Positions 1 through 64,000 of a stretch of 64,000 nucleotides of DNA are shown in pieces. The position numbers were made by a program, and so were the translations under genes. Position 1 is the first letter of the stretch, and each line of letters begins with the position of its first letter. Under the pieces are notes generated by a model. It saw only the letters and a list, made by a program, of their open reading frames with translations, did not search any database and was not told where the DNA came from. This DNA is from Bacteroidia bacterium (GTDB lineage: Bacteria > Bacteroidota > Bacteroidia > Cytophagales > Cyclobacteriaceae), in assembly GCA_030432655.1 (NCBI GenBank), contig JAUILA010000026.1, forward strand, positions 1 through 64,000, read 5' to 3'.

Positions 1-15
1 AATTACAATATACGA

Positions 16-50
16 AAAAGGGCCGTTCCTACTATGGATTCGGCCCTTTT
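16..50. terminator. Hairpin terminator, probably bidirectional
   Basis: The arms AAAAGGGCCG (16-25) and CGGCCCTTTT (41-50) are perfectly complementary around a 15-nt loop. The A-run and T-run on the two sides would give a U-tract in either direction. It most likely ends a gene lying left of the window. Confidence 0.7.
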
Positions 51-81
51 GATTTCTAGGAGTCCTTAACTTAATACCATT

Positions 82-110
82 GGAGGGGGGCGTAGGGGGG
101 TGTTACATCC
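82..110. repeat. G-run intergenic repeat, partial copy
   Basis: This stretch carries two runs of six G around CGTA, followed by TGTTACATCC. The same 20+ bases recur at 492-520 in the same orientation, where they form one side of a larger hairpin. Only one arm is present here, so it looks like a degenerate or incomplete copy. Confidence 0.6.
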
Positions 111-152
111 TTAGGTATTCGTGCGTCTAAGTAGATAGTCGTAGCATCATTT

Positions 153-226
153 GATGGTCGTAGCATGTTGCTACGGCCCCTCTTCGGAACTATTTCCGAT
201 CGTAGCGTAGAACGCTCACGACCATC
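153..226. repeat. REPIN-like 74-bp repeat, copy 1
   Basis: Copy 1 of a 74-bp element that recurs at 394-467 with few differences. It opens with GATGGTCGTAGC and closes with a degenerate form of the reverse complement. Inside are two short hairpins, GTCGTAGCATG-TTGCTACGGC and CGTAGCG-TAGAACGCT. Two inverted hairpins in one unit is the layout of REP doublets (REPINs). A short related stretch, GTCGTAGCATCAT, lies just upstream at about 139-150. Confidence 0.65.
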
Positions 227-335
227 CAATCTGTCATCTCCGGGCCGAACGAACCCTGCCTCGCCGGCAGGTGGGCAGAGATCCCGCAGCTACGGAGCCT
301 TACTCTTTACTCTTACCGGGATCTGTCGATCCCAG

Positions 336-384
336 ATCCCCGTCTGGAAAGCGCAGCCCTTCGTTTAGTCTACCGGACGGGGAT
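336..384. repeat. Inverted repeat between the two REPIN-like copies
   Basis: ATCCCCGTC (336-344) and GACGGGGAT (376-384) are perfect complements separated by 31 bases. The stretch between the REPIN-like copies shows no credible gene: a 67-codon open frame from 165 has biased, repeat-derived composition. Confidence 0.45.
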
Positions 385-393
385 GACACCCCT

Positions 394-467
394 GATGGTC
401 GTAGCATGTTGCTACGACCCCTCACGTAGAACTATTTCCGATCGTAGCGAAGGACGCTACGACCATC
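394..467. repeat. REPIN-like 74-bp repeat, copy 2
   Basis: The better-preserved copy. The outer arms GATGGTCGTAGC and GCTACGACCATC are exact reverse complements. The left half contains the perfect hairpin GGTCGTAGCA-TGT-TGCTACGACC, and the right half pairs CGTAGCG with CGCTACG. It aligns to 153-226 without length change. Confidence 0.7.
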
Positions 468-485
468 ACAGAATTACCAACCTTC

Positions 486-545
486 CCCCCTTGAGGGGGG
501 CGTAGGGGGGTGTTACATCCCCCTACGCCCCCTTCAAAGGGGGAA
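486..545. repeat. G-run hairpin repeat overlapping the lpxB stop
   Basis: The two sides, CCCCCCTTGAGGGGGGCGTA... and its near reverse complement ending in CAAAGGGGG, fold on each other around TGTTACATC. Each arm is also a small C-run/G-run hairpin. The right arm encodes the last residues and the stop codon of lpxB on the minus strand, so the element lies partly inside a gene. It may also act as that gene's terminator. Confidence 0.65.
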
Positions 546-1638
546 TCACAAAACCGATCACCTCCTCCGCTGCGTTTTCTGAGGCTCGGCCGGTGTCAAG
601 CAGTTTGTAAATGTGATCATAGTCGGCCAGCACCTGGTCGCGCCGTGATCCATTCTCCAGCATATCTGTAATTTCCGCTTCCAGGCGGTTGGCCGTCAGG
701 TCACCCTGGAGGAGCTCCGGGACTACTTCCTTGTTCGCAATCAGGTTGACCAGCGAAATGAACGGGATTTTCACCACACGTTTGCCGATAGCAAACGACA
801 ACGCATTGGCCTTATAGACCACTACCTGGGGTACACGGAACAGTGCCGTTTCGAGCGTAGCCGTTCCCGAGGTCACGACCGCCGCGTCGGCATGATGGAG
901 CAGGTCGTAGGTGCGCCCCTCAAAGGAATGCACATTATCATGTACCCGTATAGACGAATATTCGACCGACGGCAGGTTATCAACCGTACCCAGCAAAAAC
1001 GTCCATTCGGGGTGACGGGCTACCAGGGATTCCATCACAGGAAGAATTCGGCGGACTTCCTGCAGGCGGCTGCCGGGAAGCAAGGCCACCTTTTTTCGAT
1101 CTCCGTCCGGCAATCCCGCATCATTCGCTTGATGATCCTTCACCGCATCCAGCACGGGATTTCCCACGTAGCATACGTCCATGTCGAAGCGCTTGTAAAA
1201 TTCTTTCTCAAACGGGAGAATGCAGAGCATTTTGTCCGTCAGCTTTTTTATCTTCCATCCCCTCCCCTGGTTCCAGGCCCAGATCTTGGGAGAAATGTAG
1301 TAGATCACCGGGACGCCCTTTTCCTTCGCATAGGCTGCCACACGCAGGTTGAAGCCCGCATAATCAATCAGCACCAGAGCGTCGGGACGGAAATTGTCGA
1401 TATCTTCCTTACACTGCTTCAACCGCTTGCGGATGGTCCCCAGGTTGGTGATTACTTCCCAAAAGCCCATGAAGGCCATCTGGTCATAATGAACGGTGAT
1501 CTCCATGCCCGCTTTCTTCATTTCATTGCCGCCGAACCCGCGGGTCGCAAGATCCGGGACTTTGGAAGACAAGGCCCTGATGAGGTTGCCTCCGTGAAGG
1601 TCACCCGATCGTTCGCCCGCTATCAGGTAAAGTTTCAT
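523..1638 (-). CDS. lpxB: Lipid-A-disaccharide synthase LpxB
   Basis: LpxB joins UDP-2,3-diacylglucosamine to lipid X at the inner face of the cytoplasmic membrane, giving the lipid A disaccharide of outer-membrane lipopolysaccharide. The 371 residues match the family length. The N-terminal glycine-rich AGERSGDLHG motif (residues 7-16), the YYISPKIWAWN segment and the LLPGSRLQEV segment are typical of the GT-B fold of this family. It starts 3 bp after the upstream pterin-synthase gene, so the two are probably co-transcribed. The last residues, IPPLKGA, and the TAG stop come from a G-run repeat that also occurs as non-coding DNA at 82-110; the ancestral C-terminus was probably replaced by the repeat. 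Confidence 0.96.
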   Translation of the reverse strand: MKLYLIAGERSGDLHGGNLIRALSSKVPDLATRGFGGNEMKKAGMEITVHYDQMAFMGFWEVITNLGTIRKRLKQCKEDIDNFRPDALVLIDYAGFNLRVAAYAKEKGVPVIYYISPKIWAWNQGRGWKIKKLTDKMLCILPFEKEFYKRFDMDVCYVGNPVLDAVKDHQANDAGLPDGDRKKVALLPGSRLQEVRRILPVMESLVARHPEWTFLLGTVDNLPSVEYSSIRVHDNVHSFEGRTYDLLHHADAAVVTSGTATLETALFRVPQVVVYKANALSFAIGKRVVKIPFISLVNLIANKEVVPELLQGDLTANRLEAEITDMLENGSRRDQVLADYDHIYKLLDTGRASENAAEEVIGFVIPPLKGA

Positions 1639-1641
1639 GCT

Positions 1642-2064
1642 TTATTCGCCAAAGTATTCGACGAAATTACGGGGGGTTTCGTACAGTTTGAGGGCATGCA
1701 GCCTGCCGGTATCGGTGATGGACGGAAGAGCCTCCTCCAGGATCTTCCAGATCTCCACGATCAGATTCTCCGTGCTGGCCATTTTCCCCTGCATAAACGG
1801 GACGTCCAGGTTGATGTTCTTGTGATCCAGTTCGTCGATCACCTTCTCCCGGATGAGCAGGCTTAGTTTTTTCAGGTCGACCACGAATCCGGTATCCGGA
1901 TCGGGTGTTCCCTTAACGGTTACAATCAGGTCGAAATTATGTCCGTGCCAGTTCGCATTCGCGCACGGTCCGAAGACCTCCTGGTTCTTCTCTTCACTCC
2001 AGTCGGGATTATACAGTTTGTGGGCTGCGTTAAAATGTTCCTGGCGGCTGATGTAAACGATCAT
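1642..2064 (-). CDS. queD: 6-pyruvoyl-tetrahydropterin / 6-carboxytetrahydropterin synthase family
   Basis: Enzyme of the PTPS/QueD family, which converts 7,8-dihydroneopterin triphosphate either to 6-carboxytetrahydropterin (queuosine pathway) or to 6-pyruvoyl-tetrahydropterin. Counting from the ATG at 2064, the zinc ligands are His15, His40 and His42 (HGH) and the likely catalytic Cys is Cys34. The sequence CANANWHGHNF resembles the eukaryotic PTPS form (CNNPNGHGHNY) more than short QueD, so the product is uncertain. A TTG four codons upstream is less likely as start. The gene is followed after 3 bp by lpxB, a functionally unrelated neighbour. Confidence 0.9.
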   Translation of the reverse strand: MIVYISRQEHFNAAHKLYNPDWSEEKNQEVFGPCANANWHGHNFDLIVTVKGTPDPDTGFVVDLKKLSLLIREKVIDELDHKNINLDVPFMQGKMASTENLIVEIWKILEEALPSITDTGRLHALKLYETPRNFVEYFGE

Positions 2065-2164
2065 CTCTTCATTCAATTCTGGTGCAAATATAGGAAATGG
2101 GATTCAAACGGCTGTTTTTTTTAATCTCTCCCTTATTGCCGTAATTTGCAGAAAAACAGGAAGC

Positions 2165-3136
2165 ATGATCGTTGTAACCGGTGCCGCAGGCTTCATTGGA
2201 AGCCGTCTCATCAAACGTCTGAATGAGGATAATTTCAATAACATTGTCGCTGTGGATGCCTTCGGGGATCCCAAAAAGGAACGCAACCTGGAGGATTTGA
2301 AAATCCACGTTCGGGTGGAGCGGACTGATTTCATTGACTGGCTGGACGAACAGTATGAAGAAGTCGAGTTTATCTTTCATATCGGGGCCAAGACCGACAC
2401 CACGCTGTTCGACAAAGCCTTGCTGAAAGAACTGAATACTGATTATACGAAGGACATCTGGGTTCGCTGCACCGGCTACCAGATCCCGCTGGTTTATGCC
2501 TCCTCAGCTGCCACCTACGGACTGGGAGAATATGGCTACAAGGATGATGAAGACCTGATCCCCCAGCTTAAACCGCTTAACCCCTATGGCCAGTCCAAAC
2601 AGGACTTCGACGTCTGGGCCCTGGAACAGGAGCAGAAGCCCTTTTTCTGGGCCGGCCTCAAATTTTTCAATGTGTATGGTCCGCATGAAGACCACAAGGG
2701 ACGCATGGCCTCTGTGATCTGGCATGCTTTCCGGCAGATTTCTGAAACCGGAAAAATGAAACTGTTCCGTTCGCATAATCCGGAGTACAAGGACGGCGAA
2801 CAAATGCGGGATTTTGTATATGTGGAAGACGTGGTCAACGTATGCATGTGGCTGATGCAACACCGCAAAGATTCCGGGATATACAACCTGGGGTCAGGAA
2901 AAGCGCGCACATTCGCCGACCTGGTTTCGGCGGTTTTCCGGGCAATGGGGAAAGAAGAACAGGTGGAATTCATTGATACACCGGAAGACATTCGCGACAA
3001 ATACCAGTACTTCACCGAGGCGACAATGGAAAAACTGAAAGATGCCGGATATGACAAAAGTTTTCACTCATTGGAAGAAGGCGTTGAGGATTATGTGAAG
3101 AACTACCTGATGAAACGATCTACGGAGAATACCTGA
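2165..3136 (+). CDS. hldD: ADP-L-glycero-D-manno-heptose 6-epimerase
   Basis: HldD (RfaD) inverts C6 of ADP-D-glycero-D-manno-heptose to give the heptose donor for the lipopolysaccharide inner core. It is a 323-residue short-chain dehydrogenase: the NADP-binding GAAGFIG motif is at residues 6-12, Ser-Ser at 113-114 belongs to the SSAATYG motif, and the catalytic pair is Tyr141/Lys145 in YGQSK. The family signature KFFNVYGPHE follows. With lpxB on the other strand nearby, this corner of the window serves outer-membrane lipid assembly. Its 3' end overlaps the convergent lipoprotein gene by 17 bp. Confidence 0.94.
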   Translation: MIVVTGAAGFIGSRLIKRLNEDNFNNIVAVDAFGDPKKERNLEDLKIHVRVERTDFIDWLDEQYEEVEFIFHIGAKTDTTLFDKALLKELNTDYTKDIWVRCTGYQIPLVYASSAATYGLGEYGYKDDEDLIPQLKPLNPYGQSKQDFDVWALEQEQKPFFWAGLKFFNVYGPHEDHKGRMASVIWHAFRQISETGKMKLFRSHNPEYKDGEQMRDFVYVEDVVNVCMWLMQHRKDSGIYNLGSGKARTFADLVSAVFRAMGKEEQVEFIDTPEDIRDKYQYFTEATMEKLKDAGYDKSFHSLEEGVEDYVKNYLMKRSTENT

Positions 3137-3920
3137 AAGTCATAACTACGCGGTATTCCGGATTAAACGTATTGTCTGCCACAGTCAGTGTAAACTCCTG
3201 CGTATCCGGATCCCAGGTACCGTTTCCGACCCAGGCCACTCCGTATTTTTCTTCAATTTCCACACCGTTCAATCTGATCGTACCGCAGCGGTCGGTAAAT
3301 TCACCGGGGATGGTCCCGTACTCGGGCCCTTCGTAATACCGGAAATTAAGGTTGGAAATGCGGAATGTATTATCCTCCACCTTCTCTACCAGTACATCCA
3401 TATCAGCTGTGATCTCACGATAGATACCCTCCGGTATTGAAGAAGAACAGGAAATGGAAATAACGTTGGTGTAGGAGGCATAAGCCGGGTTAAGGCGGAC
3501 ATTGCCTCCGCTTACCCCTGTTAGCCGGATCGACAGGTTAAACTGCTCACCCAGGGAAAAATTGCTGGTAAGTATATCATAATTTACAGTAGCTGATAAC
3601 TGTCCGGCCGGGATAACCACCGTACCTTCCATATCAATGGGTTCAATATGCGTGCCTGGTTCGACGGTACCCGTAAGTACATAGGCCACCGTCACTGGTT
3701 CGCTTTGCGCCACAGAATCAATGATGATGGTAAACCGCTCCCGGGTGGCGGTGGATTTTTTCTCATAAAAATTATTTACCACAACGCCCTGCGACGTGGT
3801 GGCCTCGGCAATTTCGATATAGGAGGATACAGGTGTGGGGTCTTCCCCGGAATCCCCGCAGGAGCTCAAGCCGATCACCATGACCGACAAGCCAACCAAT
3901 ATGACAAAAACCGCTCTCAT
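3120..3920 (-). CDS. Lipoprotein with Calx-beta/DUF1735-like domain
   Basis: A 266-residue predicted lipoprotein. The signal peptide ends in the lipobox LSSC with the acylated Cys at residue 21, followed by a flexible acidic linker. Residues about 40-150 look like a beta-sandwich of the Calx-beta or DUF1735/DUF4843 sort found in surface lipoproteins of SusC/SusD loci (repeated beta strands, VVIPAGQLSATV). The C-terminal half is a second beta-rich domain I do not recognise. It lies downstream of susD in the same direction, but a strong terminator separates them, so membership of the SusCD unit is only possible. The 3' end overlaps hldD by 17 bp. Confidence 0.75.
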   Translation of the reverse strand: MRAVFVILVGLSVMVIGLSSCGDSGEDPTPVSSYIEIAEATTSQGVVVNNFYEKKSTATRERFTIIIDSVAQSEPVTVAYVLTGTVEPGTHIEPIDMEGTVVIPAGQLSATVNYDILTSNFSLGEQFNLSIRLTGVSGGNVRLNPAYASYTNVISISCSSSIPEGIYREITADMDVLVEKVEDNTFRISNLNFRYYEGPEYGTIPGEFTDRCGTIRLNGVEIEEKYGVAWVGNGTWDPDTQEFTLTVADNTFNPEYRVVMTFRYSP

Positions 3921-4015
3921 CGTTCATTTACCAATAGTCCTGATAAATGTACGAACAAATTATTAATTATCTCACTGTGAGTGAATTAAGGCATTTTTTT
4001 AAAGGCTGGCACAAT

Positions 4016-4047
4016 AAAAAAAGGGTTGCTTTCGGGCAACCCTTTTT
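4016..4047 (-). terminator. Rho-independent terminator after susD
   Basis: On the minus strand AAAAAGGGTTGC pairs with GCAACCCTTTTT around a 6-nt loop, and a T-rich run follows. It lies 18 bp after the susD stop codon and closes the susCD transcript. Confidence 0.85.
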
Positions 4048-4065
4048 AATTATAATGAGACAGGT

Positions 4066-5442
4066 TTAGTAGCCTGTGTTTTGCTCAATATTAGAATTGG
4101 CATTGATCTCATTTTCCGGAATCGGGAATGCGAGATCAGAATCACCAAATGCCACCCTGTCGCCATCAAAAGTCTGACGTGGATCCACTTTCATGATATC
4201 CCTTCCATTCCTGAGAAGATCATGGAAACGAAATCCTTCGAAAGCAAGCTCCTTGCGACGTTCTTCGAGGATGTTATCAATAGTAGCCTCACCATACGTA
4301 GAAGCTCCAACCGCAGCAGGAATCTTGTTCAGTTCAGTAAGAGCGTCACCGGCCTGTCCGGACTGAAGCAATGCTTCCGCGTAATTCAGGATTACCTCCG
4401 CGTAGCGGATAACAAGCACGTTGTCATCATAAGTAGGACCGCCTGTCGGGTATTTGCCCAGCATACGAATCGTGGTTCCGTCCTCATCAAATCCGTAAAG
4501 ATCTTTACGAACATCACCGTCCTCATACGCATCATACAAATCCTGAGTAGCCACTACGTCGCCATAGTTGGTTCGGTTGTAGATGTTGAACAACCCGTTA
4601 ATATTCGGGTTATCCGAAGGAGTAAACGCGATTTCGAAGATAGACATATCACTTAGGCCGCCAACGAATGAAGACGCATATCCGGCACCTGATGCCAGGT
4701 TGAATTCGCCTGAATTAATCACGTACTCAGCTTCTGAAATCAGTGCCGACCAGTTTCCTGTATACAGGTGGTAGCGCGTTTTAATCGCAGCCACTCCATA
4801 GGTAGTCATACGGATCGGGCCTTCATTCAGTGACTCTGACATTAAAGATTCTGCCATATCCAGGTCATTACCGATCATGGTCCAAGTATCCGCAATTGAA
4901 TTACGGGAAGGAGCAAGGTCACTAAGGAAACCTCCTACATAAGGAATTCCCAACGAACCACCTGTATATATCTGTCCGTAGAAACGGAGCAAATCCATAT
5001 GTGCCAGTGCACGTACAGCATAAGCTTCTCCTACGATGTGCTGCGCTTCAGGCGTACTGCCTTCATCGCCAATTTCCGCATCAATGATGAGGTTGGTATT
5101 AGCGATAACTTCATAGATGTCCAACCATGTTGTGCTGGGATCACCTGAAGTTGAATTATAGGCAAACTGTCCTGATAACACAAAACGTCCTGAGTTTCCA
5201 TTACTGTACGCGTTATCCGAGCGTACCGTACCGTGTGCGATAATATCACGACCGTAATAACCAATCTGGCCCATCCGGTCGTAAGCTCCCAGCATGATCC
5301 CGTCTAAATCTTCAACGGTATTGATACTGGTATTTACATCCTTGGAAGTACTTACAGTCGGCTCGAGGAAATCCTCCGAACAACCAAACAGCATAAGTAC
5401 TGCCAGTGCAATTGCATTATATTTATTAAGTATTTTTTTCAT
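4066..5442 (-). CDS. SusD/RagB-family outer-membrane nutrient-binding lipoprotein
   Basis: The lipid-anchored lid of a SusC/SusD importer on the cell surface. The signal peptide ends at Cys21 in LFGC. The N-terminal SusD helices, with the tetratricopeptide-like run around AVRALAHMDLLRFYG, and the C-terminal motif EERRKELAFEGFRFHDLLR are characteristic. The 458 residues are within the usual range. It starts 12 bp after susC ends and is co-transcribed with it, followed by a terminator. No glycoside hydrolase, peptidase or sulfatase is encoded beside it, so the substrate cannot be read from context. Confidence 0.95.
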   Translation of the reverse strand: MKKILNKYNAIALAVLMLFGCSEDFLEPTVSTSKDVNTSINTVEDLDGIMLGAYDRMGQIGYYGRDIIAHGTVRSDNAYSNGNSGRFVLSGQFAYNSTSGDPSTTWLDIYEVIANTNLIIDAEIGDEGSTPEAQHIVGEAYAVRALAHMDLLRFYGQIYTGGSLGIPYVGGFLSDLAPSRNSIADTWTMIGNDLDMAESLMSESLNEGPIRMTTYGVAAIKTRYHLYTGNWSALISEAEYVINSGEFNLASGAGYASSFVGGLSDMSIFEIAFTPSDNPNINGLFNIYNRTNYGDVVATQDLYDAYEDGDVRKDLYGFDEDGTTIRMLGKYPTGGPTYDDNVLVIRYAEVILNYAEALLQSGQAGDALTELNKIPAAVGASTYGEATIDNILEERRKELAFEGFRFHDLLRNGRDIMKVDPRQTFDGDRVAFGDSDLAFPIPENEINANSNIEQNTGY

Positions 5443-5454
5443 GATTGCTTCTTT

Positions 5455-8400
5455 TTAGAATCTCACATTCAACCCTGCTGTCAGCACTTTCAATGCAGGA
5501 GCATTCAGATCCAGGAATCCGTCCGCATCAACTTCGGGATCAAATTCCAGGTTTTCATCTTTAGTCCAGGTGAACAGGTTGGTTCCCCTGAAGTAAATAT
5601 CAACCCCTGTGAGACCGATTTGCGAAACCAGTGAAACAGGCAGTGTATAACCAACTGTCATGTTTCTCAGACGCAGGAATTCTCCGTCATACAAACGACG
5701 CGATGAAGCTGAGTTTGACTGGGATGTATTACCGTAAACGTTACGTGGGTTTTCAGCTACATCACCAGGCTGTTGCCAGCGGTCAAACTGACGAGCATAC
5801 CCATTGGCAATAGTAAAGGTGAACTGTCCGTCTGACTGTGAGTAGAATGCCCACGAATCATACACCTGGTTACCTGTACTGTAATAGAAATCTGCAGTCA
5901 GGTAAACACCTTTAAACTGGAAACGAGTGTTCAGACCTCCGAAGAATGTCGGCAGGGCGTTACCGCCGGCGTACACATCGCCAGCCTGTGAATAGGTGCT
6001 TGTAGTTTCAGAAAGAGTTTCATCAGTATACCACAATGCATCACCTGTAGCAGGATCAACTCCGGCCCATGCAGGCATGTACCAGGCATTAACCGGCTGT
6101 CCGACAGTGATCTTCTGGGTAGCAGTCTCGCTTCCAATCTCATCACCATTCGCATCAACAGGCAGTTTGGTCACTTCATTCTCAAGAGAAGTGAAGTTAA
6201 ATCCGAGTGTCCATGTGAAGTCTCCTGAACGGATCACATCACCTTTAGCTGAAACTTCCCATCCTTTGTTCACCATATCCCCGATGTTCTGGGTCTGGCT
6301 GGTGAAACCGGTGGTACGTGACAATGGCACGTTGAAAAGCATGTCTGTGGTCTCCCTGTTGAAGTAATCAACCGTTACATCCACACGATCGAAGAAGTTC
6401 AAATCCAATCCTACGCCGAACTGGAAGGAATTCTCCCATGTCAGCTCTTCGTTACCTACCTGGCTCGGGAATACCGCAGGCTGACCGTTGTAATCAGCGC
6501 TGTACGCCAGGAATGCCTGATAGTTGTTCAATCCGATAAAGGCGTTACCTGTTTTACCGTAAGATGCACGCAACTTACCAAGGCCCAGCCAATCCATATT
6601 ATCAAACAGTGCATTCTCAGAGAATGACCATGCTGCACCAAATGCGTAGAATGTACCCCAGCGATACTCAGGAGCAAAACGTGAATTACCTTCACGACGG
6701 ATCGACGCATCGATGAACAACTGGTTGTTAAATCCATAGTTCACAAATCCCATGATGGAATTGATGGCCCAGTCATTTACAAAACCGGAAACAAACGTCG
6801 GGTTACCCGTTGAGGAAGGATAATATAATCCATCCGCGGCAAAACCGTCACCGCCTGAAGCAGTGGTTTTGTAATCATTCTTCTGTGCTTCATACACAAC
6901 AGAAGCAGTGAAATTATGATCCACACCCAGGTCAAAATCGTATTTCAACTGGTTTTTAATAACATAGTTGAAGTTACGGTTGCTGTACATGGTTGATCCA
7001 CCACCTTCACCGGCGCCATCACCATAATTCCTGTTGTCAAAGTACAATTCTTCAGTCAGCAGGAAATCCAGTCCGACTGTTCCGATATACTGCAGTCCGG
7101 GAATAATATCCACGGTAAGTTGCGTATTGTTCAGTATCCTTGACTGAACACGCTCATTGATGTCATTTGCTGCAATGTAAAGCGGGTTGAAGAATACACC
7201 CGACAGGTCTGTGATATTCGGAGTTCCGTCATCATTACGCGGCCTGTCAGTAGGTCGCATAAAGATTACCGCTCCGTCCGGGTTACCGAAATAAGCAGTA
7301 CCTTCCAGCTGTCCGTTCTGCGTTACCTTAGAGGCAGTCAGCGAGTTTGACAGGTGGAATTTTTCGCTCAGGTAGGTTCCCAGGTTAACTTTACCGGTTA
7401 CACGCTCGAAATCACTTCCGACGTTCACACCGTCCTGCTGCATGTATCCAAGTGATACATAGTAGTTGGTTTGTTCATTACCACCACGTGCAGAGAAGTC
7501 ATACTGCTGCGAGATAGCGTCATCATTCTTCACTTCCTCGTTCCAGTCGGTGTCTGTAACACCGTCCCAGCCACTGTCTTCGTTGGCCTGTGCTTCAGCG
7601 ATGGTGCCGTAGAATCCGGCATTAACCAAACTCTCATAATAAAGCTCATCCCACTGCGCGGCGTTAAGCATGTCAGGACCGTCTACAGCACGATCCACTC
7701 CGCCATACTGCGCGCTGAAATTAAATGAGGCTTTGCCTGATTTTCCACGCTTGGTGGTGATAATAATTACACCGTTGGTACCACGTGCACCGTAAAGTGC
7801 AGTCGCACTGGCGTCCTTTAACACCTGAACGCTTTCAATATCGTTCGGGTTGATCGAGGCAAGTACACCCAGGTTACCGGTAGCTGTCGAACGGTTGTTA
7901 TCACCGCTCACTACAGGTACCCCGTCAATTACGAATAATGGTTCATTCGACGTGGAAATAGAGCTTATACCACGAATCCTGATCTGCTGAGTGGAACCGG
8001 GTGTTCCTGATGAGTTGCTCAGCTGAAGTCCGGGAACATTACCCTGTAACACCTGGTCAACGGAAGGCATCGGACGGTTTTCAATCACATCTGCTCCTAC
8101 AGAGGCAACCGAACCCGTAAAAGATTCCTTGTTACGCTCACCGTATCCGGTAATTACTACTTCAGATAATTCGGTAACATCCTGTGCCATGGCGACATTA
8201 ACAACAGATTGTGCGCCGATAGCTACTTCTTTGGTCGCAAGACCAATGAAAGAGAATACTAGTGTACCTCCTTCCGTGGGCACCTCCAGTGTATACTGTC
8301 CGTCGATAGACGTAACAGTACCAACAGAAGTCCCTTTCAATACAACATTCACTCCTGGCAGCTCAGAACCATCGTCCTCGGACGTAACTGTCCCGGAGAT

Positions 8401-8475
8401 GGTCCGTGTCTGTGCATTAGCGGTAAACGCTAAAACACTGAACGCCAGAACCATGAAAAGTAGAGATTTTCTCAT
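5455..8475 (-). CDS. SusC/RagA-family TonB-dependent outer-membrane transporter
   Basis: A 1006-residue TonB-dependent channel that imports oligomeric nutrients together with SusD. In order: a signal peptide ending near residue 21, a carboxypeptidase-regulatory-like domain (about 25-100, RTISGTVTSEDDGSELPGVN), a plug domain (about 110-230) with the SusC signature PLFVIDGVPV and the ALYGARGTNGVIIITTKRG segment, then a long beta-barrel ending in aromatic FxVRF-like residues. No N-terminal anti-sigma-interacting STN domain is visible. It is the first gene of a two-gene unit with susD and has a TAnnTTTG element 83 bp upstream. Confidence 0.97.
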   Translation of the reverse strand: MRKSLLFMVLAFSVLAFTANAQTRTISGTVTSEDDGSELPGVNVVLKGTSVGTVTSIDGQYTLEVPTEGGTLVFSFIGLATKEVAIGAQSVVNVAMAQDVTELSEVVITGYGERNKESFTGSVASVGADVIENRPMPSVDQVLQGNVPGLQLSNSSGTPGSTQQIRIRGISSISTSNEPLFVIDGVPVVSGDNNRSTATGNLGVLASINPNDIESVQVLKDASATALYGARGTNGVIIITTKRGKSGKASFNFSAQYGGVDRAVDGPDMLNAAQWDELYYESLVNAGFYGTIAEAQANEDSGWDGVTDTDWNEEVKNDDAISQQYDFSARGGNEQTNYYVSLGYMQQDGVNVGSDFERVTGKVNLGTYLSEKFHLSNSLTASKVTQNGQLEGTAYFGNPDGAVIFMRPTDRPRNDDGTPNITDLSGVFFNPLYIAANDINERVQSRILNNTQLTVDIIPGLQYIGTVGLDFLLTEELYFDNRNYGDGAGEGGGSTMYSNRNFNYVIKNQLKYDFDLGVDHNFTASVVYEAQKNDYKTTASGGDGFAADGLYYPSSTGNPTFVSGFVNDWAINSIMGFVNYGFNNQLFIDASIRREGNSRFAPEYRWGTFYAFGAAWSFSENALFDNMDWLGLGKLRASYGKTGNAFIGLNNYQAFLAYSADYNGQPAVFPSQVGNEELTWENSFQFGVGLDLNFFDRVDVTVDYFNRETTDMLFNVPLSRTTGFTSQTQNIGDMVNKGWEVSAKGDVIRSGDFTWTLGFNFTSLENEVTKLPVDANGDEIGSETATQKITVGQPVNAWYMPAWAGVDPATGDALWYTDETLSETTSTYSQAGDVYAGGNALPTFFGGLNTRFQFKGVYLTADFYYSTGNQVYDSWAFYSQSDGQFTFTIANGYARQFDRWQQPGDVAENPRNVYGNTSQSNSASSRRLYDGEFLRLRNMTVGYTLPVSLVSQIGLTGVDIYFRGTNLFTWTKDENLEFDPEVDADGFLDLNAPALKVLTAGLNVRF

Positions 8476-8557
8476 AATACTTCCTTTAGGTTAACATTAA
8501 AATAATTATTAGGTAAAGCTACATAGAAAATACCACTAAACGGGGTATTACTATTAG

Positions 8558-8565
8558 CAAATTTA
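8558..8565 (-). promoter_or_regulatory. Candidate -7 element of the susCD promoter
   Basis: Read on the minus strand the sequence is TAAATTTG, a full match to the Bacteroidota -7 consensus TAnnTTTG. It lies 83 bp upstream of the susC start and would give a leader of about 75 nt. I see no clear -33 TTTG at 19-21 bp, so the promoter may need help from an activator. Confidence 0.5.
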
Positions 8566-8610
8566 TAACCCAAATTGGGGGATTTTGTTTAAATAAGGAT
8601 GTAATAAATG

Positions 8611-10530
8611 TTACAACACCTTAAATTCGATGCGTCTGTTCCGGGCTCTGTTCTCCTCGGAATCGTTGGGAAATGCAGGGTTTGTCTGACCATATCCGCT
8701 GGAATTCAGTCGGTTGTCATCCACCCCTTGATTTATCAAATATTGGTAAACCGACTCGGCCCGGCGGCGGGATAAATTCATATTATATGTCGCGGTCCCG
8801 ACATCATCGGTATGACCGGAAATTTCAATTTTTACATCCGGGTTCTGCTCGAGGAACCGGATCACATTGTTCAGCTCGGTTTTGGACTTCTCCTTCAGTT
8901 CGTATTTATCCGTCTCAAAGAATATATTGTTCAGGATACTCACCGACCCGGATTCGATCGGCTCCAGTTCAATGTCCCTGGTGACGGCCTTGATGTCCTG
9001 TCCTTCCTCAAAAACAAAGGAGGCGCTGTTAAACAGGTACCCGGGCTTGCTCACATAAAGTGCATACTCTGATCCTTCCGCCAGCACGATCAGGTACCTG
9101 CCGTTTTCCGGATCCGAACTCACAAGGCTTTCCCTTTCCTCATCCAGGATATCAAACAATTCGATTTCCGCCTCCAGCTTTTCCCCTGTGTGTGCATCCG
9201 TAACAATGCCCGTCACATAGGAAGTCCTGGCCGCCACCTGCATATCTTCAGGCACGTCAAATGCATAGATCTTAGATTTTTTGGCCGCATCACCATTGTC
9301 CTCCAGCGAATAATAGCCTTTTTTGCCATCAGGAGAAATGAACAGGCTCACCTGGTCTTCCCCGGTATTGACCGGCGCCCCGAAATTCACCGATTCCTGC
9401 CAGCCGGCCCCTGCCCTTTCCGCATAATAAATATCATATCCACCAAAACCGGTGCGCCCGTTAGAGGAGAAATAAAGAATGGAATTACTGGGATGAATAA
9501 ATGGAGAAACATCTTCCTGCGGGGTATTAATGGCCTCTCCCGGGTTAACCGGCGTAGTCCAGTTGCCTGCTTCATCCAGCGTGGTCATCCAGATATCTCG
9601 GTTGCCCAGTCCACCCGGTCGGTTCGACACAAAATACAAGGTACGCCCGTCCGGTGACAGCGACGGTTGCGATTCCCAGCTGGGACCATTCACCACACCT
9701 CCCAGGTTTTCCGGGGCCGACCAGGTGTCCCCGGTACGGTAAGAAATAAACAGGTCACAACTGCCATACCCTTCCCGGCCGTAGCAGGAAGTAAAGATCA
9801 GGCTTCGCCCGTCAGCCGACATGGTACAGGTTCCTTCGTTTCCGGGAGAATTAATATTGTCTGACAACGATACCGGCTCCTGCCAGTTGCCCGTCGCATC
9901 TTTCCTGCTGATCACCAGGTCCTCATCGTAATCCATGGAAATTCCCAGCCGCCTGGTATAAATGATCCCGGTTCCGTCGATGGTCAGGATCGGAAAATAC
10001 TGCATCGGGAAGGAATTCACTTCATCCGGCATTGGGCGCGGATCAAATTCCGCCATCCTGGCCTGGTTGGCAATAGCAAATTCCGCATTGGCCGCGTATT
10101 GCTCCGCTTCCTCGCGGCGGCGCTTGTTTCCCGGGTTCAGCGCGAGGTAGTTATTAGCCATTTCCAGTGCCTTTTCGTATTCCTGAATCTGCACGTAGAG
10201 GTCGGCCAGTTCAAAATACGCCGGCGCCTGATTCTCCCGCTCAATCCTGAGCAGCTTCTCCAGTGACACCCTGGCCCTCGGAAGATCGCCCTGGGCTTTA
10301 TGAATCAACCCCATCATCAGCCAGGCATCATAAAAATCATCGTCCTTGTCCACCGCGGCATTCAGGTACTCCAGGGCTTCCTCATACTGTCCCCGTACCC
10401 GGAAATTATCGGCCTGCCTGAAATATTCAGCTGCTTTCTTGTTCTTTGTTCCCGGTGTCTGCTGTGCCTGTCCTGTGAGGACACACATAAAAAATAAAAC
10501 CGGGAGAATGCTTAGTCTTAAAAAATACAT
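8611..10530 (-). CDS. OmpA-family protein with TPR and PD40 propeller domains
   Basis: An outer-envelope protein of a type common in Bacteroidota. In order: a signal peptide (about 1-22), TPR repeats (about 30-150), a six-bladed WD40-like PD40 propeller (about 185-420, repeated SPDGRTLYFVSNRPGG-type blades), a carboxypeptidase-regulatory-like domain, and a C-terminal OmpA peptidoglycan-binding domain with ISGHTDDVG and RRRAESVYQYL. The ATG at 10530 gives a normal signal peptide; a TTG six codons upstream would add a charged extension. Members of this architecture are often associated with gliding or type IX secretion, but no such gene is seen here. It stands alone between susC and folD. Confidence 0.9.
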   Translation of the reverse strand: MYFLRLSILPVLFFMCVLTGQAQQTPGTKNKKAAEYFRQADNFRVRGQYEEALEYLNAAVDKDDDFYDAWLMMGLIHKAQGDLPRARVSLEKLLRIERENQAPAYFELADLYVQIQEYEKALEMANNYLALNPGNKRRREEAEQYAANAEFAIANQARMAEFDPRPMPDEVNSFPMQYFPILTIDGTGIIYTRRLGISMDYDEDLVISRKDATGNWQEPVSLSDNINSPGNEGTCTMSADGRSLIFTSCYGREGYGSCDLFISYRTGDTWSAPENLGGVVNGPSWESQPSLSPDGRTLYFVSNRPGGLGNRDIWMTTLDEAGNWTTPVNPGEAINTPQEDVSPFIHPSNSILYFSSNGRTGFGGYDIYYAERAGAGWQESVNFGAPVNTGEDQVSLFISPDGKKGYYSLEDNGDAAKKSKIYAFDVPEDMQVAARTSYVTGIVTDAHTGEKLEAEIELFDILDEERESLVSSDPENGRYLIVLAEGSEYALYVSKPGYLFNSASFVFEEGQDIKAVTRDIELEPIESGSVSILNNIFFETDKYELKEKSKTELNNVIRFLEQNPDVKIEISGHTDDVGTATYNMNLSRRRAESVYQYLINQGVDDNRLNSSGYGQTNPAFPNDSEENRARNRRIEFKVL

Positions 10531-10587
10531 ACTCCAATTTTCCCTCAATTAAAGGGCCAACGTTAAAAATTCAAAAAATATTGCCAA

Positions 10588-11481
10588 TTATTGCCTTTCA
10601 ATACGCATCTCCGTGGCCCGGAGGGTATTCAGCAACAACGAAGCAATCGTCATCGGTCCGACACCTCCCGGCACCGGGGTAATCAGCGAAGCTTTCTCCT
10701 TAACCTCCTCAAACTCCACGTCTCCTTTCAGGTAATAGCCGCGCTCATGTTCATCTGAAGCAACCCGTGTGATCCCGACGTCCACCACCACGGCGCCTTC
10801 CTTTACCATATCCCCCTTTACGAGTCCGGGCACCCCGGTGGCCACAATCAGGATATCCGCCCTGCGCGTATGGCTGGCCAGGTCCTTTGTATATTTATGG
10901 CAAACGGTAACGGTGGCAAGTTCCTGGTAGGAAAGGATCGCCGTCATCGGAGCACCCACCGTCCGGCTGTTTCCGACCATTACGCAATGGCTGCCTTTCA
11001 ACGGCACATCATAGCGTTTAAGCAATTCGGCAATTCCGTAAGGCGTGGCCGGCATCAATCCGGGATGGTTGGAAGTAATCCTTCCGTAATTCAGGTTGGT
11101 AAATCCGTCCACGTCTTTCTCCGGGGATATGTGCTCCGTGACCTTGGTCGAACTGATATGATCAGGCAGGGGAAGCTGGACAATCAGGCCGTCAATGTCT
11201 TCGTCTTTATTGATCCGGTCAACCTGGGCCAGTAACTTCTCTTCACTAATGGTGGCCGGGTAATTCATCAGGGTGTATTCGTAGCCGACCTTTTTACAGG
11301 CGCGGATCTTATTGTTCACATACGTCTGGCTTGCCCCGTCGTCCCCGACCAGAATGGCCGCCAGGTGCGGTGTTTTTTTACCCTTTTCCTTCAGTTCGTC
11401 AACGCGCTTTTTAATTTCGTCCTGGATCTCATTGGCTACCCGCCTGCCGTCAAGAATGTTGGATTTGGTTGTGGTGGTCAT
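10588..11481 (-). CDS. folD: Bifunctional methylenetetrahydrofolate dehydrogenase/cyclohydrolase
   Basis: FolD interconverts 5,10-methylene-, methenyl- and 10-formyl-tetrahydrofolate in the cytosol, feeding purine and formyl-methionine synthesis. With the ATG at 11481 it has 297 residues. Catalytic Tyr54 and Lys58 lie in YVNNK, and the family motifs QLPLPDH, KDVDGF and PGGVGPMT are intact. An upstream TTG would overlap lepA by 8 bp; the ATG leaves a 10-bp gap. The two genes are probably one operon with lepA upstream. Confidence 0.95.
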   Translation of the reverse strand: MTTTTKSNILDGRRVANEIQDEIKKRVDELKEKGKKTPHLAAILVGDDGASQTYVNNKIRACKKVGYEYTLMNYPATISEEKLLAQVDRINKDEDIDGLIVQLPLPDHISSTKVTEHISPEKDVDGFTNLNYGRITSNHPGLMPATPYGIAELLKRYDVPLKGSHCVMVGNSRTVGAPMTAILSYQELATVTVCHKYTKDLASHTRRADILIVATGVPGLVKGDMVKEGAVVVDVGITRVASDEHERGYYLKGDVEFEEVKEKASLITPVPGGVGPMTIASLLLNTLRATEMRIERQ

Positions 11482-11491
11482 AGGAGAATGA

Positions 11492-13276
11492 TTAATCAAG
11501 TTTCAAAACGGCCATGAAGGCTTCCTGGGGCACTTCCACGTTCCCCACCTGTCGCATGCGTTTCTTACCTTTCTTCTGCTTTTCCAGAAGCTTTCTCTTC
11601 CGGGTAATATCCCCTCCATAACACTTGGCCAGTACGTTCTTACGCATGGCCCTCACCGTCTCACGGGCAATTACCTTGGTGCCGATCGAAGCCTGAACCG
11701 CGATCTCAAACATCTGGCGCGGGATCAGGTCCTTCAGCTTTTCACACAGCCGCTTGCCCCATTCATACGCCTTGTCCCGGTGAACGATCGCCGACAAGGC
11801 ATCCACCTTGTCCCCATTGAGCAGGATATCCAGCTTCACCATGTTAGACTGCCGGTAGCCGATCGGCTGGTAATCCAGCGAAGCGTACCCGCGTGACAAG
11901 GTCTTCAGTTTATCGAAGAAATCAAAGACGATCTCGGACAACGGAAGTTCAAAAGTAAGCTCCACCCGGTCAGCCGTCAGGTAGATCTGGTTCTTGATGA
12001 TCCCCCGCTTGTCAATACAGAGGTTCATAATATTCCCGATGTATTCTGCCTTGGTTATGATCTGCGCCCGGATAAAGGGCTCCTCGATATGGGAAATGGT
12101 ATTCGGCTCCGGCATTTCAGACGGGGCATTGATATGCCGCACCGACCCATCGGTCTGCACCGCGTGGAATTGTACCGATGGCACCGTGGTAATCACGGTC
12201 ATGTCAAACTCACGTTCCAGCCGCTCCTGGACAATTTCCATGTGCAGCATGCCCAGGAAACCGCACCGGAAACCAAAGCCCAGGGCCGCCGACGTTTCCG
12301 GCTCCCAGACAAGCGAAGCATCATTCAGCTGGAGTTTCTCCATGGAGGCCCGCAATTCCTCAAATTCCGACGTATCCACCGGGTAGATCCCGGCAAAAAC
12401 CATCGGCTTAACATTCTCAAACCCTTTTACCGCCTTACACGGCCGGTCGACATGGGTGATGGTATCCCCCACTTTCACTTCCTTAGCCACCTTGATCCCG
12501 GAGATCAGGTACCCGACATTTCCGGCAGAAATCTTGTCCCGGGGCTGCTGCTTCAGTTTCAGCACCCCGATCTCATCCGCCTCATAAAATTTTCCGGTGT
12601 TGACAAATTTTACCTCGTCCCCTTTCCGGATCGTGCCGTTGAATACCCGGAAGTAGACTTCAATGCCGCGGTACGGATTAAATACCGAATCAAATATCAT
12701 GGCCTGAAGGGGCTCTTCAGGGTCACCGCCTGGGGCGGGGATTCGGTTAATAATTGCCGAGAGAATATTATCGATCCCAATGCCTTCCTTGGCACTGGCA
12801 TGGATCACATCACCGGGATCACACCCGATCAGGTTCACGATCTCGTCGGTCACTTCTTCCGGCATGGCACTCGGAAGGTCGATTTTATTCAGTACGGGAA
12901 TAATTTCCAGATCATGTTCCAGGGCCAGGTACAGGTTGGAAATCGTTTGGGCTTCGATACCCTGCGCCGCATCCACGATAAGCAGTGCACCTTCACAGGC
13001 AGCGATTGACCGCGATACCTCGTAACTGAAATCCACGTGCCCCGGGGTATCGATCAGGTTGAGGGTATAGTCCTCTCCGTGAAAATTAAAATCCATCTGG
13101 ATGGCATGGCTCTTAATGGTAATGCCGCGCTCACGCTCCAGGTCCATATCATCCAGCAACTGTTCCTGCATCTCACGCTCCGTAACGGTATTGGTTGCCT
13201 GCAACAACCGGTCGGCCAGGGTACTTTTGCCATGGTCAATGTGCGCGATAATGCAAAAATTTCGAATATTCTTCAT
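11492..13276 (-). CDS. lepA: Elongation factor 4 (LepA)
   Basis: A ribosome-binding translational GTPase that back-translocates stalled ribosomes or helps subunit biogenesis. The 594 residues have the full family layout: G1 motif AHIDHGKST (residues 11-19), DTPGHVDF switch II, NKIDLP, the EF-G-like domains, and the LepA-specific C-terminal domain ending in [20 protein letters not shown]. It is the first gene of the lepA-folD unit. Confidence 0.98.
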
Positions 13277-13318
13277 CTACAATCTAATGATCAGACCTTA
13301 TGCTTTGTTCTGAATGTG

Positions 13319-13326
13319 CAAAAGTA
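13319..13326 (-). promoter_or_regulatory. Candidate -7 element upstream of lepA
   Basis: On the minus strand this reads TACTTTTG, matching TAnnTTTG, 43 bp before the lepA start. No convincing -33 element is seen at the usual distance. Confidence 0.45.
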
Positions 13327-13444
13327 GGTGTTATTCATCAATTGTCATTATTATTCGGACATTGTCCGTATAATTTCCTGCCGGATGACCCGTTTATAGC
13401 TAATTTCCTAACTTCGCAGCAACTTCAGGCATAAATCAGCATCC

Positions 13445-13996
13445 ATGAACATCACTGAAAATAATGCGGTCGCCCGGCAGAAACTCGAAGAGAATATCGC
13501 CGAGTTCATTATCTACATGTACCAGATGGAAGATCTCATCCGGGTATATGAATTTAACCTGGACGATATCCGCCAGTATGTGATCAGCCATTTTCCCGTG
13601 GAAGACGATGAAAAACAGGAAATGGAAACGTGGTTCAGTAATATAATGGAGAATATGAAGGAGCAGGGTCTGACCGACCGCGGACACCTGCGTGAAGTGC
13701 AGGAGTTTGTTGACCAGCTGCTTCGGCTGAAGGAAGAGCTCCTCCCGGCCGACGAAGAATTTGCTGCTGTTTATAATGCCGCCCGTCCGCACATCCGGGA
13801 GAGCATTCGTGATTCACACGGAGCGGTCAAAAGTGATATCCAGGCTTGTCTGAACGGCATTTACGGCCTGCTCCTTTGCCGTATGGGCAACAAGGAAGTT
13901 CCGGAGGAATTACAGGAAGGTCTTGAGCATTTTGGGAATGTGCTCTCTTACCTGAGTTTTCGTTACCGCCAGGTGCGTTTCCAGGGCGATAACTAG
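13445..13996 (+). CDS. DUF4924-type conserved Bacteroidota protein
   Basis: A 183-residue cytosolic, mostly helical protein without signal peptide or membrane segment. The opening (ARQKLEENIAEFIIYMYQMED) and the ending region with GIYGLLLCRMG match what I recall of the Bacteroidota family DUF4924; its function is unknown. It is convergent with the methyltransferase gene, with 15 bp between the ends, and divergent from lepA across a 168-bp gap. Confidence 0.75.
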   Translation: MNITENNAVARQKLEENIAEFIIYMYQMEDLIRVYEFNLDDIRQYVISHFPVEDDEKQEMETWFSNIMENMKEQGLTDRGHLREVQEFVDQLLRLKEELLPADEEFAAVYNAARPHIRESIRDSHGAVKSDIQACLNGIYGLLLCRMGNKEVPEELQEGLEHFGNVLSYLSFRYRQVRFQGDN

Positions 13997-14011
13997 GCTC
14001 ACTTATTCTGA

Positions 14012-14698
14012 TTATTTGGTGAGCACCGCCAGGTACTGATCTTCCTGGTTCTCGAAAACCACCTGGCAGTTAAGACCGGCCAGGGTGGCGTAATGCTCCA
14101 GCATCCGCTGATCAAGGTATAGCCAGGTAAACCATTCTCCCGCCTCCCCTTTATATACATACTGGTAATCAATTTCCCCGAAATAGCGGTCCATCGGGAG
14201 GTCATTGGAATACAGGTATCGGATATCGCTGCTGTCCAGGATAATCCTGCCCCGGTCATGGAGCAAATCCGACAAATGCCTGAGCAGTCCTGCCAGGTTG
14301 GCAATACGTCCGGTAACGCCGATCCCGTTCATCATCAGCCAGAGTGTATCGTATTGCTCCCCCGAGAAATCCGATATTCTCCCGTTGACCACCTGCTGAA
14401 TGCCGCTCTCCGTCATGATCCGGCAGGCCTTCGCTGATGGCTCGAGGGCAGTGACATCATAGCCTTCTTCCTGGAATATGCGGGTGTGTACGCCGGCCCC
14501 GGCCCCGATATCCAGGATCCTGCCGTATGCGAGGGACAGGGCGTAATGCTCCAGTTCCGACAGGTCGTCCTCTTCCCTGAAAAATACCTCTACGGGCATT
14601 TCTTCCGGGTCCCCGTATGAATTGTTCAGCCATAGCTTATCGCCGCGTGCCTCCCTGAAATAGTCCCACAGGGCAGCACCAAATACATCATTTGCCAT
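14012..14698 (-). CDS. Class I SAM-dependent methyltransferase
   Basis: A 228-residue Rossmann-fold methyltransferase. Motif I is ILDIGAGAGVHT, followed by an acidic residue after the second strand (VTALEPS), which together bind S-adenosylmethionine. The rest of the domain is typical of the methyltransferase-11/25 group, and the substrate cannot be told. I use the ATG at 14698 (MANDVFGAALWDY); an upstream TTG would add seven residues. The gene is divergent from acpH, and the two starts are 43 bp apart. Confidence 0.85.
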   Translation of the reverse strand: MANDVFGAALWDYFREARGDKLWLNNSYGDPEEMPVEVFFREEDDLSELEHYALSLAYGRILDIGAGAGVHTRIFQEEGYDVTALEPSAKACRIMTESGIQQVVNGRISDFSGEQYDTLWLMMNGIGVTGRIANLAGLLRHLSDLLHDRGRIILDSSDIRYLYSNDLPMDRYFGEIDYQYVYKGEAGEWFTWLYLDQRMLEHYATLAGLNCQVVFENQEDQYLAVLTK

Positions 14699-14720
14699 AG
14701 ACACACGCAATGGTTTCAAT

Positions 14721-14728
14721 CAAATATA
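14721..14728 (-). promoter_or_regulatory. Candidate -7 element for the methyltransferase gene
   Basis: The minus strand reads TATATTTG (TAnnTTTG) 22 bp before the ATG. On the plus strand TAGTTTTA at 14729-14736 may serve acpH, so two weak promoters could be packed into the 43-bp divergent gap. Confidence 0.35.
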
Positions 14729-14741
14729 GTAGTTTTAACGT

Positions 14742-15341
14742 ATGAATTTTCTTGCCCACTTGTACCTTTCCGGCTCATCTGAAGATATTATGCTTGGAAA
14801 CTTCATTGGCGATTTCGTCAAAGGGCACAAGTACGAAAAATATTCTCCGGGAATCAGGGAGGGCATTCTGCTCCATCGCCGCATAGATGATTTCACCGAT
14901 CACCATGAAATCGTCTCCAACAGCAAGGACATTCTCCGGGACAAATACCGGCATTATTCAGGGGTGATTGTCGATATGTTCTACGATCATTTCCTGGCCA
15001 GGTTCTGGCCGGATTTCAGCCAGCGGAGTCTTCCTGAATTCACGCGGGAGGTGTACGGTATTCTGCAGCGCCGTCGCGAGGAAATGCCCCGCGCGGCTTC
15101 GCACATGCTTACCTACATGGCGGCTGACAACTGGCTGCTTAGCTACGCGAGCCGGGAGGGGATTCACCAGGCACTATCCGGAATGGCCCGCCGCACATCG
15201 TTTAAATCACACATGGAGGAGGCGGTTACCGATCTGGAAGCAAATTACGAGGCCTTTCATGAACAATTTAATCAATTCTTCCCGGTCCTTGCCGGCGAAG
15301 TAGCCCAACATAATCCCGCGTTCAGTCCCCCTGAATTCTGA
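14742..15341 (+). CDS. acpH: Acyl carrier protein phosphodiesterase (DUF479)
   Basis: AcpH-family hydrolase that removes the 4'-phosphopantetheine arm from holo-acyl carrier protein. The 199 residues match the family. The signature is visible at the start (MNFLAHLYLS, GNFIGDFVKG) together with the HRRIDDFTD and VDMFYDHFLA metal-site regions characteristic of this HD-like fold. The gene ends directly against the convergent propeller gene, with no bases between the two stop codons. Confidence 0.9.
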   Translation: MNFLAHLYLSGSSEDIMLGNFIGDFVKGHKYEKYSPGIREGILLHRRIDDFTDHHEIVSNSKDILRDKYRHYSGVIVDMFYDHFLARFWPDFSQRSLPEFTREVYGILQRRREEMPRAASHMLTYMAADNWLLSYASREGIHQALSGMARRTSFKSHMEEAVTDLEANYEAFHEQFNQFFPVLAGEVAQHNPAFSPPEF

Positions 15342-18083
15342 TCACTTCACTTCCAGGTCCCGGGTCACCGTCTTGTCACCCTGGCTGACTTCAAGCTTGT
15401 ATTTTCCTTTTTCAATGTAAGGCGATTTCCGGTTGCCGGTCTTCAGGTCCCAGGTTGTCTTGTCAAACGCCGCCGAGGGTTCCTCCGACCAGCTGGCCAC
15501 CTTCTTATCCTCCTCGTCCGTAATGGTGAAGGTCACCTTACCCTCGCCGGGCGCATAATAGCGGATTGCATATTCGGGAGAATATGGCTCCAGGTATTCG
15601 TACCTCTTCTCCCCCCAGCGACTGCTGTAACGGATCGACGACCCGGCAAAGACCAGTAATTCATCCGGACTGACACTGGCCGACTGCAGCGGGGCAACAT
15701 CCACCACGTACATGCTCCGGCCGTGAGTGGCCACGACCAGTTCATTCTCCCGCGGCTGAATCACCAGGTCGTACGCCGATACATTCGGTATCGTTGCGGC
15801 GTATTCCCATTTTTCCCCGCCGTCCAGGCTGATGTACAGCCCGTGATCAGTTCCGGCGTACAGCAGGGACGGGCTCACCGGGTCCTGGAGAATGGCATTC
15901 ACCACGATTTCCGGCATATTTCCCTTAAGCGAGGTCCATGTGTTACCGCTGTCTGTGGTTTTATACAGGTAGGCGGAAAAGTCATCCTCACGGTACCCGT
16001 TCAGAGAAACAAAAAAGGTGTTCTCATCGTGCGGACTGGCCATGACAAAGCTCACCCACTTGTGCTCTGGCAGGCCGTTGTCCACCTCTTTCCAGCTTCC
16101 GTCTTTCAGGATCCGGACGTGGCCGTCGTCGGTACCGGCGATCAGCAATCCAAATTCAAGCGGTGATTCATCCAGGGTGGATATGGTGGAGAATGGCACA
16201 TTGCCCTGCGGAAGATCACGTGTCAGGTCGTCACTTATCGCTTTCCAGGTATCCCCGCTGTCCATGCTTCTGTACACTCGCTGCGAGGCCATGTACACGA
16301 TATCCGGGTTATGTTTGCTTATGATCAGCGGCGCACGCCAGTTCCAGCGGAGCGGATCCTCGCCGATATCATGCATCGGGGTCACCTTGCTGGCATCGCC
16401 GGTCCGCCGGTTGATCTTATAATAATTACCAAACTGAAACCCTGTATAAACGATGTCCGCGTTCCTCGGATCCGGTGAAACGTACATTCCGTCACCTCCC
16501 ATGAGGTCTTCCCAATGGCGTGACCGGTTAGGCACAGAAGTGGAAGGGCCGACCAGCGAACCGTTGTCCTGAAGTCCGCCGTACACGTTGTAAGGTTTTT
16601 CATTGTCCACATTCACCGTGTAAAACTGCCCTACCGGCATGTTGTTGATATGGTTCCAATTGGCACCCCCGTCGTAGCTTTCATAGAGTCCGCCATCATT
16701 TCCCAGCCGGATGTGGTCGCTGTCTGACGGATCGATCCACATGGCCTGGTGATCGACGTGAACATCACCGACTGTATCGATACGCGCGTAGGTTTCACCG
16801 CCGTCGTAGGATGCCAGAAGCGGCACCCCGAAAACATATACTTCGTCGGCATTATCCGGCGCCACCCGCACTTCCCCGAAATAGTACCCATAGGTGAAAT
16901 ACACCCCGTCAAGTGCGTAGCTGTTGACAAGCTTCCAGGAATCGCCACCGTTATCGGAACGGTAGAGCTGTGCACCGGTCACTTCCGTATTGAACAGCTC
17001 CTCGTTGGCGTCACTGAAATAATTGCCAATGTCACGTGGTGTATAGGCCCCCTGGCGAATATCCGACTTGACCTGCTGAACCGAATACTTTTCCGGGTAG
17101 CCCCTGGATTTCAGGAATTCCTCCAGCAGTTTGTCGTCGAGGTCCAGAAGATGCTGGGGCGTCATATCTCTGAAATCGGCAATATCAAGTGCATCAGTTT
17201 CCGCTTCCTCCTCTTTCTCCTTCTCCTTCATCTTCTGATTGTCCAGGAACGCATAAAGTCTGTCCGGATCTGAAGGACTCACAGCCAGGCCAATGCGCCC
17301 GACCCCGTCACCCTGCGGAAAGCCTGAAACGGCTTTTTCCCAGGTTTTACCTCCGTCAGATGATCTGTAAATGGCAGACCCCGGCCCGTCGCCTTTAAAA
17401 TCCCAGGCTTTGCGCGTTCGCTCCCAGGAGGCAGCCCATAGCTGGTCCGGATTATCCGGATTGATCACCAGGTCAATAATCCCCGTGCTGTCATTGATGT
17501 ACAATGTTTTCTCCCAGGTCGCGCCGCCATCTTGAGAGCGGAACACGCCACGGTCTTCATTGTTGGAATAAAGCGCACCAATACTGGCAACCCACACCAC
17601 ATCCGGATCTGACGGATGTACCAGTACTCTCGCGATATGCTGGGTTTCAGAGAGTCCGGCGGCGGACCAGGTTTTTCCGCCGTCAGTACTTTTATACATA
17701 CCGCTTCCCGCATAGCTTGAACGACTGCTGTTCTTCTCACCGGTTCCCGCATAAATGATTTGCGGATTGGACGGGGCCAGGGCCATATCACCAATTCCCA
17801 GGGCATCCTGGTCATCGAAAACAGGTTCGAACGTCACACCGTTGGTGGTCGTTTTGAAAATACCCCCGGAGGCAAATGCCACGTAGTATTCGGTAATATC
17901 ATTCGGATTGACTTCGATATCCGTAACACGGCCTCCCTGCACGACCGGACCGATATTCCGCGCGGGATATTTTTTAAGGAGCGTATTTGACTCCATTGTC
18001 CGCCGTTGCTGATAGCTGTCCGGGGTCTGGGCAAGGAGAATTGAAGAACTTAAAAGAAAGGCAAGAAGTAAAACTGGCTTCAT
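15342..18083 (-). CDS. Secreted BNR/sortilin-type beta-propeller protein
   Basis: A 913-residue exported protein with a signal peptide (MKPVLLLAFLLSSSILLAQ). Repeated Asp-box motifs (STDGGKTWS, SQDGGATWE, SSDGGKTWE, SDNGGDSWK, SLDGGEKWE) spread over residues about 60-780 form one or two sortilin/VPS10-like propellers; a small beta domain closes the protein. Many Bacteroidota encode such proteins, often labelled glycosyl hydrolase, but the Asp boxes are structural and I see no proof of glycosidase activity. An acidic Glu/Lys-rich insertion lies near residues 290-305. I chose the ATG at 18083 because a GTG upstream would precede the signal peptide with a charged stretch. Confidence 0.88.
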   Translation of the reverse strand: MKPVLLLAFLLSSSILLAQTPDSYQQRRTMESNTLLKKYPARNIGPVVQGGRVTDIEVNPNDITEYYVAFASGGIFKTTTNGVTFEPVFDDQDALGIGDMALAPSNPQIIYAGTGEKNSSRSSYAGSGMYKSTDGGKTWSAAGLSETQHIARVLVHPSDPDVVWVASIGALYSNNEDRGVFRSQDGGATWEKTLYINDSTGIIDLVINPDNPDQLWAASWERTRKAWDFKGDGPGSAIYRSSDGGKTWEKAVSGFPQGDGVGRIGLAVSPSDPDRLYAFLDNQKMKEKEKEEEAETDALDIADFRDMTPQHLLDLDDKLLEEFLKSRGYPEKYSVQQVKSDIRQGAYTPRDIGNYFSDANEELFNTEVTGAQLYRSDNGGDSWKLVNSYALDGVYFTYGYYFGEVRVAPDNADEVYVFGVPLLASYDGGETYARIDTVGDVHVDHQAMWIDPSDSDHIRLGNDGGLYESYDGGANWNHINNMPVGQFYTVNVDNEKPYNVYGGLQDNGSLVGPSTSVPNRSRHWEDLMGGDGMYVSPDPRNADIVYTGFQFGNYYKINRRTGDASKVTPMHDIGEDPLRWNWRAPLIISKHNPDIVYMASQRVYRSMDSGDTWKAISDDLTRDLPQGNVPFSTISTLDESPLEFGLLIAGTDDGHVRILKDGSWKEVDNGLPEHKWVSFVMASPHDENTFFVSLNGYREDDFSAYLYKTTDSGNTWTSLKGNMPEIVVNAILQDPVSPSLLYAGTDHGLYISLDGGEKWEYAATIPNVSAYDLVIQPRENELVVATHGRSMYVVDVAPLQSASVSPDELLVFAGSSIRYSSRWGEKRYEYLEPYSPEYAIRYYAPGEGKVTFTITDEEDKKVASWSEEPSAAFDKTTWDLKTGNRKSPYIEKGKYKLEVSQGDKTVTRDLEVK

Positions 18084-18192
18084 CCGGTTGAATTTTTTTG
18101 TTTGCACTAAAATATAAAAAACGGATCGACCGGAACGTATTAATACAAATAATACTGTCAGCGCATTGCTTTCACCTTCCGTGGCGAACCCC

Positions 18193-18200
18193 TATCTTTG
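18193..18200 (+). promoter_or_regulatory. Candidate -7 element (TATCTTTG)
   Basis: TATCTTTG matches TAnnTTTG and ends 16 bp before the ATG at 18217. This supports the shorter start for that gene, because a longer frame from 18166 would place the promoter inside the coding sequence. Confidence 0.5.
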
Positions 18201-18216
18201 CCGAAAAGCGCTGATT

Positions 18217-18582
18217 ATGAACGATCCGGAATTAGACGGAAAATACCTGGGATCCATTTCCTCTGACTTTGTAAAAATTTCAGATACGCTGAAGGAGGCT
18301 TCCTATGCCATCAGAAGGCAGGGCTTTTCTGACTACCCGATCTTCCCGATTTCCAAGATTGATCTGCCAATCGGGAAATTGTTGCTGGGCCGGGACGACC
18401 TGGACCTGGACTGGAATTATAATGCGTCATACCTGGATGAATTTATTCAGCGGGAGATCATTGCCCGGGACATGGAAGACGAATTCACGGAATCCTACAA
18501 AGACCCGGATGAATTTTGCTGCCTTTTTGTAGTCGACGCCAATTTTACGCGGTTCCTTTACATTCCCTATCCGGAGAATTAA
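18217..18582 (+). CDS. Conserved hypothetical protein, 121 residues
   Basis: A small acidic cytosolic protein that I cannot assign by function. It has no signal peptide or membrane segment. The N-terminal half contains a YAIRRQGFSDYPIFP-type segment, and the C-terminal half is rich in Asp/Glu and aromatics (DEFCCLFVVDANFTRFLYIPYP). The ATG at 18217 follows a TAnnTTTG element and is preferred over an ATG at 18166. The 3' end overlaps convergent thiL by 4 bp. Confidence 0.75.
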   Translation: MNDPELDGKYLGSISSDFVKISDTLKEASYAIRRQGFSDYPIFPISKIDLPIGKLLLGRDDLDLDWNYNASYLDEFIQREIIARDMEDEFTESYKDPDEFCCLFVVDANFTRFLYIPYPEN

Positions 18583-19613
18583 GCGCGCAGGTGGTTCCAG
18601 CCCTGGGCCTCCAGCGGCACTACATTCTCCCCTTTTGTCACCATATCAAACAGGTCCTTATTTTCGGTGGCCTGTCCGATGAAGTGAATATCCGGATGGT
18701 CTTTTACTTTCTCATAATCATCCTGGGAAATGGTAAAAAGGAGCTCGTAATCCTCCCCGCCATTCAGTGCGCAGGTAGTGGGGTCCAGTTTGAACTGGTA
18801 GGCCGTATCGTACGTCTCTTTGTCCAGCGGGATCTTATCTTCATAAATCCGGAATCCAGTGCCGGATTGCTTGCCCAGGTGAAAGATCTCCGAAACAAGT
18901 CCGTCGGAAATATCGATCATCGAAGTGGGGACCAGCTCCTTATCCCGTAATTCATGGATGATGTCCATCCGGGCCTCAGGACGAAGCTGCCGCTGCACAA
19001 TGTACTGGAATTCCTCCAGCTGGGGCTGCATATCCGGATTGGTCAGGTAGACCTGCTTTTCCCTTTCCAGTACCTGCAGGCCCATGTAGGCTGCCCCAAG
19101 GTCACCGGTCACACACAGGATATCATTCGGTTTTGCCCCGGACCGGCGAACGGCCTGATCCGGCATCACATGTCCTATCGCGGTAATGGAAATGACCAGT
19201 CCGCTCGCGCTGGCCGTCGTATCCCCTCCTATCAGATCCACCTTGTAGGCCTGGCACGCGGTTTCTATGCCTTTATATAATTCGTCCACCGCTTCTACGG
19301 AAAAACGATTGCTGAGACCGACATTCACCAGGATCTGTCCCGGAAAAGCGTTCATGGCAGCCAGGTCAGAAATATTAACCGCCACCGCCTTGAATCCCAG
19401 GTGTTTGAGCGGCATGTAAGACAAATCAAAATGGATGCCTTCCAGCAGCATGTCCGAAGTGATCACCGTTTGCCGCCCGGTATCATCAATAAGGGCGGCA
19501 TCATCCCCAACCCCTAAGACGGAAGAAGGCTGTTCCAGTTTAAAATTTTGGGTAATGTGGTCAATGAGCCCAAATTCTCCCAGTTCACTAATATCAGTAC
19601 GTTTTTCCGCCAT
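18579..19613 (-). CDS. thiL: Thiamine-monophosphate kinase
   Basis: ThiL phosphorylates thiamine monophosphate with ATP to give thiamine diphosphate, the active cofactor. The 344 residues match the family. Visible motifs are GVGDDAALID and TSDMLLEGIHFD (Mg/ATP-binding acidic residues), GGDTTAS, CVTGDLGAAYMG and MIDISDGLVSE. No other thiamine gene lies nearby. The stop overlaps the stop of the convergent hypothetical gene by 4 bp. Confidence 0.95.
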   Translation of the reverse strand: MAEKRTDISELGEFGLIDHITQNFKLEQPSSVLGVGDDAALIDDTGRQTVITSDMLLEGIHFDLSYMPLKHLGFKAVAVNISDLAAMNAFPGQILVNVGLSNRFSVEAVDELYKGIETACQAYKVDLIGGDTTASASGLVISITAIGHVMPDQAVRRSGAKPNDILCVTGDLGAAYMGLQVLEREKQVYLTNPDMQPQLEEFQYIVQRQLRPEARMDIIHELRDKELVPTSMIDISDGLVSEIFHLGKQSGTGFRIYEDKIPLDKETYDTAYQFKLDPTTCALNGGEDYELLFTISQDDYEKVKDHPDIHFIGQATENKDLFDMVTKGENVVPLEAQGWNHLRA

Positions 19614-19705
19614 AATATTTCGGATTGATTCTTCGCTTATTTCTTACATGTTCGGTTACATGCACGATGCCAGAGGCATCTAAAAACGGATTAAATGACA
19701 AAGTT

Positions 19706-19873
19706 ATGAGAAGATTACTAATTCCGGGAAGTTTGGTGTTGTTATTGGCCATTATGTTCTCCTCATGCGGACCGAAGCCGCAGTACAAGACGGCTGAGGG
19801 AAAGCGGAAGCTGAAGTACTACAACGATATCCAGTACGATCGTAAAAAGCCGAATTTTAAACGCTGGAACTAA
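19706..19873 (+). CDS. Small lipoprotein, 55 residues
   Basis: A very short predicted lipoprotein: the signal peptide MRRLLIPGSLVLLLAIMFSSC ends at a probable acylated Cys21, and the mature part is about 34 residues, basic and rich in Lys and Tyr (GKRKLKYYNDIQYDRKK). The ATG at 19706 places the signal peptide correctly; the longer frame upstream does not look like protein. The 3' end overlaps the epimerase gene by 17 bp. The function is unknown. Confidence 0.65.
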   Translation: MRRLLIPGSLVLLLAIMFSSCGPKPQYKTAEGKRKLKYYNDIQYDRKKPNFKRWN

Positions 19874-20267
19874 TTTCCTGGCAAAGCTCGACCAACACCC
19901 CGTTGGTCGATTTCGGGTGCAGGAAACAGATTAGTTTATTGTCGGCCCCCTTTTTTGGCTCCTCGTGGATCATTTGGAATCCCTCGGCTTTCAACCGTTC
20001 GATCTCCGCATGAATATCTTCCACGTCAAACGCGATGTGATGGATGCCCTCCCCTCTTTTTTCTATGAATTTCGCGATAGCGGAATCTTCCTTACTGGCT
20101 TCCAGCAATTCAATTTTTGATTCTCCCAATTGATAAAAGGTGGTGGTCACGCCTTCCGATTCCACTTCCTCGGTTTTATAGGGCGTGGCATTGAGTAATT
20201 TGGAGAATAATTCAACTGAAGCGGCCGTATCCTTTACTGCAATGCCAATATGTTCTATCTTTCGCAT
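19857..20267 (-). CDS. mce: Methylmalonyl-CoA epimerase
   Basis: A glyoxalase/VOC-fold enzyme of 136 residues that interconverts (R)- and (S)-methylmalonyl-CoA in the propionate and succinyl-CoA pathway. Metal-ligand regions are visible as IEHIGIAV near the start, EGIHHIAFDVED in the middle and GVLVELCQE at the end. I use the ATG at 20267; a TTG upstream is unlikely. The mutase genes are not in the window. Confidence 0.92.
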   Translation of the reverse strand: MRKIEHIGIAVKDTAASVELFSKLLNATPYKTEEVESEGVTTTFYQLGESKIELLEASKEDSAIAKFIEKRGEGIHHIAFDVEDIHAEIERLKAEGFQMIHEEPKKGADNKLICFLHPKSTNGVLVELCQEISSSV

Positions 20268-20292
20268 AATTAAAGGTTTAAACAAGTTTAAT

Positions 20293-20300
20293 TACCTTTG
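20293..20300 (+). promoter_or_regulatory. Candidate -7 element (TACCTTTG)
   Basis: TACCTTTG matches TAnnTTTG 62 bp before the gene starting at 20363. It lies in the divergent gap shared with mce. Confidence 0.4.
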
Positions 20301-20362
20301 TCCGGACTAAAGTTGAAACTTTTTCCCCAGACAAGAAGTTTTTATTCCAAATAAAATCACCC

Positions 20363-20779
20363 ATGCTTATGGATATCAAGAACGATCAGCATGTTGAAGC
20401 AGCAAGAATTCAGAAAGAGATCAAGAGTTACCTCGGTCTCAGAAGCAATGCGCTGATCTTCGAATACGGTGTGGCCGATCAGAATAAAATAAAGCTCGAC
20501 CTCATAACCATTAACCCGCGCCACAATCAGTCTTTTCTGTTTCATTCGGTGAACGGATACGACAAGGTGGATGCCCTTAATAAAATGCTGGACTATGTTC
20601 AGAATTACCGGGAGAAGGAGAGTTCTTATACAATTCAGTGGATCGCCAACGGGGAAAAAGAGTTGCATACCTCTTATTTCAGGGCCAGCAACATGTACGA
20701 CGCGCTGGATAAATTATACTACGGCAGGGATATGAACCAGATCACCGTTTTTAGTGTTGTTTTGAATCCAGTTGCCTAA
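20363..20779 (+). CDS. Conserved hypothetical protein, 138 residues
   Basis: A cytosolic protein I do not recognise. It opens with a helical segment (MDIKNDQHVEAARIQKEI) and continues with alternating strands and helices; no metal site, signal peptide or membrane span is evident. A second ATG at 20369 is an equally possible start. It lies 11 bp upstream of the IscA-type gene in the same direction, and that gene's candidate -7 element overlaps its stop codon. Confidence 0.75.
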   Translation: MLMDIKNDQHVEAARIQKEIKSYLGLRSNALIFEYGVADQNKIKLDLITINPRHNQSFLFHSVNGYDKVDALNKMLDYVQNYREKESSYTIQWIANGEKELHTSYFRASNMYDALDKLYYGRDMNQITVFSVVLNPVA

Positions 20780-20784
20780 ATTTG
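20777..20784 (+). promoter_or_regulatory. Candidate -7 element overlapping a stop codon
   Basis: TAAATTTG begins in the TAA stop of the previous gene and ends 6 bp before the ATG at 20791. If used, transcription would start at or close to the ATG, giving a leaderless or nearly leaderless mRNA. Confidence 0.45.
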
Positions 20785-20790
20785 CAAACT

Positions 20791-21117
20791 ATGGTTACTA
20801 TTACTGATAAGGCAAAAGCACGTATTATTGAATTACGCAGGGAAGAAGGCAAATCGGACGAGCATAATGTCCGTGTGTCAGTACAGGGTGGCGGATGTTC
20901 CGGCCTGATGTACCAGCTTACTTTCGATGAAAAAATACAGGATTCCGATGAGATCTTCGAAGATAAAAGCGTGAAGATCCTGGTGGACAAGAAAAGCCTG
21001 CTTTACCTCCTTGGTACGACGCTTGATTTTTCGGACGGACTGAACGGCAAAGGTTTTCAGTTCATCAACCCCAATGCATCCCGTACCTGCGGATGCGGAG
21101 AATCTTTCGCAGTCTAA
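20791..21117 (+). CDS. IscA/HesB-family iron-sulfur cluster assembly protein
   Basis: An A-type carrier that passes Fe-S clusters to target proteins in the cytosol. The three conserved ligands are present: Cys36 in GGGCSGL and Cys100/Cys102 in TCGCGESF. The 108 residues are the usual length. I take the ATG at 20791 rather than a TTG nine bases upstream. The other ISC/SUF genes are absent here. The 3' end overlaps the convergent large fusion gene by 4 bp. Confidence 0.92.
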   Translation: MVTITDKAKARIIELRREEGKSDEHNVRVSVQGGGCSGLMYQLTFDEKIQDSDEIFEDKSVKILVDKKSLLYLLGTTLDFSDGLNGKGFQFINPNASRTCGCGESFAV

Positions 21118-24100
21118 AACATAAATCCGAATCGGACAAAAAACGCCCGTTCGTCATCATTGGATATGCCGTAATCGGCTGATATGACGAGCTGTCCCAG
21201 TGGGGATATCCATATTCCCGTTCCCATTCCGCGATGCCATGTGTTCATTTTGGGATCAGAAATTATTTCATCCGAAGACGGTTCCCATACCCTGCCCAGG
21301 TCATGGAATAAAAGTATGCCCACTTCGGCCGGGAAAAGGAAGGAATTGAACTGGATCAGCTTGGTCCTGATCTCAAGGTTGGTAAAGAAAGTTTTTTCGC
21401 CTGCAAAACGAAATTTCCGGTAACCCCTCAGGTTACGGGTACCACCGAGCCTGGCAGCCTGGTAAAATTCATATTCTCCAAAATTTACTTGTCCGCCCAG
21501 GCGAAATGCCAGCGTGGTGCGCAGGGATCCACCGACTGTCGAATAAACGGAAAGGTCAGAGCAGACCTGCCGGAAATCATTTTCTTCCTCCCCGATTTGC
21601 CGGAATGCAGCTGCCTCCACGTTCCACAGCAATCCTTCTTTTGGAAACAGTGCCTGATCACGTAAATCAAACTGATAGCGTCCTTCCAGTCCGACATAGA
21701 ACCTCCTGGTCTCCAGGAAGGGTATATCCGTCTCTGGTCCGCGCCCCGTATAATCGGCGTACAGACTGATAAACCTGGCGCCGTCCTCATTATCATCTTC
21801 TTCCACTTCGATAGACCGGAAGGAGGGTCCGATCATGAACCGGTGTTTCTCATCGGTGGTTGAATGACGCAACATGGGTTTGAGGATCCACTGATGATAG
21901 TGAACACGGTAAAACTGGCGGTCTTCGTCCCAGAGGTCTTCATTAAAATTAGTCTTGTTGCCAAACCCGTAAAAGAAATCAGCGTAGCTGGGTTCGGACA
22001 CATCGGCTTCCAGCTGCAGGTCCCAGTTGCCTATCAGGTCCACAAAATGCAGGTCATAGGAAAAATTATAGGAGCCGGAGCGCGGTGCCAGGGAGGCCAG
22101 GAAGTTATGCTTCAATTTATAGGGTTCTTTCCTGAAGCCGTGACGGGTGGCAACTAATCCGCCCCCGATAAAGATCCCGTCATCCGGGTTAAAACCCCCG
22201 GTAACCAACGGCATGGTAGTGTTGAATTTAAATGAATACCGGTCATACTTATTAATTCCTTCCTTTTCGCTCCTGCGATCCCGAACTTCTCCTGACGATT
22301 GAATCTTCATTCCCGGAGTGTCGTAGGCGATTGTCTTTCTACCGGGTCCGTGTACATTGCTCTGATCGTTCAACATGTCATCGCCTTTGCCTCCAATGAT
22401 CCTGATGAGCGGACCGCCGTTGCTCTCTCCGGAGATGTTTATAATGTCGTCATCACCAAAGGCAAAAATCCGTATCTCACGGGTTTCAGAAGGATCGAAT
22501 TCCCGTTCATAATATTTATATTTCTTATTGCCCGATTTACCGGAAATCCGCCAAACCTCCACCCCGACTGAACCGTCAGGCAACCTGACCACCTCGATAA
22601 GGTCTTCTTTATCGCTGGCGGTAATGGTAACTATTTCCGACAGGAAGAGATAGTATTCTTCGGCGTACCTGACCAGGTCTTCACGCCGTGCTTTCAGTTT
22701 GTGAATGATTTCCTCGCCGTGAAGCGCATAAATTTCCGGGGGGAAGCCTTTGATGGCATTTTCTATTACCTCATTGGTCAGGCTTTCCTTCAGTTCACGT
22801 GCCGTTTGTATCCAAAGTTCCTTTTCAGCTCCGGTCAGAAAAGTACGGTCAAAGTGTCGTGCATTAAATTCAAGTCCGGCCACATCCCTGATCTCTTCGT
22901 TAAATCCCTGGAATTTAGGTTGCCCCCACCGACGTGATGACAAACGGAGCATTGATCCGTCAGACCAGAAGAAGGCCTGGTCACGGTCACGCGGAATGGG
23001 CTGGTAATATTTGATATCATTTTCATTCTCCGGTTTAAAACGCGCCCAGCGCCACTGATCGTCGTGCCTGTCCCAGTCGCCGATCCAGATATCAAAGAGC
23101 CTGGAGCGAACGGTTTGTTCCTGATCGATGATATGGTCCCCGTCATTCTCCAGCTTCTGAATGACGTCGGCCGTGCTCATTATTTTCTTTGAATTCCCGA
23201 AACTGTCAAGATCCCGCCAGTCATCATCGGGCCTTTCTTCAAACAGGTAAAGTCCGTTCGCAAAATCTTCCCGGTATTTACCCAGGCGGGGATCGTCCGG
23301 CAGCCAGACCAGGCGGGGGTTGGTATGGTAAACTCCCGCTGCACCGGCCAGTGGCGGGATTACAAACGCCCCGTAAGGATGCGATGCGGATATCTGATCG
23401 GCCACTACATCTTCCGCTATGGTATTTCTTAATTCAGCCGGCACTGCCTTCTCGGGGAATTTCTCAATGGACCTCAGCACGTATTGTTTTTCATCGGCTG
23501 CCTCCAGGCGCAGTGAACGGGTTTGCATCCCTCCCCCCTGCTTTACAATTTTCAGTCCGCCTTTTTCGGTGGAAAGGTCGAATACCGGCACATTGGCTAT
23601 GATCGTCTCCCATTCATCGCGATAGTTTTTTCCAAGCAGGACCGGTCGCCGCTGATCCTTATGAAGTTTGCCGGTCGCCGCGACATCCACAGTGGACGGA
23701 AACGCTGATTCCAGCAAGCGGTCAGCCGGGGCCGGCATACGGTTGGGCGTCAGGAAAGCTTGTTCTGATCCTTCCGCCGAATAAAAATGAGCGACGGGTC
23801 CGTCCGACATATCCAGGACCGTGAATCCTGCTATTGCGGAAATTACCACATTCTCCCGTTCACGCACATAGCCTCCCCTGGCAATATTTCCGACGGTCAG
23901 CTGTGAAACTGCTTCGCCTGGTATGTACTGAAAAACAGGTTCAAGAGCGGAAACAATAGTGATATCCGGATATTCCTGAATGACTTCCATGAAATCACCC
24001 ATCATTGACTTATAGAAATAATTACTCAGGTCATGGCGGCCGCCGATCCATTTCCGGTAACCGGCGTATAGCGAACCGCCCAGAGGCGGGAGTAAATGGG

Positions 24101-24716
24101 TACTGACAGGGAAGTAGCCGCCGCGCCGTCCGAGCGAATGAAAGGGATGATAGGAAACGAGGAAAACCTTTGTATGATCATACTGCCTGAGGAGCTCCTC
24201 CAGTTCGACAAAAATCCCGGCCACATCTTCAAGGCCGCAATCGGCAGCTTCCGGTTTTTCTCCTTCATTCAGCCACCAGTTGGAATTCACGAAAAGAAGC
24301 GTTACACTGTCACTTGCTTCCACGGCAACCGGACCCGGGCATCCCCCGTCCGGCAGCACATGCCAGGAAGTATCTATATCCTGCAGTTCCTTTCGAAGGA
24401 AATTCAGGTTATCTGCTGCGTTGCCCCGGATAGCTCCCCATTCTTCTCTACCGGGTACCCAGTCAACCGGCCCTTTAAAATTCCGTATCAGTTCCAGCAC
24501 CGGGTCGGGCTTGCGTTTTGCATATGCTTTAATGGATTGCCTGTTGAGAAAATCGCCCAGGAGAACAAGGCGGTCCGCAGTGGCCAATTGTTCTTCCAGG
24601 ACAGGGATAATGGCCGGATCAGCATTACGTAAAGGTCCGCTCATGAACAAAATATCCTGTCCTGAAGCGCTAATGGTCACTGACCAGACCAGAACAATAA
24701 GGAAGACAATCCGCAT
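21114..24716 (-). CDS. Phosphatase-like / kinase-like / Omp85 beta-barrel fusion
   Basis: A 1200-residue exported protein with a signal peptide ending near residue 19. Residues about 20-310 follow the metallophosphoesterase layout, but the metal ligands look lost: the usual VPGNHDW appears as VPGREEW (87-93), and the usual SGHEHNLQY as SALEPVFQY (256-264). Residues about 360-600 resemble a CotH/HipA-like kinase, with GDWDRHDDQ (546-554) as catalytic loop and PRDRDQAFF (575-583) as metal-binding segment. The last 380 residues or so form a BamA/TamA-type surface-antigen barrel ending in FVRFGFMF. The likely location is the outer membrane with soluble domains in the periplasm. The domain reading is from motifs only, and the kinase assignment is the least certain part. 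Confidence 0.8.
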   Translation of the reverse strand: MRIVFLIVLVWSVTISASGQDILFMSGPLRNADPAIIPVLEEQLATADRLVLLGDFLNRQSIKAYAKRKPDPVLELIRNFKGPVDWVPGREEWGAIRGNAADNLNFLRKELQDIDTSWHVLPDGGCPGPVAVEASDSVTLLFVNSNWWLNEGEKPEAADCGLEDVAGIFVELEELLRQYDHTKVFLVSYHPFHSLGRRGGYFPVSTHLLPPLGGSLYAGYRKWIGGRHDLSNYFYKSMMGDFMEVIQEYPDITIVSALEPVFQYIPGEAVSQLTVGNIARGGYVRERENVVISAIAGFTVLDMSDGPVAHFYSAEGSEQAFLTPNRMPAPADRLLESAFPSTVDVAATGKLHKDQRRPVLLGKNYRDEWETIIANVPVFDLSTEKGGLKIVKQGGGMQTRSLRLEAADEKQYVLRSIEKFPEKAVPAELRNTIAEDVVADQISASHPYGAFVIPPLAGAAGVYHTNPRLVWLPDDPRLGKYREDFANGLYLFEERPDDDWRDLDSFGNSKKIMSTADVIQKLENDGDHIIDQEQTVRSRLFDIWIGDWDRHDDQWRWARFKPENENDIKYYQPIPRDRDQAFFWSDGSMLRLSSRRWGQPKFQGFNEEIRDVAGLEFNARHFDRTFLTGAEKELWIQTARELKESLTNEVIENAIKGFPPEIYALHGEEIIHKLKARREDLVRYAEEYYLFLSEIVTITASDKEDLIEVVRLPDGSVGVEVWRISGKSGNKKYKYYEREFDPSETREIRIFAFGDDDIINISGESNGGPLIRIIGGKGDDMLNDQSNVHGPGRKTIAYDTPGMKIQSSGEVRDRRSEKEGINKYDRYSFKFNTTMPLVTGGFNPDDGIFIGGGLVATRHGFRKEPYKLKHNFLASLAPRSGSYNFSYDLHFVDLIGNWDLQLEADVSEPSYADFFYGFGNKTNFNEDLWDEDRQFYRVHYHQWILKPMLRHSTTDEKHRFMIGPSFRSIEVEEDDNEDGARFISLYADYTGRGPETDIPFLETRRFYVGLEGRYQFDLRDQALFPKEGLLWNVEAAAFRQIGEEENDFRQVCSDLSVYSTVGGSLRTTLAFRLGGQVNFGEYEFYQAARLGGTRNLRGYRKFRFAGEKTFFTNLEIRTKLIQFNSFLFPAEVGILLFHDLGRVWEPSSDEIISDPKMNTWHRGMGTGIWISPLGQLVISADYGISNDDERAFFVRFGFMF

Positions 24717-24736
24717 TAAGGTAATTTACGAAATAT

Positions 24737-25156
24737 TCAGGTATTCAGAACGGCAATACATTTGAGTTCGACGGCAATAGGCGTCGGAAGGGCATTTACC
24801 TCCACGGTGGTCCGGCAGGGTTTGTGCTCGCTGAAATAGGAGGCATACACCTGGTTAAACGCGGCAAAATCTTCCTTCATATTCGTGAGGAAAACGGTAA
24901 TGTCCACCAGGTCTTCCCAGCTTGCCCCTGCCGCCTCAAGAATGGAACGGACATTGGCAAATACCGAATGCGCCTGTTCTTCTATATTATAACGAAGCAC
25001 TTCGCCGTTCACATCCAGTTCGACCCCCGGTATGCGATCACTCCCTTTGCGACGCGGGCCTACGCCTGAAAGGAATAAGAGATTACCCGCCCGCCGGGCA
25101 TGCGGATAGGCACCGACCGGATCCGGTGCTCCATCAGAATGAATCGGTTCACTCAT
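24737..25156 (-). CDS. RidA/YjgF-family protein
   Basis: A 139-residue member of the RidA family of small trimeric enzymes that hydrolyse reactive enamine/imine intermediates to keto acids. The conserved arginine lies in PCRTTVEVNALP, and GNLLFLSGVGP and DITVFLTNM are family motifs. The N-terminal HSDGAPDPVGAYPHA resembles the 2-aminomuconate deaminase branch, so the true substrate is open. It precedes the large fusion gene by 20 bp on the same strand. Confidence 0.9.
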   Translation of the reverse strand: MSEPIHSDGAPDPVGAYPHARRAGNLLFLSGVGPRRKGSDRIPGVELDVNGEVLRYNIEEQAHSVFANVRSILEAAGASWEDLVDITVFLTNMKEDFAAFNQVYASYFSEHKPCRTTVEVNALPTPIAVELKCIAVLNT

Positions 25157-25209
25157 TGACTGGCATTTTAGTTGAATTATACTTAAAGGTATTAATTAAA
25201 CCTCACACT

Positions 25210-25398
25210 ATGTTTGTCATTATATTAACACTTATATATACAGGAATGGTTATTTTTGTTATCGCAAGATATATACAAAAACAGGCCTATTTGAAGGATG
25301 CACGCAATGTTTCGCTTTTTTTCAGAAGGGTTTTTGCCTTCCGGAATAATGCGGAGAAATCAAATGACCAAAGATCAAACGGCCATTTGACGCGCTAA
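25210..25398 (+). CDS. Possible small membrane protein, 62 residues
   Basis: A short frame starting at an ATG, with one strongly hydrophobic segment (FVIILTLIYTGMVIFVIA, residues 2-19) followed by a basic tail. It fills the gap between the divergent ridA start and the pepP stop. The composition fits a single-pass inner-membrane peptide, but there is no family support and it may be chance. Confidence 0.35.
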   Translation: MFVIILTLIYTGMVIFVIARYIQKQAYLKDARNVSLFFRRVFAFRNNAEKSNDQRSNGHLTR

Positions 25399-25450
25399 TG
25401 TGATAGTAACAGGTAGGGAACAGGTTCCCCGGATTCAGGGCGATCTTTCC

Positions 25451-26740
25451 CTACTGATTCATTAAATCTTCAATCTCCTCAGCTTCCAGCGGAATATTCT
25501 TCATCAGATCATCAACGTGATGCTCCTGCACCACCACATCATTCTCCAGCCGGATCCCAAGGTTTTCCTCCAGAATATAAATTCCCGGTTCGACCGTAAA
25601 CACCATTCCCGGTTTCATTTCCTGGTAAATGTTCGGCACATCGTGCACGTCCAGCCCCAGGTGGTGTGAGGTCCCGTGCATAAAGAATTTCTTATACGCC
25701 GGTTTATCCGGATCCTGGTTTTTGATGTCCGTTTTATCCAGCAGACCGAGGCCAAGCAGTTCGCTTTCCATAACCTTTCCTACTTCCTTGTGATATTCAG
25801 GAATGACATTGCCCGGGCGGAGCATATCCATGGCTTCCTTCATCACGCGGTGAACAGCGTCATATACGTTGCGCTGGCGCTCCGTAAACCGTCCGCTTAC
25901 CGGAATCGACCGTGTCATATCGGCGTTATAATTGCCGTATTCCGCACCCACATCCATTAGAAGCACATCACCCGCCTTGCATTCCCGGCTGTTTTCGATG
26001 TAATGAAGCACACAAGCGTTCCGTCCGGAAGCGATAATCGGGGTATAGGCAAAACCCCTGGATCGGTTTCGCAGGAATTCATGGGCATATTCCGCTTCTA
26101 TTTCAAATTCCTGAACGCCCGGCTTCACAAAAGACAGGATTCTGCGAAACCCTTTCTCAGTAATGTCACAGGCCTGGCTGATCTGCTTTATTTCTTCTTC
26201 CGATTTCACAGCGCGAAGCATATGCATTATCGGGGCCGACCGTTCGTAATTATGGATGGGATAATGCTCCCGGCACCATTTTATGAATCGCGCATCGCGG
26301 GTTTCCACGACAACCTGGGCGCGGATGTGTTCATTGGTATTAAGGTAAACATGTTCGGCTTCCGCCATCAGGGTATTAAAGGTATTCTCAAAAGAATCCA
26401 GCCACAATACGGTTTCAATTCCGGATAGTTCACGTGCCTGTTCTTTGGTGAATTTATGCCCTTCCCAGATAGCAATATGCTCATTCGTTTCCCGGAGAAA
26501 CAGAATTTCCCGGTATTTCTTATCATAAAAATCAGGCATAAGTACCAGGATAGACTCTTCCTGGTCAATGCCACTCAGGTACAGGATATCATTGTTCTGA
26601 CGCAGGGGCAGGGTGCCGTCTGCATTGGTCGGGAGAATGTCATTTGAGTTAAAGACGGCAATGGCACCGGGTTTAAGCTCCTTAGCGAAATTTTGACGAT
26701 TCCGTTTGTGAAATTCTTTTGAAAGAGGTGTGTACTTCAT
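25451..26740 (-). CDS. pepP: Xaa-Pro aminopeptidase (aminopeptidase P family)
   Basis: A dinuclear metallopeptidase of the pita-bread M24 fold that removes the N-terminal residue before proline. It has an N-terminal aminopeptidase-P domain (about 1-140) and a catalytic domain with all ligand regions: LLMDVGAEYGNYNADMTR (two Asp), GTSHHLGLDVHD (His), TVEPGIY (Glu) and RLENDVVV (Glu). The 429 residues match the family. No signal peptide, so cytosolic. Divergent from the subtilase gene across 36 bp. Confidence 0.95.
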   Translation of the reverse strand: MKYTPLSKEFHKRNRQNFAKELKPGAIAVFNSNDILPTNADGTLPLRQNNDILYLSGIDQEESILVLMPDFYDKKYREILFLRETNEHIAIWEGHKFTKEQARELSGIETVLWLDSFENTFNTLMAEAEHVYLNTNEHIRAQVVVETRDARFIKWCREHYPIHNYERSAPIMHMLRAVKSEEEIKQISQACDITEKGFRRILSFVKPGVQEFEIEAEYAHEFLRNRSRGFAYTPIIASGRNACVLHYIENSRECKAGDVLLMDVGAEYGNYNADMTRSIPVSGRFTERQRNVYDAVHRVMKEAMDMLRPGNVIPEYHKEVGKVMESELLGLGLLDKTDIKNQDPDKPAYKKFFMHGTSHHLGLDVHDVPNIYQEMKPGMVFTVEPGIYILEENLGIRLENDVVVQEHHVDDLMKNIPLEAEEIEDLMNQ

Positions 26741-26776
26741 AATATTGATAAATTGAACCTAAACTGGCGGCCGGGA

Positions 26777-28219
26777 ATGAGAATGTATTTGTTTTGTATG
26801 CTTTTCCTGCTCTCGTGTGTGCAGTTGCATGCCCAGCAAAAGTATTGGATATATCTCAACGAGAAAAATCCGGATATAAAAAACAGCGATGCCGACGCCC
26901 GGCTGGATCATCTGCGAACGCACGGCATAGAACCTGTTCTGTATTCCTCCTGGCTCCGTGCCGCGTCCGGATACCTTCCGGAAAGCTACAGTACAATGCA
27001 GAATTCCGATTCCTGCATCCTTTCCATCGAAGCAATGCATCACGTGGTACAGCCGGCGGGTCTCCAATCAGCCAGCGATGATGTCCGGTTTGATGCCGTT
27101 TTAAAACAGATAAACGGAAACGTGCTCACTGAAGCCGGGTACACCGGGAAGGGAGTCCTGGTGGGAGTGATTGACGCCGGTTTTCTGAATGCCGACCGGA
27201 ACCGCTTCCTGAAGAATCTTATAGAAAATGAGCAAATAAAAGCTTTCAGGAACTTTATTGAAACCGGTGATAAGGAGCGGTTTTCAAAAGATTATCACGG
27301 CACCCAGGTCCTGACCCACCTGGCAGGCAGCCGGAATGATCATTCCCAGGTCCATGGTCTGGCGTATGACGCGACCTTTTACCTGGCCCGTACCGATCAG
27401 GACGATCTCGAATACCGTGGCGAAGAAGACTATTGGGTGGCTGCCCTGGAGTGGATGCACAGCAAGGGCGTACGCCTTGTAAATTCCTCACTGGGATATT
27501 CCGACGGTTATGATAATCCCCGGGAGAATTATGAACCGGAACAGGCTGACGGGAAAAGTACTGCCATCGCCCGGGCAGCATCGATCGCGGTAAAGGAAAA
27601 GGGCATGCTGCTGATCATATCAGCAGGAAATGAAGGAAACCGCAGATTCCGTGTTTTAAGCATCCCGGGCGATGCCGAAGGAGTGCTGACCGTGGGTGCC
27701 ACCAGCCTTCGCTGGCCCTGGACAAAAATGGGATACAGCTCAGTAGGCACTCCCGGTCTTTCGTATGTTAAACCAGACGTTTCCTGTTATTCTTTCAATG
27801 GCACGTCGTATTCAGCGCCTGTAATCACGGGCCTGGCCGCAGCTGTCTGGCAGGCACGTCCGGACCTTACCAATACCCAGGTCGCAGAATGGATACGTTC
27901 TTCTTCCCACCTGGCTTCTTCCCCGAATAATTACCTTGGCTACGGAGTGCCCGACGGAATTCGCCTCCTCGAAATGATTGATAATCGCCCTGTCAATAGC
28001 GTAAAAAGCCGTATTATCCGAAGTAAAGGACCTTCTGTCACACTTCCATCGTCCGGTTGGGATTTAGTCATTTACCAAAAAGACAGTGAATGGAATGTCA
28101 TTGATGAAGAAGTAATCCCCGCCTCTGAAAGCGAATTGACCATCACACGACCGGAAAAAATAACGCATACGACAGTAGTGACACCCCTGTTGATTACTGA
28201 AATAATCTGGGAAGATTAG
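26777..28219 (+). CDS. Secreted subtilisin-like serine peptidase (S8)
   Basis: A 480-residue exported subtilase. The catalytic triad is visible: Asp in GVIDAGF, His in DYHGTQV and Ser in FNGTSYSAP; the oxyanion-hole Asn lies in ISAGNEG. The signal peptide is MRMYLFCMLFLLSCVQLHA. A region of about 85 residues precedes the catalytic domain and may be a propeptide; a C-terminal beta domain of about 75 residues follows it. The C-terminus shows no clear type IX secretion signal. I use the ATG at 26777 because a TTG upstream gives a charged extension. The stop overlaps the ABC-F gene by 4 bp. Confidence 0.92.
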   Translation: MRMYLFCMLFLLSCVQLHAQQKYWIYLNEKNPDIKNSDADARLDHLRTHGIEPVLYSSWLRAASGYLPESYSTMQNSDSCILSIEAMHHVVQPAGLQSASDDVRFDAVLKQINGNVLTEAGYTGKGVLVGVIDAGFLNADRNRFLKNLIENEQIKAFRNFIETGDKERFSKDYHGTQVLTHLAGSRNDHSQVHGLAYDATFYLARTDQDDLEYRGEEDYWVAALEWMHSKGVRLVNSSLGYSDGYDNPRENYEPEQADGKSTAIARAASIAVKEKGMLLIISAGNEGNRRFRVLSIPGDAEGVLTVGATSLRWPWTKMGYSSVGTPGLSYVKPDVSCYSFNGTSYSAPVITGLAAAVWQARPDLTNTQVAEWIRSSSHLASSPNNYLGYGVPDGIRLLEMIDNRPVNSVKSRIIRSKGPSVTLPSSGWDLVIYQKDSEWNVIDEEVIPASESELTITRPEKITHTTVVTPLLITEIIWED

Positions 28220-30087
28220 CCTTCCTTTTCGGATAATTCCAGCCACCGAAACTCTTTTTCGTCGAGCAGTTCCTTGTCCTGTTCTATCTGCTGCCCGATT
28301 TGCGCCAGCTCTGAATGGTCGAGTCCGCCTGATTGCAGCTTCGTTGTCAGTGTTTCTATCTCCTGATTCAAGTCCTGCATCTCCTTCTCCAGGGCTTCCA
28401 TTTCCCTCTTCTCCTTGTAACTCAGCTTATCCGTTTTATTTCGGGGTTGGGGGGCCTGTTTTTCCTGTGGAACATCTTTCTTTTCCGACGCTGCTTCCTC
28501 CTTCTTCTTCTTCTCCCTGTAGGTTGAATAACTGCCATTATAATCCCGGATGGGTTCACCTTCACTAAAAATAAAAAGATGATCAGCCAGCCGGTCCATA
28601 AAGTAGCGGTCATGTGAAACCAGAAGCAGACATCCGTTGAAAGAAGTCAGGAAATCCTCCAGAATGCGCAATGTTTCCAGGTCCAGGTCATTTGTAGGCT
28701 CATCCAGGATCAGAAAGTTTGGATTGCCCAGCAGAACAAGTAATAGCTGAAGTCTTCTCTTTTCCCCTCCGCTTAGCTTCCCAACTTTATCGTGTTGCTT
28801 GACAGGTGGAAAATTAAACCGGTTAAGCATTTGCGAAGCGGAAACCTTCGATCCGTCCGACAGCGTCACCAGGTCCGTAATTTCCTGAACCACGTCAATC
28901 ACCTTCATCTGCGGATCAAATGTTGGTTCGGTCTGCCGGTAATACCCAAACACCGTCGTGGTCCCGGTAACAACCTCTCCGGCATCCGGCGCCAGCTTAC
29001 CGGTGATCATATTCAGAAAGGTGGTTTTTCCGGCGCCGTTCGGGCCAACAATACCTGCTTTCTCCCCTTTTCTGAAAATGTAGGAGAATGGCAGGATTAC
29101 CCGTTTGTTGCCGAACGATTTTTCAATGTCGTGCAATTCGAGGATCTTGCCACCCTGCCTTCGCTCGATAACATCCACCTGCAGCTCGTTGCCCGTGACT
29201 GTTTTACCGGCCTTCTTTTTCAGGTCTTCAAACGCGTCGACCCGGTATTTGGCCTTGGTTCCCCTTGCCTTTGGTTGCCGACGTATCCAGTCCAGCTCCT
29301 TGCGCATCAGGTTTCGGGCTTTATCAACTTCCTGCGACTCGAGGTTTCGCCGTTCTTCTTTTTTCTCCAGGTAGTACGAATAATTGCCCTGGTACCTGTA
29401 AAGTGCGCCACCTTCCAATTCCATTATCTCATTCGTAACATTCTCCAGGAAATAACGGTCATGCGTAACCATGATGATGGCCATATTACTGGTGGAAAGA
29501 TATTCCTCCAGCCATTCAATGGCATCCAGATCCAGGTGGTTGGTTGGCTCGTCCAGGATCACCAGATCCGGCTGCTGGAGCAACGCCCGGGCGATTCCCA
29601 CCCGTTTCCGCTGGCCGCCGGACAAATTATCTATACGTGCATCCAGTTGATGTATTCCCAGCCTTCCAAGGATTTCTTTTACCTGAAATTCATAGTTCCA
29701 GGCATTTCTTGCATCCATTTCGCTGACCAGCGAGGTCAGTTTTTCCTGGTGACGCGGATCGTCTGACAGGGCAAGGGTTCGTTCATATTCCCGAACCAGC
29801 GTTATTACCGGGTCATCCGACATCATAACGGCATCCAGCACCTGCAATCCTTCCTCAAAAACAGGCAATTGAGGCAGGTATGCCACCGTAAGGTCATTGG
29901 CATAGACCACCTCCCCTCTTTCCGGGGTTTCTTCACCCGCAAGCATCCGTAACAATGTCGATTTTCCGCTACCATTAATTCCTACGAGCGCGATCTTTTG
30001 CCCCTGGGAAATACCCAGCGATACGTCACTGAAAAGCACCTTATCTCCAAACGATATCCGTAGGTTTTCCGCCGATAAATAATTCAT
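28216..30087 (-). CDS. ABC-F family ATPase, Uup-like
   Basis: A soluble 623-residue protein with two ABC domains and no membrane span, so not a transporter. Walker A motifs are GINGSGKST and GPNGAGKTT; signatures are LSGGQRKRVG and LSGGEKRRLQ; Walker B motifs end in DEPTNHLD and DEPTNDLD. The interdomain linker (PKARGTKAKYRVDAFEDL) and the C-terminal coiled coil (about 545-620) point to the Uup branch, which acts on the ribosome or on branched DNA in known members. Confidence 0.93.
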   Translation of the reverse strand: MNYLSAENLRISFGDKVLFSDVSLGISQGQKIALVGINGSGKSTLLRMLAGEETPERGEVVYANDLTVAYLPQLPVFEEGLQVLDAVMMSDDPVITLVREYERTLALSDDPRHQEKLTSLVSEMDARNAWNYEFQVKEILGRLGIHQLDARIDNLSGGQRKRVGIARALLQQPDLVILDEPTNHLDLDAIEWLEEYLSTSNMAIIMVTHDRYFLENVTNEIMELEGGALYRYQGNYSYYLEKKEERRNLESQEVDKARNLMRKELDWIRRQPKARGTKAKYRVDAFEDLKKKAGKTVTGNELQVDVIERRQGGKILELHDIEKSFGNKRVILPFSYIFRKGEKAGIVGPNGAGKTTFLNMITGKLAPDAGEVVTGTTTVFGYYRQTEPTFDPQMKVIDVVQEITDLVTLSDGSKVSASQMLNRFNFPPVKQHDKVGKLSGGEKRRLQLLLVLLGNPNFLILDEPTNDLDLETLRILEDFLTSFNGCLLLVSHDRYFMDRLADHLFIFSEGEPIRDYNGSYSTYREKKKKEEAASEKKDVPQEKQAPQPRNKTDKLSYKEKREMEALEKEMQDLNQEIETLTTKLQSGGLDHSELAQIGQQIEQDKELLDEKEFRWLELSEKEG

Positions 30088-30104
30088 TCTCCAAAGCTAC
30101 ACAT

Positions 30105-31118
30105 TCACTCCTGAAAAAGATCACCGGATCTGACCGCATTGTCCTTCGGAAGATGATTGTCATGGAAAAACATCAGACTGTCGGCAATTCGCAGCGAATC
30201 GTATTTCCGTTCCCACTGTTCACGAGGTATGCCCGTCACCCTGATGTCTTCCAGCGCCGGTTGTCCCGCATCTACCCAGCAGGAATACCAGATATTGGCA
30301 GTCATGCGTACTGACTTCCGGAATTGCCGCTCCACCATACCCCGGAGACCACGGTGATAAATGCGGGTAAATCGCTGATTGTAGACCGGTTGAAGACGCT
30401 CCCCGCGATAAGCAAATCCGCGTGCCTTGTCTTCGCCGGCCAGTGCATGAGCACGTAATTCCTCCTGCAAAACTGTATCAACCATCCTGTGTGCTTCCAT
30501 AATGTCGTTCCAGAGTTCCTGAAACGGGTCTTCCAGGTAAACCGCCTTGCCGGTGAAGGCATCATATTCGTGGAAAAAGAGCTCCGGCAGACGTGTTTCC
30601 CACAGGCCATGGATACCCTCCTGACCGGTTGTTTCCCCATCATAATTCGAAGTGGTATGCAATGGAACATGTGCATCCCCTACATAATGTCCGAGGTCAG
30701 AAGAAATCCGCAGGATGGATTGCCCGTCCCCTATTCTGAACGCCGTGGTGAGCGCACGTCGCAACCGGTTGATATGCCAGGGGACAATTCCGTTCGAAAT
30801 AACGGTGTCACGTGAAAAGCGCAAGCACACCTCCTCCCAGGAAACCATGATCGAATCTTCCGGACCGTACCGGTCCAGGTCAATGTAATGCCGCGGAGGC
30901 TCTTCAGGTACCACATACCTTCTTCGGTCAGGATCCACTGCTGTTGCAGTAAGTACCGGCAAGTGCGGTTTGTAAAACACAATCATTTCCGGCGGCAGCG
31001 TGAAGACTGCGGTCCGGTTAATGTGCCTGTGCATGAAAAACCCCCAGGTAGCCGCCCCCGGGAATCCGGCAGTGACCGGAAGTAAAATCAGCAGAAAGAT
31101 CAGATGGCACCGAATCAT
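30105..31118 (-). CDS. Zinc-dependent phospholipase C-like / S1-P1-like protein
   Basis: A 337-residue exported protein of the zinc-dependent phospholipase C/S1-P1 nuclease fold. After the signal peptide the mature chain starts near AATWGFFMHRHINRTA, whose Trp and His would be the first zinc ligands. The core motif LGHYVGDAHVPLHTTSNYDG supplies further His and Asp ligands, and GIHGLWE follows. Bacteroidota members are mostly uncharacterised, so phospholipase and nuclease activity remain open. It lies 17 bp downstream of the ABC-F gene in the same direction. Confidence 0.85.
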   Translation of the reverse strand: MIRCHLIFLLILLPVTAGFPGAATWGFFMHRHINRTAVFTLPPEMIVFYKPHLPVLTATAVDPDRRRYVVPEEPPRHYIDLDRYGPEDSIMVSWEEVCLRFSRDTVISNGIVPWHINRLRRALTTAFRIGDGQSILRISSDLGHYVGDAHVPLHTTSNYDGETTGQEGIHGLWETRLPELFFHEYDAFTGKAVYLEDPFQELWNDIMEAHRMVDTVLQEELRAHALAGEDKARGFAYRGERLQPVYNQRFTRIYHRGLRGMVERQFRKSVRMTANIWYSCWVDAGQPALEDIRVTGIPREQWERKYDSLRIADSLMFFHDNHLPKDNAVRSGDLFQE

Positions 31119-31166
31119 GTGCCCAAGTAAAAAAAGCAGGCGGACAAAAAATAATATAGAGACTTA

Positions 31167-31198
31167 TTTTGCTTTAAATGATATTACCCGTAAATTTG
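31167..31198 (+). promoter_or_regulatory. Bacteroidota-type promoter of rpsT
   Basis: TTTTG at 31167-31171 and TAAATTTG at 31191-31198 are separated by 19 bp, an exact fit to the -33 TTTG / -7 TAnnTTTG promoter known in Bacteroidota. Transcription would start about 35 bp before the rpsT ATG. It is the clearest complete promoter in the window and serves as a reference for the others. Confidence 0.8.
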
Positions 31199-31237
31199 CA
31201 CACTCAAAATTAATAGGTAGTTGAACTAAAGAGGATT

Positions 31238-31489
31238 ATGGCAAATCATAAATCAGCCTTAAAAAGGATCAGGTCGAACGAGGCAAAGCGTTTAAGAAAC
31301 CGTTATCAGCATAAAACCACCCGTACGTATATCAAGAGGCTCGAGAACACTTCTGATAAGTCGGAAGCTCAGGAATTGCTGAAGAAGGTAGTATCCATGA
31401 TTGATAAACTTGCCAAGAAAAACATTATTCACAAGAACAAGGCAGCTCATAAAAAATCACAGCTGATGCGTCACGTGAACGGCCTGTAA
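31238..31489 (+). CDS. rpsT: 30S ribosomal protein S20
   Basis: An 83-residue basic, helical protein that binds 16S rRNA early in small-subunit assembly. The start MANHKSALKRIRSNEAKRLR and the end HKNKAAHKKSQLMRHV are diagnostic. It is a single-gene unit with its own consensus promoter and terminator. Confidence 0.98.
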   Translation: MANHKSALKRIRSNEAKRLRNRYQHKTTRTYIKRLENTSDKSEAQELLKKVVSMIDKLAKKNIIHKNKAAHKKSQLMRHVNGL

Positions 31490-31514
31490 TTTTTCAGGAA
31501 ATATCAATAGGAAT

Positions 31515-31540
31515 AACCCCGGCACTCCCGGGGTTTTTTT
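31515..31540 (+). terminator. Rho-independent terminator of rpsT
   Basis: The stem CCCCGG/CCGGGG (31517-31522 and 31528-31533), extended by AA/TT, has a 5-nt loop and is followed by seven T. It lies 26 bp after the rpsT stop. Confidence 0.9.
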
Positions 31541-31586
31541 ATGAGCTGCAGTTCGGATTGTCCGCCTTGGCCGGTATGATTGCAGG

Positions 31587-32276
31587 ATGACCTCAGAACT
31601 TAAAATCAAGAATTGGGCAGAAATGGATCGTCCGCGGGAGAAAATGCGGATTCAGGGAAGGGGCGGTCTTACCGAGACCGAATTACTGGCGATCCTGCTG
31701 GGCTCCGGCACGCGGCATTACTCAGCTTTCCAACTGGCCCAGCAACTGCTCCAGAAAGCCGACTATGACCTGACCAGGCTGGCGGGCATGGGAATTGACG
31801 ACCTGACCCGGGTGCGTGGTATCGGCGAAGCCCGGGCGGTGTGTATTGTAAGTGCGATGGAGCTCGGGCGGAGAAGGATTCTGCATGAGGCCCGGAAAAA
31901 ACCTAAGATAACCTGTTCGAGGGATGCCTACGAATTACTTCGGAGCGACCTGATGGACCTGGAACACGAAGAGTTCTGGGTTTTGCTGCTGAACAGGAAC
32001 CACCAGGTGATCAGGAAAGCAGGGATAAGCCGCGGCGGGGTATCCGGAACCGTGGTCGACCCGAAGATAATTTTTAAACAGGCCCTGGTGAGCCTGGCTT
32101 CGGCCCTGATTGTAGCTCATAACCATCCGTCCGGGCACTTAAAACCAAGCAAAGCTGACCTTGAACTCACGCAGAAACTACGGGATGGCGGCAGACTGCT
32201 CGAAATTCCGGTGCTGGATCATCTGATTTTAACGAATGAAAGTTATCTTAGCTTTGCAGACGAAAACCTGATGTAA
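31587..32276 (+). CDS. radC: RadC-family JAB-domain protein
   Basis: A 229-residue member of the RadC family: an N-terminal helix-hairpin-helix-like region (about 1-100, GIDDLTRVRGIGEARA) and a C-terminal MPN/JAB metal domain with Glu in the EEFWVLLLNRN segment, and HNHPSGHLKPSKAD holding the His, Ser and Asp ligands. The DNA-repair role once given to RadC is not established. It is followed after 2 bp by the DUF1684 gene, so the two are co-transcribed. Confidence 0.92.
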   Translation: MTSELKIKNWAEMDRPREKMRIQGRGGLTETELLAILLGSGTRHYSAFQLAQQLLQKADYDLTRLAGMGIDDLTRVRGIGEARAVCIVSAMELGRRRILHEARKKPKITCSRDAYELLRSDLMDLEHEEFWVLLLNRNHQVIRKAGISRGGVSGTVVDPKIIFKQALVSLASALIVAHNHPSGHLKPSKADLELTQKLRDGGRLLEIPVLDHLILTNESYLSFADENLM

Positions 32277-32278
32277 CG

Positions 32279-32875
32279 ATGAGAAAATGGATAGTGGCCG
32301 GAGCCCTGATCGTCATACTTTCTTCGGTTCTTTACACCTTTCTGGGGAGTGACGATCCGGAAACCTACCAGAAAGAAATCAACGAACTGCGGGAGGAAAC
32401 CAACCGGTTTATGCAGTATTCGGAAGAGTCCCCGTTTCATGATCAGCCGGAAGAATACAAGGGATTATCCTTTTTCCCGCCCGACCTGAAATACAAGGTA
32501 GTGGCGCGATTCGAACCGGTGGATGAAGCTGAGATTTATGACCTGCCCACCAATGACGGCAAAAAGCAGGAATACCTGACCTACGGATATGCGACCTTTA
32601 CCATTAATGATACGACCGAACAGGTCCTCCTGCTGGAGAATGTCAGGGAGGAGAAAATATTCCTGCCGTTTGGAGATGCCACGAGCGCTGCCAGCACCTA
32701 CGGCGCCGGAAGATACCTGGATGTACAGCATCATGGCGGGAGAACGATCGTTCTTGATTTCAATAAAGCTTATAATCCCTATTGTGCATACATTGCTTCA
32801 TTCTCCTGCCCCCTGCCTCCGCGGGAAAACCTGCTGTCTGTCGCTATTCCGGCGGGTGAACTCGATTATCACTGA
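32279..32875 (+). CDS. DUF1684 family protein
   Basis: A 198-residue protein with an N-terminal hydrophobic segment (residues 4-20) that may be a membrane anchor or signal peptide. The C-terminal family motifs are clear: FLPFGDATSAASTYGAGRYL, LDFNKAYNPYCAYI and CPLPPRENLL. DUF1684 proteins occur in many bacteria and have no proven function. The gene sits between radC and pheT in the same direction. Confidence 0.88.
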   Translation: MRKWIVAGALIVILSSVLYTFLGSDDPETYQKEINELREETNRFMQYSEESPFHDQPEEYKGLSFFPPDLKYKVVARFEPVDEAEIYDLPTNDGKKQEYLTYGYATFTINDTTEQVLLLENVREEKIFLPFGDATSAASTYGAGRYLDVQHHGGRTIVLDFNKAYNPYCAYIASFSCPLPPRENLLSVAIPAGELDYH

Positions 32876-32920
32876 CCGCTATTTTGATGAAAATTCCTTC
32901 AGGAATCTTTCGGAAAAAGG

Positions 32921-32928
32921 TAGTTTTG
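32921..32928 (+). promoter_or_regulatory. Candidate -7 element of pheT
   Basis: TAGTTTTG matches TAnnTTTG 27 bp upstream of the pheT ATG. No TTTG lies at the -33 distance. Confidence 0.4.
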
Positions 32929-32955
32929 CTGGTCAGATTCAAATGAAACCAGAAC

Positions 32956-35370
32956 ATGAAGATTTCCCTTAATTGGCTTAAGGATTATATTGATATAACG
33001 GAAACGCCGGTCAAAACCTGTGAACGGCTGACGGATACAGGCCTGGAAGTAGAGGGGCTGGAGCACGTGGAGGCGGTTCCGGGCGGACTGGAAGGGCTGG
33101 TCATCGGCGAAGTGCTGACTTGCCGGCCGCACCCAAATGCAGACAAGCTAAGCCTTACTACCGTGGACACCGGGGATGGCGAACCGGTTCAGATTGTCTG
33201 TGGCGCTCCGAACGTGGCGGAAGGACAGAAAGTTATTGTTGCAACGGTTGGCACAACGCTGTACCCGGCCGGAGGTGAATCCTTCCGGATCAAAAAAGCC
33301 AAAATCAGGGGTGAAGTATCTCAGGGGATGATCTGTGCCGAAGATGAAATCGGAATAGGCAACAGTCATGAGGGCATCATGGTCCTTTCTACTGACCTGG
33401 AGAATGGCACGCCCGCCCGGGAGTATTTCCAGCTGGAAGATGACTATGTGATAGAGATAGGCCTGACACCAAACCGTGCCGATGCGGCATCCCATATCGG
33501 CGTTGCCCGTGACCTGAAAGCGGTTACAGACCAGGAGGTAAAATGGCCGGATATCAGTGCTTTCCGTGCGGGAAGCGGACAAGCGGTGAAGGTAACGGTT
33601 GAAAACAACGATGCATGCCCGCGCTATAGTGGCATCACCATCGCGGACCTTAAGATCGCACCATCACCGGAATGGCTCCAAAATCGCCTGAGGGCAATCG
33701 GCCTGGCGCCTATCAACAATGTTGTGGACATAACCAATTATGTGCTTCATGAAACCGGCCAGCCTCTGCACGCTTTTGACGCGGACAAGATTGCCGGAAA
33801 CCAGGTTATTGTCAAAACATTGCCGGCCGGGACGAAATTCAAAACGCTTGATGAAAAAGAGCGGACCCTGCTCGGGGAAGACCTGATGATCTGTGACGGA
33901 AACAGTGACGGGATGTGTATCGCCGGGGTTTTCGGTGGTATAAATTCGGGTGTCACCGACGAAACCAGGCGAATATTTCTTGAAAGTGCCTACTTCTCGG
34001 CCGATTTTATCCGGAAAACCGCGCAGCATCATAAACTAAAAACAGATGCCTCTTTCCGGTTTGAACGGGGCACCGACCCGGAAGGGACCCTTTATGCCCT
34101 TAAACGTGCTGCCCTGATGATGCAGGAACTGGCCGGGGGCAACATCGTATCGGAAATAACGGACATTTATCCGGAACCTGTCCAACCCTTCCGTATTCCG
34201 GTATCCTATGCACATATCGACCGGCTGATTGGTGTGAAAATTGGAAAGGACCGCGTAAAAAAGATCCTTAATTCCCTGGAAATCGAACTGGAGGACACCA
34301 CGGAGGAAGGTTTCACCGCCATTGTTCCGGCATACAGGGTGGATGTTTACCGGGAGGCTGATGTGATTGAGGAAATACTGCGGATTTACGGTTTCAATCA
34401 GATCGAGCTGCCGGAATATGTATCAAGTGACTTCCTGGCGCAATTCCCGGCCAATGATCCCGATAAAACCCAGCAGGTGGTTGCCGGAACCATGGTGGCC
34501 AACGGTTTTTACGAAATCATTACGAATTCATTGACCAAACCCGGGTATGCAGAGGATAATGCCTTCCTGGAGGCTCCCAAATCGGTAGAGATCCTGAACA
34601 AACTGAGTGAAGACCTGGGTGTGATGCGCCAGTCCCTGCTGTTCAGTATGCTGGAAGTAGCTCAGCATAATATCAACCGGCGACAGGACAACTTACGCCT
34701 GTTTGAATTCGGAAAAGAATATTTTAAAGAAAAGAGCGGGTACCGCGAACAAAAGCGCCTGGGTATTCTCCTGACCGGCCAGATGGTGGAAGAACACTGG
34801 AATAAAAAAACACGGGAGGTCTCCTTCCATGACCTTTCCGGTGCGGTTCAAATGGTCATCGGACGTCTTGTGAACACTGAACTTAAGCCGAAACCGCTGC
34901 ATGACGAGCCCTACCAGTACGGGTTGCAATTAAAACTTGGGAAGAACGTTCTGGTAAGTATGGGCAAAGTCAGGGAAGCTGTTTGCCGCAAATCCGGTGT
35001 ACGCCAGGAGGTGTTCTTTGCCGATATTGACTGGGAGCTTCTTTTGAGGGAATCATCATCGGGAATTGAATTCAGGGAAGTCCCTAAATTTCCGGAAGTA
35101 CGAAGGGATCTGTCATTAGTTATTGATAAATCCGTAAGTTTTAGCGAAATTGAGGAATTGGCCCAACGTAGCGAAGGCCGTCTTTTGAAGAATATGCAAG
35201 TCTTCGACGTATATGAAGGGAGCAGTATAGGCGAGGGAAAAAAGGCTTATGCCATTAATTTCACCCTTCAGGACGCTGAACGTACATTACAGGACAAAGT
35301 GATCGACAAAACCATGAACAGGCTGATGCAGGCATTTGAAAATGACTTAAACGCGATAATCAGAAAATAA
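32956..35370 (+). CDS. pheT: Phenylalanyl-tRNA synthetase beta subunit
   Basis: The large subunit of the alpha2-beta2 synthetase that charges tRNA-Phe. The 804 residues contain the EMAP-like tRNA-binding domain (about 40-150), the B3/B4 editing domain (about 210-400, APINNVVDITNYVLHETGQP), B5 (about 405-480), the catalytic-like core, and the C-terminal anticodon-binding FDX-ACB domain (about 710-800). pheS is not in the window. The next gene starts 1 bp after the stop. Confidence 0.97.
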   Translation: MKISLNWLKDYIDITETPVKTCERLTDTGLEVEGLEHVEAVPGGLEGLVIGEVLTCRPHPNADKLSLTTVDTGDGEPVQIVCGAPNVAEGQKVIVATVGTTLYPAGGESFRIKKAKIRGEVSQGMICAEDEIGIGNSHEGIMVLSTDLENGTPAREYFQLEDDYVIEIGLTPNRADAASHIGVARDLKAVTDQEVKWPDISAFRAGSGQAVKVTVENNDACPRYSGITIADLKIAPSPEWLQNRLRAIGLAPINNVVDITNYVLHETGQPLHAFDADKIAGNQVIVKTLPAGTKFKTLDEKERTLLGEDLMICDGNSDGMCIAGVFGGINSGVTDETRRIFLESAYFSADFIRKTAQHHKLKTDASFRFERGTDPEGTLYALKRAALMMQELAGGNIVSEITDIYPEPVQPFRIPVSYAHIDRLIGVKIGKDRVKKILNSLEIELEDTTEEGFTAIVPAYRVDVYREADVIEEILRIYGFNQIELPEYVSSDFLAQFPANDPDKTQQVVAGTMVANGFYEIITNSLTKPGYAEDNAFLEAPKSVEILNKLSEDLGVMRQSLLFSMLEVAQHNINRRQDNLRLFEFGKEYFKEKSGYREQKRLGILLTGQMVEEHWNKKTREVSFHDLSGAVQMVIGRLVNTELKPKPLHDEPYQYGLQLKLGKNVLVSMGKVREAVCRKSGVRQEVFFADIDWELLLRESSSGIEFREVPKFPEVRRDLSLVIDKSVSFSEIEELAQRSEGRLLKNMQVFDVYEGSSIGEGKKAYAINFTLQDAERTLQDKVIDKTMNRLMQAFENDLNAIIRK

Positions 35371-35371
35371 T

Positions 35372-35668
35372 ATGAATCAGGATCATCTCCGTAATCAACT
35401 ATCGTCTCTGGACAGAAAATTAAATTTACTACTTGCGGAACATAAACGAATCAAACAGGAACTGGCTCAGAGTCAGGCGGAGAATGAGGTGTTACGGGAT
35501 GAAATGAATGCCAAGGACGAGCAAATTTCCAGCTTTCAAAATAAGATTAAAATTAGTAAGATTGTAGATAGAATAGATACAGATGGAGAAGACTCCACTG
35601 AGTTGAAGCGTAAGCTGGACGACTATATAAAAGAAATCGATAAGTGTATCGCATATCTCAGCCAGTAA
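35372..35668 (+). CDS. Short coiled-coil protein next to ZapA
   Basis: A 98-residue, highly charged protein that is predicted coiled coil over most of its length (heptads from about residue 5 to 60 and 70 to 95, for example LNLLLAEHKRIKQELAQSQA). No enzyme motif. It starts 1 bp after pheT and ends 3 bp before zapA. By position and shape it could act like ZapB, the coiled-coil partner of ZapA at the division ring, but this is inference only. Confidence 0.8.
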   Translation: MNQDHLRNQLSSLDRKLNLLLAEHKRIKQELAQSQAENEVLRDEMNAKDEQISSFQNKIKISKIVDRIDTDGEDSTELKRKLDDYIKEIDKCIAYLSQ

Positions 35669-35671
35669 GCC

Positions 35672-35956
35672 ATGGAAGAACTTTCAATAAAAATAAAGAT
35701 CGCGGACCGGGAATACCCGATGAAAGTAAAACCCTCTGATGAGGAACGTGTCAGAAAAGCTGGGAAGAATATAAATGAGCGGCTCAAAATGTACCGCGAA
35801 AAATTTGGCATAGATGATAAACAGGATTTACTCTCCATGGTAGCCTTTGATTGTCTCATCGATAAGATGGAAGCGGAGGAAAGTAATTTCGGAGCGGATG
35901 AGACTGTTGTGGAAAAAATCACAGAGTTAAATCAGAAGATCAGCCAGATTCTATAG
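35672..35956 (+). CDS. zapA: Cell division protein ZapA
   Basis: ZapA bundles FtsZ filaments at the division septum. The 94 residues have the family layout: an N-terminal strand region (SIKIKIADREYPMKVKPSDEERVRKA), then the helix with LSMVAFDCLIDKM, then a coiled-coil tail. It is the third gene of the pheT-coiled-coil-zapA run. Confidence 0.9.
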   Translation: MEELSIKIKIADREYPMKVKPSDEERVRKAGKNINERLKMYREKFGIDDKQDLLSMVAFDCLIDKMEAEESNFGADETVVEKITELNQKISQIL

Positions 35957-36025
35957 TCATTCCTTTCATCGCGCTAAGCTTTTCTTGGCCATTTGTATCC
36001 AATAACCCGGTACAATGATTTTCAT

Positions 36026-36043
36026 TGCCAGTATGTACTGGCA
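36026..36043. repeat. Perfect 18-bp palindrome between zapA and rny
   Basis: TGCCAGTA-TG-TACTGGCA is a perfect inverted repeat within the 118-bp gap, 31 bp before the rny start. It may be an operator or part of an RNA hairpin. No T-run follows, so it is not a normal terminator. Confidence 0.5.
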
Positions 36044-36074
36044 GCAGAGTCGTGTGCCCTAAATTGAGCATACA

Positions 36075-37640
36075 ATGGCAGATATGATATACCTGGTCCT
36101 GACCGGAATTATTTTCCTGGTGGCGGGCTTCCTACTTGGAAAATATCTCACCTCGGTTAATAACAGGCAAAAAGAGGCCGACTTGCAGGAGAAAGCAGAT
36201 AACCTGATAAAGGAAGCGGAAAAATCAGCGGAAAGTCTGAAAAGAGACAAAATGCTGGAGGCGAAAGAGCACTTCCTGAAGCTGAAAAGTGATTTTGAAG
36301 AAGAATCCACCCGGAAAAAAAATATTCTCATAACCAATGAGAATAAACTCAAGCAGAAAGACCAGCACCTGTCTAAAGAATTTGAGAAACTTAAAAGAGG
36401 ACGCAGTGAAGTTGATGAATTGAAAGAACAGCTGACCAACCAGCTGGAAGTCATCAATGTTAAGAAAGCGGAGATTGATAAATTCAACGAGCAAAAGGTT
36501 AATATGCTCGAGAAAATCTCCAACCTGACCGCGGATGAAGCCAGAGACCAGCTGATGGAAACCCTCAAAGATGAGGCCCGCACAAAAGCCTCCTCGCAGG
36601 TGAAAGATATTCTGGAAGAAGCCAAGCTGGGTGCCACCAAGCAGGCGAAGAAAATTGTACTGGAAACCATTCAGCGTACTGCCACAGAACACGCCATTGA
36701 AAACTGCGTCTCGATTTTCAATATTGAAAGCGATGATATCAAAGGAAAAATCATTGGCCGTGAAGGACGGAATATCCGGGCACTTGAATCTGTGACAGGG
36801 GTGGAAATTATCGTCGATGACACCCCGGAAGCAATAATCATTTCCGGATTTGACCCCGTACGCCGGGAGATCGCCCGCCTGTCCCTGCACCGGCTGGTCC
36901 AGGACGGAAGGATTCACCCGGCCAGAATCGAAGAAGTAGTTGCCAAGACCACCAAGAATATTGAAGAAGAGATCATTGAGATAGGTGAACGGACAGTGAT
37001 CGACCTGGGAATAAACGGGCTGCATCCGGAGCTGATTAAAATGGTCGGACGAATGCGGTTCCGCTCGTCGTACGGACAGAACCTGTTGCAGCATTCCCGG
37101 GAGGTAGCCAATCTTTGCGCGACCATGGCGTCTGAACTGGGACTTAATCCGAAACAGGCGAAACGGGCGGGATTGCTGCACGACATCGGAAAAGTCTGGC
37201 CGGAAGAGCCTGAAAAACCGCATGCCATTCTGGGCATGGAGCTGGCTCAGAAATACAAGGAACACCCGGTCGTTTGCAACGCGATTGGTGCCCACCATGA
37301 CGAGATAGAAATGACATCAATGATCTCCCCTATTATCCAGGCATGTGATGCTATTTCCGGAGCAAGACCAGGCGCCCGAAGGGAGGTCATGGAAAGTTAT
37401 ATCAAACGGCTGAAGGAACTTGAGGCATTGGCGCTGAGCTTCGATGGTGTCCATAAATGCTATGCCATACAGGCAGGCAGAGAATTGCGTGTCATGGTCG
37501 ATGCCGACAACGTCACCGATCAGCATGCGGGCCAGCTGTCCTTCGATATATCCCAGAAGATCGAAAAAGACATGCAGTATCCAGGTCAAATAAAAGTGAC
37601 GGTGATCAGGGAAATGCGTTCAGTCGCGTACGCCAAATAA
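36075..37640 (+). CDS. rny: Ribonuclease Y
   Basis: A membrane-anchored endoribonuclease that starts mRNA decay. In order: an N-terminal membrane helix (about 4-22), a long coiled coil (about 30-200), a KH RNA-binding domain (about 215-275, [19 protein letters not shown]) and an HD metal domain with LLHDIGK and IGAHHDE. The 521 residues are the standard length. Confidence 0.97.
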
Positions 37641-37725
37641 TTCAATGCTTTGATGCTCAATATTTTAAAACATTAAGGTGTGGTTAGCTGTACTTATTAC
37701 AGACAAACAATAAAACCACAACATT

Positions 37726-37929
37726 ATGAGCATTGTAAAAATTATAGAAGTAATCGGATCGTCAGATAAGAGTTTTGATGATGCCACCAGAAAAGCTGTA
37801 AAGGAAGCCTCCAAAACAGTAAAGAACATTAAATCTATCAATATCAATAACTTCAACGCGAAAGTAAAAGGCGATGAGATCGTCTCCTACGGAATCAATG
37901 CCAAGATTTCCTTTGAAGTAAGTAATTAA
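37726..37929 (+). CDS. Dodecin-family protein
   Basis: A 67-residue dodecin, a small protein forming hollow dodecamers that bind flavin or CoA in known members. The fold pattern is clear (VKIIEVIGSSDKSFDDATRK, then KISFEV at the end). The Trp that stacks on flavin in characterised dodecins is missing: the region where LDWFEV is expected reads IKSININNF. Flavin binding may therefore be altered. The gene stands alone and ends in a strong terminator. Confidence 0.88.
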   Translation: MSIVKIIEVIGSSDKSFDDATRKAVKEASKTVKNIKSININNFNAKVKGDEIVSYGINAKISFEVSN

Positions 37930-37937
37930 TTCCCACT

Positions 37938-37968
37938 GCATCCGGCCCGGCGCCGGATGCTTTTTTTT
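37938..37968 (+). terminator. Rho-independent terminator of the dodecin gene
   Basis: GCATCCGGC (37938-37946) pairs with GCCGGATGC (37952-37960) around a 5-nt loop, followed by eight T. Confidence 0.92.
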
Positions 37969-38084
37969 CTTTCCCGAACACCCGACCTCCCCCCTTCAGG
38001 GATTCCGGCCCCGTAATTTTATTCACCCCGTCAAGTAAATACTCCGCCTGTTTTATTGTAAATTCTCCTTGATCAAGCTCCTTT

Positions 38085-38128
38085 GTGACTAATGTTACAT
38101 ATGCCGGAAACGGCATTACCTAGCTTTG
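38085..38128 (+). promoter_or_regulatory. Crp/Fnr-like operator and -7 element before the SulP gene
   Basis: The operator GTGAC-TAAT-GTTAC (38085-38098) sits within TGTGACTAATGTTACA, which is the Crp/Fnr layout TGTGA-N6-TTACA. TAGCTTTG at 38121-38128 is a perfect TAnnTTTG. The operator centre is 29.5 bp from the first T of the -7, so it would lie near -42, a class II activator position. There is no -33 TTTG. A second small palindrome, ATGCCG-GAAA-CGGCAT (38101-38116), lies between operator and -7. Confidence 0.7.
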
Positions 38129-38161
38129 CGGTGATAACTTGTAAACCTGTCAAATGAGGCA

Positions 38162-39895
38162 ATGAGCCGGATACAAAAAATTTTACCCATAGCCGAATGG
38201 CTGCCAGCCTATAAAAAAGAATACATAAATGGTGACCTGTTTGCCGGCCTGACTGTAGGTGTCATGCTGATCCCACAGGGCATGGCCTATGCAATGATCG
38301 CAGGCCTTCCTCCGGTCTACGGATTGTATGCTTCCATCGTTCCGCAGATCATATACGCCATGTTCGGCACCTCCCGTCAATTATCCGTGGCACCAGTAGC
38401 GATGGATTCATTACTGGTGGCAGCCGGCGTTTCAGTAATGGCCACTGAAGGAACGGAAGCATACATTACACTGGCTATCCTGGTTGCCTTTTTTATGGGT
38501 GCCTTTCAGCTCCTGCTGGGCATTTTCAGGCTTGGGTTCATAACGAGCCTGTTATCCAAACCAGTCATCAGCGGATTTACCAGCGCGGCCGCCCTGATCA
38601 TCGGACTTAACCAGTTAAAATACCTCATGGGTATTGAGATCGTAAAAAGCAACCGGGTGATCGATATTATCATCGACGCGGCCGGCAAGCTGCAATTCAC
38701 GCACCTGATCACTCTCGCAATCGGAATTGCCGGGATTGTGATCATTAAAGGGGCAAAGAAAATACATAAAGCTATCCCCGGCGCACTGCTCGCGGTAGCT
38801 CTCGGAACTCTGGTGGTTTATACATTCCAGCTAAATGAGGATGGGGTCAGCATTGTCCAGACTATTCCAGAAGGTCTGCCTGCGTTGCAATTACCCGATT
38901 TCTCCGCCGGAAAGATCGCTGATCTCATCCCGCTGGCACTAACCATTTCCGTAGTGGCCTTCATGGAGGCATATTCCGTCGCAAAGGCTATAGAAGCCAA
39001 AAAACGCAATTACAAAGTCAAACCCAACCAGGAACTTATTGCCCTGGGAGCCTCCAACCTGGTCGGAGCGCTGTTTCAATCCTACCCGGTCACCGGTGGA
39101 TTCTCCCGCTCTGCTGTTAATTACCAGTCAGGCGCCCATACGCCACTTGCCTCGATAATCAGTGCTGTGCTGGTCGGACTAACACTTATTTTCCTTACGC
39201 CCCTTTTCTACTTTCTGCCGACAGCAATCCTTGCCTCAGTGATTATGGTGGCAGTGTCCGGACTGATTGACTTTGGCTATGCCAGGCAGTTATGGCACGA
39301 CAGCAAAGTGGAATTTGTACTGCTCCTGGTCACGTTTCTGGTCACCCTTCATTTCAGCATGGTTCCGGGCATAGTTACCGGTATTGTGCTATCCATCCTG
39401 GTGCTGCTGTACCGGGCGGCGTATCCGCATATAGCCCGCCTGGGAAGGATCAGGGGACATCATGAATTCCGGAATGTGTCCCGGTTCAGGGACCTGGAAG
39501 AATGGGAGAATATGCTGATAATTCGGGTAGACGCACCCCTTACCTTTGTCAACGTGCAAAATTTCAAGGATTATATTGAAAACAGCATTGACAAAAGTAA
39601 AGCGCCGATCAACTATGTAGTACTGGATGCGGCACCTATCAGCTACCTGGACGCCACCGCCACACAGGGATTAAAAGACCTGCTGGAATTCCTGAGCGGC
39701 AAGGACATTCAGTTTATAATTTGCGACGTAATCGGACCAGTACGCGATACCATGCGTACCACCGGGCTGATCGATATTTTTGGGGAGGAGAATATCTACT
39801 TCAACCTTGAAGAAGCCGTCGCAAGTATTACAGGACAACCCACGACAAGTCACCATGAATACGCCCTGCAGTCTAATATTTCAGGGAAGCAATAA
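38162..39895 (+). CDS. SulP-family anion permease with STAS domain
   Basis: A 577-residue inner-membrane transporter of the SulP family (sulfate and related anions). The signature PQGMAYAMIAGLPPVYGLY lies near the N-terminus, followed by about 12 membrane segments including SYPVTGGFSRSAVN, and a cytosolic STAS domain covers about 440-565 (VVLDAAPISYLDATATQGL). Shared operators with sulfide-oxidation genes suggest that it moves sulfate, or possibly sulfite, produced or needed in that pathway; the direction of transport cannot be told. Confidence 0.9.
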   Translation: MSRIQKILPIAEWLPAYKKEYINGDLFAGLTVGVMLIPQGMAYAMIAGLPPVYGLYASIVPQIIYAMFGTSRQLSVAPVAMDSLLVAAGVSVMATEGTEAYITLAILVAFFMGAFQLLLGIFRLGFITSLLSKPVISGFTSAAALIIGLNQLKYLMGIEIVKSNRVIDIIIDAAGKLQFTHLITLAIGIAGIVIIKGAKKIHKAIPGALLAVALGTLVVYTFQLNEDGVSIVQTIPEGLPALQLPDFSAGKIADLIPLALTISVVAFMEAYSVAKAIEAKKRNYKVKPNQELIALGASNLVGALFQSYPVTGGFSRSAVNYQSGAHTPLASIISAVLVGLTLIFLTPLFYFLPTAILASVIMVAVSGLIDFGYARQLWHDSKVEFVLLLVTFLVTLHFSMVPGIVTGIVLSILVLLYRAAYPHIARLGRIRGHHEFRNVSRFRDLEEWENMLIIRVDAPLTFVNVQNFKDYIENSIDKSKAPINYVVLDAAPISYLDATATQGLKDLLEFLSGKDIQFIICDVIGPVRDTMRTTGLIDIFGEENIYFNLEEAVASITGQPTTSHHEYALQSNISGKQ

Positions 39896-39896
39896 A

Positions 39897-40991
39897 TCAA
39901 TTAGTAATAAACAGGCTGGCGATCCGGTCAGGAACATTTCCGTACCGGGTGTCGGATGAATTGGAAAGAAGAACCACCACCATTTTATAGCCAGGGTAGA
40001 CCAGGAAACTGGTGATGCCACCGACAGATCCTCCGGAATGTCCATAAGACCTGCCGGGATTCTCTGCATTGGTTGCCCAGCCGATTCCGTAATGAGTCAA
40101 CCGGCCATTCTTCAATTGCTGCGTGGTGATCAGCGTTCTGAGCGTATTCTGTGACAGAAATCCAGGGCCCATATGCGCTTCACCGAATTTAAGCAGGTCA
40201 TGCGTGGTGGAAATAAACCCGCCACCGGCCCACTTGTAACTGTTATCCACGTAGGGCGCGTTAATGATATTTTCATCCTCATCCAGTGCGTAGAAAGACG
40301 TCCGGTTGGAAATGATCCGACGATTGATATCCGCAGTGGTACTGATCATCCCAAGTGGCTCGAAAACATTCTCCTGCATATAAGTCAGAAAGTCCTGTCC
40401 GCTTGCCCCCTCTATCGCCGCGCTGAGCAAATTAAACCCATAGCTCGAATAGGAATACTCCGTTCCGGGAGCAAATAACAGGCTGTCATCCTTAAAGATT
40501 GCCAGCCCTTCACTGACGGTTTCATAATAGGCAGAACTCAGGAATTCATCGTCCCGGTAGTGCCTGATCCCGGCGATATGGCCCCCTACCTGACGTATCG
40601 TGACCGGGTACTTTTTCTGAGGGAACGCAGGAACATATGTTTGAATAAGCGCATCGATATCCAGCTTTTCCTGGTCCATGAGCAATCCGATGGCTGCCGA
40701 TGTTAAAGGCTTGGAAACACTTCCTATCCGGAAACGGGTAACCCCGCTGATGACCGGCGTTTTTTGTTCGAGGTCTCCGTAGCCAAACCCTTCCGACCAG
40801 ACAATGCGCCCGTCGATGGATACCGCTACGTCGATGCCTGGCACCTTCCCGGATTGCATCAGTGAATCAATCATCAGACGGGCTTCCCGGACTGCTTGGG
40901 TATAGTCAACATCAATTACTTCCTGTGAGAAAATTGACGTATGAACAAGCATCGGGAATACCAGAGCGGAGAATATAAGCAGGGATTTCAT
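39897..40991 (-). CDS. LACTB-like serine hydrolase (beta-lactamase class C fold)
   Basis: A 364-residue exported protein of the serine beta-lactamase/penicillin-binding fold. The nucleophile motif is Ser91-Val-Ser-Lys94, the third motif is HSGGSVGG, and the second motif is YSSYGF instead of the usual Tyr-x-Asn. The segment GHIAGIRHY and the preceding YVPAFPQKKYPVTIRQ resemble mitochondrial LACTB more than true beta-lactamases, so peptidase or esterase activity is more likely than antibiotic resistance. It sits between two sulfur genes on the opposite strand, its stop one base after the SulP gene ends, with no operator of its own. Confidence 0.85.
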   Translation of the reverse strand: MKSLLIFSALVFPMLVHTSIFSQEVIDVDYTQAVREARLMIDSLMQSGKVPGIDVAVSIDGRIVWSEGFGYGDLEQKTPVISGVTRFRIGSVSKPLTSAAIGLLMDQEKLDIDALIQTYVPAFPQKKYPVTIRQVGGHIAGIRHYRDDEFLSSAYYETVSEGLAIFKDDSLLFAPGTEYSYSSYGFNLLSAAIEGASGQDFLTYMQENVFEPLGMISTTADINRRIISNRTSFYALDEDENIINAPYVDNSYKWAGGGFISTTHDLLKFGEAHMGPGFLSQNTLRTLITTQQLKNGRLTHYGIGWATNAENPGRSYGHSGGSVGGITSFLVYPGYKMVVVLLSNSSDTRYGNVPDRIASLFITN

Positions 40992-41066
40992 AAACGACTT
41001 GAAAGATACTTATCAAATATGCTTAATTACGCCACCATTTCAAAGTGTTGTCAGTCAGCCCCAGAG

Positions 41067-41080
41067 GTAACAATTGTTAC
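41067..41080 (+). promoter_or_regulatory. Crp/Fnr-like operator before sulfide:quinone oxidoreductase
   Basis: GTAAC-AATT-GTTAC is a perfect 14-bp palindrome 54 bp upstream of the SQR start. At the distance where the other sites have a -7 element, this one has only a weak match (GAAATTCA at 41103-41110). The promoter may be poor without the activator, or may lie elsewhere. Confidence 0.65.
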
Positions 41081-41133
41081 ATTAAAATCCAGGATTTAGA
41101 GCGAAATTCATACCAATCAAACGACGGAACATT

Positions 41134-42396
41134 ATGAAATCGCATTATCAAATTCTCGTAATTGGTGGCGGAACCGGTGGTATTATGACCGCTTCCCGTA
41201 TGCTGCAACTCAATGGCGCCCTTGATATAGGCATCATTGAACCATCTGACAAACACTATTATCAGCCTGCCTGGACACTGGTAGGAGCCGGAACGTATGA
41301 CTACAAAAAAACAGAACGGCCCATGGCATCTGTAATGCCTGAAAAAGCCGACTGGATCAAAGATTATGCTACAGAGTTTGACCCTGACAATAACCGGGTA
41401 ATCACTAAAACACACGGACCGGTGACCTATGACTATCTCGTGGTCAGCCCGGGCCTGGTCATGAAACCCGAACTGATCGAAGGGCTTCCGGAGGCCATGG
41501 ACAAAGGAGTGGTGTGCAGTAATTATACGGATCCCATTCATACCTGGAAGGTTCTCAAGAATTTCAAGGGTGGAAACGCGGTATTCACCCAGCCTACCAC
41601 ACCAATCAAATGTGGTGGCGCGCCTCAAAAGATCGCCTACCTTGCGGCTGACTTCATCCGGAAACATGGCCTGGCCAAAAAATCAAATGTGATCTTTGCC
41701 ACTCCGGGAACTACAATTTTCGGGGTTCCGCAAATCAAAAAGACGCTGGACAAGGTCATTGACCGTTACGGTATGATCTTTAAGCCTTTCTATGCCCCGG
41801 TAAAAATCGATGCAGAGAAACAGATCATTACGTTTAAATACACCAAGCCGGACACCAAATCATATGATGTGGAAGCAGGCAATGTGATAGGAGAAAGGAA
41901 TACCGGTCCTCTGACCGTGGAAATGCCTTTCGACATGCTGCACCTGGCACCTCCGCAGGGACCGCCGGACTTTGTAAGCAAATCGCCCCTGGCCAACCAG
42001 GATGGCTGGCTTGATGTGGATAAGCATACCCTGCAGCACAAAAAATATCCGAATGTTTTCGGACTCGGCGATGTGGCCGGACTGCCAACTGCCAAAACCG
42101 GCGCGGCCATTCGCAAACAGGCACCCGTGGTGATTGATAACATCTTCAAACTGATGAAGGAAAATCATATTGGAAAAAAATCCTACAACGGGTATTCATC
42201 TTGTCCGCTCGTTACCGCGTATGGAAAAATGGTGCTGGCGGAATTCGACTATGACAACAACTTCACACCGGATCCGAAACTGAAGCAGATGCTGGTTTTT
42301 GATTCCTCCAAGGAACACTGGAGACTGTGGATGTTGAAAAAGTACGGACTTCCCTATCTCTACTGGAATAAAATGATGAAAGGTAAAGACGTCTGA
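41134..42396 (+). CDS. sqr: Sulfide:quinone oxidoreductase, type II (SQOR-like)
   Basis: A flavoprotein that oxidises sulfide at the membrane, passing electrons to quinone and sulfur to an acceptor such as a thiol. The FAD motif VIGGGTGGI is at residues 9-17 and GLGDVAGLPTAKTG at 310-323. The two redox cysteines are Cys160 in TPIKCGGAPQKI and Cys357 in YSSCPLVT, matching the mitochondrial/type II class. The 420 residues fit. No signal peptide; a membrane-binding C-terminus (LWMLKKYGLPYLYWNKMM) is typical. It is the entry step of the sulfur gene set here. Confidence 0.94.
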   Translation: MKSHYQILVIGGGTGGIMTASRMLQLNGALDIGIIEPSDKHYYQPAWTLVGAGTYDYKKTERPMASVMPEKADWIKDYATEFDPDNNRVITKTHGPVTYDYLVVSPGLVMKPELIEGLPEAMDKGVVCSNYTDPIHTWKVLKNFKGGNAVFTQPTTPIKCGGAPQKIAYLAADFIRKHGLAKKSNVIFATPGTTIFGVPQIKKTLDKVIDRYGMIFKPFYAPVKIDAEKQIITFKYTKPDTKSYDVEAGNVIGERNTGPLTVEMPFDMLHLAPPQGPPDFVSKSPLANQDGWLDVDKHTLQHKKYPNVFGLGDVAGLPTAKTGAAIRKQAPVVIDNIFKLMKENHIGKKSYNGYSSCPLVTAYGKMVLAEFDYDNNFTPDPKLKQMLVFDSSKEHWRLWMLKKYGLPYLYWNKMMKGKDV

Positions 42397-42452
42397 AAAA
42401 ATCCCGGGCATCTGAGTGTGTTCACGTCGTTGATTGACCGGCTTACCCTATT

Positions 42453-42496
42453 GTAACATATGTTACTGACTGGGAAAGATGCCCGGGTTACTTTTG
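42453..42496 (+). promoter_or_regulatory. Crp/Fnr-like operator and -7 element before the YeeE/YedE genes
   Basis: The operator GTAAC-ATAT-GTTAC (42453-42466) is a perfect palindrome and TACTTTTG (42489-42496) is a perfect TAnnTTTG; centre to -7 is 29.5 bp, the same as before the SulP gene. An 11-bp inverted repeat (CCCGGGCATCT at 42403-42413, AGATGCCCGGG at 42477-42487) encloses the operator and could form a hairpin in sqr read-through RNA. Confidence 0.72.
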
Positions 42497-42515
42497 CACC
42501 TGAAATTTATAACTC

Positions 42516-43091
42516 ATGAACAATCTTATAGAATTTATCAGCCAGCCATGGCCCTGGTATGTGGCAGGACCGATCATCGCGATCATCATGTTTATCCTGC
42601 TCTGGTTTGGGAAAAGCTTCGGGATATCTGCCAACCTGCGAACCATGTGCGCCATGGCCGGAGGAGGAAAATCCTGCGACTTTTTCGCTTTTGACTGGAA
42701 GTCACAGGTCTGGAACCTGGTTTTTGCAGCGGGCCTGATCCTGGGCGGTTTTATTGCCCATACGTACCTGATGCCTTCATATGACGTGCATATCTCAGAG
42801 GCGACCATCAATGAACTGAGCCAGATGGGTATTGATGATCCGGGAAAAAATATTGTACCGGAACAGATCTTCAACTGGGAGTCCCTTTTCACACTGAAAG
42901 GGTTCATTTTCATCATCGTAGGCGGGTTTCTGATCGGTTTCGGAACCCGGTACGCCGGCGGATGTACTTCCGGCCATGCCATTTCAGGACTTAGTGACCT
43001 GCAGCTTCCCTCACTCATTGCAGTGATCGGATTCTTTATTGGCGGACTGGCAATGACCTATTTTATTCTCCCACATTTATTGGCTTTATAA
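42516..43091 (+). CDS. YeeE/YedE-family sulfur transporter, N-terminal-type half
   Basis: A 191-residue inner-membrane protein with about four or five membrane spans. It contains the family cysteine motif GGCTSGHAISGLS near residues 149-161 and a second Cys-containing loop (RTMCAMAGGGKSCDFF). In characterised YeeE/TsuA, such cysteines pass thiosulfate across the membrane. Here the transporter is split: the other half is the next gene, 12 bp downstream. The two very likely form one channel for thiosulfate or another sulfane-sulfur compound. Confidence 0.9.
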   Translation: MNNLIEFISQPWPWYVAGPIIAIIMFILLWFGKSFGISANLRTMCAMAGGGKSCDFFAFDWKSQVWNLVFAAGLILGGFIAHTYLMPSYDVHISEATINELSQMGIDDPGKNIVPEQIFNWESLFTLKGFIFIIVGGFLIGFGTRYAGGCTSGHAISGLSDLQLPSLIAVIGFFIGGLAMTYFILPHLLAL

Positions 43092-43103
43092 TCCGGAATC
43101 ATC

Positions 43104-43517
43104 ATGAAATTCATAAAATATTTATTAGTAGGAACCGTATTCGGCATTACCCTGGCCAAAGCAGAAGTTATCTCCTGGTACAGGATCTATGAAATGTTCC
43201 GGTTTCAGTCTTTCCATATGTACGGGGTCATTGGTTCGGCCGTCATCCTGGGAATCATTTTTGTTCAGCTCATCAAGCGGCGTCATATGAAGTCAATTGA
43301 CGGGAACGAAATCACCATAAACCCTAAAAATGTCAGTGTGCCCCGGTACCTGATCGGCGGTATTATTTTCGGTCTGGGATGGGCCATGACCGGTGCCTGC
43401 CCGGGACCCATGTTTATTCTTATCGGAAACGGGGTTACCGTGATTATCGCCATGCTGGCATCCGCGATTGTCGGCACATATGTTTACGGTTTACTCCGGA
43501 ATAAACTGCCTCACTGA
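43104..43517 (+). CDS. YeeE/YedE-family sulfur transporter, C-terminal-type half
   Basis: A 137-residue membrane protein with four predicted spans and the motif MTGACPGPMFILIGNG, equivalent to the C-terminal Cys motif of full-length YeeE. It is encoded 12 bp after the first half and 27 bp before the porin-like gene, so all three belong to one transcript headed by the operator at 42453. Confidence 0.9.
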   Translation: MKFIKYLLVGTVFGITLAKAEVISWYRIYEMFRFQSFHMYGVIGSAVILGIIFVQLIKRRHMKSIDGNEITINPKNVSVPRYLIGGIIFGLGWAMTGACPGPMFILIGNGVTVIIAMLASAIVGTYVYGLLRNKLPH

Positions 43518-43544
43518 TCCCTTAAAGAAGAAAGGAAACGAGGA

Positions 43545-44888
43545 ATGGTAAAGAAGTTACTTTTGACAGTGCTGATGGCTGCCGCAGGTGGATCTTTTGT
43601 CTCTGCCCAGGAGCAGGAAAAGGAACCGAAAGGCAGCTTAAGCGGAGAATGGCGAACATTCTTTATGGGCACTGTCAATAAGGGAGACCTGAAGGACTTC
43701 TACGCGCTGGGTACCGGCGGACATATCGGCTATTCTTATAAATTCAGCTCAAAATGGAAGGCTGGTATCCGGCTTTACACCACCATTAATACCAACATCC
43801 AGGACCTGACCATACCGGATGAAACCACCGGACGGATTTCACGGTATGAAGTGGGCCTGTTTGATGTCATGGATGCCGGCAATAATTTCTTTGTACTGCC
43901 GGGAGAATTATTCCTGACCTATTCATCAGGAACACATTCGGTAACAGCCGGGAGAATGAAGCGCAAGTCGCCCCTGATCAACCCGGAAGACGGACGAATG
44001 ATCCCTACGTTGCTTGAGGGTATCTGGTATGATTATAAGCCATCTGATTCTTTTCGATTGCAGGTGGCGGTGCTGGATCGCATTGCGCCCAGGGGAGTAA
44101 AGAAGTTTTACGGCATCGGCGAAAGTATCGGAACCTACCCATCCGGAAGAAACAAAGATGGAATGAGCTCACAATATGCGGGAAACACGGATTCTGATTT
44201 TATTGCGCTCGCGGGACTGGACATGAAGATCACCCCCTCGCTGAAGCTTACCGCCTGGGAATATTATGTGGATAATGTATTTAATTCCACCTTCATCAGG
44301 CCTGAGCTCGCGCTTAACGACCAGGTGACCCTGGCCGCTGAATGGCTTCACCAGCGGAAAGCGGGTGACGGTGGTAACCCATTGGATTCCCTGAGCTATT
44401 TTGAGGACCGCTACGCCAATATGTACGGTGCACAAATTGCCGTGAAAACCGCGGGCAGCCGGTTCTCGCTTGGCTATGATTATATTTCTGATGATGGCAG
44501 GTTCCTGTTTCCGAGGGAATGGGGACGTGAAGGCACCTTCACTTTTCAGAAACGGGAAAGAAGTGAAGGAACACAGAAAAACCATGCCCTGGTGCTCACA
44601 GTCGATCGCAGCTTCGGGTCGGAGAATTCAGTCATAGGCACCGTACTGAGCATCGGGCATGTCTGGAAACCAGATCCGACAGATGCAGAAAGAAATAAAT
44701 ACGCCATCCCTGCCTATACCCATATAAATCTTGACTTGTCCGGATCCTTTCAAAAACTGAAGGGCTTTGAGCCTGAACTGCTGCTAACCTGGAAAATCGG
44801 TGATGATGCCGTTACCGAAAATCCGAATTTCATTCTGAACAAAGTGGATATGTTCCAGGTGAATGCGGTGATCAATTACCGGTTCTGA
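43545..44888 (+). CDS. Outer-membrane porin-like protein (OprD-like)
   Basis: A 447-residue protein with a signal peptide (MVKKLLLTVLMAAAGGSFVSA) and an alternating beta-strand pattern ending in the aromatic NAVINYRF, as expected for an outer-membrane barrel. The spacing of strands and segments such as SVTAGRMKRKSPLINPEDGRM recall OprD-type porins. A purine-rich AAAGGAAACGAGG precedes the ATG. As the third gene of the YeeE/YedE unit it could provide the outer-membrane route for the same sulfur compound. Confidence 0.78.
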   Translation: MVKKLLLTVLMAAAGGSFVSAQEQEKEPKGSLSGEWRTFFMGTVNKGDLKDFYALGTGGHIGYSYKFSSKWKAGIRLYTTINTNIQDLTIPDETTGRISRYEVGLFDVMDAGNNFFVLPGELFLTYSSGTHSVTAGRMKRKSPLINPEDGRMIPTLLEGIWYDYKPSDSFRLQVAVLDRIAPRGVKKFYGIGESIGTYPSGRNKDGMSSQYAGNTDSDFIALAGLDMKITPSLKLTAWEYYVDNVFNSTFIRPELALNDQVTLAAEWLHQRKAGDGGNPLDSLSYFEDRYANMYGAQIAVKTAGSRFSLGYDYISDDGRFLFPREWGREGTFTFQKRERSEGTQKNHALVLTVDRSFGSENSVIGTVLSIGHVWKPDPTDAERNKYAIPAYTHINLDLSGSFQKLKGFEPELLLTWKIGDDAVTENPNFILNKVDMFQVNAVINYRF

Positions 44889-44901
44889 TTACCTGCCAGG
44901 T

Positions 44902-47550
44902 TTAACCTTCCCTGAGGATCACTGCCGGATTTACTTCCCTTGTTTTAATGAACTGATAGGCGATAGCCAGGGCGGCAAGAATGAATACCACGCATGTCAT
45001 CAGCAGGAAATGCGTCAAGCTGATGCTGATATTGTAGGCAAACTCCTGCAACCACCTTGACAAGACCAAATACCCGGCCATGCCGGCAATCAGGCAAGCG
45101 ACAATGATCAGAGAGAAGAACTGAATACAGAAACGAGTAAATATCCTTAAGGAAGACGCTCCCATTACTTTCCTGATCCCGATCTCCCGGATTCTGCCGG
45201 TTACAAATAAGGTGGAAAATCCAAACAGCCCCAGGCAGGCAATGAAAATATTTATAAGACCGGCAAAGCGAAATGTGCTGTTCCACCGCTCCTGCCCGGC
45301 ATATTCTGCCTCCAGGTCATCACTAAGAAAACTGAATTCAAACGCCTGTTCCGGGAAATGATCCCTCCACAAATCTTTTGTAAGGTCCAGGTTGCGGGAT
45401 ACCTCCCCTGCCCTCATCCGGATCATCAGGTTAGAGAATGGTTCATTCGGATTGATCGTTATGATCATTGGCTGAATCTCATTCTCCAGCGACTGAAAAT
45501 GGAAATTTTTAACCACCCCGATGATCACGGGCTCCTGCACACCACGCCGGTTATAGCCCGGAATGGTCTGCCCGTCAAGCTGCTCGTAGCCCATCATATC
45601 CATAAAGGCCTCGTTCACAACAAATGCAGACACAGAATCCGGCTCCTCCGCGTAAAAACCTCTTCCCGCCGTTAATTCAAGTCCGAACGCCTCAATAAAA
45701 TTGCGATCAGCGGCCAGTACATTTGCCCTGAAGTATTCCTCATTATAAAACCACCCTGCATTGGCATAGATAGGTAAAGTAAACCTGATCGCTGAAACTG
45801 CATTGACAAAAGACTCCTGCTCAAGTTCCTTCTGAAACGTCCGGATATCCTGATCAGGAAGCTGCTGGGTGGAAAGCACCACCACCCCGTCACGGCTGAT
45901 TCCGGGGTCTTTTTGTTTCATGAAATTTATCTGGTCATTCATCACAAAGGCCCCGAATAGGAAAAAGGCCGAAACAGCAAACTGAATAACGATGAGTGAC
46001 TTTGAAAAGAAGGAGGAATGTCCGCCTGAATTGCGTTCACGGAAAATCCGAACCGGATCAAAGCCAGAAAGGATAATAGAAGGATAAATACCCGCCAGGA
46101 TACCGGTACCGGCTGCAATAACCAGCAGTACCAGCAGCACTTCCGGTGCAAATACCTGGTGTATCTCTAAATCTGTCTGTAAAAGGTAGTTCACACGCGG
46201 TAAGGTTATATACAGGAACAGCAAAGCCATCGAAAGCGCAAGCAGGCCTGTCAGGGCACTTTCCGACCAGAATTGCATGGCAAGCTGACTTCGCCGGGCG
46301 CCGAAGGTCTTTCTCACGCCAATCTCCGCTGCCCGGCGGGTGGCTTTTCCAATGGTTAGCAGGGTAAAATTAATGCAGCCGAGCAGGAGAATAAACAGTG
46401 CCATTGCGCTCAACACCCAGTATTTCCAGGGGTCTACCGGCGGAACCATCCTGGTACCAAAATTGACCGATGAATGTAATTCCCGCAGTGGTTGTGGCGC
46501 ATATATCGCCGGTGGCCTTGCCGGATCATCCCAGGATCCGTTTTCCAGCATGATTTCCATGGCCGTTGCCCGGTGGCGCATCCAGAATTCAGGCATTTGA
46601 TCCAATAGCCCTTGCTGGTCGCAGGCAGCTCTTAACTGGATGAATGTAAGGAGGTAAGCGTCGTTCCAGCTATCGATCGTTTCCATGCCAAAATCGGTTT
46701 GAAGCAAATTCTGCAATGGAACCACTATATCAAACTGAATGGTGGAATTACGTGGCGGATCGGCAGCAACGCCGGCCACGGTAAAGGACTTAAAATCACC
46801 TGCCTGCCGGAGCTCAATTGTGCGATTGAGCACATCCACCCCATTCCCAAAAATCCGGTTGGCAAATTCCCGGCTGATAATTACCTGGGAGGGATCTTTT
46901 ATCAACGCTGTGTAGTCTCCCGCGAGAAGTGGAAAATCAAAGATATCAAACAGGGATGGGTCTGAAAGGAGTACTTCAGCCCGGAAAAAATCCTGTCCGT
47001 TTCGAAGCAGCTGATTGTCAGGGTACATCCTGACTGTATTTTCTATACTGGCAAAATCATTCTCCAGAGCTTTGGCCAGTGGTTCCGGCATGTTAATATC
47101 TTCATTAAATTGCTGACCTTCTGAAAGAGGCTGGCGCACCATTCGGAAAATATTTTCCGAATTAGTGTGAAACTTATCAAAACTGAGTTCTGAATTCAGG
47201 TATAAAAAAATAATGGAAAGTCCCGTAATCGCCAGGGAAAGACTGATGAGGTTAATGACGGTAAACCACTTCTCACGTACGATGTTTCTCCAGCCGGTCT
47301 TCAGATAATTCTCAAACATGATCATAGGATTAGTTACAGAGGATGGAATAAAAGACTTAAGGGCAAACGGTCGCAAAAGGCCTAAGGCATCAATGAGATA
47401 CATGGACCGGGCATACCATAGAGAATGTGTCGTGAGCCGCTCCCTGAACAGTTCGTGCAGATCGCCCTGAAGCATTTCCAGCTTATCATCAGAAATCAAT
47501 AACTCCAGAAACCGATCTGCCCATGCCGGTGGCCTTTTATCCGCTTTCAT
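44902..47550 (-). CDS. MacB/FtsX-type ABC permease with N-terminal prefix domain
   Basis: An 882-residue permease. The first 95 residues or so (PPAWADRFLELLISDDKLEM, then GDLHELFRER) are the cytosolic prefix domain found in PadR-linked permeases. Then come a membrane helix, a periplasmic MacB-type core, an FtsX domain (about 385-500), a second core and a C-terminal FtsX domain (about 760-875, GIRKVMGAS). No ATPase is encoded nearby. Its start overlaps the padR gene by 4 bp, so the two are translated together and PadR probably controls it. Confidence 0.92.
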   Translation of the reverse strand: MKADKRPPAWADRFLELLISDDKLEMLQGDLHELFRERLTTHSLWYARSMYLIDALGLLRPFALKSFIPSSVTNPMIMFENYLKTGWRNIVREKWFTVINLISLSLAITGLSIIFLYLNSELSFDKFHTNSENIFRMVRQPLSEGQQFNEDINMPEPLAKALENDFASIENTVRMYPDNQLLRNGQDFFRAEVLLSDPSLFDIFDFPLLAGDYTALIKDPSQVIISREFANRIFGNGVDVLNRTIELRQAGDFKSFTVAGVAADPPRNSTIQFDIVVPLQNLLQTDFGMETIDSWNDAYLLTFIQLRAACDQQGLLDQMPEFWMRHRATAMEIMLENGSWDDPARPPAIYAPQPLRELHSSVNFGTRMVPPVDPWKYWVLSAMALFILLLGCINFTLLTIGKATRRAAEIGVRKTFGARRSQLAMQFWSESALTGLLALSMALLFLYITLPRVNYLLQTDLEIHQVFAPEVLLVLLVIAAGTGILAGIYPSIILSGFDPVRIFRERNSGGHSSFFSKSLIVIQFAVSAFFLFGAFVMNDQINFMKQKDPGISRDGVVVLSTQQLPDQDIRTFQKELEQESFVNAVSAIRFTLPIYANAGWFYNEEYFRANVLAADRNFIEAFGLELTAGRGFYAEEPDSVSAFVVNEAFMDMMGYEQLDGQTIPGYNRRGVQEPVIIGVVKNFHFQSLENEIQPMIITINPNEPFSNLMIRMRAGEVSRNLDLTKDLWRDHFPEQAFEFSFLSDDLEAEYAGQERWNSTFRFAGLINIFIACLGLFGFSTLFVTGRIREIGIRKVMGASSLRIFTRFCIQFFSLIIVACLIAGMAGYLVLSRWLQEFAYNISISLTHFLLMTCVVFILAALAIAYQFIKTREVNPAVILREG

Positions 47551-47885
47551 GAATTCAAATTGGTTAGATTCATGCCAGGTATTGAATAGATCAATTCAGA
47601 CCGTAACTCAAACGCACGCCGGAGAACATTCTTTCCGGCCGGATTAATTTTAAAAAACCTTTTTCTCCTGCCGCCTCGTTCAGCCGTGGCCCCGTATTCA
47701 TCAGAATCAATCAGCCCCTTCTCCTCAAGACGGTTTAGCGCACTGTGCAAGGCACCAATACTTGGATTCCGTCCGGTATGTTGCTTCAGCATTTTCCGGA
47801 TGGATACTCCATACGCCTCGCCGTCAAGTGCGCCGACCACGAGGAGTACCAGCTCTTCAAATTCTCCCATTTTGGTATACTTCAT
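47547..47885 (-). CDS. PadR-family transcriptional regulator
   Basis: A 112-residue winged-helix regulator. After the ATG at 47885 the sequence MGEFEELVLLVVGALDGEAYGVSIRKML, ALHSALNRLEEKGLI and RGGRRKRFFKINPAGK follow the PadR DNA-binding domain; the C-terminal dimerisation helix is short. A TTG upstream would add 20 residues and I reject it. It overlaps the permease gene by 4 bp and is divergent from the metallo-beta-lactamase gene, with a Crp/Fnr-like operator in the gap. Confidence 0.92.
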   Translation of the reverse strand: MKYTKMGEFEELVLLVVGALDGEAYGVSIRKMLKQHTGRNPSIGALHSALNRLEEKGLIDSDEYGATAERGGRRKRFFKINPAGKNVLRRAFELRSELIYSIPGMNLTNLNS

Positions 47886-47960
47886 ATGTTTCCTATACGT
47901 AGAGGTTATCAATTTGTTTCCTAAATGTATATCATATTTGGACAAAAGTCATCGGGCTAT

Positions 47961-48004
47961 GTAACATAAGTCACAGAAAAGCAGTGAGAATCCTTCTATA
48001 ATTA
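47961..48004 (+). promoter_or_regulatory. Crp/Fnr-like operator before the MBL/rhodanese gene
   Basis: TGTAACATAAGTCACA contains GTAAC-ATAA-GTCAC (47961-47974), one mismatch from palindromic and very close to TGTGA-N6-TCACA. At 29.5 bp from the centre lies TATAATTA (47997-48004), a partial -7 match that starts with TA. The site is also 82 bp upstream of the divergent padR start. Confidence 0.68.
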
Positions 48005-48030
48005 CAAAAGAAATTTAATTCAACAGCTCA

Positions 48031-49440
48031 ATGAAAGTAGAACAAATTTACACCGGATGTCTGGCAGAAGCTGCCTACTACATCGAATCAAATGGCGAAG
48101 TGGCCATCGTGGATCCGCTGCGGGAAGTAGCTCCTTATATAGAAAAAGCACACGAAGAAGGGGCGAAGATCAAGTATGTACTGGAAACGCATTTTCATGC
48201 GGATTTTGTATCCGGGCACATTGACCTGGCTAAAAAAACCGGCGCAACCATCGTTTACGGACCTACTGCGAATCCGGAATTTGCGGCGCATATTGCAGAA
48301 GACGGAGAAATCCTCTCACTGGGCAATGTTAAAATTAAAGTATTGCACACCCCTGGTCACACCATGGAATCCTCTACCTACCTTCTGATTGATGAGGATG
48401 GTGATGAGCACGGCATCTTTACAGGCGATACGCTGTTTATCGGTGATGTCGGGCGGCCTGACCTGGCGGTAAAAACAGACCTGAGCAGGGAAGACCTTGC
48501 CAGCCACCTGTTCGATTCACTGCGTGTAAAGATCATGACCCTGCCGGATAATGTGATCGTTTACCCGGGACATGGTGCCGGTTCTGCCTGCGGTAAAAAC
48601 ATGAGTACAGAAACCACCGATACACTCGGTCACCAGAAAATGTCGAATTATGCACTGCGTGCTGATATGAGCCGGGAAGAATTTGTGAAAGAGGTGACAG
48701 AAGGACTGGTTGATCCGCCACAGTACTTCCCCAAGAACGCGGTGATGAACAAAACAGGGTATGAAAGCATTGATACCGTTCTGGAAAGAGGGGTCATTCC
48801 GCTCGACCCGAAGGAATTCAGGGATGTTGTCGAAAGAAATGAAGCACTAATCCTGGATACCCGTCCGAAGGATGAATTTGCCAAAGGGTTTATTCCCGGA
48901 TCCGTATTTATCGGAATTGATGACAAATTTGCCCCCTGGGTAGGAGCCCTTATTCTCGACCTTAATCAGCCAATTGTTTTTCTTGCCGAGGAAGGAAAGG
49001 AAGAGGAAGTAGTTACACGTCTCTCCCGTGTTGGATATGACAATGCACTCGGCTACCTGGAAGGCGGCATGGATGCCTGGGCTAAAGCCGGATTCGATAC
49101 CGATTCTATAAATGAAGTTTCCGCAGAAGAGCTTGCGGAGAAATTTGAAAAAGACCATCTGAATGTCCTGGATGTACGGAAGGAAAGTGAGTTTGAATCG
49201 CAGCACGTAAAAGGTGCGACTAATTTCCCGCTTGATTTCATCAACCGGAACATGCAGAAAATTGACAGAAATCAGACATATTATCTGCACTGCCAGGGAG
49301 GTTACCGGTCAATGATCACTTCCTCCATACTGAAAGCACGCGGATTTGAAAATATCGTGAATATTCAGGGAGGCTTCGACGCTTTAAAGGAAACGTCGCT
49401 GGCGCTTACTGAATTTCATGAGCCACAGACGATGTTGTAG
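48031..49440 (+). CDS. Metallo-beta-lactamase / double rhodanese protein (persulfide dioxygenase type)
   Basis: A 469-residue cytosolic protein like CstB and other persulfide dioxygenase-rhodanese fusions, which oxidise protein or thiol persulfide to sulfite and make thiosulfate. The MBL domain covers about 1-240 with metal ligands in THFHADF (His54, His56, Asp58), His110, Asp133 and His181. The first rhodanese-like domain (about 265-355) lacks an active Cys (FLAEEGKEEE); the second (about 370-460) has Cys421 in HCQGGYRS. It would use the sulfur made by SQR. It is a single-gene unit with its own operator and terminator. Confidence 0.93.
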   Translation: MKVEQIYTGCLAEAAYYIESNGEVAIVDPLREVAPYIEKAHEEGAKIKYVLETHFHADFVSGHIDLAKKTGATIVYGPTANPEFAAHIAEDGEILSLGNVKIKVLHTPGHTMESSTYLLIDEDGDEHGIFTGDTLFIGDVGRPDLAVKTDLSREDLASHLFDSLRVKIMTLPDNVIVYPGHGAGSACGKNMSTETTDTLGHQKMSNYALRADMSREEFVKEVTEGLVDPPQYFPKNAVMNKTGYESIDTVLERGVIPLDPKEFRDVVERNEALILDTRPKDEFAKGFIPGSVFIGIDDKFAPWVGALILDLNQPIVFLAEEGKEEEVVTRLSRVGYDNALGYLEGGMDAWAKAGFDTDSINEVSAEELAEKFEKDHLNVLDVRKESEFESQHVKGATNFPLDFINRNMQKIDRNQTYYLHCQGGYRSMITSSILKARGFENIVNIQGGFDALKETSLALTEFHEPQTML

Positions 49441-49461
49441 GTTTGTTTCATGCGTTGAGAT

Positions 49462-49497
49462 AGCCCTGGCCCGAATTCGGGCCGGGGCTTCTTTTTT
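49462..49497 (+). terminator. Rho-independent terminator of the MBL/rhodanese gene
   Basis: A 14-bp stem (49462-49475 with 49476-49489, one G-T pair; the GAATTC centre forms the loop) is followed by TCTTTTTT. Confidence 0.92.
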
Positions 49498-49599
49498 ATC
49501 AGTTCCCAATACCGGCCTGGTTAAACCGGCAGAGTAATTATCAGCTAAAGAATCTTCCCGTATAACAAATGCTGAACACCTTATGAACGTCGGCGTGTT

Positions 49600-50256
49600 T
49601 CACTTGCAATCACCCTTTACATAATTAAAGGAATACTCATTGCCTAGTTCGACCGCCTTCAAGAAATCCCGGCAGGCTTCATCGTATTTATGCAGTCTGT
49701 TCCTGGCAATTCCCCGGTTGTGCCAGGCCTGCACGAAAAGCTCATTACGTGAAATCGCCTCGCCAAAATCGGACTCCGCTCTGGCATATTCTCCCGACAT
49801 CATGTAGGAAATACCCCGGTTATAAAAACAGCTGGCCCGATCAATGTCGCCCAGGTTATCTGCTGTGGGATTCAATGCCAGGGTAAAAAACCGTATGGCT
49901 TCATCATACCTCTTAAGTCTGAAGCATATGGTTCCTGCCGTATTTTCATAATCGACTTGCCCCGGTTCCTGCTGCATGGCCTCCGTAATACTTGCCAGGG
50001 CTTCTTCATTCCGCCCCAGGGAAGAATAGGCCTTCGCCTGACCCAGATAATAATCCGAATCATAATGAAAAAGTGCGATGGCTCTTGTAAATGCATTCAG
50101 CGCGGCCTCGGCATCACCTGACTCCAGGTATCCCCTTCCCTCCTCATATTCATGACTGGCTGCCAGGCGATCCGATGTATCATCAATTACCGCTCCTTCC
50201 TGACCAAGGACAAGTACCGGACTGAGTAAAAGCAAAAGAACCGTAAAGAATTTCAT
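49600..50256 (-). CDS. Exported TPR-repeat protein
   Basis: A 218-residue protein with a signal peptide (MKFFTVLLLLLSPVLVLG) and five or so TPR units (for example LESGDAEAALNAFTRAIALF and YMMSGEYARAESDFGEAI). TPR proteins bind partner proteins; the partner here is unknown. A TTG two codons upstream is rejected in favour of the ATG at 50256. It is divergent from the second permease gene across a 206-bp gap, in which I see no clear promoter consensus. Confidence 0.85.
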   Translation of the reverse strand: MKFFTVLLLLLSPVLVLGQEGAVIDDTSDRLAASHEYEEGRGYLESGDAEAALNAFTRAIALFHYDSDYYLGQAKAYSSLGRNEEALASITEAMQQEPGQVDYENTAGTICFRLKRYDEAIRFFTLALNPTADNLGDIDRASCFYNRGISYMMSGEYARAESDFGEAISRNELFVQAWHNRGIARNRLHKYDEACRDFLKAVELGNEYSFNYVKGDCK

Positions 50257-50462
50257 CAGCAACTAAATAAAAGGACCACTAATAATACTTTATTAATTTA
50301 CTAATCACAAGGTAACCAAAGTGAGCAGGTGACCGCATACGCACAGCAATGAGCGTAATTGAACAAGTCAATTAGCATGAATATATGAAAAGCAGGCCGT
50401 TTTGACTGTTTTTACTTTATGGCACGTCAATTGAAAAAGCTCAGCAAAACAACAAGGTCATC

Positions 50463-52838
50463 ATGCTCAAACATATCTTCCATCTCATCTTTCGCAATTT
50501 CCTCCGGTTCAAAAGTGTATTCTTCATCAACCTGATCGGGCTGTCCACCGGCATTGCCTGTGCATTGCTGATTTACCTGTGGGTAAGTGACGAGTGGAAT
50601 ACCGATCGCTTCCATGCCAATGACGGTCGCCTCGTGCAGGTCATGGAGAATCATATAGATGCCGGAGCCATCCGGACCCAGGACGGCACGGCCGGACTGC
50701 TTGCGGAGACCATGATCAAAGATTTACCTGAAGTGGAGATGTCCTCCCCGGTAGCGCCGGCTATCTGGTTTGATAATTTTACCCTGGTGGATGATGACGC
50801 GAATTTGACAAGGGGCAACGGCCAGTTTGCCGGAAAGCAATTCCTTGAAATGTTTTCCTACCCCATGGTTGTCGGAACCGCCGAAAATGCGCTGGGTGGG
50901 ACAGATAATATTGTGCTGTCGGAAGAACTGGCGACGCGGATGTTTGGCAGCCCGGAAAAAGCGATGGGTGAATCGGTCGAATGGCAGTTACTCAGCTTCC
51001 GCCGGAATGCGCTTGTGAGCGGGGTATACAGGACTCCTGATGCACCTTCATCGGCCAACTTTGATTTTCTGCTTTCATTTGAGGCATTTAAGGAGATCAA
51101 CCCTTCGGTGACCGATTGGGGTAATTCCGGGCCGTATACCTACCTCCTGCTCAAGCCCAATACGGACAAGGCGGCGTTCTCCGGGAAGATTAAGGACTAC
51201 CTGGAAACCATGGATCCTGAACTGACTTACCGGGACCTGTTTATCAGGAACTACTCCGATGCCTATCTGTACGGAGACTATGATAACGGGTACAATGCGG
51301 GCGGCCGCATTGAATATGTACGCCTCTTTACGCTCATCGCGGTATTTATCCTGCTGATCGCGTGTATCAACTTCATGAATTTGTCCACCGCCAAGGCGTC
51401 ACGCCGGATCAGGGAAGTGGGCATTAAAAAAGCGGTTGGTGCGTCCCGCAGGATCCTGATCATCCAATACCTCACTGAATCCGTACTGATGGCCACCATC
51501 AGCCTGTTGCTGGCCATGGGCCTGGTAAGCATTCTCCTGCCCTATTTCAACGACATCACCGGGAAACAGCTGGTGATGGGCTTCGACCTGCGTGTTATCG
51601 CCGGATTCGTACTTATCGCGCTTCTCACCGGCGTTATTGCAGGCAGTTATCCGGCATTTTACCTGAGCGGTTTCAATCCTGCATTGGTACTGAAAGGTAA
51701 AATCAGTAAATCAACAGGAGAATTATGGGCAAGGAAGGGGCTGGTGGTATTCCAGTTCGTCATGTCTGCCATGCTTATTGTGGCCGTATTCATTGTAGAG
51801 CGCCAGATCCGGTTTATCCAGGAAGAAAATATGGGATTTGACCGGGAGAATGTCATCAGCTTTCCGTACGAAGGGAAAATGACGGCCAATCCTGAAAATT
51901 TCATGGACCAGCTGAAACGTCAGCCCGGCGTGCTTAATGCAGCTTACCTGCAGCAGACTTTCGTAGCAAATCAAAGTTCGACGATCGGACTGTACTGGGA
52001 GGGTAAGGATCCCGATACCCAGGTTCCTTTCCAGAACTTCTCGGCCAGTCCGGGGATAGTGAAAACCCTTGGTCTGACCATTCTTGAAGGCCGTGACTAT
52101 TATGAAAATCCGGAGCGTGACACCGGCTCCCTGCTGATCAATGAATCTGCTGTCCGGGTTATGGAACTGGAAGACCCGGTTGGCACGACGGTCAACCTGT
52201 GGGGCAACGATGTACAGATAATTGGTGTAGTGAAAGACTTCCATTACATGTCATTGCATGAACCTGTTCGCCCGGCCTTCATCAAACCTGTAGGTAGTTT
52301 CGCCATGAATGTAACGGTCAGGTTGTCCGGAAAAAACATTCGTGAGACACTGGAAGCTTTAACTGTCTTTTATGAAACCTATAATGACGGATACGAATTC
52401 GATTACACGTTCCTGGATCAGAACTTCGAGCAGCTGTATACGTCCGAACTTCGGGTGGCGAGCCTCTCACGGTACTTTGCTGTACTGGCAATTATGATCT
52501 CGTGCCTGGGATTGTTCGGACTGGCTACCTTTACGGCCGAACGTCGCAGCAAGGAAATCGGGATCCGGAAAATCCTGGGATCAAGCAGCACCCGCATTAT
52601 GTTGCTGCTCTCCGGTGAATTTTCCAAAATGGTCCTGATCGCCATTCTCATCGCCATGCCACTGAGCTATATCCTGGCGGGCCTGTGGCTGGAGAATTTT
52701 ACCAGGAGAATGGATCTTAACTGGACCTATTTTGTCCTGGCCGGAATTCTGGCACTGGTGATTTCCTGGCTGTCCGTAGGATTCCAGACCTGGAAAGCCG
52801 CCCGTACCAACCCGGTAAACAGTTTACGTAATGAATAA
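50463..52838 (+). CDS. MacB/FtsX-type ABC permease, orphan
   Basis: A 791-residue permease with four main membrane segments and two periplasmic cores: N-terminal helix (about 18-42), MacB-type core, FtsX domain (about 280-400, VGIKKAVGASRR), a second core, and C-terminal FtsX domain (about 670-790, IGIRKILGSSSTR). It lacks the prefix domain and PadR partner of the other permease in this window. No ATPase gene is adjacent. Such orphan permeases are numerous in Cytophagales-type genomes. Confidence 0.92.
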   Translation: MLKHIFHLIFRNFLRFKSVFFINLIGLSTGIACALLIYLWVSDEWNTDRFHANDGRLVQVMENHIDAGAIRTQDGTAGLLAETMIKDLPEVEMSSPVAPAIWFDNFTLVDDDANLTRGNGQFAGKQFLEMFSYPMVVGTAENALGGTDNIVLSEELATRMFGSPEKAMGESVEWQLLSFRRNALVSGVYRTPDAPSSANFDFLLSFEAFKEINPSVTDWGNSGPYTYLLLKPNTDKAAFSGKIKDYLETMDPELTYRDLFIRNYSDAYLYGDYDNGYNAGGRIEYVRLFTLIAVFILLIACINFMNLSTAKASRRIREVGIKKAVGASRRILIIQYLTESVLMATISLLLAMGLVSILLPYFNDITGKQLVMGFDLRVIAGFVLIALLTGVIAGSYPAFYLSGFNPALVLKGKISKSTGELWARKGLVVFQFVMSAMLIVAVFIVERQIRFIQEENMGFDRENVISFPYEGKMTANPENFMDQLKRQPGVLNAAYLQQTFVANQSSTIGLYWEGKDPDTQVPFQNFSASPGIVKTLGLTILEGRDYYENPERDTGSLLINESAVRVMELEDPVGTTVNLWGNDVQIIGVVKDFHYMSLHEPVRPAFIKPVGSFAMNVTVRLSGKNIRETLEALTVFYETYNDGYEFDYTFLDQNFEQLYTSELRVASLSRYFAVLAIMISCLGLFGLATFTAERRSKEIGIRKILGSSSTRIMLLLSGEFSKMVLIAILIAMPLSYILAGLWLENFTRRMDLNWTYFVLAGILALVISWLSVGFQTWKAARTNPVNSLRNE

Positions 52839-52845
52839 ATCCATT

Positions 52846-52873
52846 CCTTCCCCCGGTTGGGGGGAGGGTTTCT
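52846..52873 (+). terminator. G-run hairpin after the permease gene
   Basis: CCTTCCCCC pairs with the following G-run (59-67 of this line, with one G-T pair) around GGTT, and TTTCT follows. The sequence resembles the C-run/G-run arm of the repeat at 486-545, so it may be a member of that repeat family used as a terminator. Confidence 0.55.
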
Positions 52874-52976
52874 AAGCTATTTCCGTAAATTTTCCGTTCA
52901 GCCCGCTGACGCCCCGTTCCTGATAATAGACCCGGATGTACAACCGCATTTTCGTTTAACCTGAAAACGGGTCTTT

Positions 52977-53480
52977 ATGTCCGGTCTTGTAACCATATTT
53001 CTTATCATGAACATGATGGTACCCCCGAAGGTGCTTGTCCGAGATCATTCGCACCAGGAAGAATTGCAAGCTTTCTCGCAGTGGATGATTGAAACAATTG
53101 ACCTCGGTGATGACTCCTATGTTATCATCCAGTTTTCGGACGAGCTGCCGCCGGGACGGGCCGGGGCAACCCTGTATCAGCGTCAGTTGGTGCAGGGCAG
53201 ACCCGTTTATCAGTTCCTGGTCCTTGTAGCCCGGGACATGCACAATTCTGCCCAGATGCTGGTCATAGCCCATGAACTGGTACATGCCAGCCAGATCCGG
53301 AGACACCGGCTGTCCTCCGGAGAAAAATCCGGGGTCATCTGGATGGGAACCGGCTATACATTTCCGCAGGCTCTTCACTACCGGGACAGACCATGGGAAA
53401 AGGAAGCCCGGTCCATATCCGCATCTTGCCTCAAAACCTACCTGCAACTTCAAAAAAATGGTCAGGGCACAATCCAGTAA
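52977..53480 (+). CDS. Small HELVH zinc-metallopeptidase-like protein
   Basis: A 167-residue protein with a zinc motif His99-Glu-x-x-His103 (AHELVHASQ), and a Glu in PWEKEA (139-144) that could be the third ligand, as in gluzincin-type peptidases. The N-terminal 18 residues are hydrophobic and may be a membrane anchor or weak signal. No family can be named. The 3' end overlaps the convergent flavin-binding protein gene by 19 bp. Confidence 0.75.
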   Translation: MSGLVTIFLIMNMMVPPKVLVRDHSHQEELQAFSQWMIETIDLGDDSYVIIQFSDELPPGRAGATLYQRQLVQGRPVYQFLVLVARDMHNSAQMLVIAHELVHASQIRRHRLSSGEKSGVIWMGTGYTFPQALHYRDRPWEKEARSISASCLKTYLQLQKNGQGTIQ

Positions 53481-54058
53481 GATTCCCAGCCGTCGTCTGC
53501 TCGTTCAAACCTTGCGCGCAGACCCTCCGGATCATGGATTTCATAGAGATCCAAAGACTGAGTGATCAGTTCGACCACACAGAAATTTGAATCATCAATG
53601 ACGTCAGGATAGTCATATCCGTTCCCGGGATTTTCGATAATGGTCCCCGGCTGCTGAAGTGTCCCGTATACTTTTTTCGATGGATAATCCACGCGACTCC
53701 AGTGGTCCCGGGCCAGTTTGTCGCGGTAGTGCAGCCTGGCCTCCGCTTTGATCACCAGCTGGGCCTTATTCTCCGGGTCAAAGAAAAGAACGGTAGCCAC
53801 AGGCTGCTGTTTTATCTGCTTCACTTTGGCTGTGCGCACATCCGTATAAAAATACAAGTGCATCGCTTCGGTTGCATGGCGAAGAACTACCTGCCTGAGC
53901 CCGGGTCCGGCGATATCAGGCGTGGCAACGGTCATCAGCCTGAAAGGATGGCCCGGGTCACCCGCAGCCTTCAATAGTTCTTCCCTGACAGTATCAAAAG
54001 CCCGAGCAAGTACTTTGTCTTGGTCTTTGTCTTTGTCTTTGTCTTTGTCTAAAAACAT
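53462..54058 (-). CDS. Pyridoxamine 5'-phosphate oxidase-like FMN-binding protein
   Basis: A 198-residue split-barrel flavoprotein. Segments typical of PNPOx-like proteins are visible (RQVVLRHATEAMHLYFYTDVR with FMN-binding Arg, AEARLHYRDKLARDHW, then a C-terminal CVVELITQSLDLYEI). The shape resembles the Alr4036-type group rather than true PdxH, so the reaction is unknown. The N-terminus is DKDKDKDKDQDK, encoded by a tandem hexamer repeat. It lies 6 bp downstream of the flavin oxidase gene, in one operon with it. Confidence 0.85.
   Translation of the reverse strand: MFLDKDKDKDKDQDKVLARAFDTVREELLKAAGDPGHPFRLMTVATPDIAGPGLRQVVLRHATEAMHLYFYTDVRTAKVKQIKQQPVATVLFFDPENKAQLVIKAEARLHYRDKLARDHWSRVDYPSKKVYGTLQQPGTIIENPGNGYDYPDVIDDSNFCVVELITQSLDLYEIHDPEGLRARFERADDGWESYWIVP
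54015..54050. repeat. Hexanucleotide tandem repeat, six units
   Basis: Six units of TTGTCT, one with a single change (TGGTCT). On the minus strand each unit adds Asp-Lys (once Asp-Gln) to the N-terminus of the FMN-binding protein. Unit gain or loss keeps the reading frame. Confidence 0.85.
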
Positions 54059-54064
54059 GGATTA

Positions 54065-55420
54065 TCAGACAGGATAAATATTCTTATCCAGATAGGCATT
54101 ACGAAACTTACCTTCCGGATCATAGTTCCGGGCCAGCGACAGAAAATCTTCATAGCGCTCGTAGCGTTCACGGAGCGCAACGGGATCAACCGAAAATAAT
54201 TTTCCCCAATGCGGTTTGACGCCATACGGCTCCAGCTCGGCCTCAATCCTGGAGATAAGTGCTTTCACTTCAGCCGGTTGTTGTTTCCAGGTATAATGAA
54301 TGGCAACAGAATCCTGCTGATAACAGGGGCTCATCCAGAATTCATCGGCCTTGATTGTCCTAATCTCTGAAATGAGCAAATGCGGATAAATCTCATCACT
54401 CATTTTTTCAATAGCAAGATACGCATCCACCGCATTCTCCCGTGGAATAAAAAATTCCGACTGAAGCTCCTCGCCTCCGCTGGGCGTGAATCCCATCTTA
54501 AAGTGAGGGAGGCGGTTCCACCAGGGTCCGGGAACTCCCATTTGTTCCGTACAGTTTTCAGCCGACAGTGCCACAATCGGATGCAGGTTCCGGTCAGCCG
54601 CCCGGGCTCCGTAATACTCATCACCCAGGTCACTGATTTCCTGGTCCATTCTCCTTTTAATCCAAACCTGCGATACTTTTTTATACCTCCAGTCGGTGAA
54701 GAGACTGACACTATATCCGGCTGACATGATCTCATCAAAATGATCAGCCATCATTTCAACAGGAAGCTCCTGAAAGATATCCTGGCGAACCTGGTAGGAT
54801 GGCTCAATGTTGAGCTTGATTTTAGTGATAATCCCAAACGCACCCAAACCAACCACAACTGCATTAAAATCCTGATGTTCCCTGTTGATAGTAACAATAT
54901 CGCCGGAAGGTGTGACCAGTTCGACAGCGGATACCGCCGTGGCAAGATTCCCGTTGCCTACCCCCGAACCATGCGTGGCCGTTGCACAGGCGCCGGTGGC
55001 CGTAATATGAGGCAGGGAAGCCAGATTATGCAAGGCAAACCCCTGCTGATCCAGCGCCTCGCAAAAATCACCATATCGTGCTCCTCCTTCAACCGTCACT
55101 GTGCGGTTCTCCTTATCCACTTCAAGCATTCTGCTTAATTTCTGAAGAGATATCTGCGTATTCGGACTGTCGGCTATGTTATTAAAGCAATGCCTGGATC
55201 CCAATGCCTTTTGCGGATCCTTCATTTTAACAAGGGCGCTGACCTCTTCCGCCGAGCCGGGCAGGTACAGATTGGGCGCCTTGTATTGGTAATTTCCCGC
55301 CCAGTTTTTCCTGATATTCTGAGTCATATTGCCGGGGTTTAATGGTGTAGCAGAATAGGGCACGAGCATGCTTCCAGCCACCATCAGCGTGGACCGCTTG
55401 ATAAATTCTTTCCTTTTCAT
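54065..55420 (-). CDS. FAD-linked oxidase, alditol/xylitol oxidase-like
   Basis: A 451-residue oxidase of the vanillyl-alcohol-oxidase fold. The FAD domain contains ALGSRHCFN, whose His77 corresponds to the covalently flavinylated His of alditol oxidase, and LPHITATGACATATHGSG. The C-terminal ALO-type domain ends in GKFRNAYLDKNI. Expected reaction: oxidation of a sugar alcohol or aldonolactone with release of hydrogen peroxide. The N-terminus (KRKEFIKRSTLMVAGSMLV) looks like an export signal but lacks a true twin arginine. The small FMN-binding protein gene follows after 6 bp. Confidence 0.88.
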   Translation of the reverse strand: MKRKEFIKRSTLMVAGSMLVPYSATPLNPGNMTQNIRKNWAGNYQYKAPNLYLPGSAEEVSALVKMKDPQKALGSRHCFNNIADSPNTQISLQKLSRMLEVDKENRTVTVEGGARYGDFCEALDQQGFALHNLASLPHITATGACATATHGSGVGNGNLATAVSAVELVTPSGDIVTINREHQDFNAVVVGLGAFGIITKIKLNIEPSYQVRQDIFQELPVEMMADHFDEIMSAGYSVSLFTDWRYKKVSQVWIKRRMDQEISDLGDEYYGARAADRNLHPIVALSAENCTEQMGVPGPWWNRLPHFKMGFTPSGGEELQSEFFIPRENAVDAYLAIEKMSDEIYPHLLISEIRTIKADEFWMSPCYQQDSVAIHYTWKQQPAEVKALISRIEAELEPYGVKPHWGKLFSVDPVALRERYERYEDFLSLARNYDPEGKFRNAYLDKNIYPV

Positions 55421-55551
55421 ATCCTCGTTGGGTTAGTGTTCAGATATGGAGCACTGACAATTTACTAAAAATCCGAAGATTACAGGTGGATTTTTTACAG
55501 TGCAGTATTTTCAGGTGTGGGTTCACTTTGCTGAAGTGCCGTGATTAAAAA

Positions 55552-55593
55552 CGCCCCGTAGTAGAGTTAGCTCTGCTCACTCTCTACGGGGCG
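55552..55593 (-). terminator. Terminator downstream of tRNA-Arg
   Basis: CGCCCCGTAG (55552-55561) and CTACGGGGCG (55584-55593) pair perfectly. On the minus strand the hairpin is followed by TTTTTAAT and begins 4 bp after the tRNA 3' end. Confidence 0.8.
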
Positions 55594-55596
55594 GAG

Positions 55597-55668
55597 TAGC
55601 CCCGACAGGAATCGAACCTGTATCTAAAGTTTAGGAAACTTCTATTCTATCCATTGAACTACGGGGCC
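55597..55668 (-). tRNA. tRNA-Arg (anticodon CCT)
   Basis: A full cloverleaf of 72 nt folds on the minus strand. Acceptor GGCCCCG pairs with CGGGGCT, the D-stem is GTTC/GAAT, the anticodon stem GAAGT/ACTTT encloses TTCCTAA with anticodon CCT (reads AGG), the variable loop is AGAT, and the T-arm is ACAGG-TTCGATT-CCTGT. CCA is not encoded. A terminator follows directly. Confidence 0.96.
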
Positions 55669-55795
55669 GTTGCGCATCAATTCCGATCGGTTTGCCGAAA
55701 CGGATTAAGCGAGTGCAAAGCTATGAAAATCCGGTTCTGAAGGCAACGATTACGGCCAATTTCACTACATTATTCAATAATTCTACTATTCTCCT

Positions 55796-56242
55796 ATGAA
55801 AAATGTGACCTTCGGTATTATCGGGCTGCTTCTGATCTGTTCATGTCAGCCATCCCAACCTGACCCGCGGCAAGCAGAGCAGGAAATCATGGAAGCTGAA
55901 GCTGCATTCAGTCAAATGGCGGAAGAAGCAGGGATTGCAGAAGCATTTCTGTCATTTGCCGCTGAAGATGCAGTACTCAACCGCAACGGACGAATAATTC
56001 GTGGTAAAGCGGCTATTGAAACATATTTTAGTGAGCAGGACCATTCTGCCTATCAATCTGTTTCCCTTTCCTGGAAACCTGATTTCGTTAGTGCAGCCTC
56101 CTCCGGCGATATTGGCTATACCTGGGGTTCTTACGACTTCACTACCATTGACACGACCGGTGCCAAATCCGTATCCAGCGGGATTTTTCACACGGTATGG
56201 CAGAAACAGTCCGACGGATCATGGAAGTATGTCTATGACTAA
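55796..56242 (+). CDS. SnoaL/DUF4440-type lipoprotein
   Basis: A 148-residue lipoprotein with lipobox ICSC (Cys17) and an NTF2-like domain: EIMEAEAAFSQMAEEAGIAE at the start, RIIRGKAAIETYF and the closing GIFHTVWQKQSDGSWKYVYD are typical of DUF4440/SnoaL-like proteins. The fold is a small-molecule-binding cone; the ligand is unknown. It precedes the rhodanese gene, which has its own operator in the gap. Confidence 0.86.
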   Translation: MKNVTFGIIGLLLICSCQPSQPDPRQAEQEIMEAEAAFSQMAEEAGIAEAFLSFAAEDAVLNRNGRIIRGKAAIETYFSEQDHSAYQSVSLSWKPDFVSAASSGDIGYTWGSYDFTTIDTTGAKSVSSGIFHTVWQKQSDGSWKYVYD

Positions 56243-56262
56243 GTCTAATTCTCTGTTGCTAT

Positions 56263-56306
56263 GTAACTAATGTTACGGAAAGCCAGCTCATAAATATTTT
56301 CATTTG
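56263..56306 (+). promoter_or_regulatory. Crp/Fnr-like operator before the rhodanese gene
   Basis: TGTAACTAATGTTACG contains GTAAC-TAAT-GTTAC (56263-56276); the arms are perfectly complementary. At 29.5 bp from the centre lies TTCATTTG (56299-56306), a one-mismatch form of TAnnTTTG. The gap before the ATG is 22 bp. Confidence 0.7.
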
Positions 56307-56328
56307 TAGCATCGCAAAATGAAATAAT

Positions 56329-56607
56329 ATGAAAATAATTGAAGATTTACTGGCCAATGGGGCCCCGGTCATTGACGTAAGAACAGAAGGGGAGTTTGTC
56401 CGCGGGCATGCCGCCGGTTCTCTGAATATACCGTTACACGAATTAAGCGGTAAGCTGGAGGAGGTGAAAGCGATGCAACAACCGCTTGTATTATGCTGCC
56501 GCACCGGAAACCGGAGCGGAACCGCCTGTTCGTATCTGAAAGACCTTGGCATAGAATGTTACAATGCCGGGAGCTGGCAGGAGGTTCAGGAAGCTTTACC
56601 GGTCTGA
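56329..56607 (+). CDS. Single-domain rhodanese
   Basis: A 92-residue cytosolic sulfurtransferase. The active Cys is in the loop CRTGNRSG; GAPVIDVRTEGEFVRGHAAGS is the N-terminal rhodanese signature. Such proteins take sulfane sulfur from thiosulfate or persulfide. It is expressed from its own operator-bearing promoter and is convergent with the aminotransferase gene, whose stop follows immediately. Confidence 0.94.
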   Translation: MKIIEDLLANGAPVIDVRTEGEFVRGHAAGSLNIPLHELSGKLEEVKAMQQPLVLCCRTGNRSGTACSYLKDLGIECYNAGSWQEVQEALPV

Positions 56608-58023
56608 TTACCTGGCAAACGATTGAAGGAATGTGAGGAAGGCATAAATATCAGCGAGGTTCGTCACCATGCCAACTGATACCCTGATAGCGCCACGCAT
56701 TGTCTGAAGGTTTTCCATCATGTCTTCCACCGTTCCATCCTTATGTGATTTAAAGTAGGAGTCCAGGTCACCGGCCTGAATATGATTATTTAATTCATCA
56801 ATCCCCGGATTACAAAAACACCCTGTCCGGATGCTGATATTTCTCTTATTGGCCTCGGGTTCCACATTCAGATATGCTTCTGTATCGCCTTCGGGGGTGA
56901 GGAAATTAAAGATGACGGTGCCTCCGCGGTCTGTCATCTCTTTCGGACCGAATATCCGGATTAATGGCGCACCATTAGCATGTTTTAATGCGTTCATTCT
57001 CTCCATGAGCAAGCGGGTCAGTAATCCGACACGTTTACTGATGGTCTCCATTCCAATTTCATCCAGCAGGTCAAAACCATACCGAAGCGCCGGAATGTCA
57101 AGGTAATTTATGGTCCCGTCTTCAAACTTTGAATGATCCTGGGCAAGAAAGAAATATTCGGTCATGGCGGAAGCCAGCGTCACCGTGCCGCCCGCAAACC
57201 ACGGTTTGAGAAGTTTTTTAAATTTATCTTTCCGGATAAGCAGTCCGCCCAATCCGGTCGGGTAACCAAACATTTTGTAGAACGACATACTTACAAAATC
57301 CGGAGTGACCTTCTTCAGATCAAGCTTACTGGTGGGCACAAAGGCAGATGCATCCATAAGAACGTCCCATCCTTCCTTTCGCGCAAGATCAACCCACGTG
57401 GGCGAATGCTTAACCCCGGAAACGTTTGATTGCGCAGGGTAAGCAAACAATTTATTTTTCTTCTCCGGGTAAGCCGCGAGGTAATGTTGTAAAGTCTTTT
57501 CGTCAAAACGTAGATCTTCTATGACCAGAGGAGAATAGGTCACCTCCGCTCCTTTGGCCCTGGCATATTCACGGATACCGTTGACTGAATTATGGTTATC
57601 AAACGGAAGCAGGAAATGCCCCTGTTCATGGAATGGATACGATTCTCCTATAATTTTCAAGGCACCTGAGGCATTGGGGGTAAAAACCAGGAAATAGTCG
57701 TCCTGTGCATTGAAAAACCTGAGGATCTGATCTCTGGTTTCATCCACGTGCTTTGTTGAAAGGGATGAAGACGGATTCATGGAGTGTGGATTGCCAAATA
57801 CATGTTTCAGCAGATTCTCTGCGTGAAGACGCACCTGGCGTTCGCTGTAAAGGTTTCCTCCGGTAAAGTCCAGGTAAACTGACCCGGTTTCATCGAGACG
57901 TTTAAATTCCTTTTGACGCAGCTCATCCAACTGGTTTGTCTCCGAAAAGGTCGGAAATTGTTGGCTGACCTCTTTTTCAAAAGAAGCTAATGTCCCGGTC
58001 ATTGGATTTAAATCAGTTTTCAT
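56608..58023 (-). CDS. Class V aminotransferase, MOCOS-like (cysteine desulfurase fold)
   Basis: A 471-residue PLP enzyme. YLDFTGGNLYSERQV, the PLP-binding Lys in SMSFYKMFGYPTG and the Cys-rich loop RTGCFCNPG resemble the N-terminal domain of molybdenum-cofactor sulfurase, where the loop Cys carries persulfide. It lacks the MOSC domain of MOCOS. I use the ATG at 58023, which overlaps the upstream rhodanese gene by 11 bp (translational coupling); a GTG at 58071 would overlap by 59 bp. Predicted job: releasing sulfur from cysteine or a related substrate for the coupled rhodanese. Confidence 0.87.
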   Translation of the reverse strand: MKTDLNPMTGTLASFEKEVSQQFPTFSETNQLDELRQKEFKRLDETGSVYLDFTGGNLYSERQVRLHAENLLKHVFGNPHSMNPSSSLSTKHVDETRDQILRFFNAQDDYFLVFTPNASGALKIIGESYPFHEQGHFLLPFDNHNSVNGIREYARAKGAEVTYSPLVIEDLRFDEKTLQHYLAAYPEKKNKLFAYPAQSNVSGVKHSPTWVDLARKEGWDVLMDASAFVPTSKLDLKKVTPDFVSMSFYKMFGYPTGLGGLLIRKDKFKKLLKPWFAGGTVTLASAMTEYFFLAQDHSKFEDGTINYLDIPALRYGFDLLDEIGMETISKRVGLLTRLLMERMNALKHANGAPLIRIFGPKEMTDRGGTVIFNFLTPEGDTEAYLNVEPEANKRNISIRTGCFCNPGIDELNNHIQAGDLDSYFKSHKDGTVEDMMENLQTMRGAIRVSVGMVTNLADIYAFLTFLQSFAR

Positions 58024-58411
58024 CCGGCCGAACTGTTTTAAAACCAGCCTGCTCCCAGGCACTGTATCCACCCTGAAGATCGTAAAGACTCACAAATCCC
58101 ATGGTGATCAGTTCCTTGCTGGCCTGCGCGCTGCGCATTCCTGACGCACAATAAATGGCCAGCGGCTTATTCTTTTCAAGTGCATTCATTCGTTCCAGAA
58201 AGTCAGGCGAATAATAGTCTATATTAATGGCATGCTCCAGCATTCCTGCAGAAGTTTCATCCTCCGTTCTGATATCAACAAGCTGCAATTCCGTGTCGGT
58301 CAGGATCTGATTCAATTCCCCTGCATCGATGAGATTAATTTCATTTGACTGCTCAGCCGGAGCAGTGCACATGGTAAATATGAGTAGTGGAAGGAGAAAA
58401 ATTCTTTTCAT
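58013..58411 (-). CDS. Rhodanese-domain lipoprotein
   Basis: A 132-residue exported rhodanese. The N-terminus (MKRIFLLPLLIFTMC) ends at a probable lipidated Cys15, although Met at -1 is unusual for a lipobox. The rhodanese domain contains QLVDIRTEDE and the active loop Cys in YCASGMRSA. It would act at a membrane surface on the periplasmic side, unlike the two cytosolic rhodaneses here. It lies 58 bp downstream of the hydroxylase gene and overlaps the aminotransferase gene by 11 bp. Confidence 0.9.
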   Translation of the reverse strand: MKRIFLLPLLIFTMCTAPAEQSNEINLIDAGELNQILTDTELQLVDIRTEDETSAGMLEHAINIDYYSPDFLERMNALEKNKPLAIYCASGMRSAQASKELITMGFVSLYDLQGGYSAWEQAGFKTVRPDEN

Positions 58412-58469
58412 AACCGGTTTACTAACATTCTAATTTGAAAAAATCCCGGCATTCACGCCGCAACGTTTA

Positions 58470-59399
58470 TTATTTGGTTTCCTGACTTATAGCAGGTATA
58501 CTCTTTTGCTTCGTCTGGTGTTTGTGTCTTTTCATTCGAAATCCGTGTGTTACCTGTCCGAAAAATCGTTTCGGAAATTTTTCCACTCCTTTAAACCCAA
58601 GCCTTATATTTCTTCCTTCAAAAGGGATGTAAGCGGTACCGAATAAATAATCCCACAAGGACAGGCTAATACCGAAATTCACACCGTAGCGATGCTCTTC
58701 GGGAATATCATAGGCATGATGCCAGATATGCATTTGCGGGTTGTTAAAGATATACTTCAGAAATCCTATGTTCCAGCGAATATTGGAATGGTTGAAATGT
58801 CCTACCGCCAGTGTAAATATATGGATGATAAAGAAATCACGGAGCCCGATTCCGATAAGCGCCAGCGGAATATATTCAATAGTGCGGTATACCACTGTTT
58901 CCATCCAGTGGTAGCGCAGATGCGCAGCAAATCCCATTTGTTCGACCGAATGATGCACCTTATGAAATTCCCATAACCAGGGAACGCGATGAAGCAAGCG
59001 GTGTGTCCACCACTGGACAAAATCCCGCACAATAAATCCCAATAATAAATGCGCCCACACGGGCCAGGACATTACTTCAAATGCCACTACATTGGTAATT
59101 CCGATACTTGCCAGCGCATCATTAAAGAACTCGACCACAATATTGGAAGCAGCATTATAAACAATCAGGGAGAATAAAAAGAAATTGAAGAACATGTAGA
59201 ACATGTCAAGCCAGAAATCCTTCCGAAACACCGGCTGGTCCTTCCTCCATGGATTGGCTATTTCAAGAATGAAGAAAAAAAGCGAAACCCCTATTAGCCA
59301 GTAGAAGTAATTGTGCCAGGAAGGATGGGTGATTTCATCCCAAAGATAGTTTGCATATCCGCTGTAGCTGTCTGTAATTACCTTCCAGATATCGGCCAT
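58470..59399 (-). CDS. Sterol desaturase / fatty acid hydroxylase family protein
   Basis: A 309-residue integral membrane di-iron protein with four or so membrane spans. The histidine boxes are HRLLH, HKVHH and, near the C-terminus, HIWHH; a further HFNH lies between. Family members hydroxylate or desaturate lipids, sterols or carotenoids using oxygen. The substrate is unknown. It is the first gene of the unit with the rhodanese lipoprotein and MOCOS-like enzyme and has the sixth Crp/Fnr-like operator upstream, which is unexpected for a lipid enzyme. Confidence 0.9.
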   Translation of the reverse strand: MADIWKVITDSYSGYANYLWDEITHPSWHNYFYWLIGVSLFFFILEIANPWRKDQPVFRKDFWLDMFYMFFNFFLFSLIVYNAASNIVVEFFNDALASIGITNVVAFEVMSWPVWAHLLLGFIVRDFVQWWTHRLLHRVPWLWEFHKVHHSVEQMGFAAHLRYHWMETVVYRTIEYIPLALIGIGLRDFFIIHIFTLAVGHFNHSNIRWNIGFLKYIFNNPQMHIWHHAYDIPEEHRYGVNFGISLSLWDYLFGTAYIPFEGRNIRLGFKGVEKFPKRFFGQVTHGFRMKRHKHQTKQKSIPAISQETK

Positions 59400-59425
59400 T
59401 TTCTATCCCCATGGTTATAGAAGCA

Positions 59426-59468
59426 CAAATTTAATCATTTTGCATGATCTGAATGTAACTCAGGTTAC
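59426..59468 (-). promoter_or_regulatory. Crp/Fnr-like operator and -7 element of the hydroxylase-rhodanese unit
   Basis: The operator GTAAC-TCAG-GTTAC (59455-59468) has perfectly complementary 5-bp arms. On the minus strand TAAATTTG (59433 to 59426) is a perfect TAnnTTTG. The distance from centre to -7 is 28.5 bp, one less than at the other sites. The -7 ends 26 bp before the ATG. Confidence 0.7.
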
Positions 59469-59469
59469 G

Positions 59470-60732
59470 TTAACGGTTCAGGTCGAGCATAAGAATGCGT
59501 GGCGGGTCGTACCTGGTGCTGTCGAGCTGACCGTCTCCGCCGTAAGCTCCCCAGGGACTGTTGGCAATATAGTATAACCGGTCGCCGGTGATGGTTCCAA
59601 GCGTCGGCTCACCATACGACGAATGATTCTTGTCCTTCACCTGATAGTTTGTAATCTTAAAAAGCTTAACATCATAGGTTAGTCTGATCAGACTATTCGG
59701 AACCTGTCCGTTAATCGTGAGGTACAACTCATTATTTTCTTCCATCAACCCATCTGTACCTTTAAGGATAAGCTCTGGAAATGGATTTATTATCTTTTGA
59801 ATGGACTTATCACTCATATCAATCCGGTAAATGGAAGACAGGTAATCCGAAACAATCAAATGCCGGCCGGAAACGACAATTCCCTGGATGTTACCAATAG
59901 CCGGACTGGTATCCAGCCAGGGACTCATTGATCCATTTTCAATTATATAGATGAGGTTGGTAAATGAATCGGTGATAAATACACGCCCCCGGCTATCCAC
60001 AGCAAGGTCCCCGAACCAGTGCTCGAGGGTATCCCCGGCGATATACTTCGTCTTCAGGTTTCCGTTATCGAGATCAAAAGAAAGTACTGCAGCCGGACCA
60101 GTATTCTCCTGGTCCTGCATTTCCTTTGCCGGCACTGAGGTGACCCATATCAATCTTTTTGACAGATCCGCCGCCATTCCCATAACAGCCATCAGTCCGT
60201 CTTCCCCGCTCTTTTTAAATTCTCCTACTTCGCCCTGATTATCGCGTGTGACGATTTTACGCTTGTGTACGCTGCTGATATACCATTTCCGGGATTCCGG
60301 ATCATATGCTATACCTTCCGGGTGCAAATCCTTTTCTTCCAGCGCAAATGCAATTTGACTGCTTTCAACAGGCTTTAGCAGGGAGTCCCTGAAATCAAGA
60401 AGCATATCAAAACCAGGAGTGTTTCGTAAACCGGAAAGCGCCTCGTCCGTTTCCAGGGGTAGCCGGGCATTGAGCATCAGGCTTTTCTTCAGTGTTTCAA
60501 AACCTTTTTCCATCTGCTGATTGAGAACGAGAGCAGAACCAAGACGAAACAATATCACCGGATGGAGTGGTCTCAGGGAATCTGCCATTGCCATATTGGC
60601 CAGATAATTTTCGTTATCACCCTCTCCGCCCGCCTTCATTCCGGCTTCATAAAACTCAACATAGGATTGAGAATGAACCCCGGCAACAGCAATAGAAACG
60701 AACAAGCAGATTAGTAAGGGCCTGAAAATCAT
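59470..60732 (-). CDS. Exported SMP-30-like beta-propeller protein
   Basis: A 420-residue protein with a signal peptide (MIFRPLLICLFVSIAVAGVHS), a short TPR-like helical part (about 25-110) and a six-bladed propeller of the SMP-30/gluconolactonase sort (HPEGIAYDPESRKWYISSVH, GDLAVDSRGRVFITDS, GTDGLMEENNELYL). Such propellers hydrolyse lactones or bind ligands; the function here is unknown. The TTG upstream is rejected for the ATG at 60732. The HTH gene lies 18 bp upstream on the same strand. Confidence 0.83.
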   Translation of the reverse strand: MIFRPLLICLFVSIAVAGVHSQSYVEFYEAGMKAGGEGDNENYLANMAMADSLRPLHPVILFRLGSALVLNQQMEKGFETLKKSLMLNARLPLETDEALSGLRNTPGFDMLLDFRDSLLKPVESSQIAFALEEKDLHPEGIAYDPESRKWYISSVHKRKIVTRDNQGEVGEFKKSGEDGLMAVMGMAADLSKRLIWVTSVPAKEMQDQENTGPAAVLSFDLDNGNLKTKYIAGDTLEHWFGDLAVDSRGRVFITDSFTNLIYIIENGSMSPWLDTSPAIGNIQGIVVSGRHLIVSDYLSSIYRIDMSDKSIQKIINPFPELILKGTDGLMEENNELYLTINGQVPNSLIRLTYDVKLFKITNYQVKDKNHSSYGEPTLGTITGDRLYYIANSPWGAYGGDGQLDSTRYDPPRILMLDLNR

Positions 60733-60750
60733 CCAGCCAATATACAAAGA

Positions 60751-60951
60751 TTAATCGTTCAGGTAATATTTCAGCCTTCTCCTGCAATAACGTATTTCAT
60801 GACCTGAGTCACGTAACTGGTTGATCATTCTGCGAATAGTTCGCTCGGAACATTCATATTTTTCCGCCATTTCATTCGGACTGCTTACCCGGCCGCGTTC
60901 AATTTGGTGCAGAAGATAATTGAGTCGCTCTGTATACATTAGGTAATCCAT
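60751..60951 (-). CDS. Small helix-turn-helix DNA-binding protein
   Basis: A 66-residue protein made almost entirely of one HTH_11/DeoR-like domain: LNYLLHQIERGRVSSPNEMA, then ECSERTIRRMINQLRDSG as recognition helix, then a short wing (RYCRRRLKYYL). No effector domain is present, so it may work as a dimer or need a partner. It is probably co-transcribed with the propeller gene. Confidence 0.82.
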   Translation of the reverse strand: MDYLMYTERLNYLLHQIERGRVSSPNEMAEKYECSERTIRRMINQLRDSGHEIRYCRRRLKYYLND

Positions 60952-61026
60952 GCACGTTTATTTTAGGTTGAATATGTTTGACAAAACATCTATTTATATT
61001 GACGTTTTGGAAATATTGATCAAACT

Positions 61027-61042
61027 AAAAGGCCTCACGGCC
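61027..61042 (-). terminator. Weak terminator after the kinase unit
   Basis: On the minus strand GGCC-GTGA-GGCC is followed by TTTT. The stem is short, so this is a weak candidate. It lies 25 bp after the 67-residue gene. Confidence 0.35.
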
Positions 61043-61066
61043 AGCCACAAATTCACGAAGGCAAAA

Positions 61067-61270
61067 TTACTTATCCGTGATAATGAATTTCTTATTAAGG
61101 TATTTTTCCACTGTTTTTCGCATGGTTGTCTCCCCCACCTCATCTTTGGAGAACCTGTACCTCAGCTGCCTGAACTCAGATTTCTCTTCAGGAGTCAGCC
61201 TGTTAATAACTGTCAGGTCATTTATGGCCACAATAAAAAGCCGTTTCAGATCTCTTTCGTAGGAGTTCAT
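61067..61270 (-). CDS. Small hypothetical protein downstream of the sensor kinase
   Basis: A 67-residue, charged and probably helical protein (MNSYERDLKRLFIVAINDL, LTPEEKSEFRQLRYRFS). It begins with an ATG 4 bp after the kinase stop codon, an operon-like spacing that supports it as real. No family is recognised. Confidence 0.6.
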   Translation of the reverse strand: MNSYERDLKRLFIVAINDLTVINRLTPEEKSEFRQLRYRFSKDEVGETTMRKTVEKYLNKKFIITDK

Positions 61271-61274
61271 GCCA

Positions 61275-63434
61275 TTAAGTTACAGTAATTGTTTCAGGAA
61301 AAGCAACATCAAATATGGTCTCACCCGGACGGGAGCTAAAGGAGATTTGCGCATGATGTTCTTTGAGAATACGCTTCACAATACTCAATCCAAGTCCGGT
61401 CCCTGAGGATCCCCGCCTGATTGTAAAAAATTCATCAAATATCCTTCCCCTGATTTCTTCCGGGATTCCGGGTCCGTTATCCATACAAGTCACATGAACC
61501 TCCCCGTCCGTCCGGAACAAGCTGATTTCCACTTCACCTGAAAAACCAGTGGCGTGCAGACTATTCATGATCAGGTTGGTCCATACCTGGGCCAGGCGGT
61601 CTTTATCCCCTCTCACAAATACCGGCTGATCGGGAAGATCGAGCTTCAGGCGGGTACCTTTTTTCAAATGGTTTTGTAGCAGTACGATGACCATTTCTAT
61701 ATTCTCCCTGAGGTCCACTTCTTCCATGTTATCCCCTGACCTGCCCGGCCTGGTATATGTTTGCATGGCGCTTACAACGGTGGTCATGCGACCAGTTGCC
61801 TGTTCCATATGGGACAAACTACGCCGGACCATTTGTAATTCAGTACTGTATTCTAGACTTGATTTGCCCTCCGGTCTGAGGAGAAATGCTACCTGCTCCG
61901 GGCTCAATGTTTTAATTCCAAGATCTGTCAGTCTTTCGGCCATTTCCGGAGTAATTTCAGGGTGCTGGTCCAGTAAGCCTTTCCTGATCTTTCTCCTCTC
62001 GCGACTTGTCTGGGTATCCACACTTTCGTCACTCACTTTCAGCTCATCACGGAATTTTTGCATACCCGGGCCGGCACCGGGCGAACGTTCTATCTTCTGC
62101 AGCCGGTCTTTGACCTGATGGACCAGCCCTCTCAATCCACCAAGTGGTGTATTCAATTCATGAGCAACACCCGCCATCATACGCCCCAGCGCCGCCATTT
62201 TCTCCCGTTCGATCAGCTGATTCTGCGTATAGGTTAGCTTTTCCAGCATCTGATCCTTTATCCGCTTGTTCCGGTATACAATCAGTCCCAGGATTCCGAG
62301 AACGGCTGCCAGGCCCAGATAAAGAAAGTTTGCCTGCCTTTCTTTCCTGAGAAGTTCTTCCTGCTGGCCCAGAATTCGCTGGTAATTTGACTCCACCTCC
62401 TCAATTTCCATTTCATACACTTCTCCGAAGGTGGATGCGTCCTTCATAGACTGGTTCATCGTATCATACTTTAAGAACCATATGGCAGCCGGCTCATACT
62501 CATAAAGCATGGAATTTGCTTTTGCGAGCAGGTGAGCATTCTGAGCGGAAAGTTTTTTTGTTTCCAGAAAACGGGCCAGGCTGTCACTACGGCCGGCATA
62601 TTCCCTGGCCAGCCGGAAATCGCGGCGGTCATAAAAGGAAGCTGCCATATTGTACAAACTAACGGCCATCTGGTAATGAGCTTCGCGGAATTCACCGATG
62701 CGGTATGACCGTCTGAAATAATGTATGGCGCTGTCATAATTTTCCCTTTTCTTATGATACAGTCCTATTCCATTCAGGTACTCCTGAAACAAATTATTAA
62801 GCGTATCAGGATTCTGCCTCCGGAATGAACTGAAATACTGATATGCATCCCCGCCCTTCCCATTCTCCAGCGAAACCAACCCCAGGTTTACCAGCTTCAG
62901 GAGTTGGGTGGAATCTTTACGATAGGATTCTTTGAAATACTGGCCTGCCTTGGTATAATCTTCCAGGTTGAAATAGACGACGCCTATATTATTCAGGACC
63001 AATGCCTTTGATTCCTCATCCTGATTAATGTCTTCCCGGATCTCGAGACTTCGGAACAAATGCCGCAGGGCATCCGGATACCTTCCCAGCATGTTATAGG
63101 TCATAGCCAGCCCGTTCAGGATCATAGCTTCCCTCTCCCTGAAGTGGTGCTCGCGAGCTGTCTTAAGTGCCTCCTGGTAATTAAAGACTGCGTCCCGGAA
63201 ATGATCATGATTACGATAAATAAAACCGCGTATGTAACTCGTCCGAACCTTCAACATCGGATCTCCGGTCTCTTCCGCGATGACAGAAAGACTGTCGGCG
63301 TACCGGATAGCTATCTCCAGATCGTCCTGGTATTCAAGAAATGAATCCAGCAGTTCTTCAAATCTGGGATTACTTTCCTGAGCCCGGACAGGTACCAGTA
63401 CCAGGCTAAAGACCAACAGCAAAATGTATTTCAC
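61275..63434 (-). CDS. TPR sensor histidine kinase
   Basis: A 719-residue kinase with a signal peptide (KYILLLVFSLVLVPVRA), periplasmic TPR repeats (about 60-330), a membrane helix (about 362-383, NFLYLGLAAVLGILGLIVY), and a cytosolic kinase core. The phosphoacceptor His is in AGVAHELNTPLGGLRG; the ATPase motifs are TNLIMNSLHAT, CMDNGPGIP and GSSGTGLGLSIV. An insertion of about 90 residues (containing ITPEMAERLTDLGI) separates the two helices of the dimerisation domain. No receiver domain or response regulator lies nearby. The start codon is GTG, chosen because it opens the signal peptide and no ATG is close. Confidence 0.92.
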   Translation of the reverse strand: MKYILLLVFSLVLVPVRAQESNPRFEELLDSFLEYQDDLEIAIRYADSLSVIAEETGDPMLKVRTSYIRGFIYRNHDHFRDAVFNYQEALKTAREHHFREREAMILNGLAMTYNMLGRYPDALRHLFRSLEIREDINQDEESKALVLNNIGVVYFNLEDYTKAGQYFKESYRKDSTQLLKLVNLGLVSLENGKGGDAYQYFSSFRRQNPDTLNNLFQEYLNGIGLYHKKRENYDSAIHYFRRSYRIGEFREAHYQMAVSLYNMAASFYDRRDFRLAREYAGRSDSLARFLETKKLSAQNAHLLAKANSMLYEYEPAAIWFLKYDTMNQSMKDASTFGEVYEMEIEEVESNYQRILGQQEELLRKERQANFLYLGLAAVLGILGLIVYRNKRIKDQMLEKLTYTQNQLIEREKMAALGRMMAGVAHELNTPLGGLRGLVHQVKDRLQKIERSPGAGPGMQKFRDELKVSDESVDTQTSRERRKIRKGLLDQHPEITPEMAERLTDLGIKTLSPEQVAFLLRPEGKSSLEYSTELQMVRRSLSHMEQATGRMTTVVSAMQTYTRPGRSGDNMEEVDLRENIEMVIVLLQNHLKKGTRLKLDLPDQPVFVRGDKDRLAQVWTNLIMNSLHATGFSGEVEISLFRTDGEVHVTCMDNGPGIPEEIRGRIFDEFFTIRRGSSGTGLGLSIVKRILKEHHAQISFSSRPGETIFDVAFPETITVT

Positions 63435-63591
63435 AAATCGTCAGTGTTTATTGATGTTTTGTAATATACAAAAAATTTTGTTTCACACACTGGTAACCGG
63501 AAAATTTGCCCTTCCCCCCTTAAACCTCTCTGATGTTGTTTCGTTAATAACTATGTAAGTCAATTTGAACATACTAAACCAAAAAATTATT

Positions 63592-64000
63592 ATGGCTACA
63601 TTAAGATTAGGTGACATTGCACCGGATTTTAAAGCGCAAACCACCGAAGGTGAAATTAATTTTCATAAATGGCTAGGAGATGGCTGGGGCGTACTTTTTT
63701 CACACCCGGCAGATTACACACCCGTATGTACTACCGAACTTGGAACCGTTGCCAAATACATGGATGAATTCAAAAAGCGAAACGTAAAAGTGGCGGCACT
63801 GTCTGTTGATGGACTGGAATCACACCAGGGATGGATCAGAGATATAAATGAAACCCAGAACACCACGGTAAATTTTCCGATCATCGCCGATGAAAAGAAA
63901 AAAGTGGCTGAATTATATGATATGATTCATCCGAAGGCTGATTCAAATCATACAGTCCGCTCGGTCTACGTTATAGGTCCTGACAAGACCATCAAGCTGA
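63592..64000 (+). CDS. 1-Cys peroxiredoxin (Prx6 type), cut by window end
   Basis: The first 136 residues of a peroxiredoxin that reduces hydrogen peroxide and organic peroxides. The peroxidatic Cys is in DYTPVCTTELG, and the NFPIIADEKKKVAELYDMIHP and VRSVYVIGPDK segments are those of the 1-Cys/Prx6 group. The 3' end lies outside the window. A possible -7 (TCAATTTG at 63560-63567, one mismatch) precedes it. Divergent from the sensor kinase across 157 bp. Confidence 0.93.
   Translation, partial: MATLRLGDIAPDFKAQTTEGEINFHKWLGDGWGVLFSHPADYTPVCTTELGTVAKYMDEFKKRNVKVAALSVDGLESHQGWIRDINETQNTTVNFPIIADEKKKVAELYDMIHPKADSNHTVRSVYVIGPDKTIKL

Follow-up and report, generated by a model that had tools for sequence, protein, structure and literature searches.

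A candidate Crp/Fnr-family operator and regulator for dispersed sulfur genes in a Cyclobacteriaceae bacterium and other Bacteroidia

Six copies of one palindromic box, GTAAC-N4-GTTAC or its GTRAC-N4-GTYAC variants, stand before six sulfur transcription units in the window (the whole stretch of 64 000 nucleotides that was analysed), and are probably the operators of a single activator of the Crp/Fnr family, the gene of which is on a different contig, C9 (rough probability, 0.85). A dispersed sulfur regulon under Crp/Fnr-type control had been proposed by a sequence-only reading of this DNA, and the proposal gains support from box counts in 118 related loci, from a fixed spacing between the box and the −7 promoter element, and from a Crp/Fnr gene adjoining a box. 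The box, its fixed −7 spacing, its targets, its link to the C9 gene family across Bacteroidia and its association with Val rather than Glu at residue 181 of the recognition helix are established at the level of sequence, from which we infer direct binding and activation by the C9 protein.

The boxes and the genes behind them

All six sites given by the sequence-only reading are present in the window, where 0.05 occurrences of GTRAC-N4-GTYAC would be expected and at most one was found in any of 100 shuffles. The distance from the end of the site to the predicted start codon is 49–63 bp in every case. Gene identities are from Pfam/NCBIfam profile matches.

38085–38098: predicted operator GTGACTAATGTTAC, 63 bp 5′ of the SulP gene; −7 box TAGCTTTG, 6/6, offset 36
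38162–39895, plus strand: SulP-family transporter with STAS domain (PF00916, PF01740; TIGR00815 over cut-off)
41067–41080: predicted operator GTAACAATTGTTAC, 53 bp 5′ of the SQR gene; −7 box poor, 3/6
41134–42396, plus strand: sulfide:quinone oxidoreductase (SQR)-like protein (Pyr_redox_2; type III SQR match below cut-off)
42453–42466: predicted operator GTAACATATGTTAC, 49 bp 5′ of the YeeE gene; −7 box TACTTTTG, 6/6, offset 36
42516–43517, plus strand: two half-size YeeE/YedE (Sulf_transp) proteins, 42516–43091 and 43104–43517 (match to TsuA, a thiosulfate transporter, below cut-off)
43545–44888, plus strand: OprD-type outer-membrane porin, final gene of the YeeE unit
47961–47974: predicted operator GTAACATAAGTCAC, 56 bp 5′ of the MBL-rhodanese gene; −7 box TATAATTA, middling, 4/6, offset 36
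48031–49440, plus strand: MBL-fold and double rhodanese protein (Blh match below cut-off)
56263–56276: predicted operator GTAACTAATGTTAC, 52 bp 5′ of the rhodanese gene; −7 box TTCATTTG, 5/6, offset 36
56329–56607, plus strand: single-domain rhodanese (PF00581, 46.2 bits)
59455–59468: predicted operator GTAACTCAGGTTAC, 55 bp 5′ of the minus-strand hydroxylase unit; −7 box TAAATTTG, 6/6, offset 35
58470–59399, minus strand: fatty-acid-hydroxylase family membrane protein, first in its unit (PF04116)
58013–58411, minus strand: rhodanese, a lipoprotein by eye (PF00581, 65.4 bits)
56608–58071, minus strand: class-V aminotransferase, cysteine desulfurase/selenocysteine lyase-like (PF00266)

The ‘MOCOS-like’ label initially given to the class-V aminotransferase finds no specific support among the profiles, and cysteine-desulfurase-like is the preferable name. 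The MBL-double rhodanese protein, of which 3tp9 and 3r2u are full-length relatives, appears persulfide dioxygenase-like by its architecture. The flanked consensus TGTRA-N6-TYACA, initially taken to describe the sites, is fitted strictly by just two of the six (38085 and 47961) and was dropped in favour of GTAAC-N4-GTTAC, before which position −1 is preferentially T (0.79).

Across the whole genome, GTRAC-N4-GTYAC is found 24 times, compared with 39 for a backward control, and its exact form 12 times compared with 18. Since there is no excess, the word count is unusable as evidence, and the analysis turned to position and promoter spacing: the signal of the box is its intergenic position at a fixed spacing rather than its raw count. 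Of the 24 sites, 11 fall within ORFs, another shares bases with a stop codon, and twelve stand just before sulfur or redox genes, so that the outcome named at the outset as refuting, a motif equally frequent inside genes, is found for the raw word and is not found for its promoter-linked form. Indeed, among the 18 sites outside the window, a −7 box (at least 5/6) at the right distance is found solely in the six upstream ones, and the others can be considered background. The six precede genes for TauE/SafE, thioredoxin, DUF302, peroxiredoxin, cytochrome c and a second MBL-rhodanese protein, the last being encoded by the second gene after a Crp/Fnr gene.

Conservation and promoter geometry in Bacteroidia

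Loci around relatives of the candidate regulator were collected in two sets: 40 from the top of the relatives ranking (40 of 176 genomes, with G176, G087, G224 and the second copy in G191 skipped), and a further 80 that were the best 80 of 584 matches to a search pattern demanding Val or Glu at position 181. The counts refer to 118 of these 120, L107 and L167 having been dropped because the ORF call contained no focal gene; L136 and L138, apparently from near-identical strains, were each counted. GTAAC-N4-GTTAC occurs 161 times, 159 of them outside called genes, the intergenic counts being approximate because genes were called simply as longest ORFs. Upon varying the spacer from 0 to 12, spacer 4 gives these 161 sites and no other value yields more than 6; the best of 59 permuted palindromes reached 7 sites outside genes and 15 in all.

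By strict labels, sulfur genes follow 105 of the 161 sites, and MBL-rhodanese, TauE, YeeE, SulP, SQR and rhodanese genes are among the targets in many Bacteroidia, so that the second outcome named at the outset as refuting, a lack of conservation upstream of orthologues, is not found. Genes without a label are alone behind 30 sites. Together with the repeated presence of efflux (OEP/RND) and DUF983 genes, this suggests that the stimulus may extend beyond sulfur.

At the genome level, the composite box (box plus −7 box) was found in 45 of 176 genomes that contain a regulator relative as opposed to 5 of 119 that do not (p = 4.6e−7), the exact form being absent from 131 of the 176. Targets were inspected in 30 of these 50 genomes, with G096 and G206 (two of the five lacking a regulator) left out.

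Of 163 sites, a count that excludes those within 60 bases of the end of a locus, 143 have the Bacteroidota −7 box TAnnTTTG at one fixed distance from the box (offset 36), compared with 27 of 980 random intergenic positions; for sites oriented towards a target, the figure is 103 of 123. This fixed distance would place the centre of the box near −41, the position of a class II activator, as estimated from the −7 box rather than from a mapped start.

The candidate regulator

The sequence-only reading had noted that no Crp/Fnr gene lies in the window and had suggested searching for one near conserved sites. An internal regulator was rejected because all 13 HTH_Crp_2 matches of the genome are on contigs other than that of the window. 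One of them is beside a box in this genome, and its relatives are beside boxes and sulfur genes elsewhere.

Contig C9, 238660–239307 (L037:7661–8311): candidate regulator, Crp/Fnr family, 216 aa

The gene is directly 5′ of a sodium:sulfate-symporter-type gene, which is followed by another box and then by the second MBL-rhodanese gene. Its product combines a cyclic-nucleotide-binding-type sensor domain (PF00027, 44.5 bits) with a Crp helix-turn-helix (PF13545, 48.3 bits), both over cut-off, and the best matches of its structure model (pLDDT 88) are CRP structures (TM 0.76); the predicted operator, a two-fold symmetric palindrome, has Crp spacing. The protein scores far below the cut-offs of the CRP equivalog (50.7 versus 266 bits) and of the NtcA equivalog TIGR03697 (43.5 versus 244.95 bits). 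The nearest solved sequence is that of PDB 3dv8, a Crp/Fnr protein of Eubacterium rectale titled only putative regulator (E = 3.3e−19), in which cysteines align with Cys85 and Cys91 of the C9 protein, while the second Cys of the pair is missing and Glu replaces Val in the helix.

The residue at position 181 probably selects the operator word. The box is present in 79 of 105 loci with Val181 and in 1 of 13 with Glu181; all 79 pattern-found loci with a focal gene carry Val181, and in the 40-locus sample alone the values are 16 of 26 and 1 of 13 (p = 0.002, these statistics ignoring kinship). On a tree of 56 proteins the residue changed at least twice. Among the Val181 loci, 26 have no exact box in the DNA retrieved around the gene, some of them carrying one-mismatch forms. 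A distinct motif for the Glu181 proteins was sought by counting gapped palindromes over their 13 loci, and none was prominent; GTGAC-N4-GTCAC, the form that Glu181 would lead one to expect, is found in 2 of these 13 loci versus 4 of 105 with Val181, a difference that is not significant (p = 0.13). L115 and L116 each have a single GTGAC-N4-GTCAC box, accompanied in L116 by an exact GTAAC box. Hybrids occur in L091 and L094, and the Val181 loci contain four GTGAC-N4-GTCAC boxes and 15 hybrids.

Nature of the signal

The sensor domain contains a C-x5-CC stretch (Cys85, Cys91 and Cys92 of the C9 protein) that is conserved in 115 of the 118 loci (104 of 105 with Val181 and 11 of 13 with Glu181). 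The exceptions are L098, L103 and L104, left out of an alignment of 22 chosen rows; L098 has kept its MBL-rhodanese neighbour and lost the CC pair. Thus, conserved cysteines, as looked for in a persulfide sensor, are present in the presumed regulator of sulfide oxidation genes. We infer that the protein is a sulfane-sulfur-responsive activator. According to the mechanism that can be proposed, the C-x5-CC stretch would answer to persulfide or polysulfide, and a dimer would bind GTAAC-N4-GTTAC centred at approximately −41, in class II style above the TAnnTTTG −7 box, activating some twelve transcription units whose products would take up, oxidise, transfer or export reduced sulfur or act in thiol redox reactions. 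More broadly, we give about even odds to a Bacteroidota-wide Crp/Fnr subfamily in which the ligand pocket of the sensor domain has become a three-cysteine persulfide switch (C-x5-CC), and through which the phylum would activate its oxidation of sulfide and thiosulfate in class II fashion.

With regulon and regulator correctly identified, the signal may still differ from sulfane sulfur, Cu(I), Zn, heme, oxygen or the general thiol redox state being candidates, and this possibility deserves serious consideration even though we regard it as the less probable one. The cysteine-based mechanism of the known sulfide sensors CstR and SqrR/BigR and the prevalence of sulfur oxidation and transport genes among the targets (105 of 161 sites) argue for sulfane sulfur. 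On the other hand, a metal could be bound by the three conserved cysteines; genes for OEP, HlyD-like, RND, Tll0287-like and, by eye, two HMA-like proteins are found repeatedly among the targets or neighbours; and two Porphyromonas members of the Crp/Fnr family, HcpR and PgRsp, have been reported to bind heme (for PgRsp, PMC6955866). The portion of the PgRsp report available (PMC6955866) does not mention sulfur targets. PgRsp and CrpPg of Porphyromonas were considered as possibly the same protein as the C9 regulator.

Mode of action and identity of the regulator

In other families, sulfide sensors mostly act by repression, and a site near −41 could block the polymerase in some contexts, so that the C9 protein might be thought to repress. 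The distance to the −7 box is, however, fixed in 143 of 163 sites, near the canonical activating position of NtcA as described in the accessible part of PMC3898017; a repressor would not need such exact spacing, which makes repression improbable.

It is similarly doubtful that the boxes are worked by another Crp/Fnr protein, the first candidate being the C47 paralogue, which is 30% identical to the C9 protein and also has Arg-Val in its helix (TRVVVSR); the genome gave two matches in the search for relatives, the second probably being C47, and the role might also be shared by the two proteins. However, there is no box in the 8.5 kb retrieved around the C47 gene, its product has lost the CC pair and is on a very long branch of the tree, and the remaining four Crp proteins of the genome that are over cut-off have other helix residues.

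Slightly less probable still is that the box is the operator of HcpR2, with the sulfur genes forming part of a response to NO or nitrite. As described in the part of the report consulted (Rodionov 2005, PMC1274295), the HcpR2 regulon of Clostridia, Thermotogales and Bacteroides responds to nitrosative stress and comprises hcp and redox genes behind a box, GTAACnnnnGTTAC, identical to that found here. Furthermore, in two genomes without a C9-type regulator the composite box precedes an Hcp gene (L201) or a ferredoxin-like gene in divergent orientation to one of the Crp family (L204). HcpR2 and the C9 protein both belong to the Crp/Fnr family and have departed from Glu at position 181. However, HcpR2 has Pro in most genomes and Ser or Gln in three species, and in most Bacteroides its regulon consists of hcp alone (PMC1274295, same part), whereas the C9 protein has Val181, three cysteines and sulfur targets. 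In the 118 loci, those from the pattern search having been preselected for Val or Glu, only these two residues were met and never Pro. An HcpR identity was rejected because no Hcp (Prismane) gene was found in this genome by a search whose control was positive in 5 of 14 genomes; moreover, there are many genera in which the boxes adjoin sulfur genes as well as a gene of the C9 type.

Finally, a chance or local composition effect, for which the lack of a raw genome-wide excess (24 versus 39) might speak, is refuted for the six sites by the 0.05 occurrences expected in the window, by the comparison of 161 sites with at most 15 for any permuted palindrome and by the fixed promoter spacing.

Relation to known systems

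The box itself is already known from HcpR2 and NtcA. According to the section of PMC3898017 consulted, cyanobacterial NtcA is an activator that binds GTAN8TAC at about −41.5. It shares with the C9 protein membership of the Crp family, Arg-Val at matching helix positions and this box and its location, which for the C9 protein is deduced from the −7 box. It differs in that no cysteines are found at the C-x5-CC stretch in the alignment, while the C9 family has three, and in that the signal of NtcA is 2-oxoglutarate and its targets are nitrogen genes rather than sulfur genes. CstR, SqrR/BigR, FisR and SoxR are sulfur sensors of other protein families. They act on genes for SQR, for persulfide dioxygenase-rhodanese and for sulfur transport, as would the C9 protein, and are mostly repressors, in contrast with the activator of Crp/Fnr fold predicted here.

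SQR-like and persulfide-dioxygenase-like genes are present in heterotrophic Bacteroidota, and no regulator for them, nor any Crp/Fnr sulfur regulon in Bacteroidota, was reported among the matches listed from the open-licence PMC literature, which is a weak negative; the part of PMC11782648 seen names no Crp/Fnr sulfur regulator. The analysis provides a candidate regulator of Bacteroidota sulfur genes with its operator, promoter geometry and about twelve targets in this genome. Fulvivirga, Aquimarina, Flavobacterium and Maribacter offer cultured representatives for direct work on binding, induction and the cysteines. One operator word, GTAAC-N4-GTTAC, would then be common to distinct Crp/Fnr subfamilies that respond to nitrosative stress, control nitrogen genes or control sulfur genes, and, if the proposal is true, a sulfane-sulfur-sensing activator would have been built on the CRP fold.

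The operator in the window and in the genome

Six exact copies of the GTRAC-N4-GTYAC palindrome are found in the window against 0.05 expected by chance (the largest count in shuffled sequence being 1), so that the six sites put forward by the sequence-only reading are present as described. With one mismatch allowed, the count is 9 against 3.5 expected, and the excess thus belongs to the exact form; the three additional sites lie at 8601-8614 (GTAATAAATGTTAC), 44365-44378 (GTGACGGTGGTAAC) and 60799-60812 (ATGACCTGAGTCAC). By their coordinates, a predicted start codon follows each of the six at 49-63 bp. Profile searches agreed with the gene labels of the same reading, except that its 'MOCOS-like' enzyme is better described as a class-V aminotransferase of the cysteine-desulfurase type; SQR and YeeE are each so named from a Pfam domain above cut-off (Pyr_redox_2 and Sulf_transp, respectively) together with an NCBIfam match below it. 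A fatty-acid-hydroxylase family membrane protein (58470-59399), whose sulfur role is not obvious, recurs in the sulfur clusters of five fetched loci (L091, L094, L116, L120 and L127).

Operators of the window, with the Bacteroidota -7 box (TAnnTTTG, PMC7366714; score out of 6) and its offset from the operator start
38085, before SulP: 6/6, offset 36
41067, before SQR: 3/6, offset 36
42453, before the YeeE unit: 6/6, offset 36
47961, before MBL-rhodanese: 4/6, offset 36
56263, before rhodanese: 5/6, offset 36
59455, before the hydroxylase unit: 6/6, offset 35

The whole assembly (4.95 Mb, 50 contigs) contains 24 sites, the six of the window included, fewer than the 39 of the backward control, so that the word by itself is not rare. 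Their placement is distinctive: 11 fall within ORFs, one over a stop codon (on contig C13) and 12 closely upstream of a start.

Genes with an upstream operator outside the window (contig, domains checked by domain search)
C9: MBL-rhodanese 2; the longest ORF overlaps the box, the likely start being further down
C43: TauE/SafE
C44:74280: thioredoxin
C44:91579: DUF302
C6:31575: peroxiredoxin, divergent from a Tll0287-like gene
C6:47263: cytochrome c with a SoxA/TsdA-type domain, divergent from a gluconate 2-dehydrogenase subunit 3-type gene

The putative targets in this genome are a set of sulfur and thiol-redox genes. Among the 18 sites outside the window, a -7 box scoring at least 5/6 is found at six, precisely these upstream ones, and in each case on the same strand as the gene concerned (TauE, thioredoxin, MBL-rhodanese 2, cytochrome c, peroxiredoxin or DUF302); none of the remaining twelve scores above 4.

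A candidate regulator and its relatives

None of the 13 HTH_Crp_2 matches of the genome lies on the window's contig, which bears out the earlier statement that the window holds no such regulator gene. Six matches exceed the cut-off, and the one on C9 is a 216-residue Crp/Fnr protein, whose gene is followed by a sodium:sulfate-symporter-type gene (PF00939), a perfect box (GTAACATATGTTAC, identical to that at 42453) and MBL-rhodanese 2. Of the 295 Bacteroidia genomes searched, 176 encode a relative (E <= 1e-15). Two sets of loci were fetched: 40 from the top of the ranking among these 176 genomes, and the 80 best of 584 named loci. Many of these loci have boxes before the Crp gene or between it and TauE, MBL-rhodanese, YeeE, SulP, SQR or rhodanese genes; together with the C9 arrangement, this is the proximity of a Crp/Fnr gene to conserved sites that had been proposed as a check. 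Within 6 kb there is a sulfur gene in 23/26 loci with Val and 6/13 with Glu at recognition-helix residue 181 (first set) and in 71/79 of the second, and at least one exact box was found in the fetched DNA of 27 of the 30 named genera.

Across the 118 loci with a focal Crp/Fnr gene, GTAAC-N4-GTTAC occurs 161 times, 159 of them outside called genes, while spacers of 2 and 9 bases give 6 and 4 occurrences, and all others up to 12 give 0 or 1. Written as N4 palindromes, the 59 remaining permutations of GTAAC reach at best 7 outside called genes and 15 in all. A labelled gene lies downstream of 117 of the 161 sites, and one with a strict sulfur label (SulP, SQR, YeeE, MBL-rhodanese, rhodanese or TauE) downstream of 105; by tally, such genes make up 258 of the 2169 called genes of 120 loci. 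As for the rest, 7 sites have the Crp gene downstream, by itself or together with an unlabelled one, 30 have unlabelled genes only, and 7 lack any gene within 350 bp.

Position 181 is linked to the box in the work of Rodionov and colleagues (PMC1274295), being Glu in CRP-like proteins and mostly Pro in HcpR2. Of the loci studied here, 105 have Val, as in TSRVVISR, and 13 have Glu; the exact box is found in 79/105 of the former versus 1/13 of the latter (p 3e-6, uncorrected), and in 16/26 versus 1/13 (p 0.002) in the first set, where the search did not demand the residue. NtcA has Arg-Val at the same helix positions as C9-type proteins. This pattern ties the C9 protein family to the box. GTGAC-N4-GTCAC occurs in Glu loci L115 and L116, at L115 followed at offset 36 by a fully matching -7 box, and the L115 protein is nested among Val proteins in a tree in which the trait changed at least twice. 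A switch to GTGAC reading by Glu181 is only suggested, since 4/105 Val loci hold such boxes too (p 0.13).

Promoter geometry

At target-oriented sites the -7 box starts exactly 36 bases downstream of the operator start in 103 of 123 cases at 5/6 or better (60 exact). With gene labels ignored, it is found at this offset in 143/163 sites (18/22 and 125/141 in the two sets), against 27/980 random intergenic positions and, for the named set, 1-6/141 when the offset differs. The operator centre lies 29.5 bases upstream of the T of TA, which puts it at -41.5 if this T is at -12, or at about -40 if, in the wording of PMC7366714, the 8-base box has its centre at -7. NtcA sits on a GTAN8TAC box of its own at about -41.5 (PMC3898017), a pattern to which GTAAC-N4-GTTAC conforms. 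From these positions we infer that the box would work by class II activation.

The exact composite (operator, 22 bases, -7 box) was found at 70 sites in 50 of the 295 genomes, against 4 in the backward control. It is present in 45/176 genomes with a regulator relative versus 5/119 without (Fisher p 4.6e-7, kinship ignored); the pattern is strict and absent from 131 of the 176. Over 30 fetched loci, 16 targets are labelled as sulfur genes or thioredoxin: SQR (1), MBL-rhodanese (4), TauE (5, two weak), rhodanese types (4), SulP (1) and thioredoxin (1), the gene being about 260 bp away in L203 and L213. The others include the cytochrome c of this genome, two DsbD-like proteins (one Pfam-checked), one PF03601 protein, a Pyr_redox_2 protein that looks like a thioredoxin reductase and, by resemblance, three OEP-like and three DUF983-like proteins. 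In genomes without the regulator, the composite precedes an Hcp gene at L201, a ferredoxin-like gene that diverges from another Crp-family gene at L204, and an unlabelled gene at L202. The first two match the published regulon of HcpR2, whose box is identical (PMC1274295); a search of the genome under study for Hcp found none, and an HcpR reading thus fails to explain the window.

Small cysteine-rich DUF983-type proteins also follow the box, often adjoining the Crp gene, at L096 (by Pfam) and, by resemblance, at L140, L148, L169, L193, L212, L217 and L218. A TPMT-family methyltransferase, possibly acting on thiols or sulfide, follows thioredoxin in sulfur clusters at L173:14768-15424 (the only one checked, PF05724) and L196:13137-13784. 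A sulfite-oxidase-type molybdoprotein follows the box at L176:16220-17464 and L159:19305-20525 (PF00174 and PF03404 in both), which suggests that sulfite oxidation may belong to the regulon in some species.

Sensor domain and significance

A C-x5-CC motif (Cys85, Cys91 and Cys92) is conserved in 115 of the 118 loci, and all three cysteines are invariant over the 22 rows of an alignment from which the three exceptions were left out. Aligned with NtcA, they lie directly before the sensor-domain Arg-Ser (query 97-98), in a region that would correspond to the phosphate-binding cassette of CRP. The structure model of the C9 protein (pLDDT 88) has the CRP fold and is weakest at residues 81-100; two of the three cysteines, the first and the second, are shared with 3dv8, the closest protein of solved structure. 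Because of the sulfur targets, and since cysteine-based sulfide sensors are known, we infer that these cysteines may sense persulfide, with metal or heme as alternatives. An outer-membrane efflux gene follows the box, with an HlyD-like gene adjoining, at L178:10855-13259, L196:14236-20150, L134:11278-16997 and L080:16278-18683 (flavobacterial-type), an RND gene also being in the group at L196 and L134; the substrate of this exporter may hint at the signal.

Three elements are already known: the box from HcpR2, the fold from the Crp/Fnr family and, from NtcA, activation through a box of this kind near -41.5. What appears to be new, as far as our literature searches reach, is a predicted sulfur regulon of the Crp/Fnr type in Bacteroidota, with a candidate regulator, a promoter rule and conserved cysteines.
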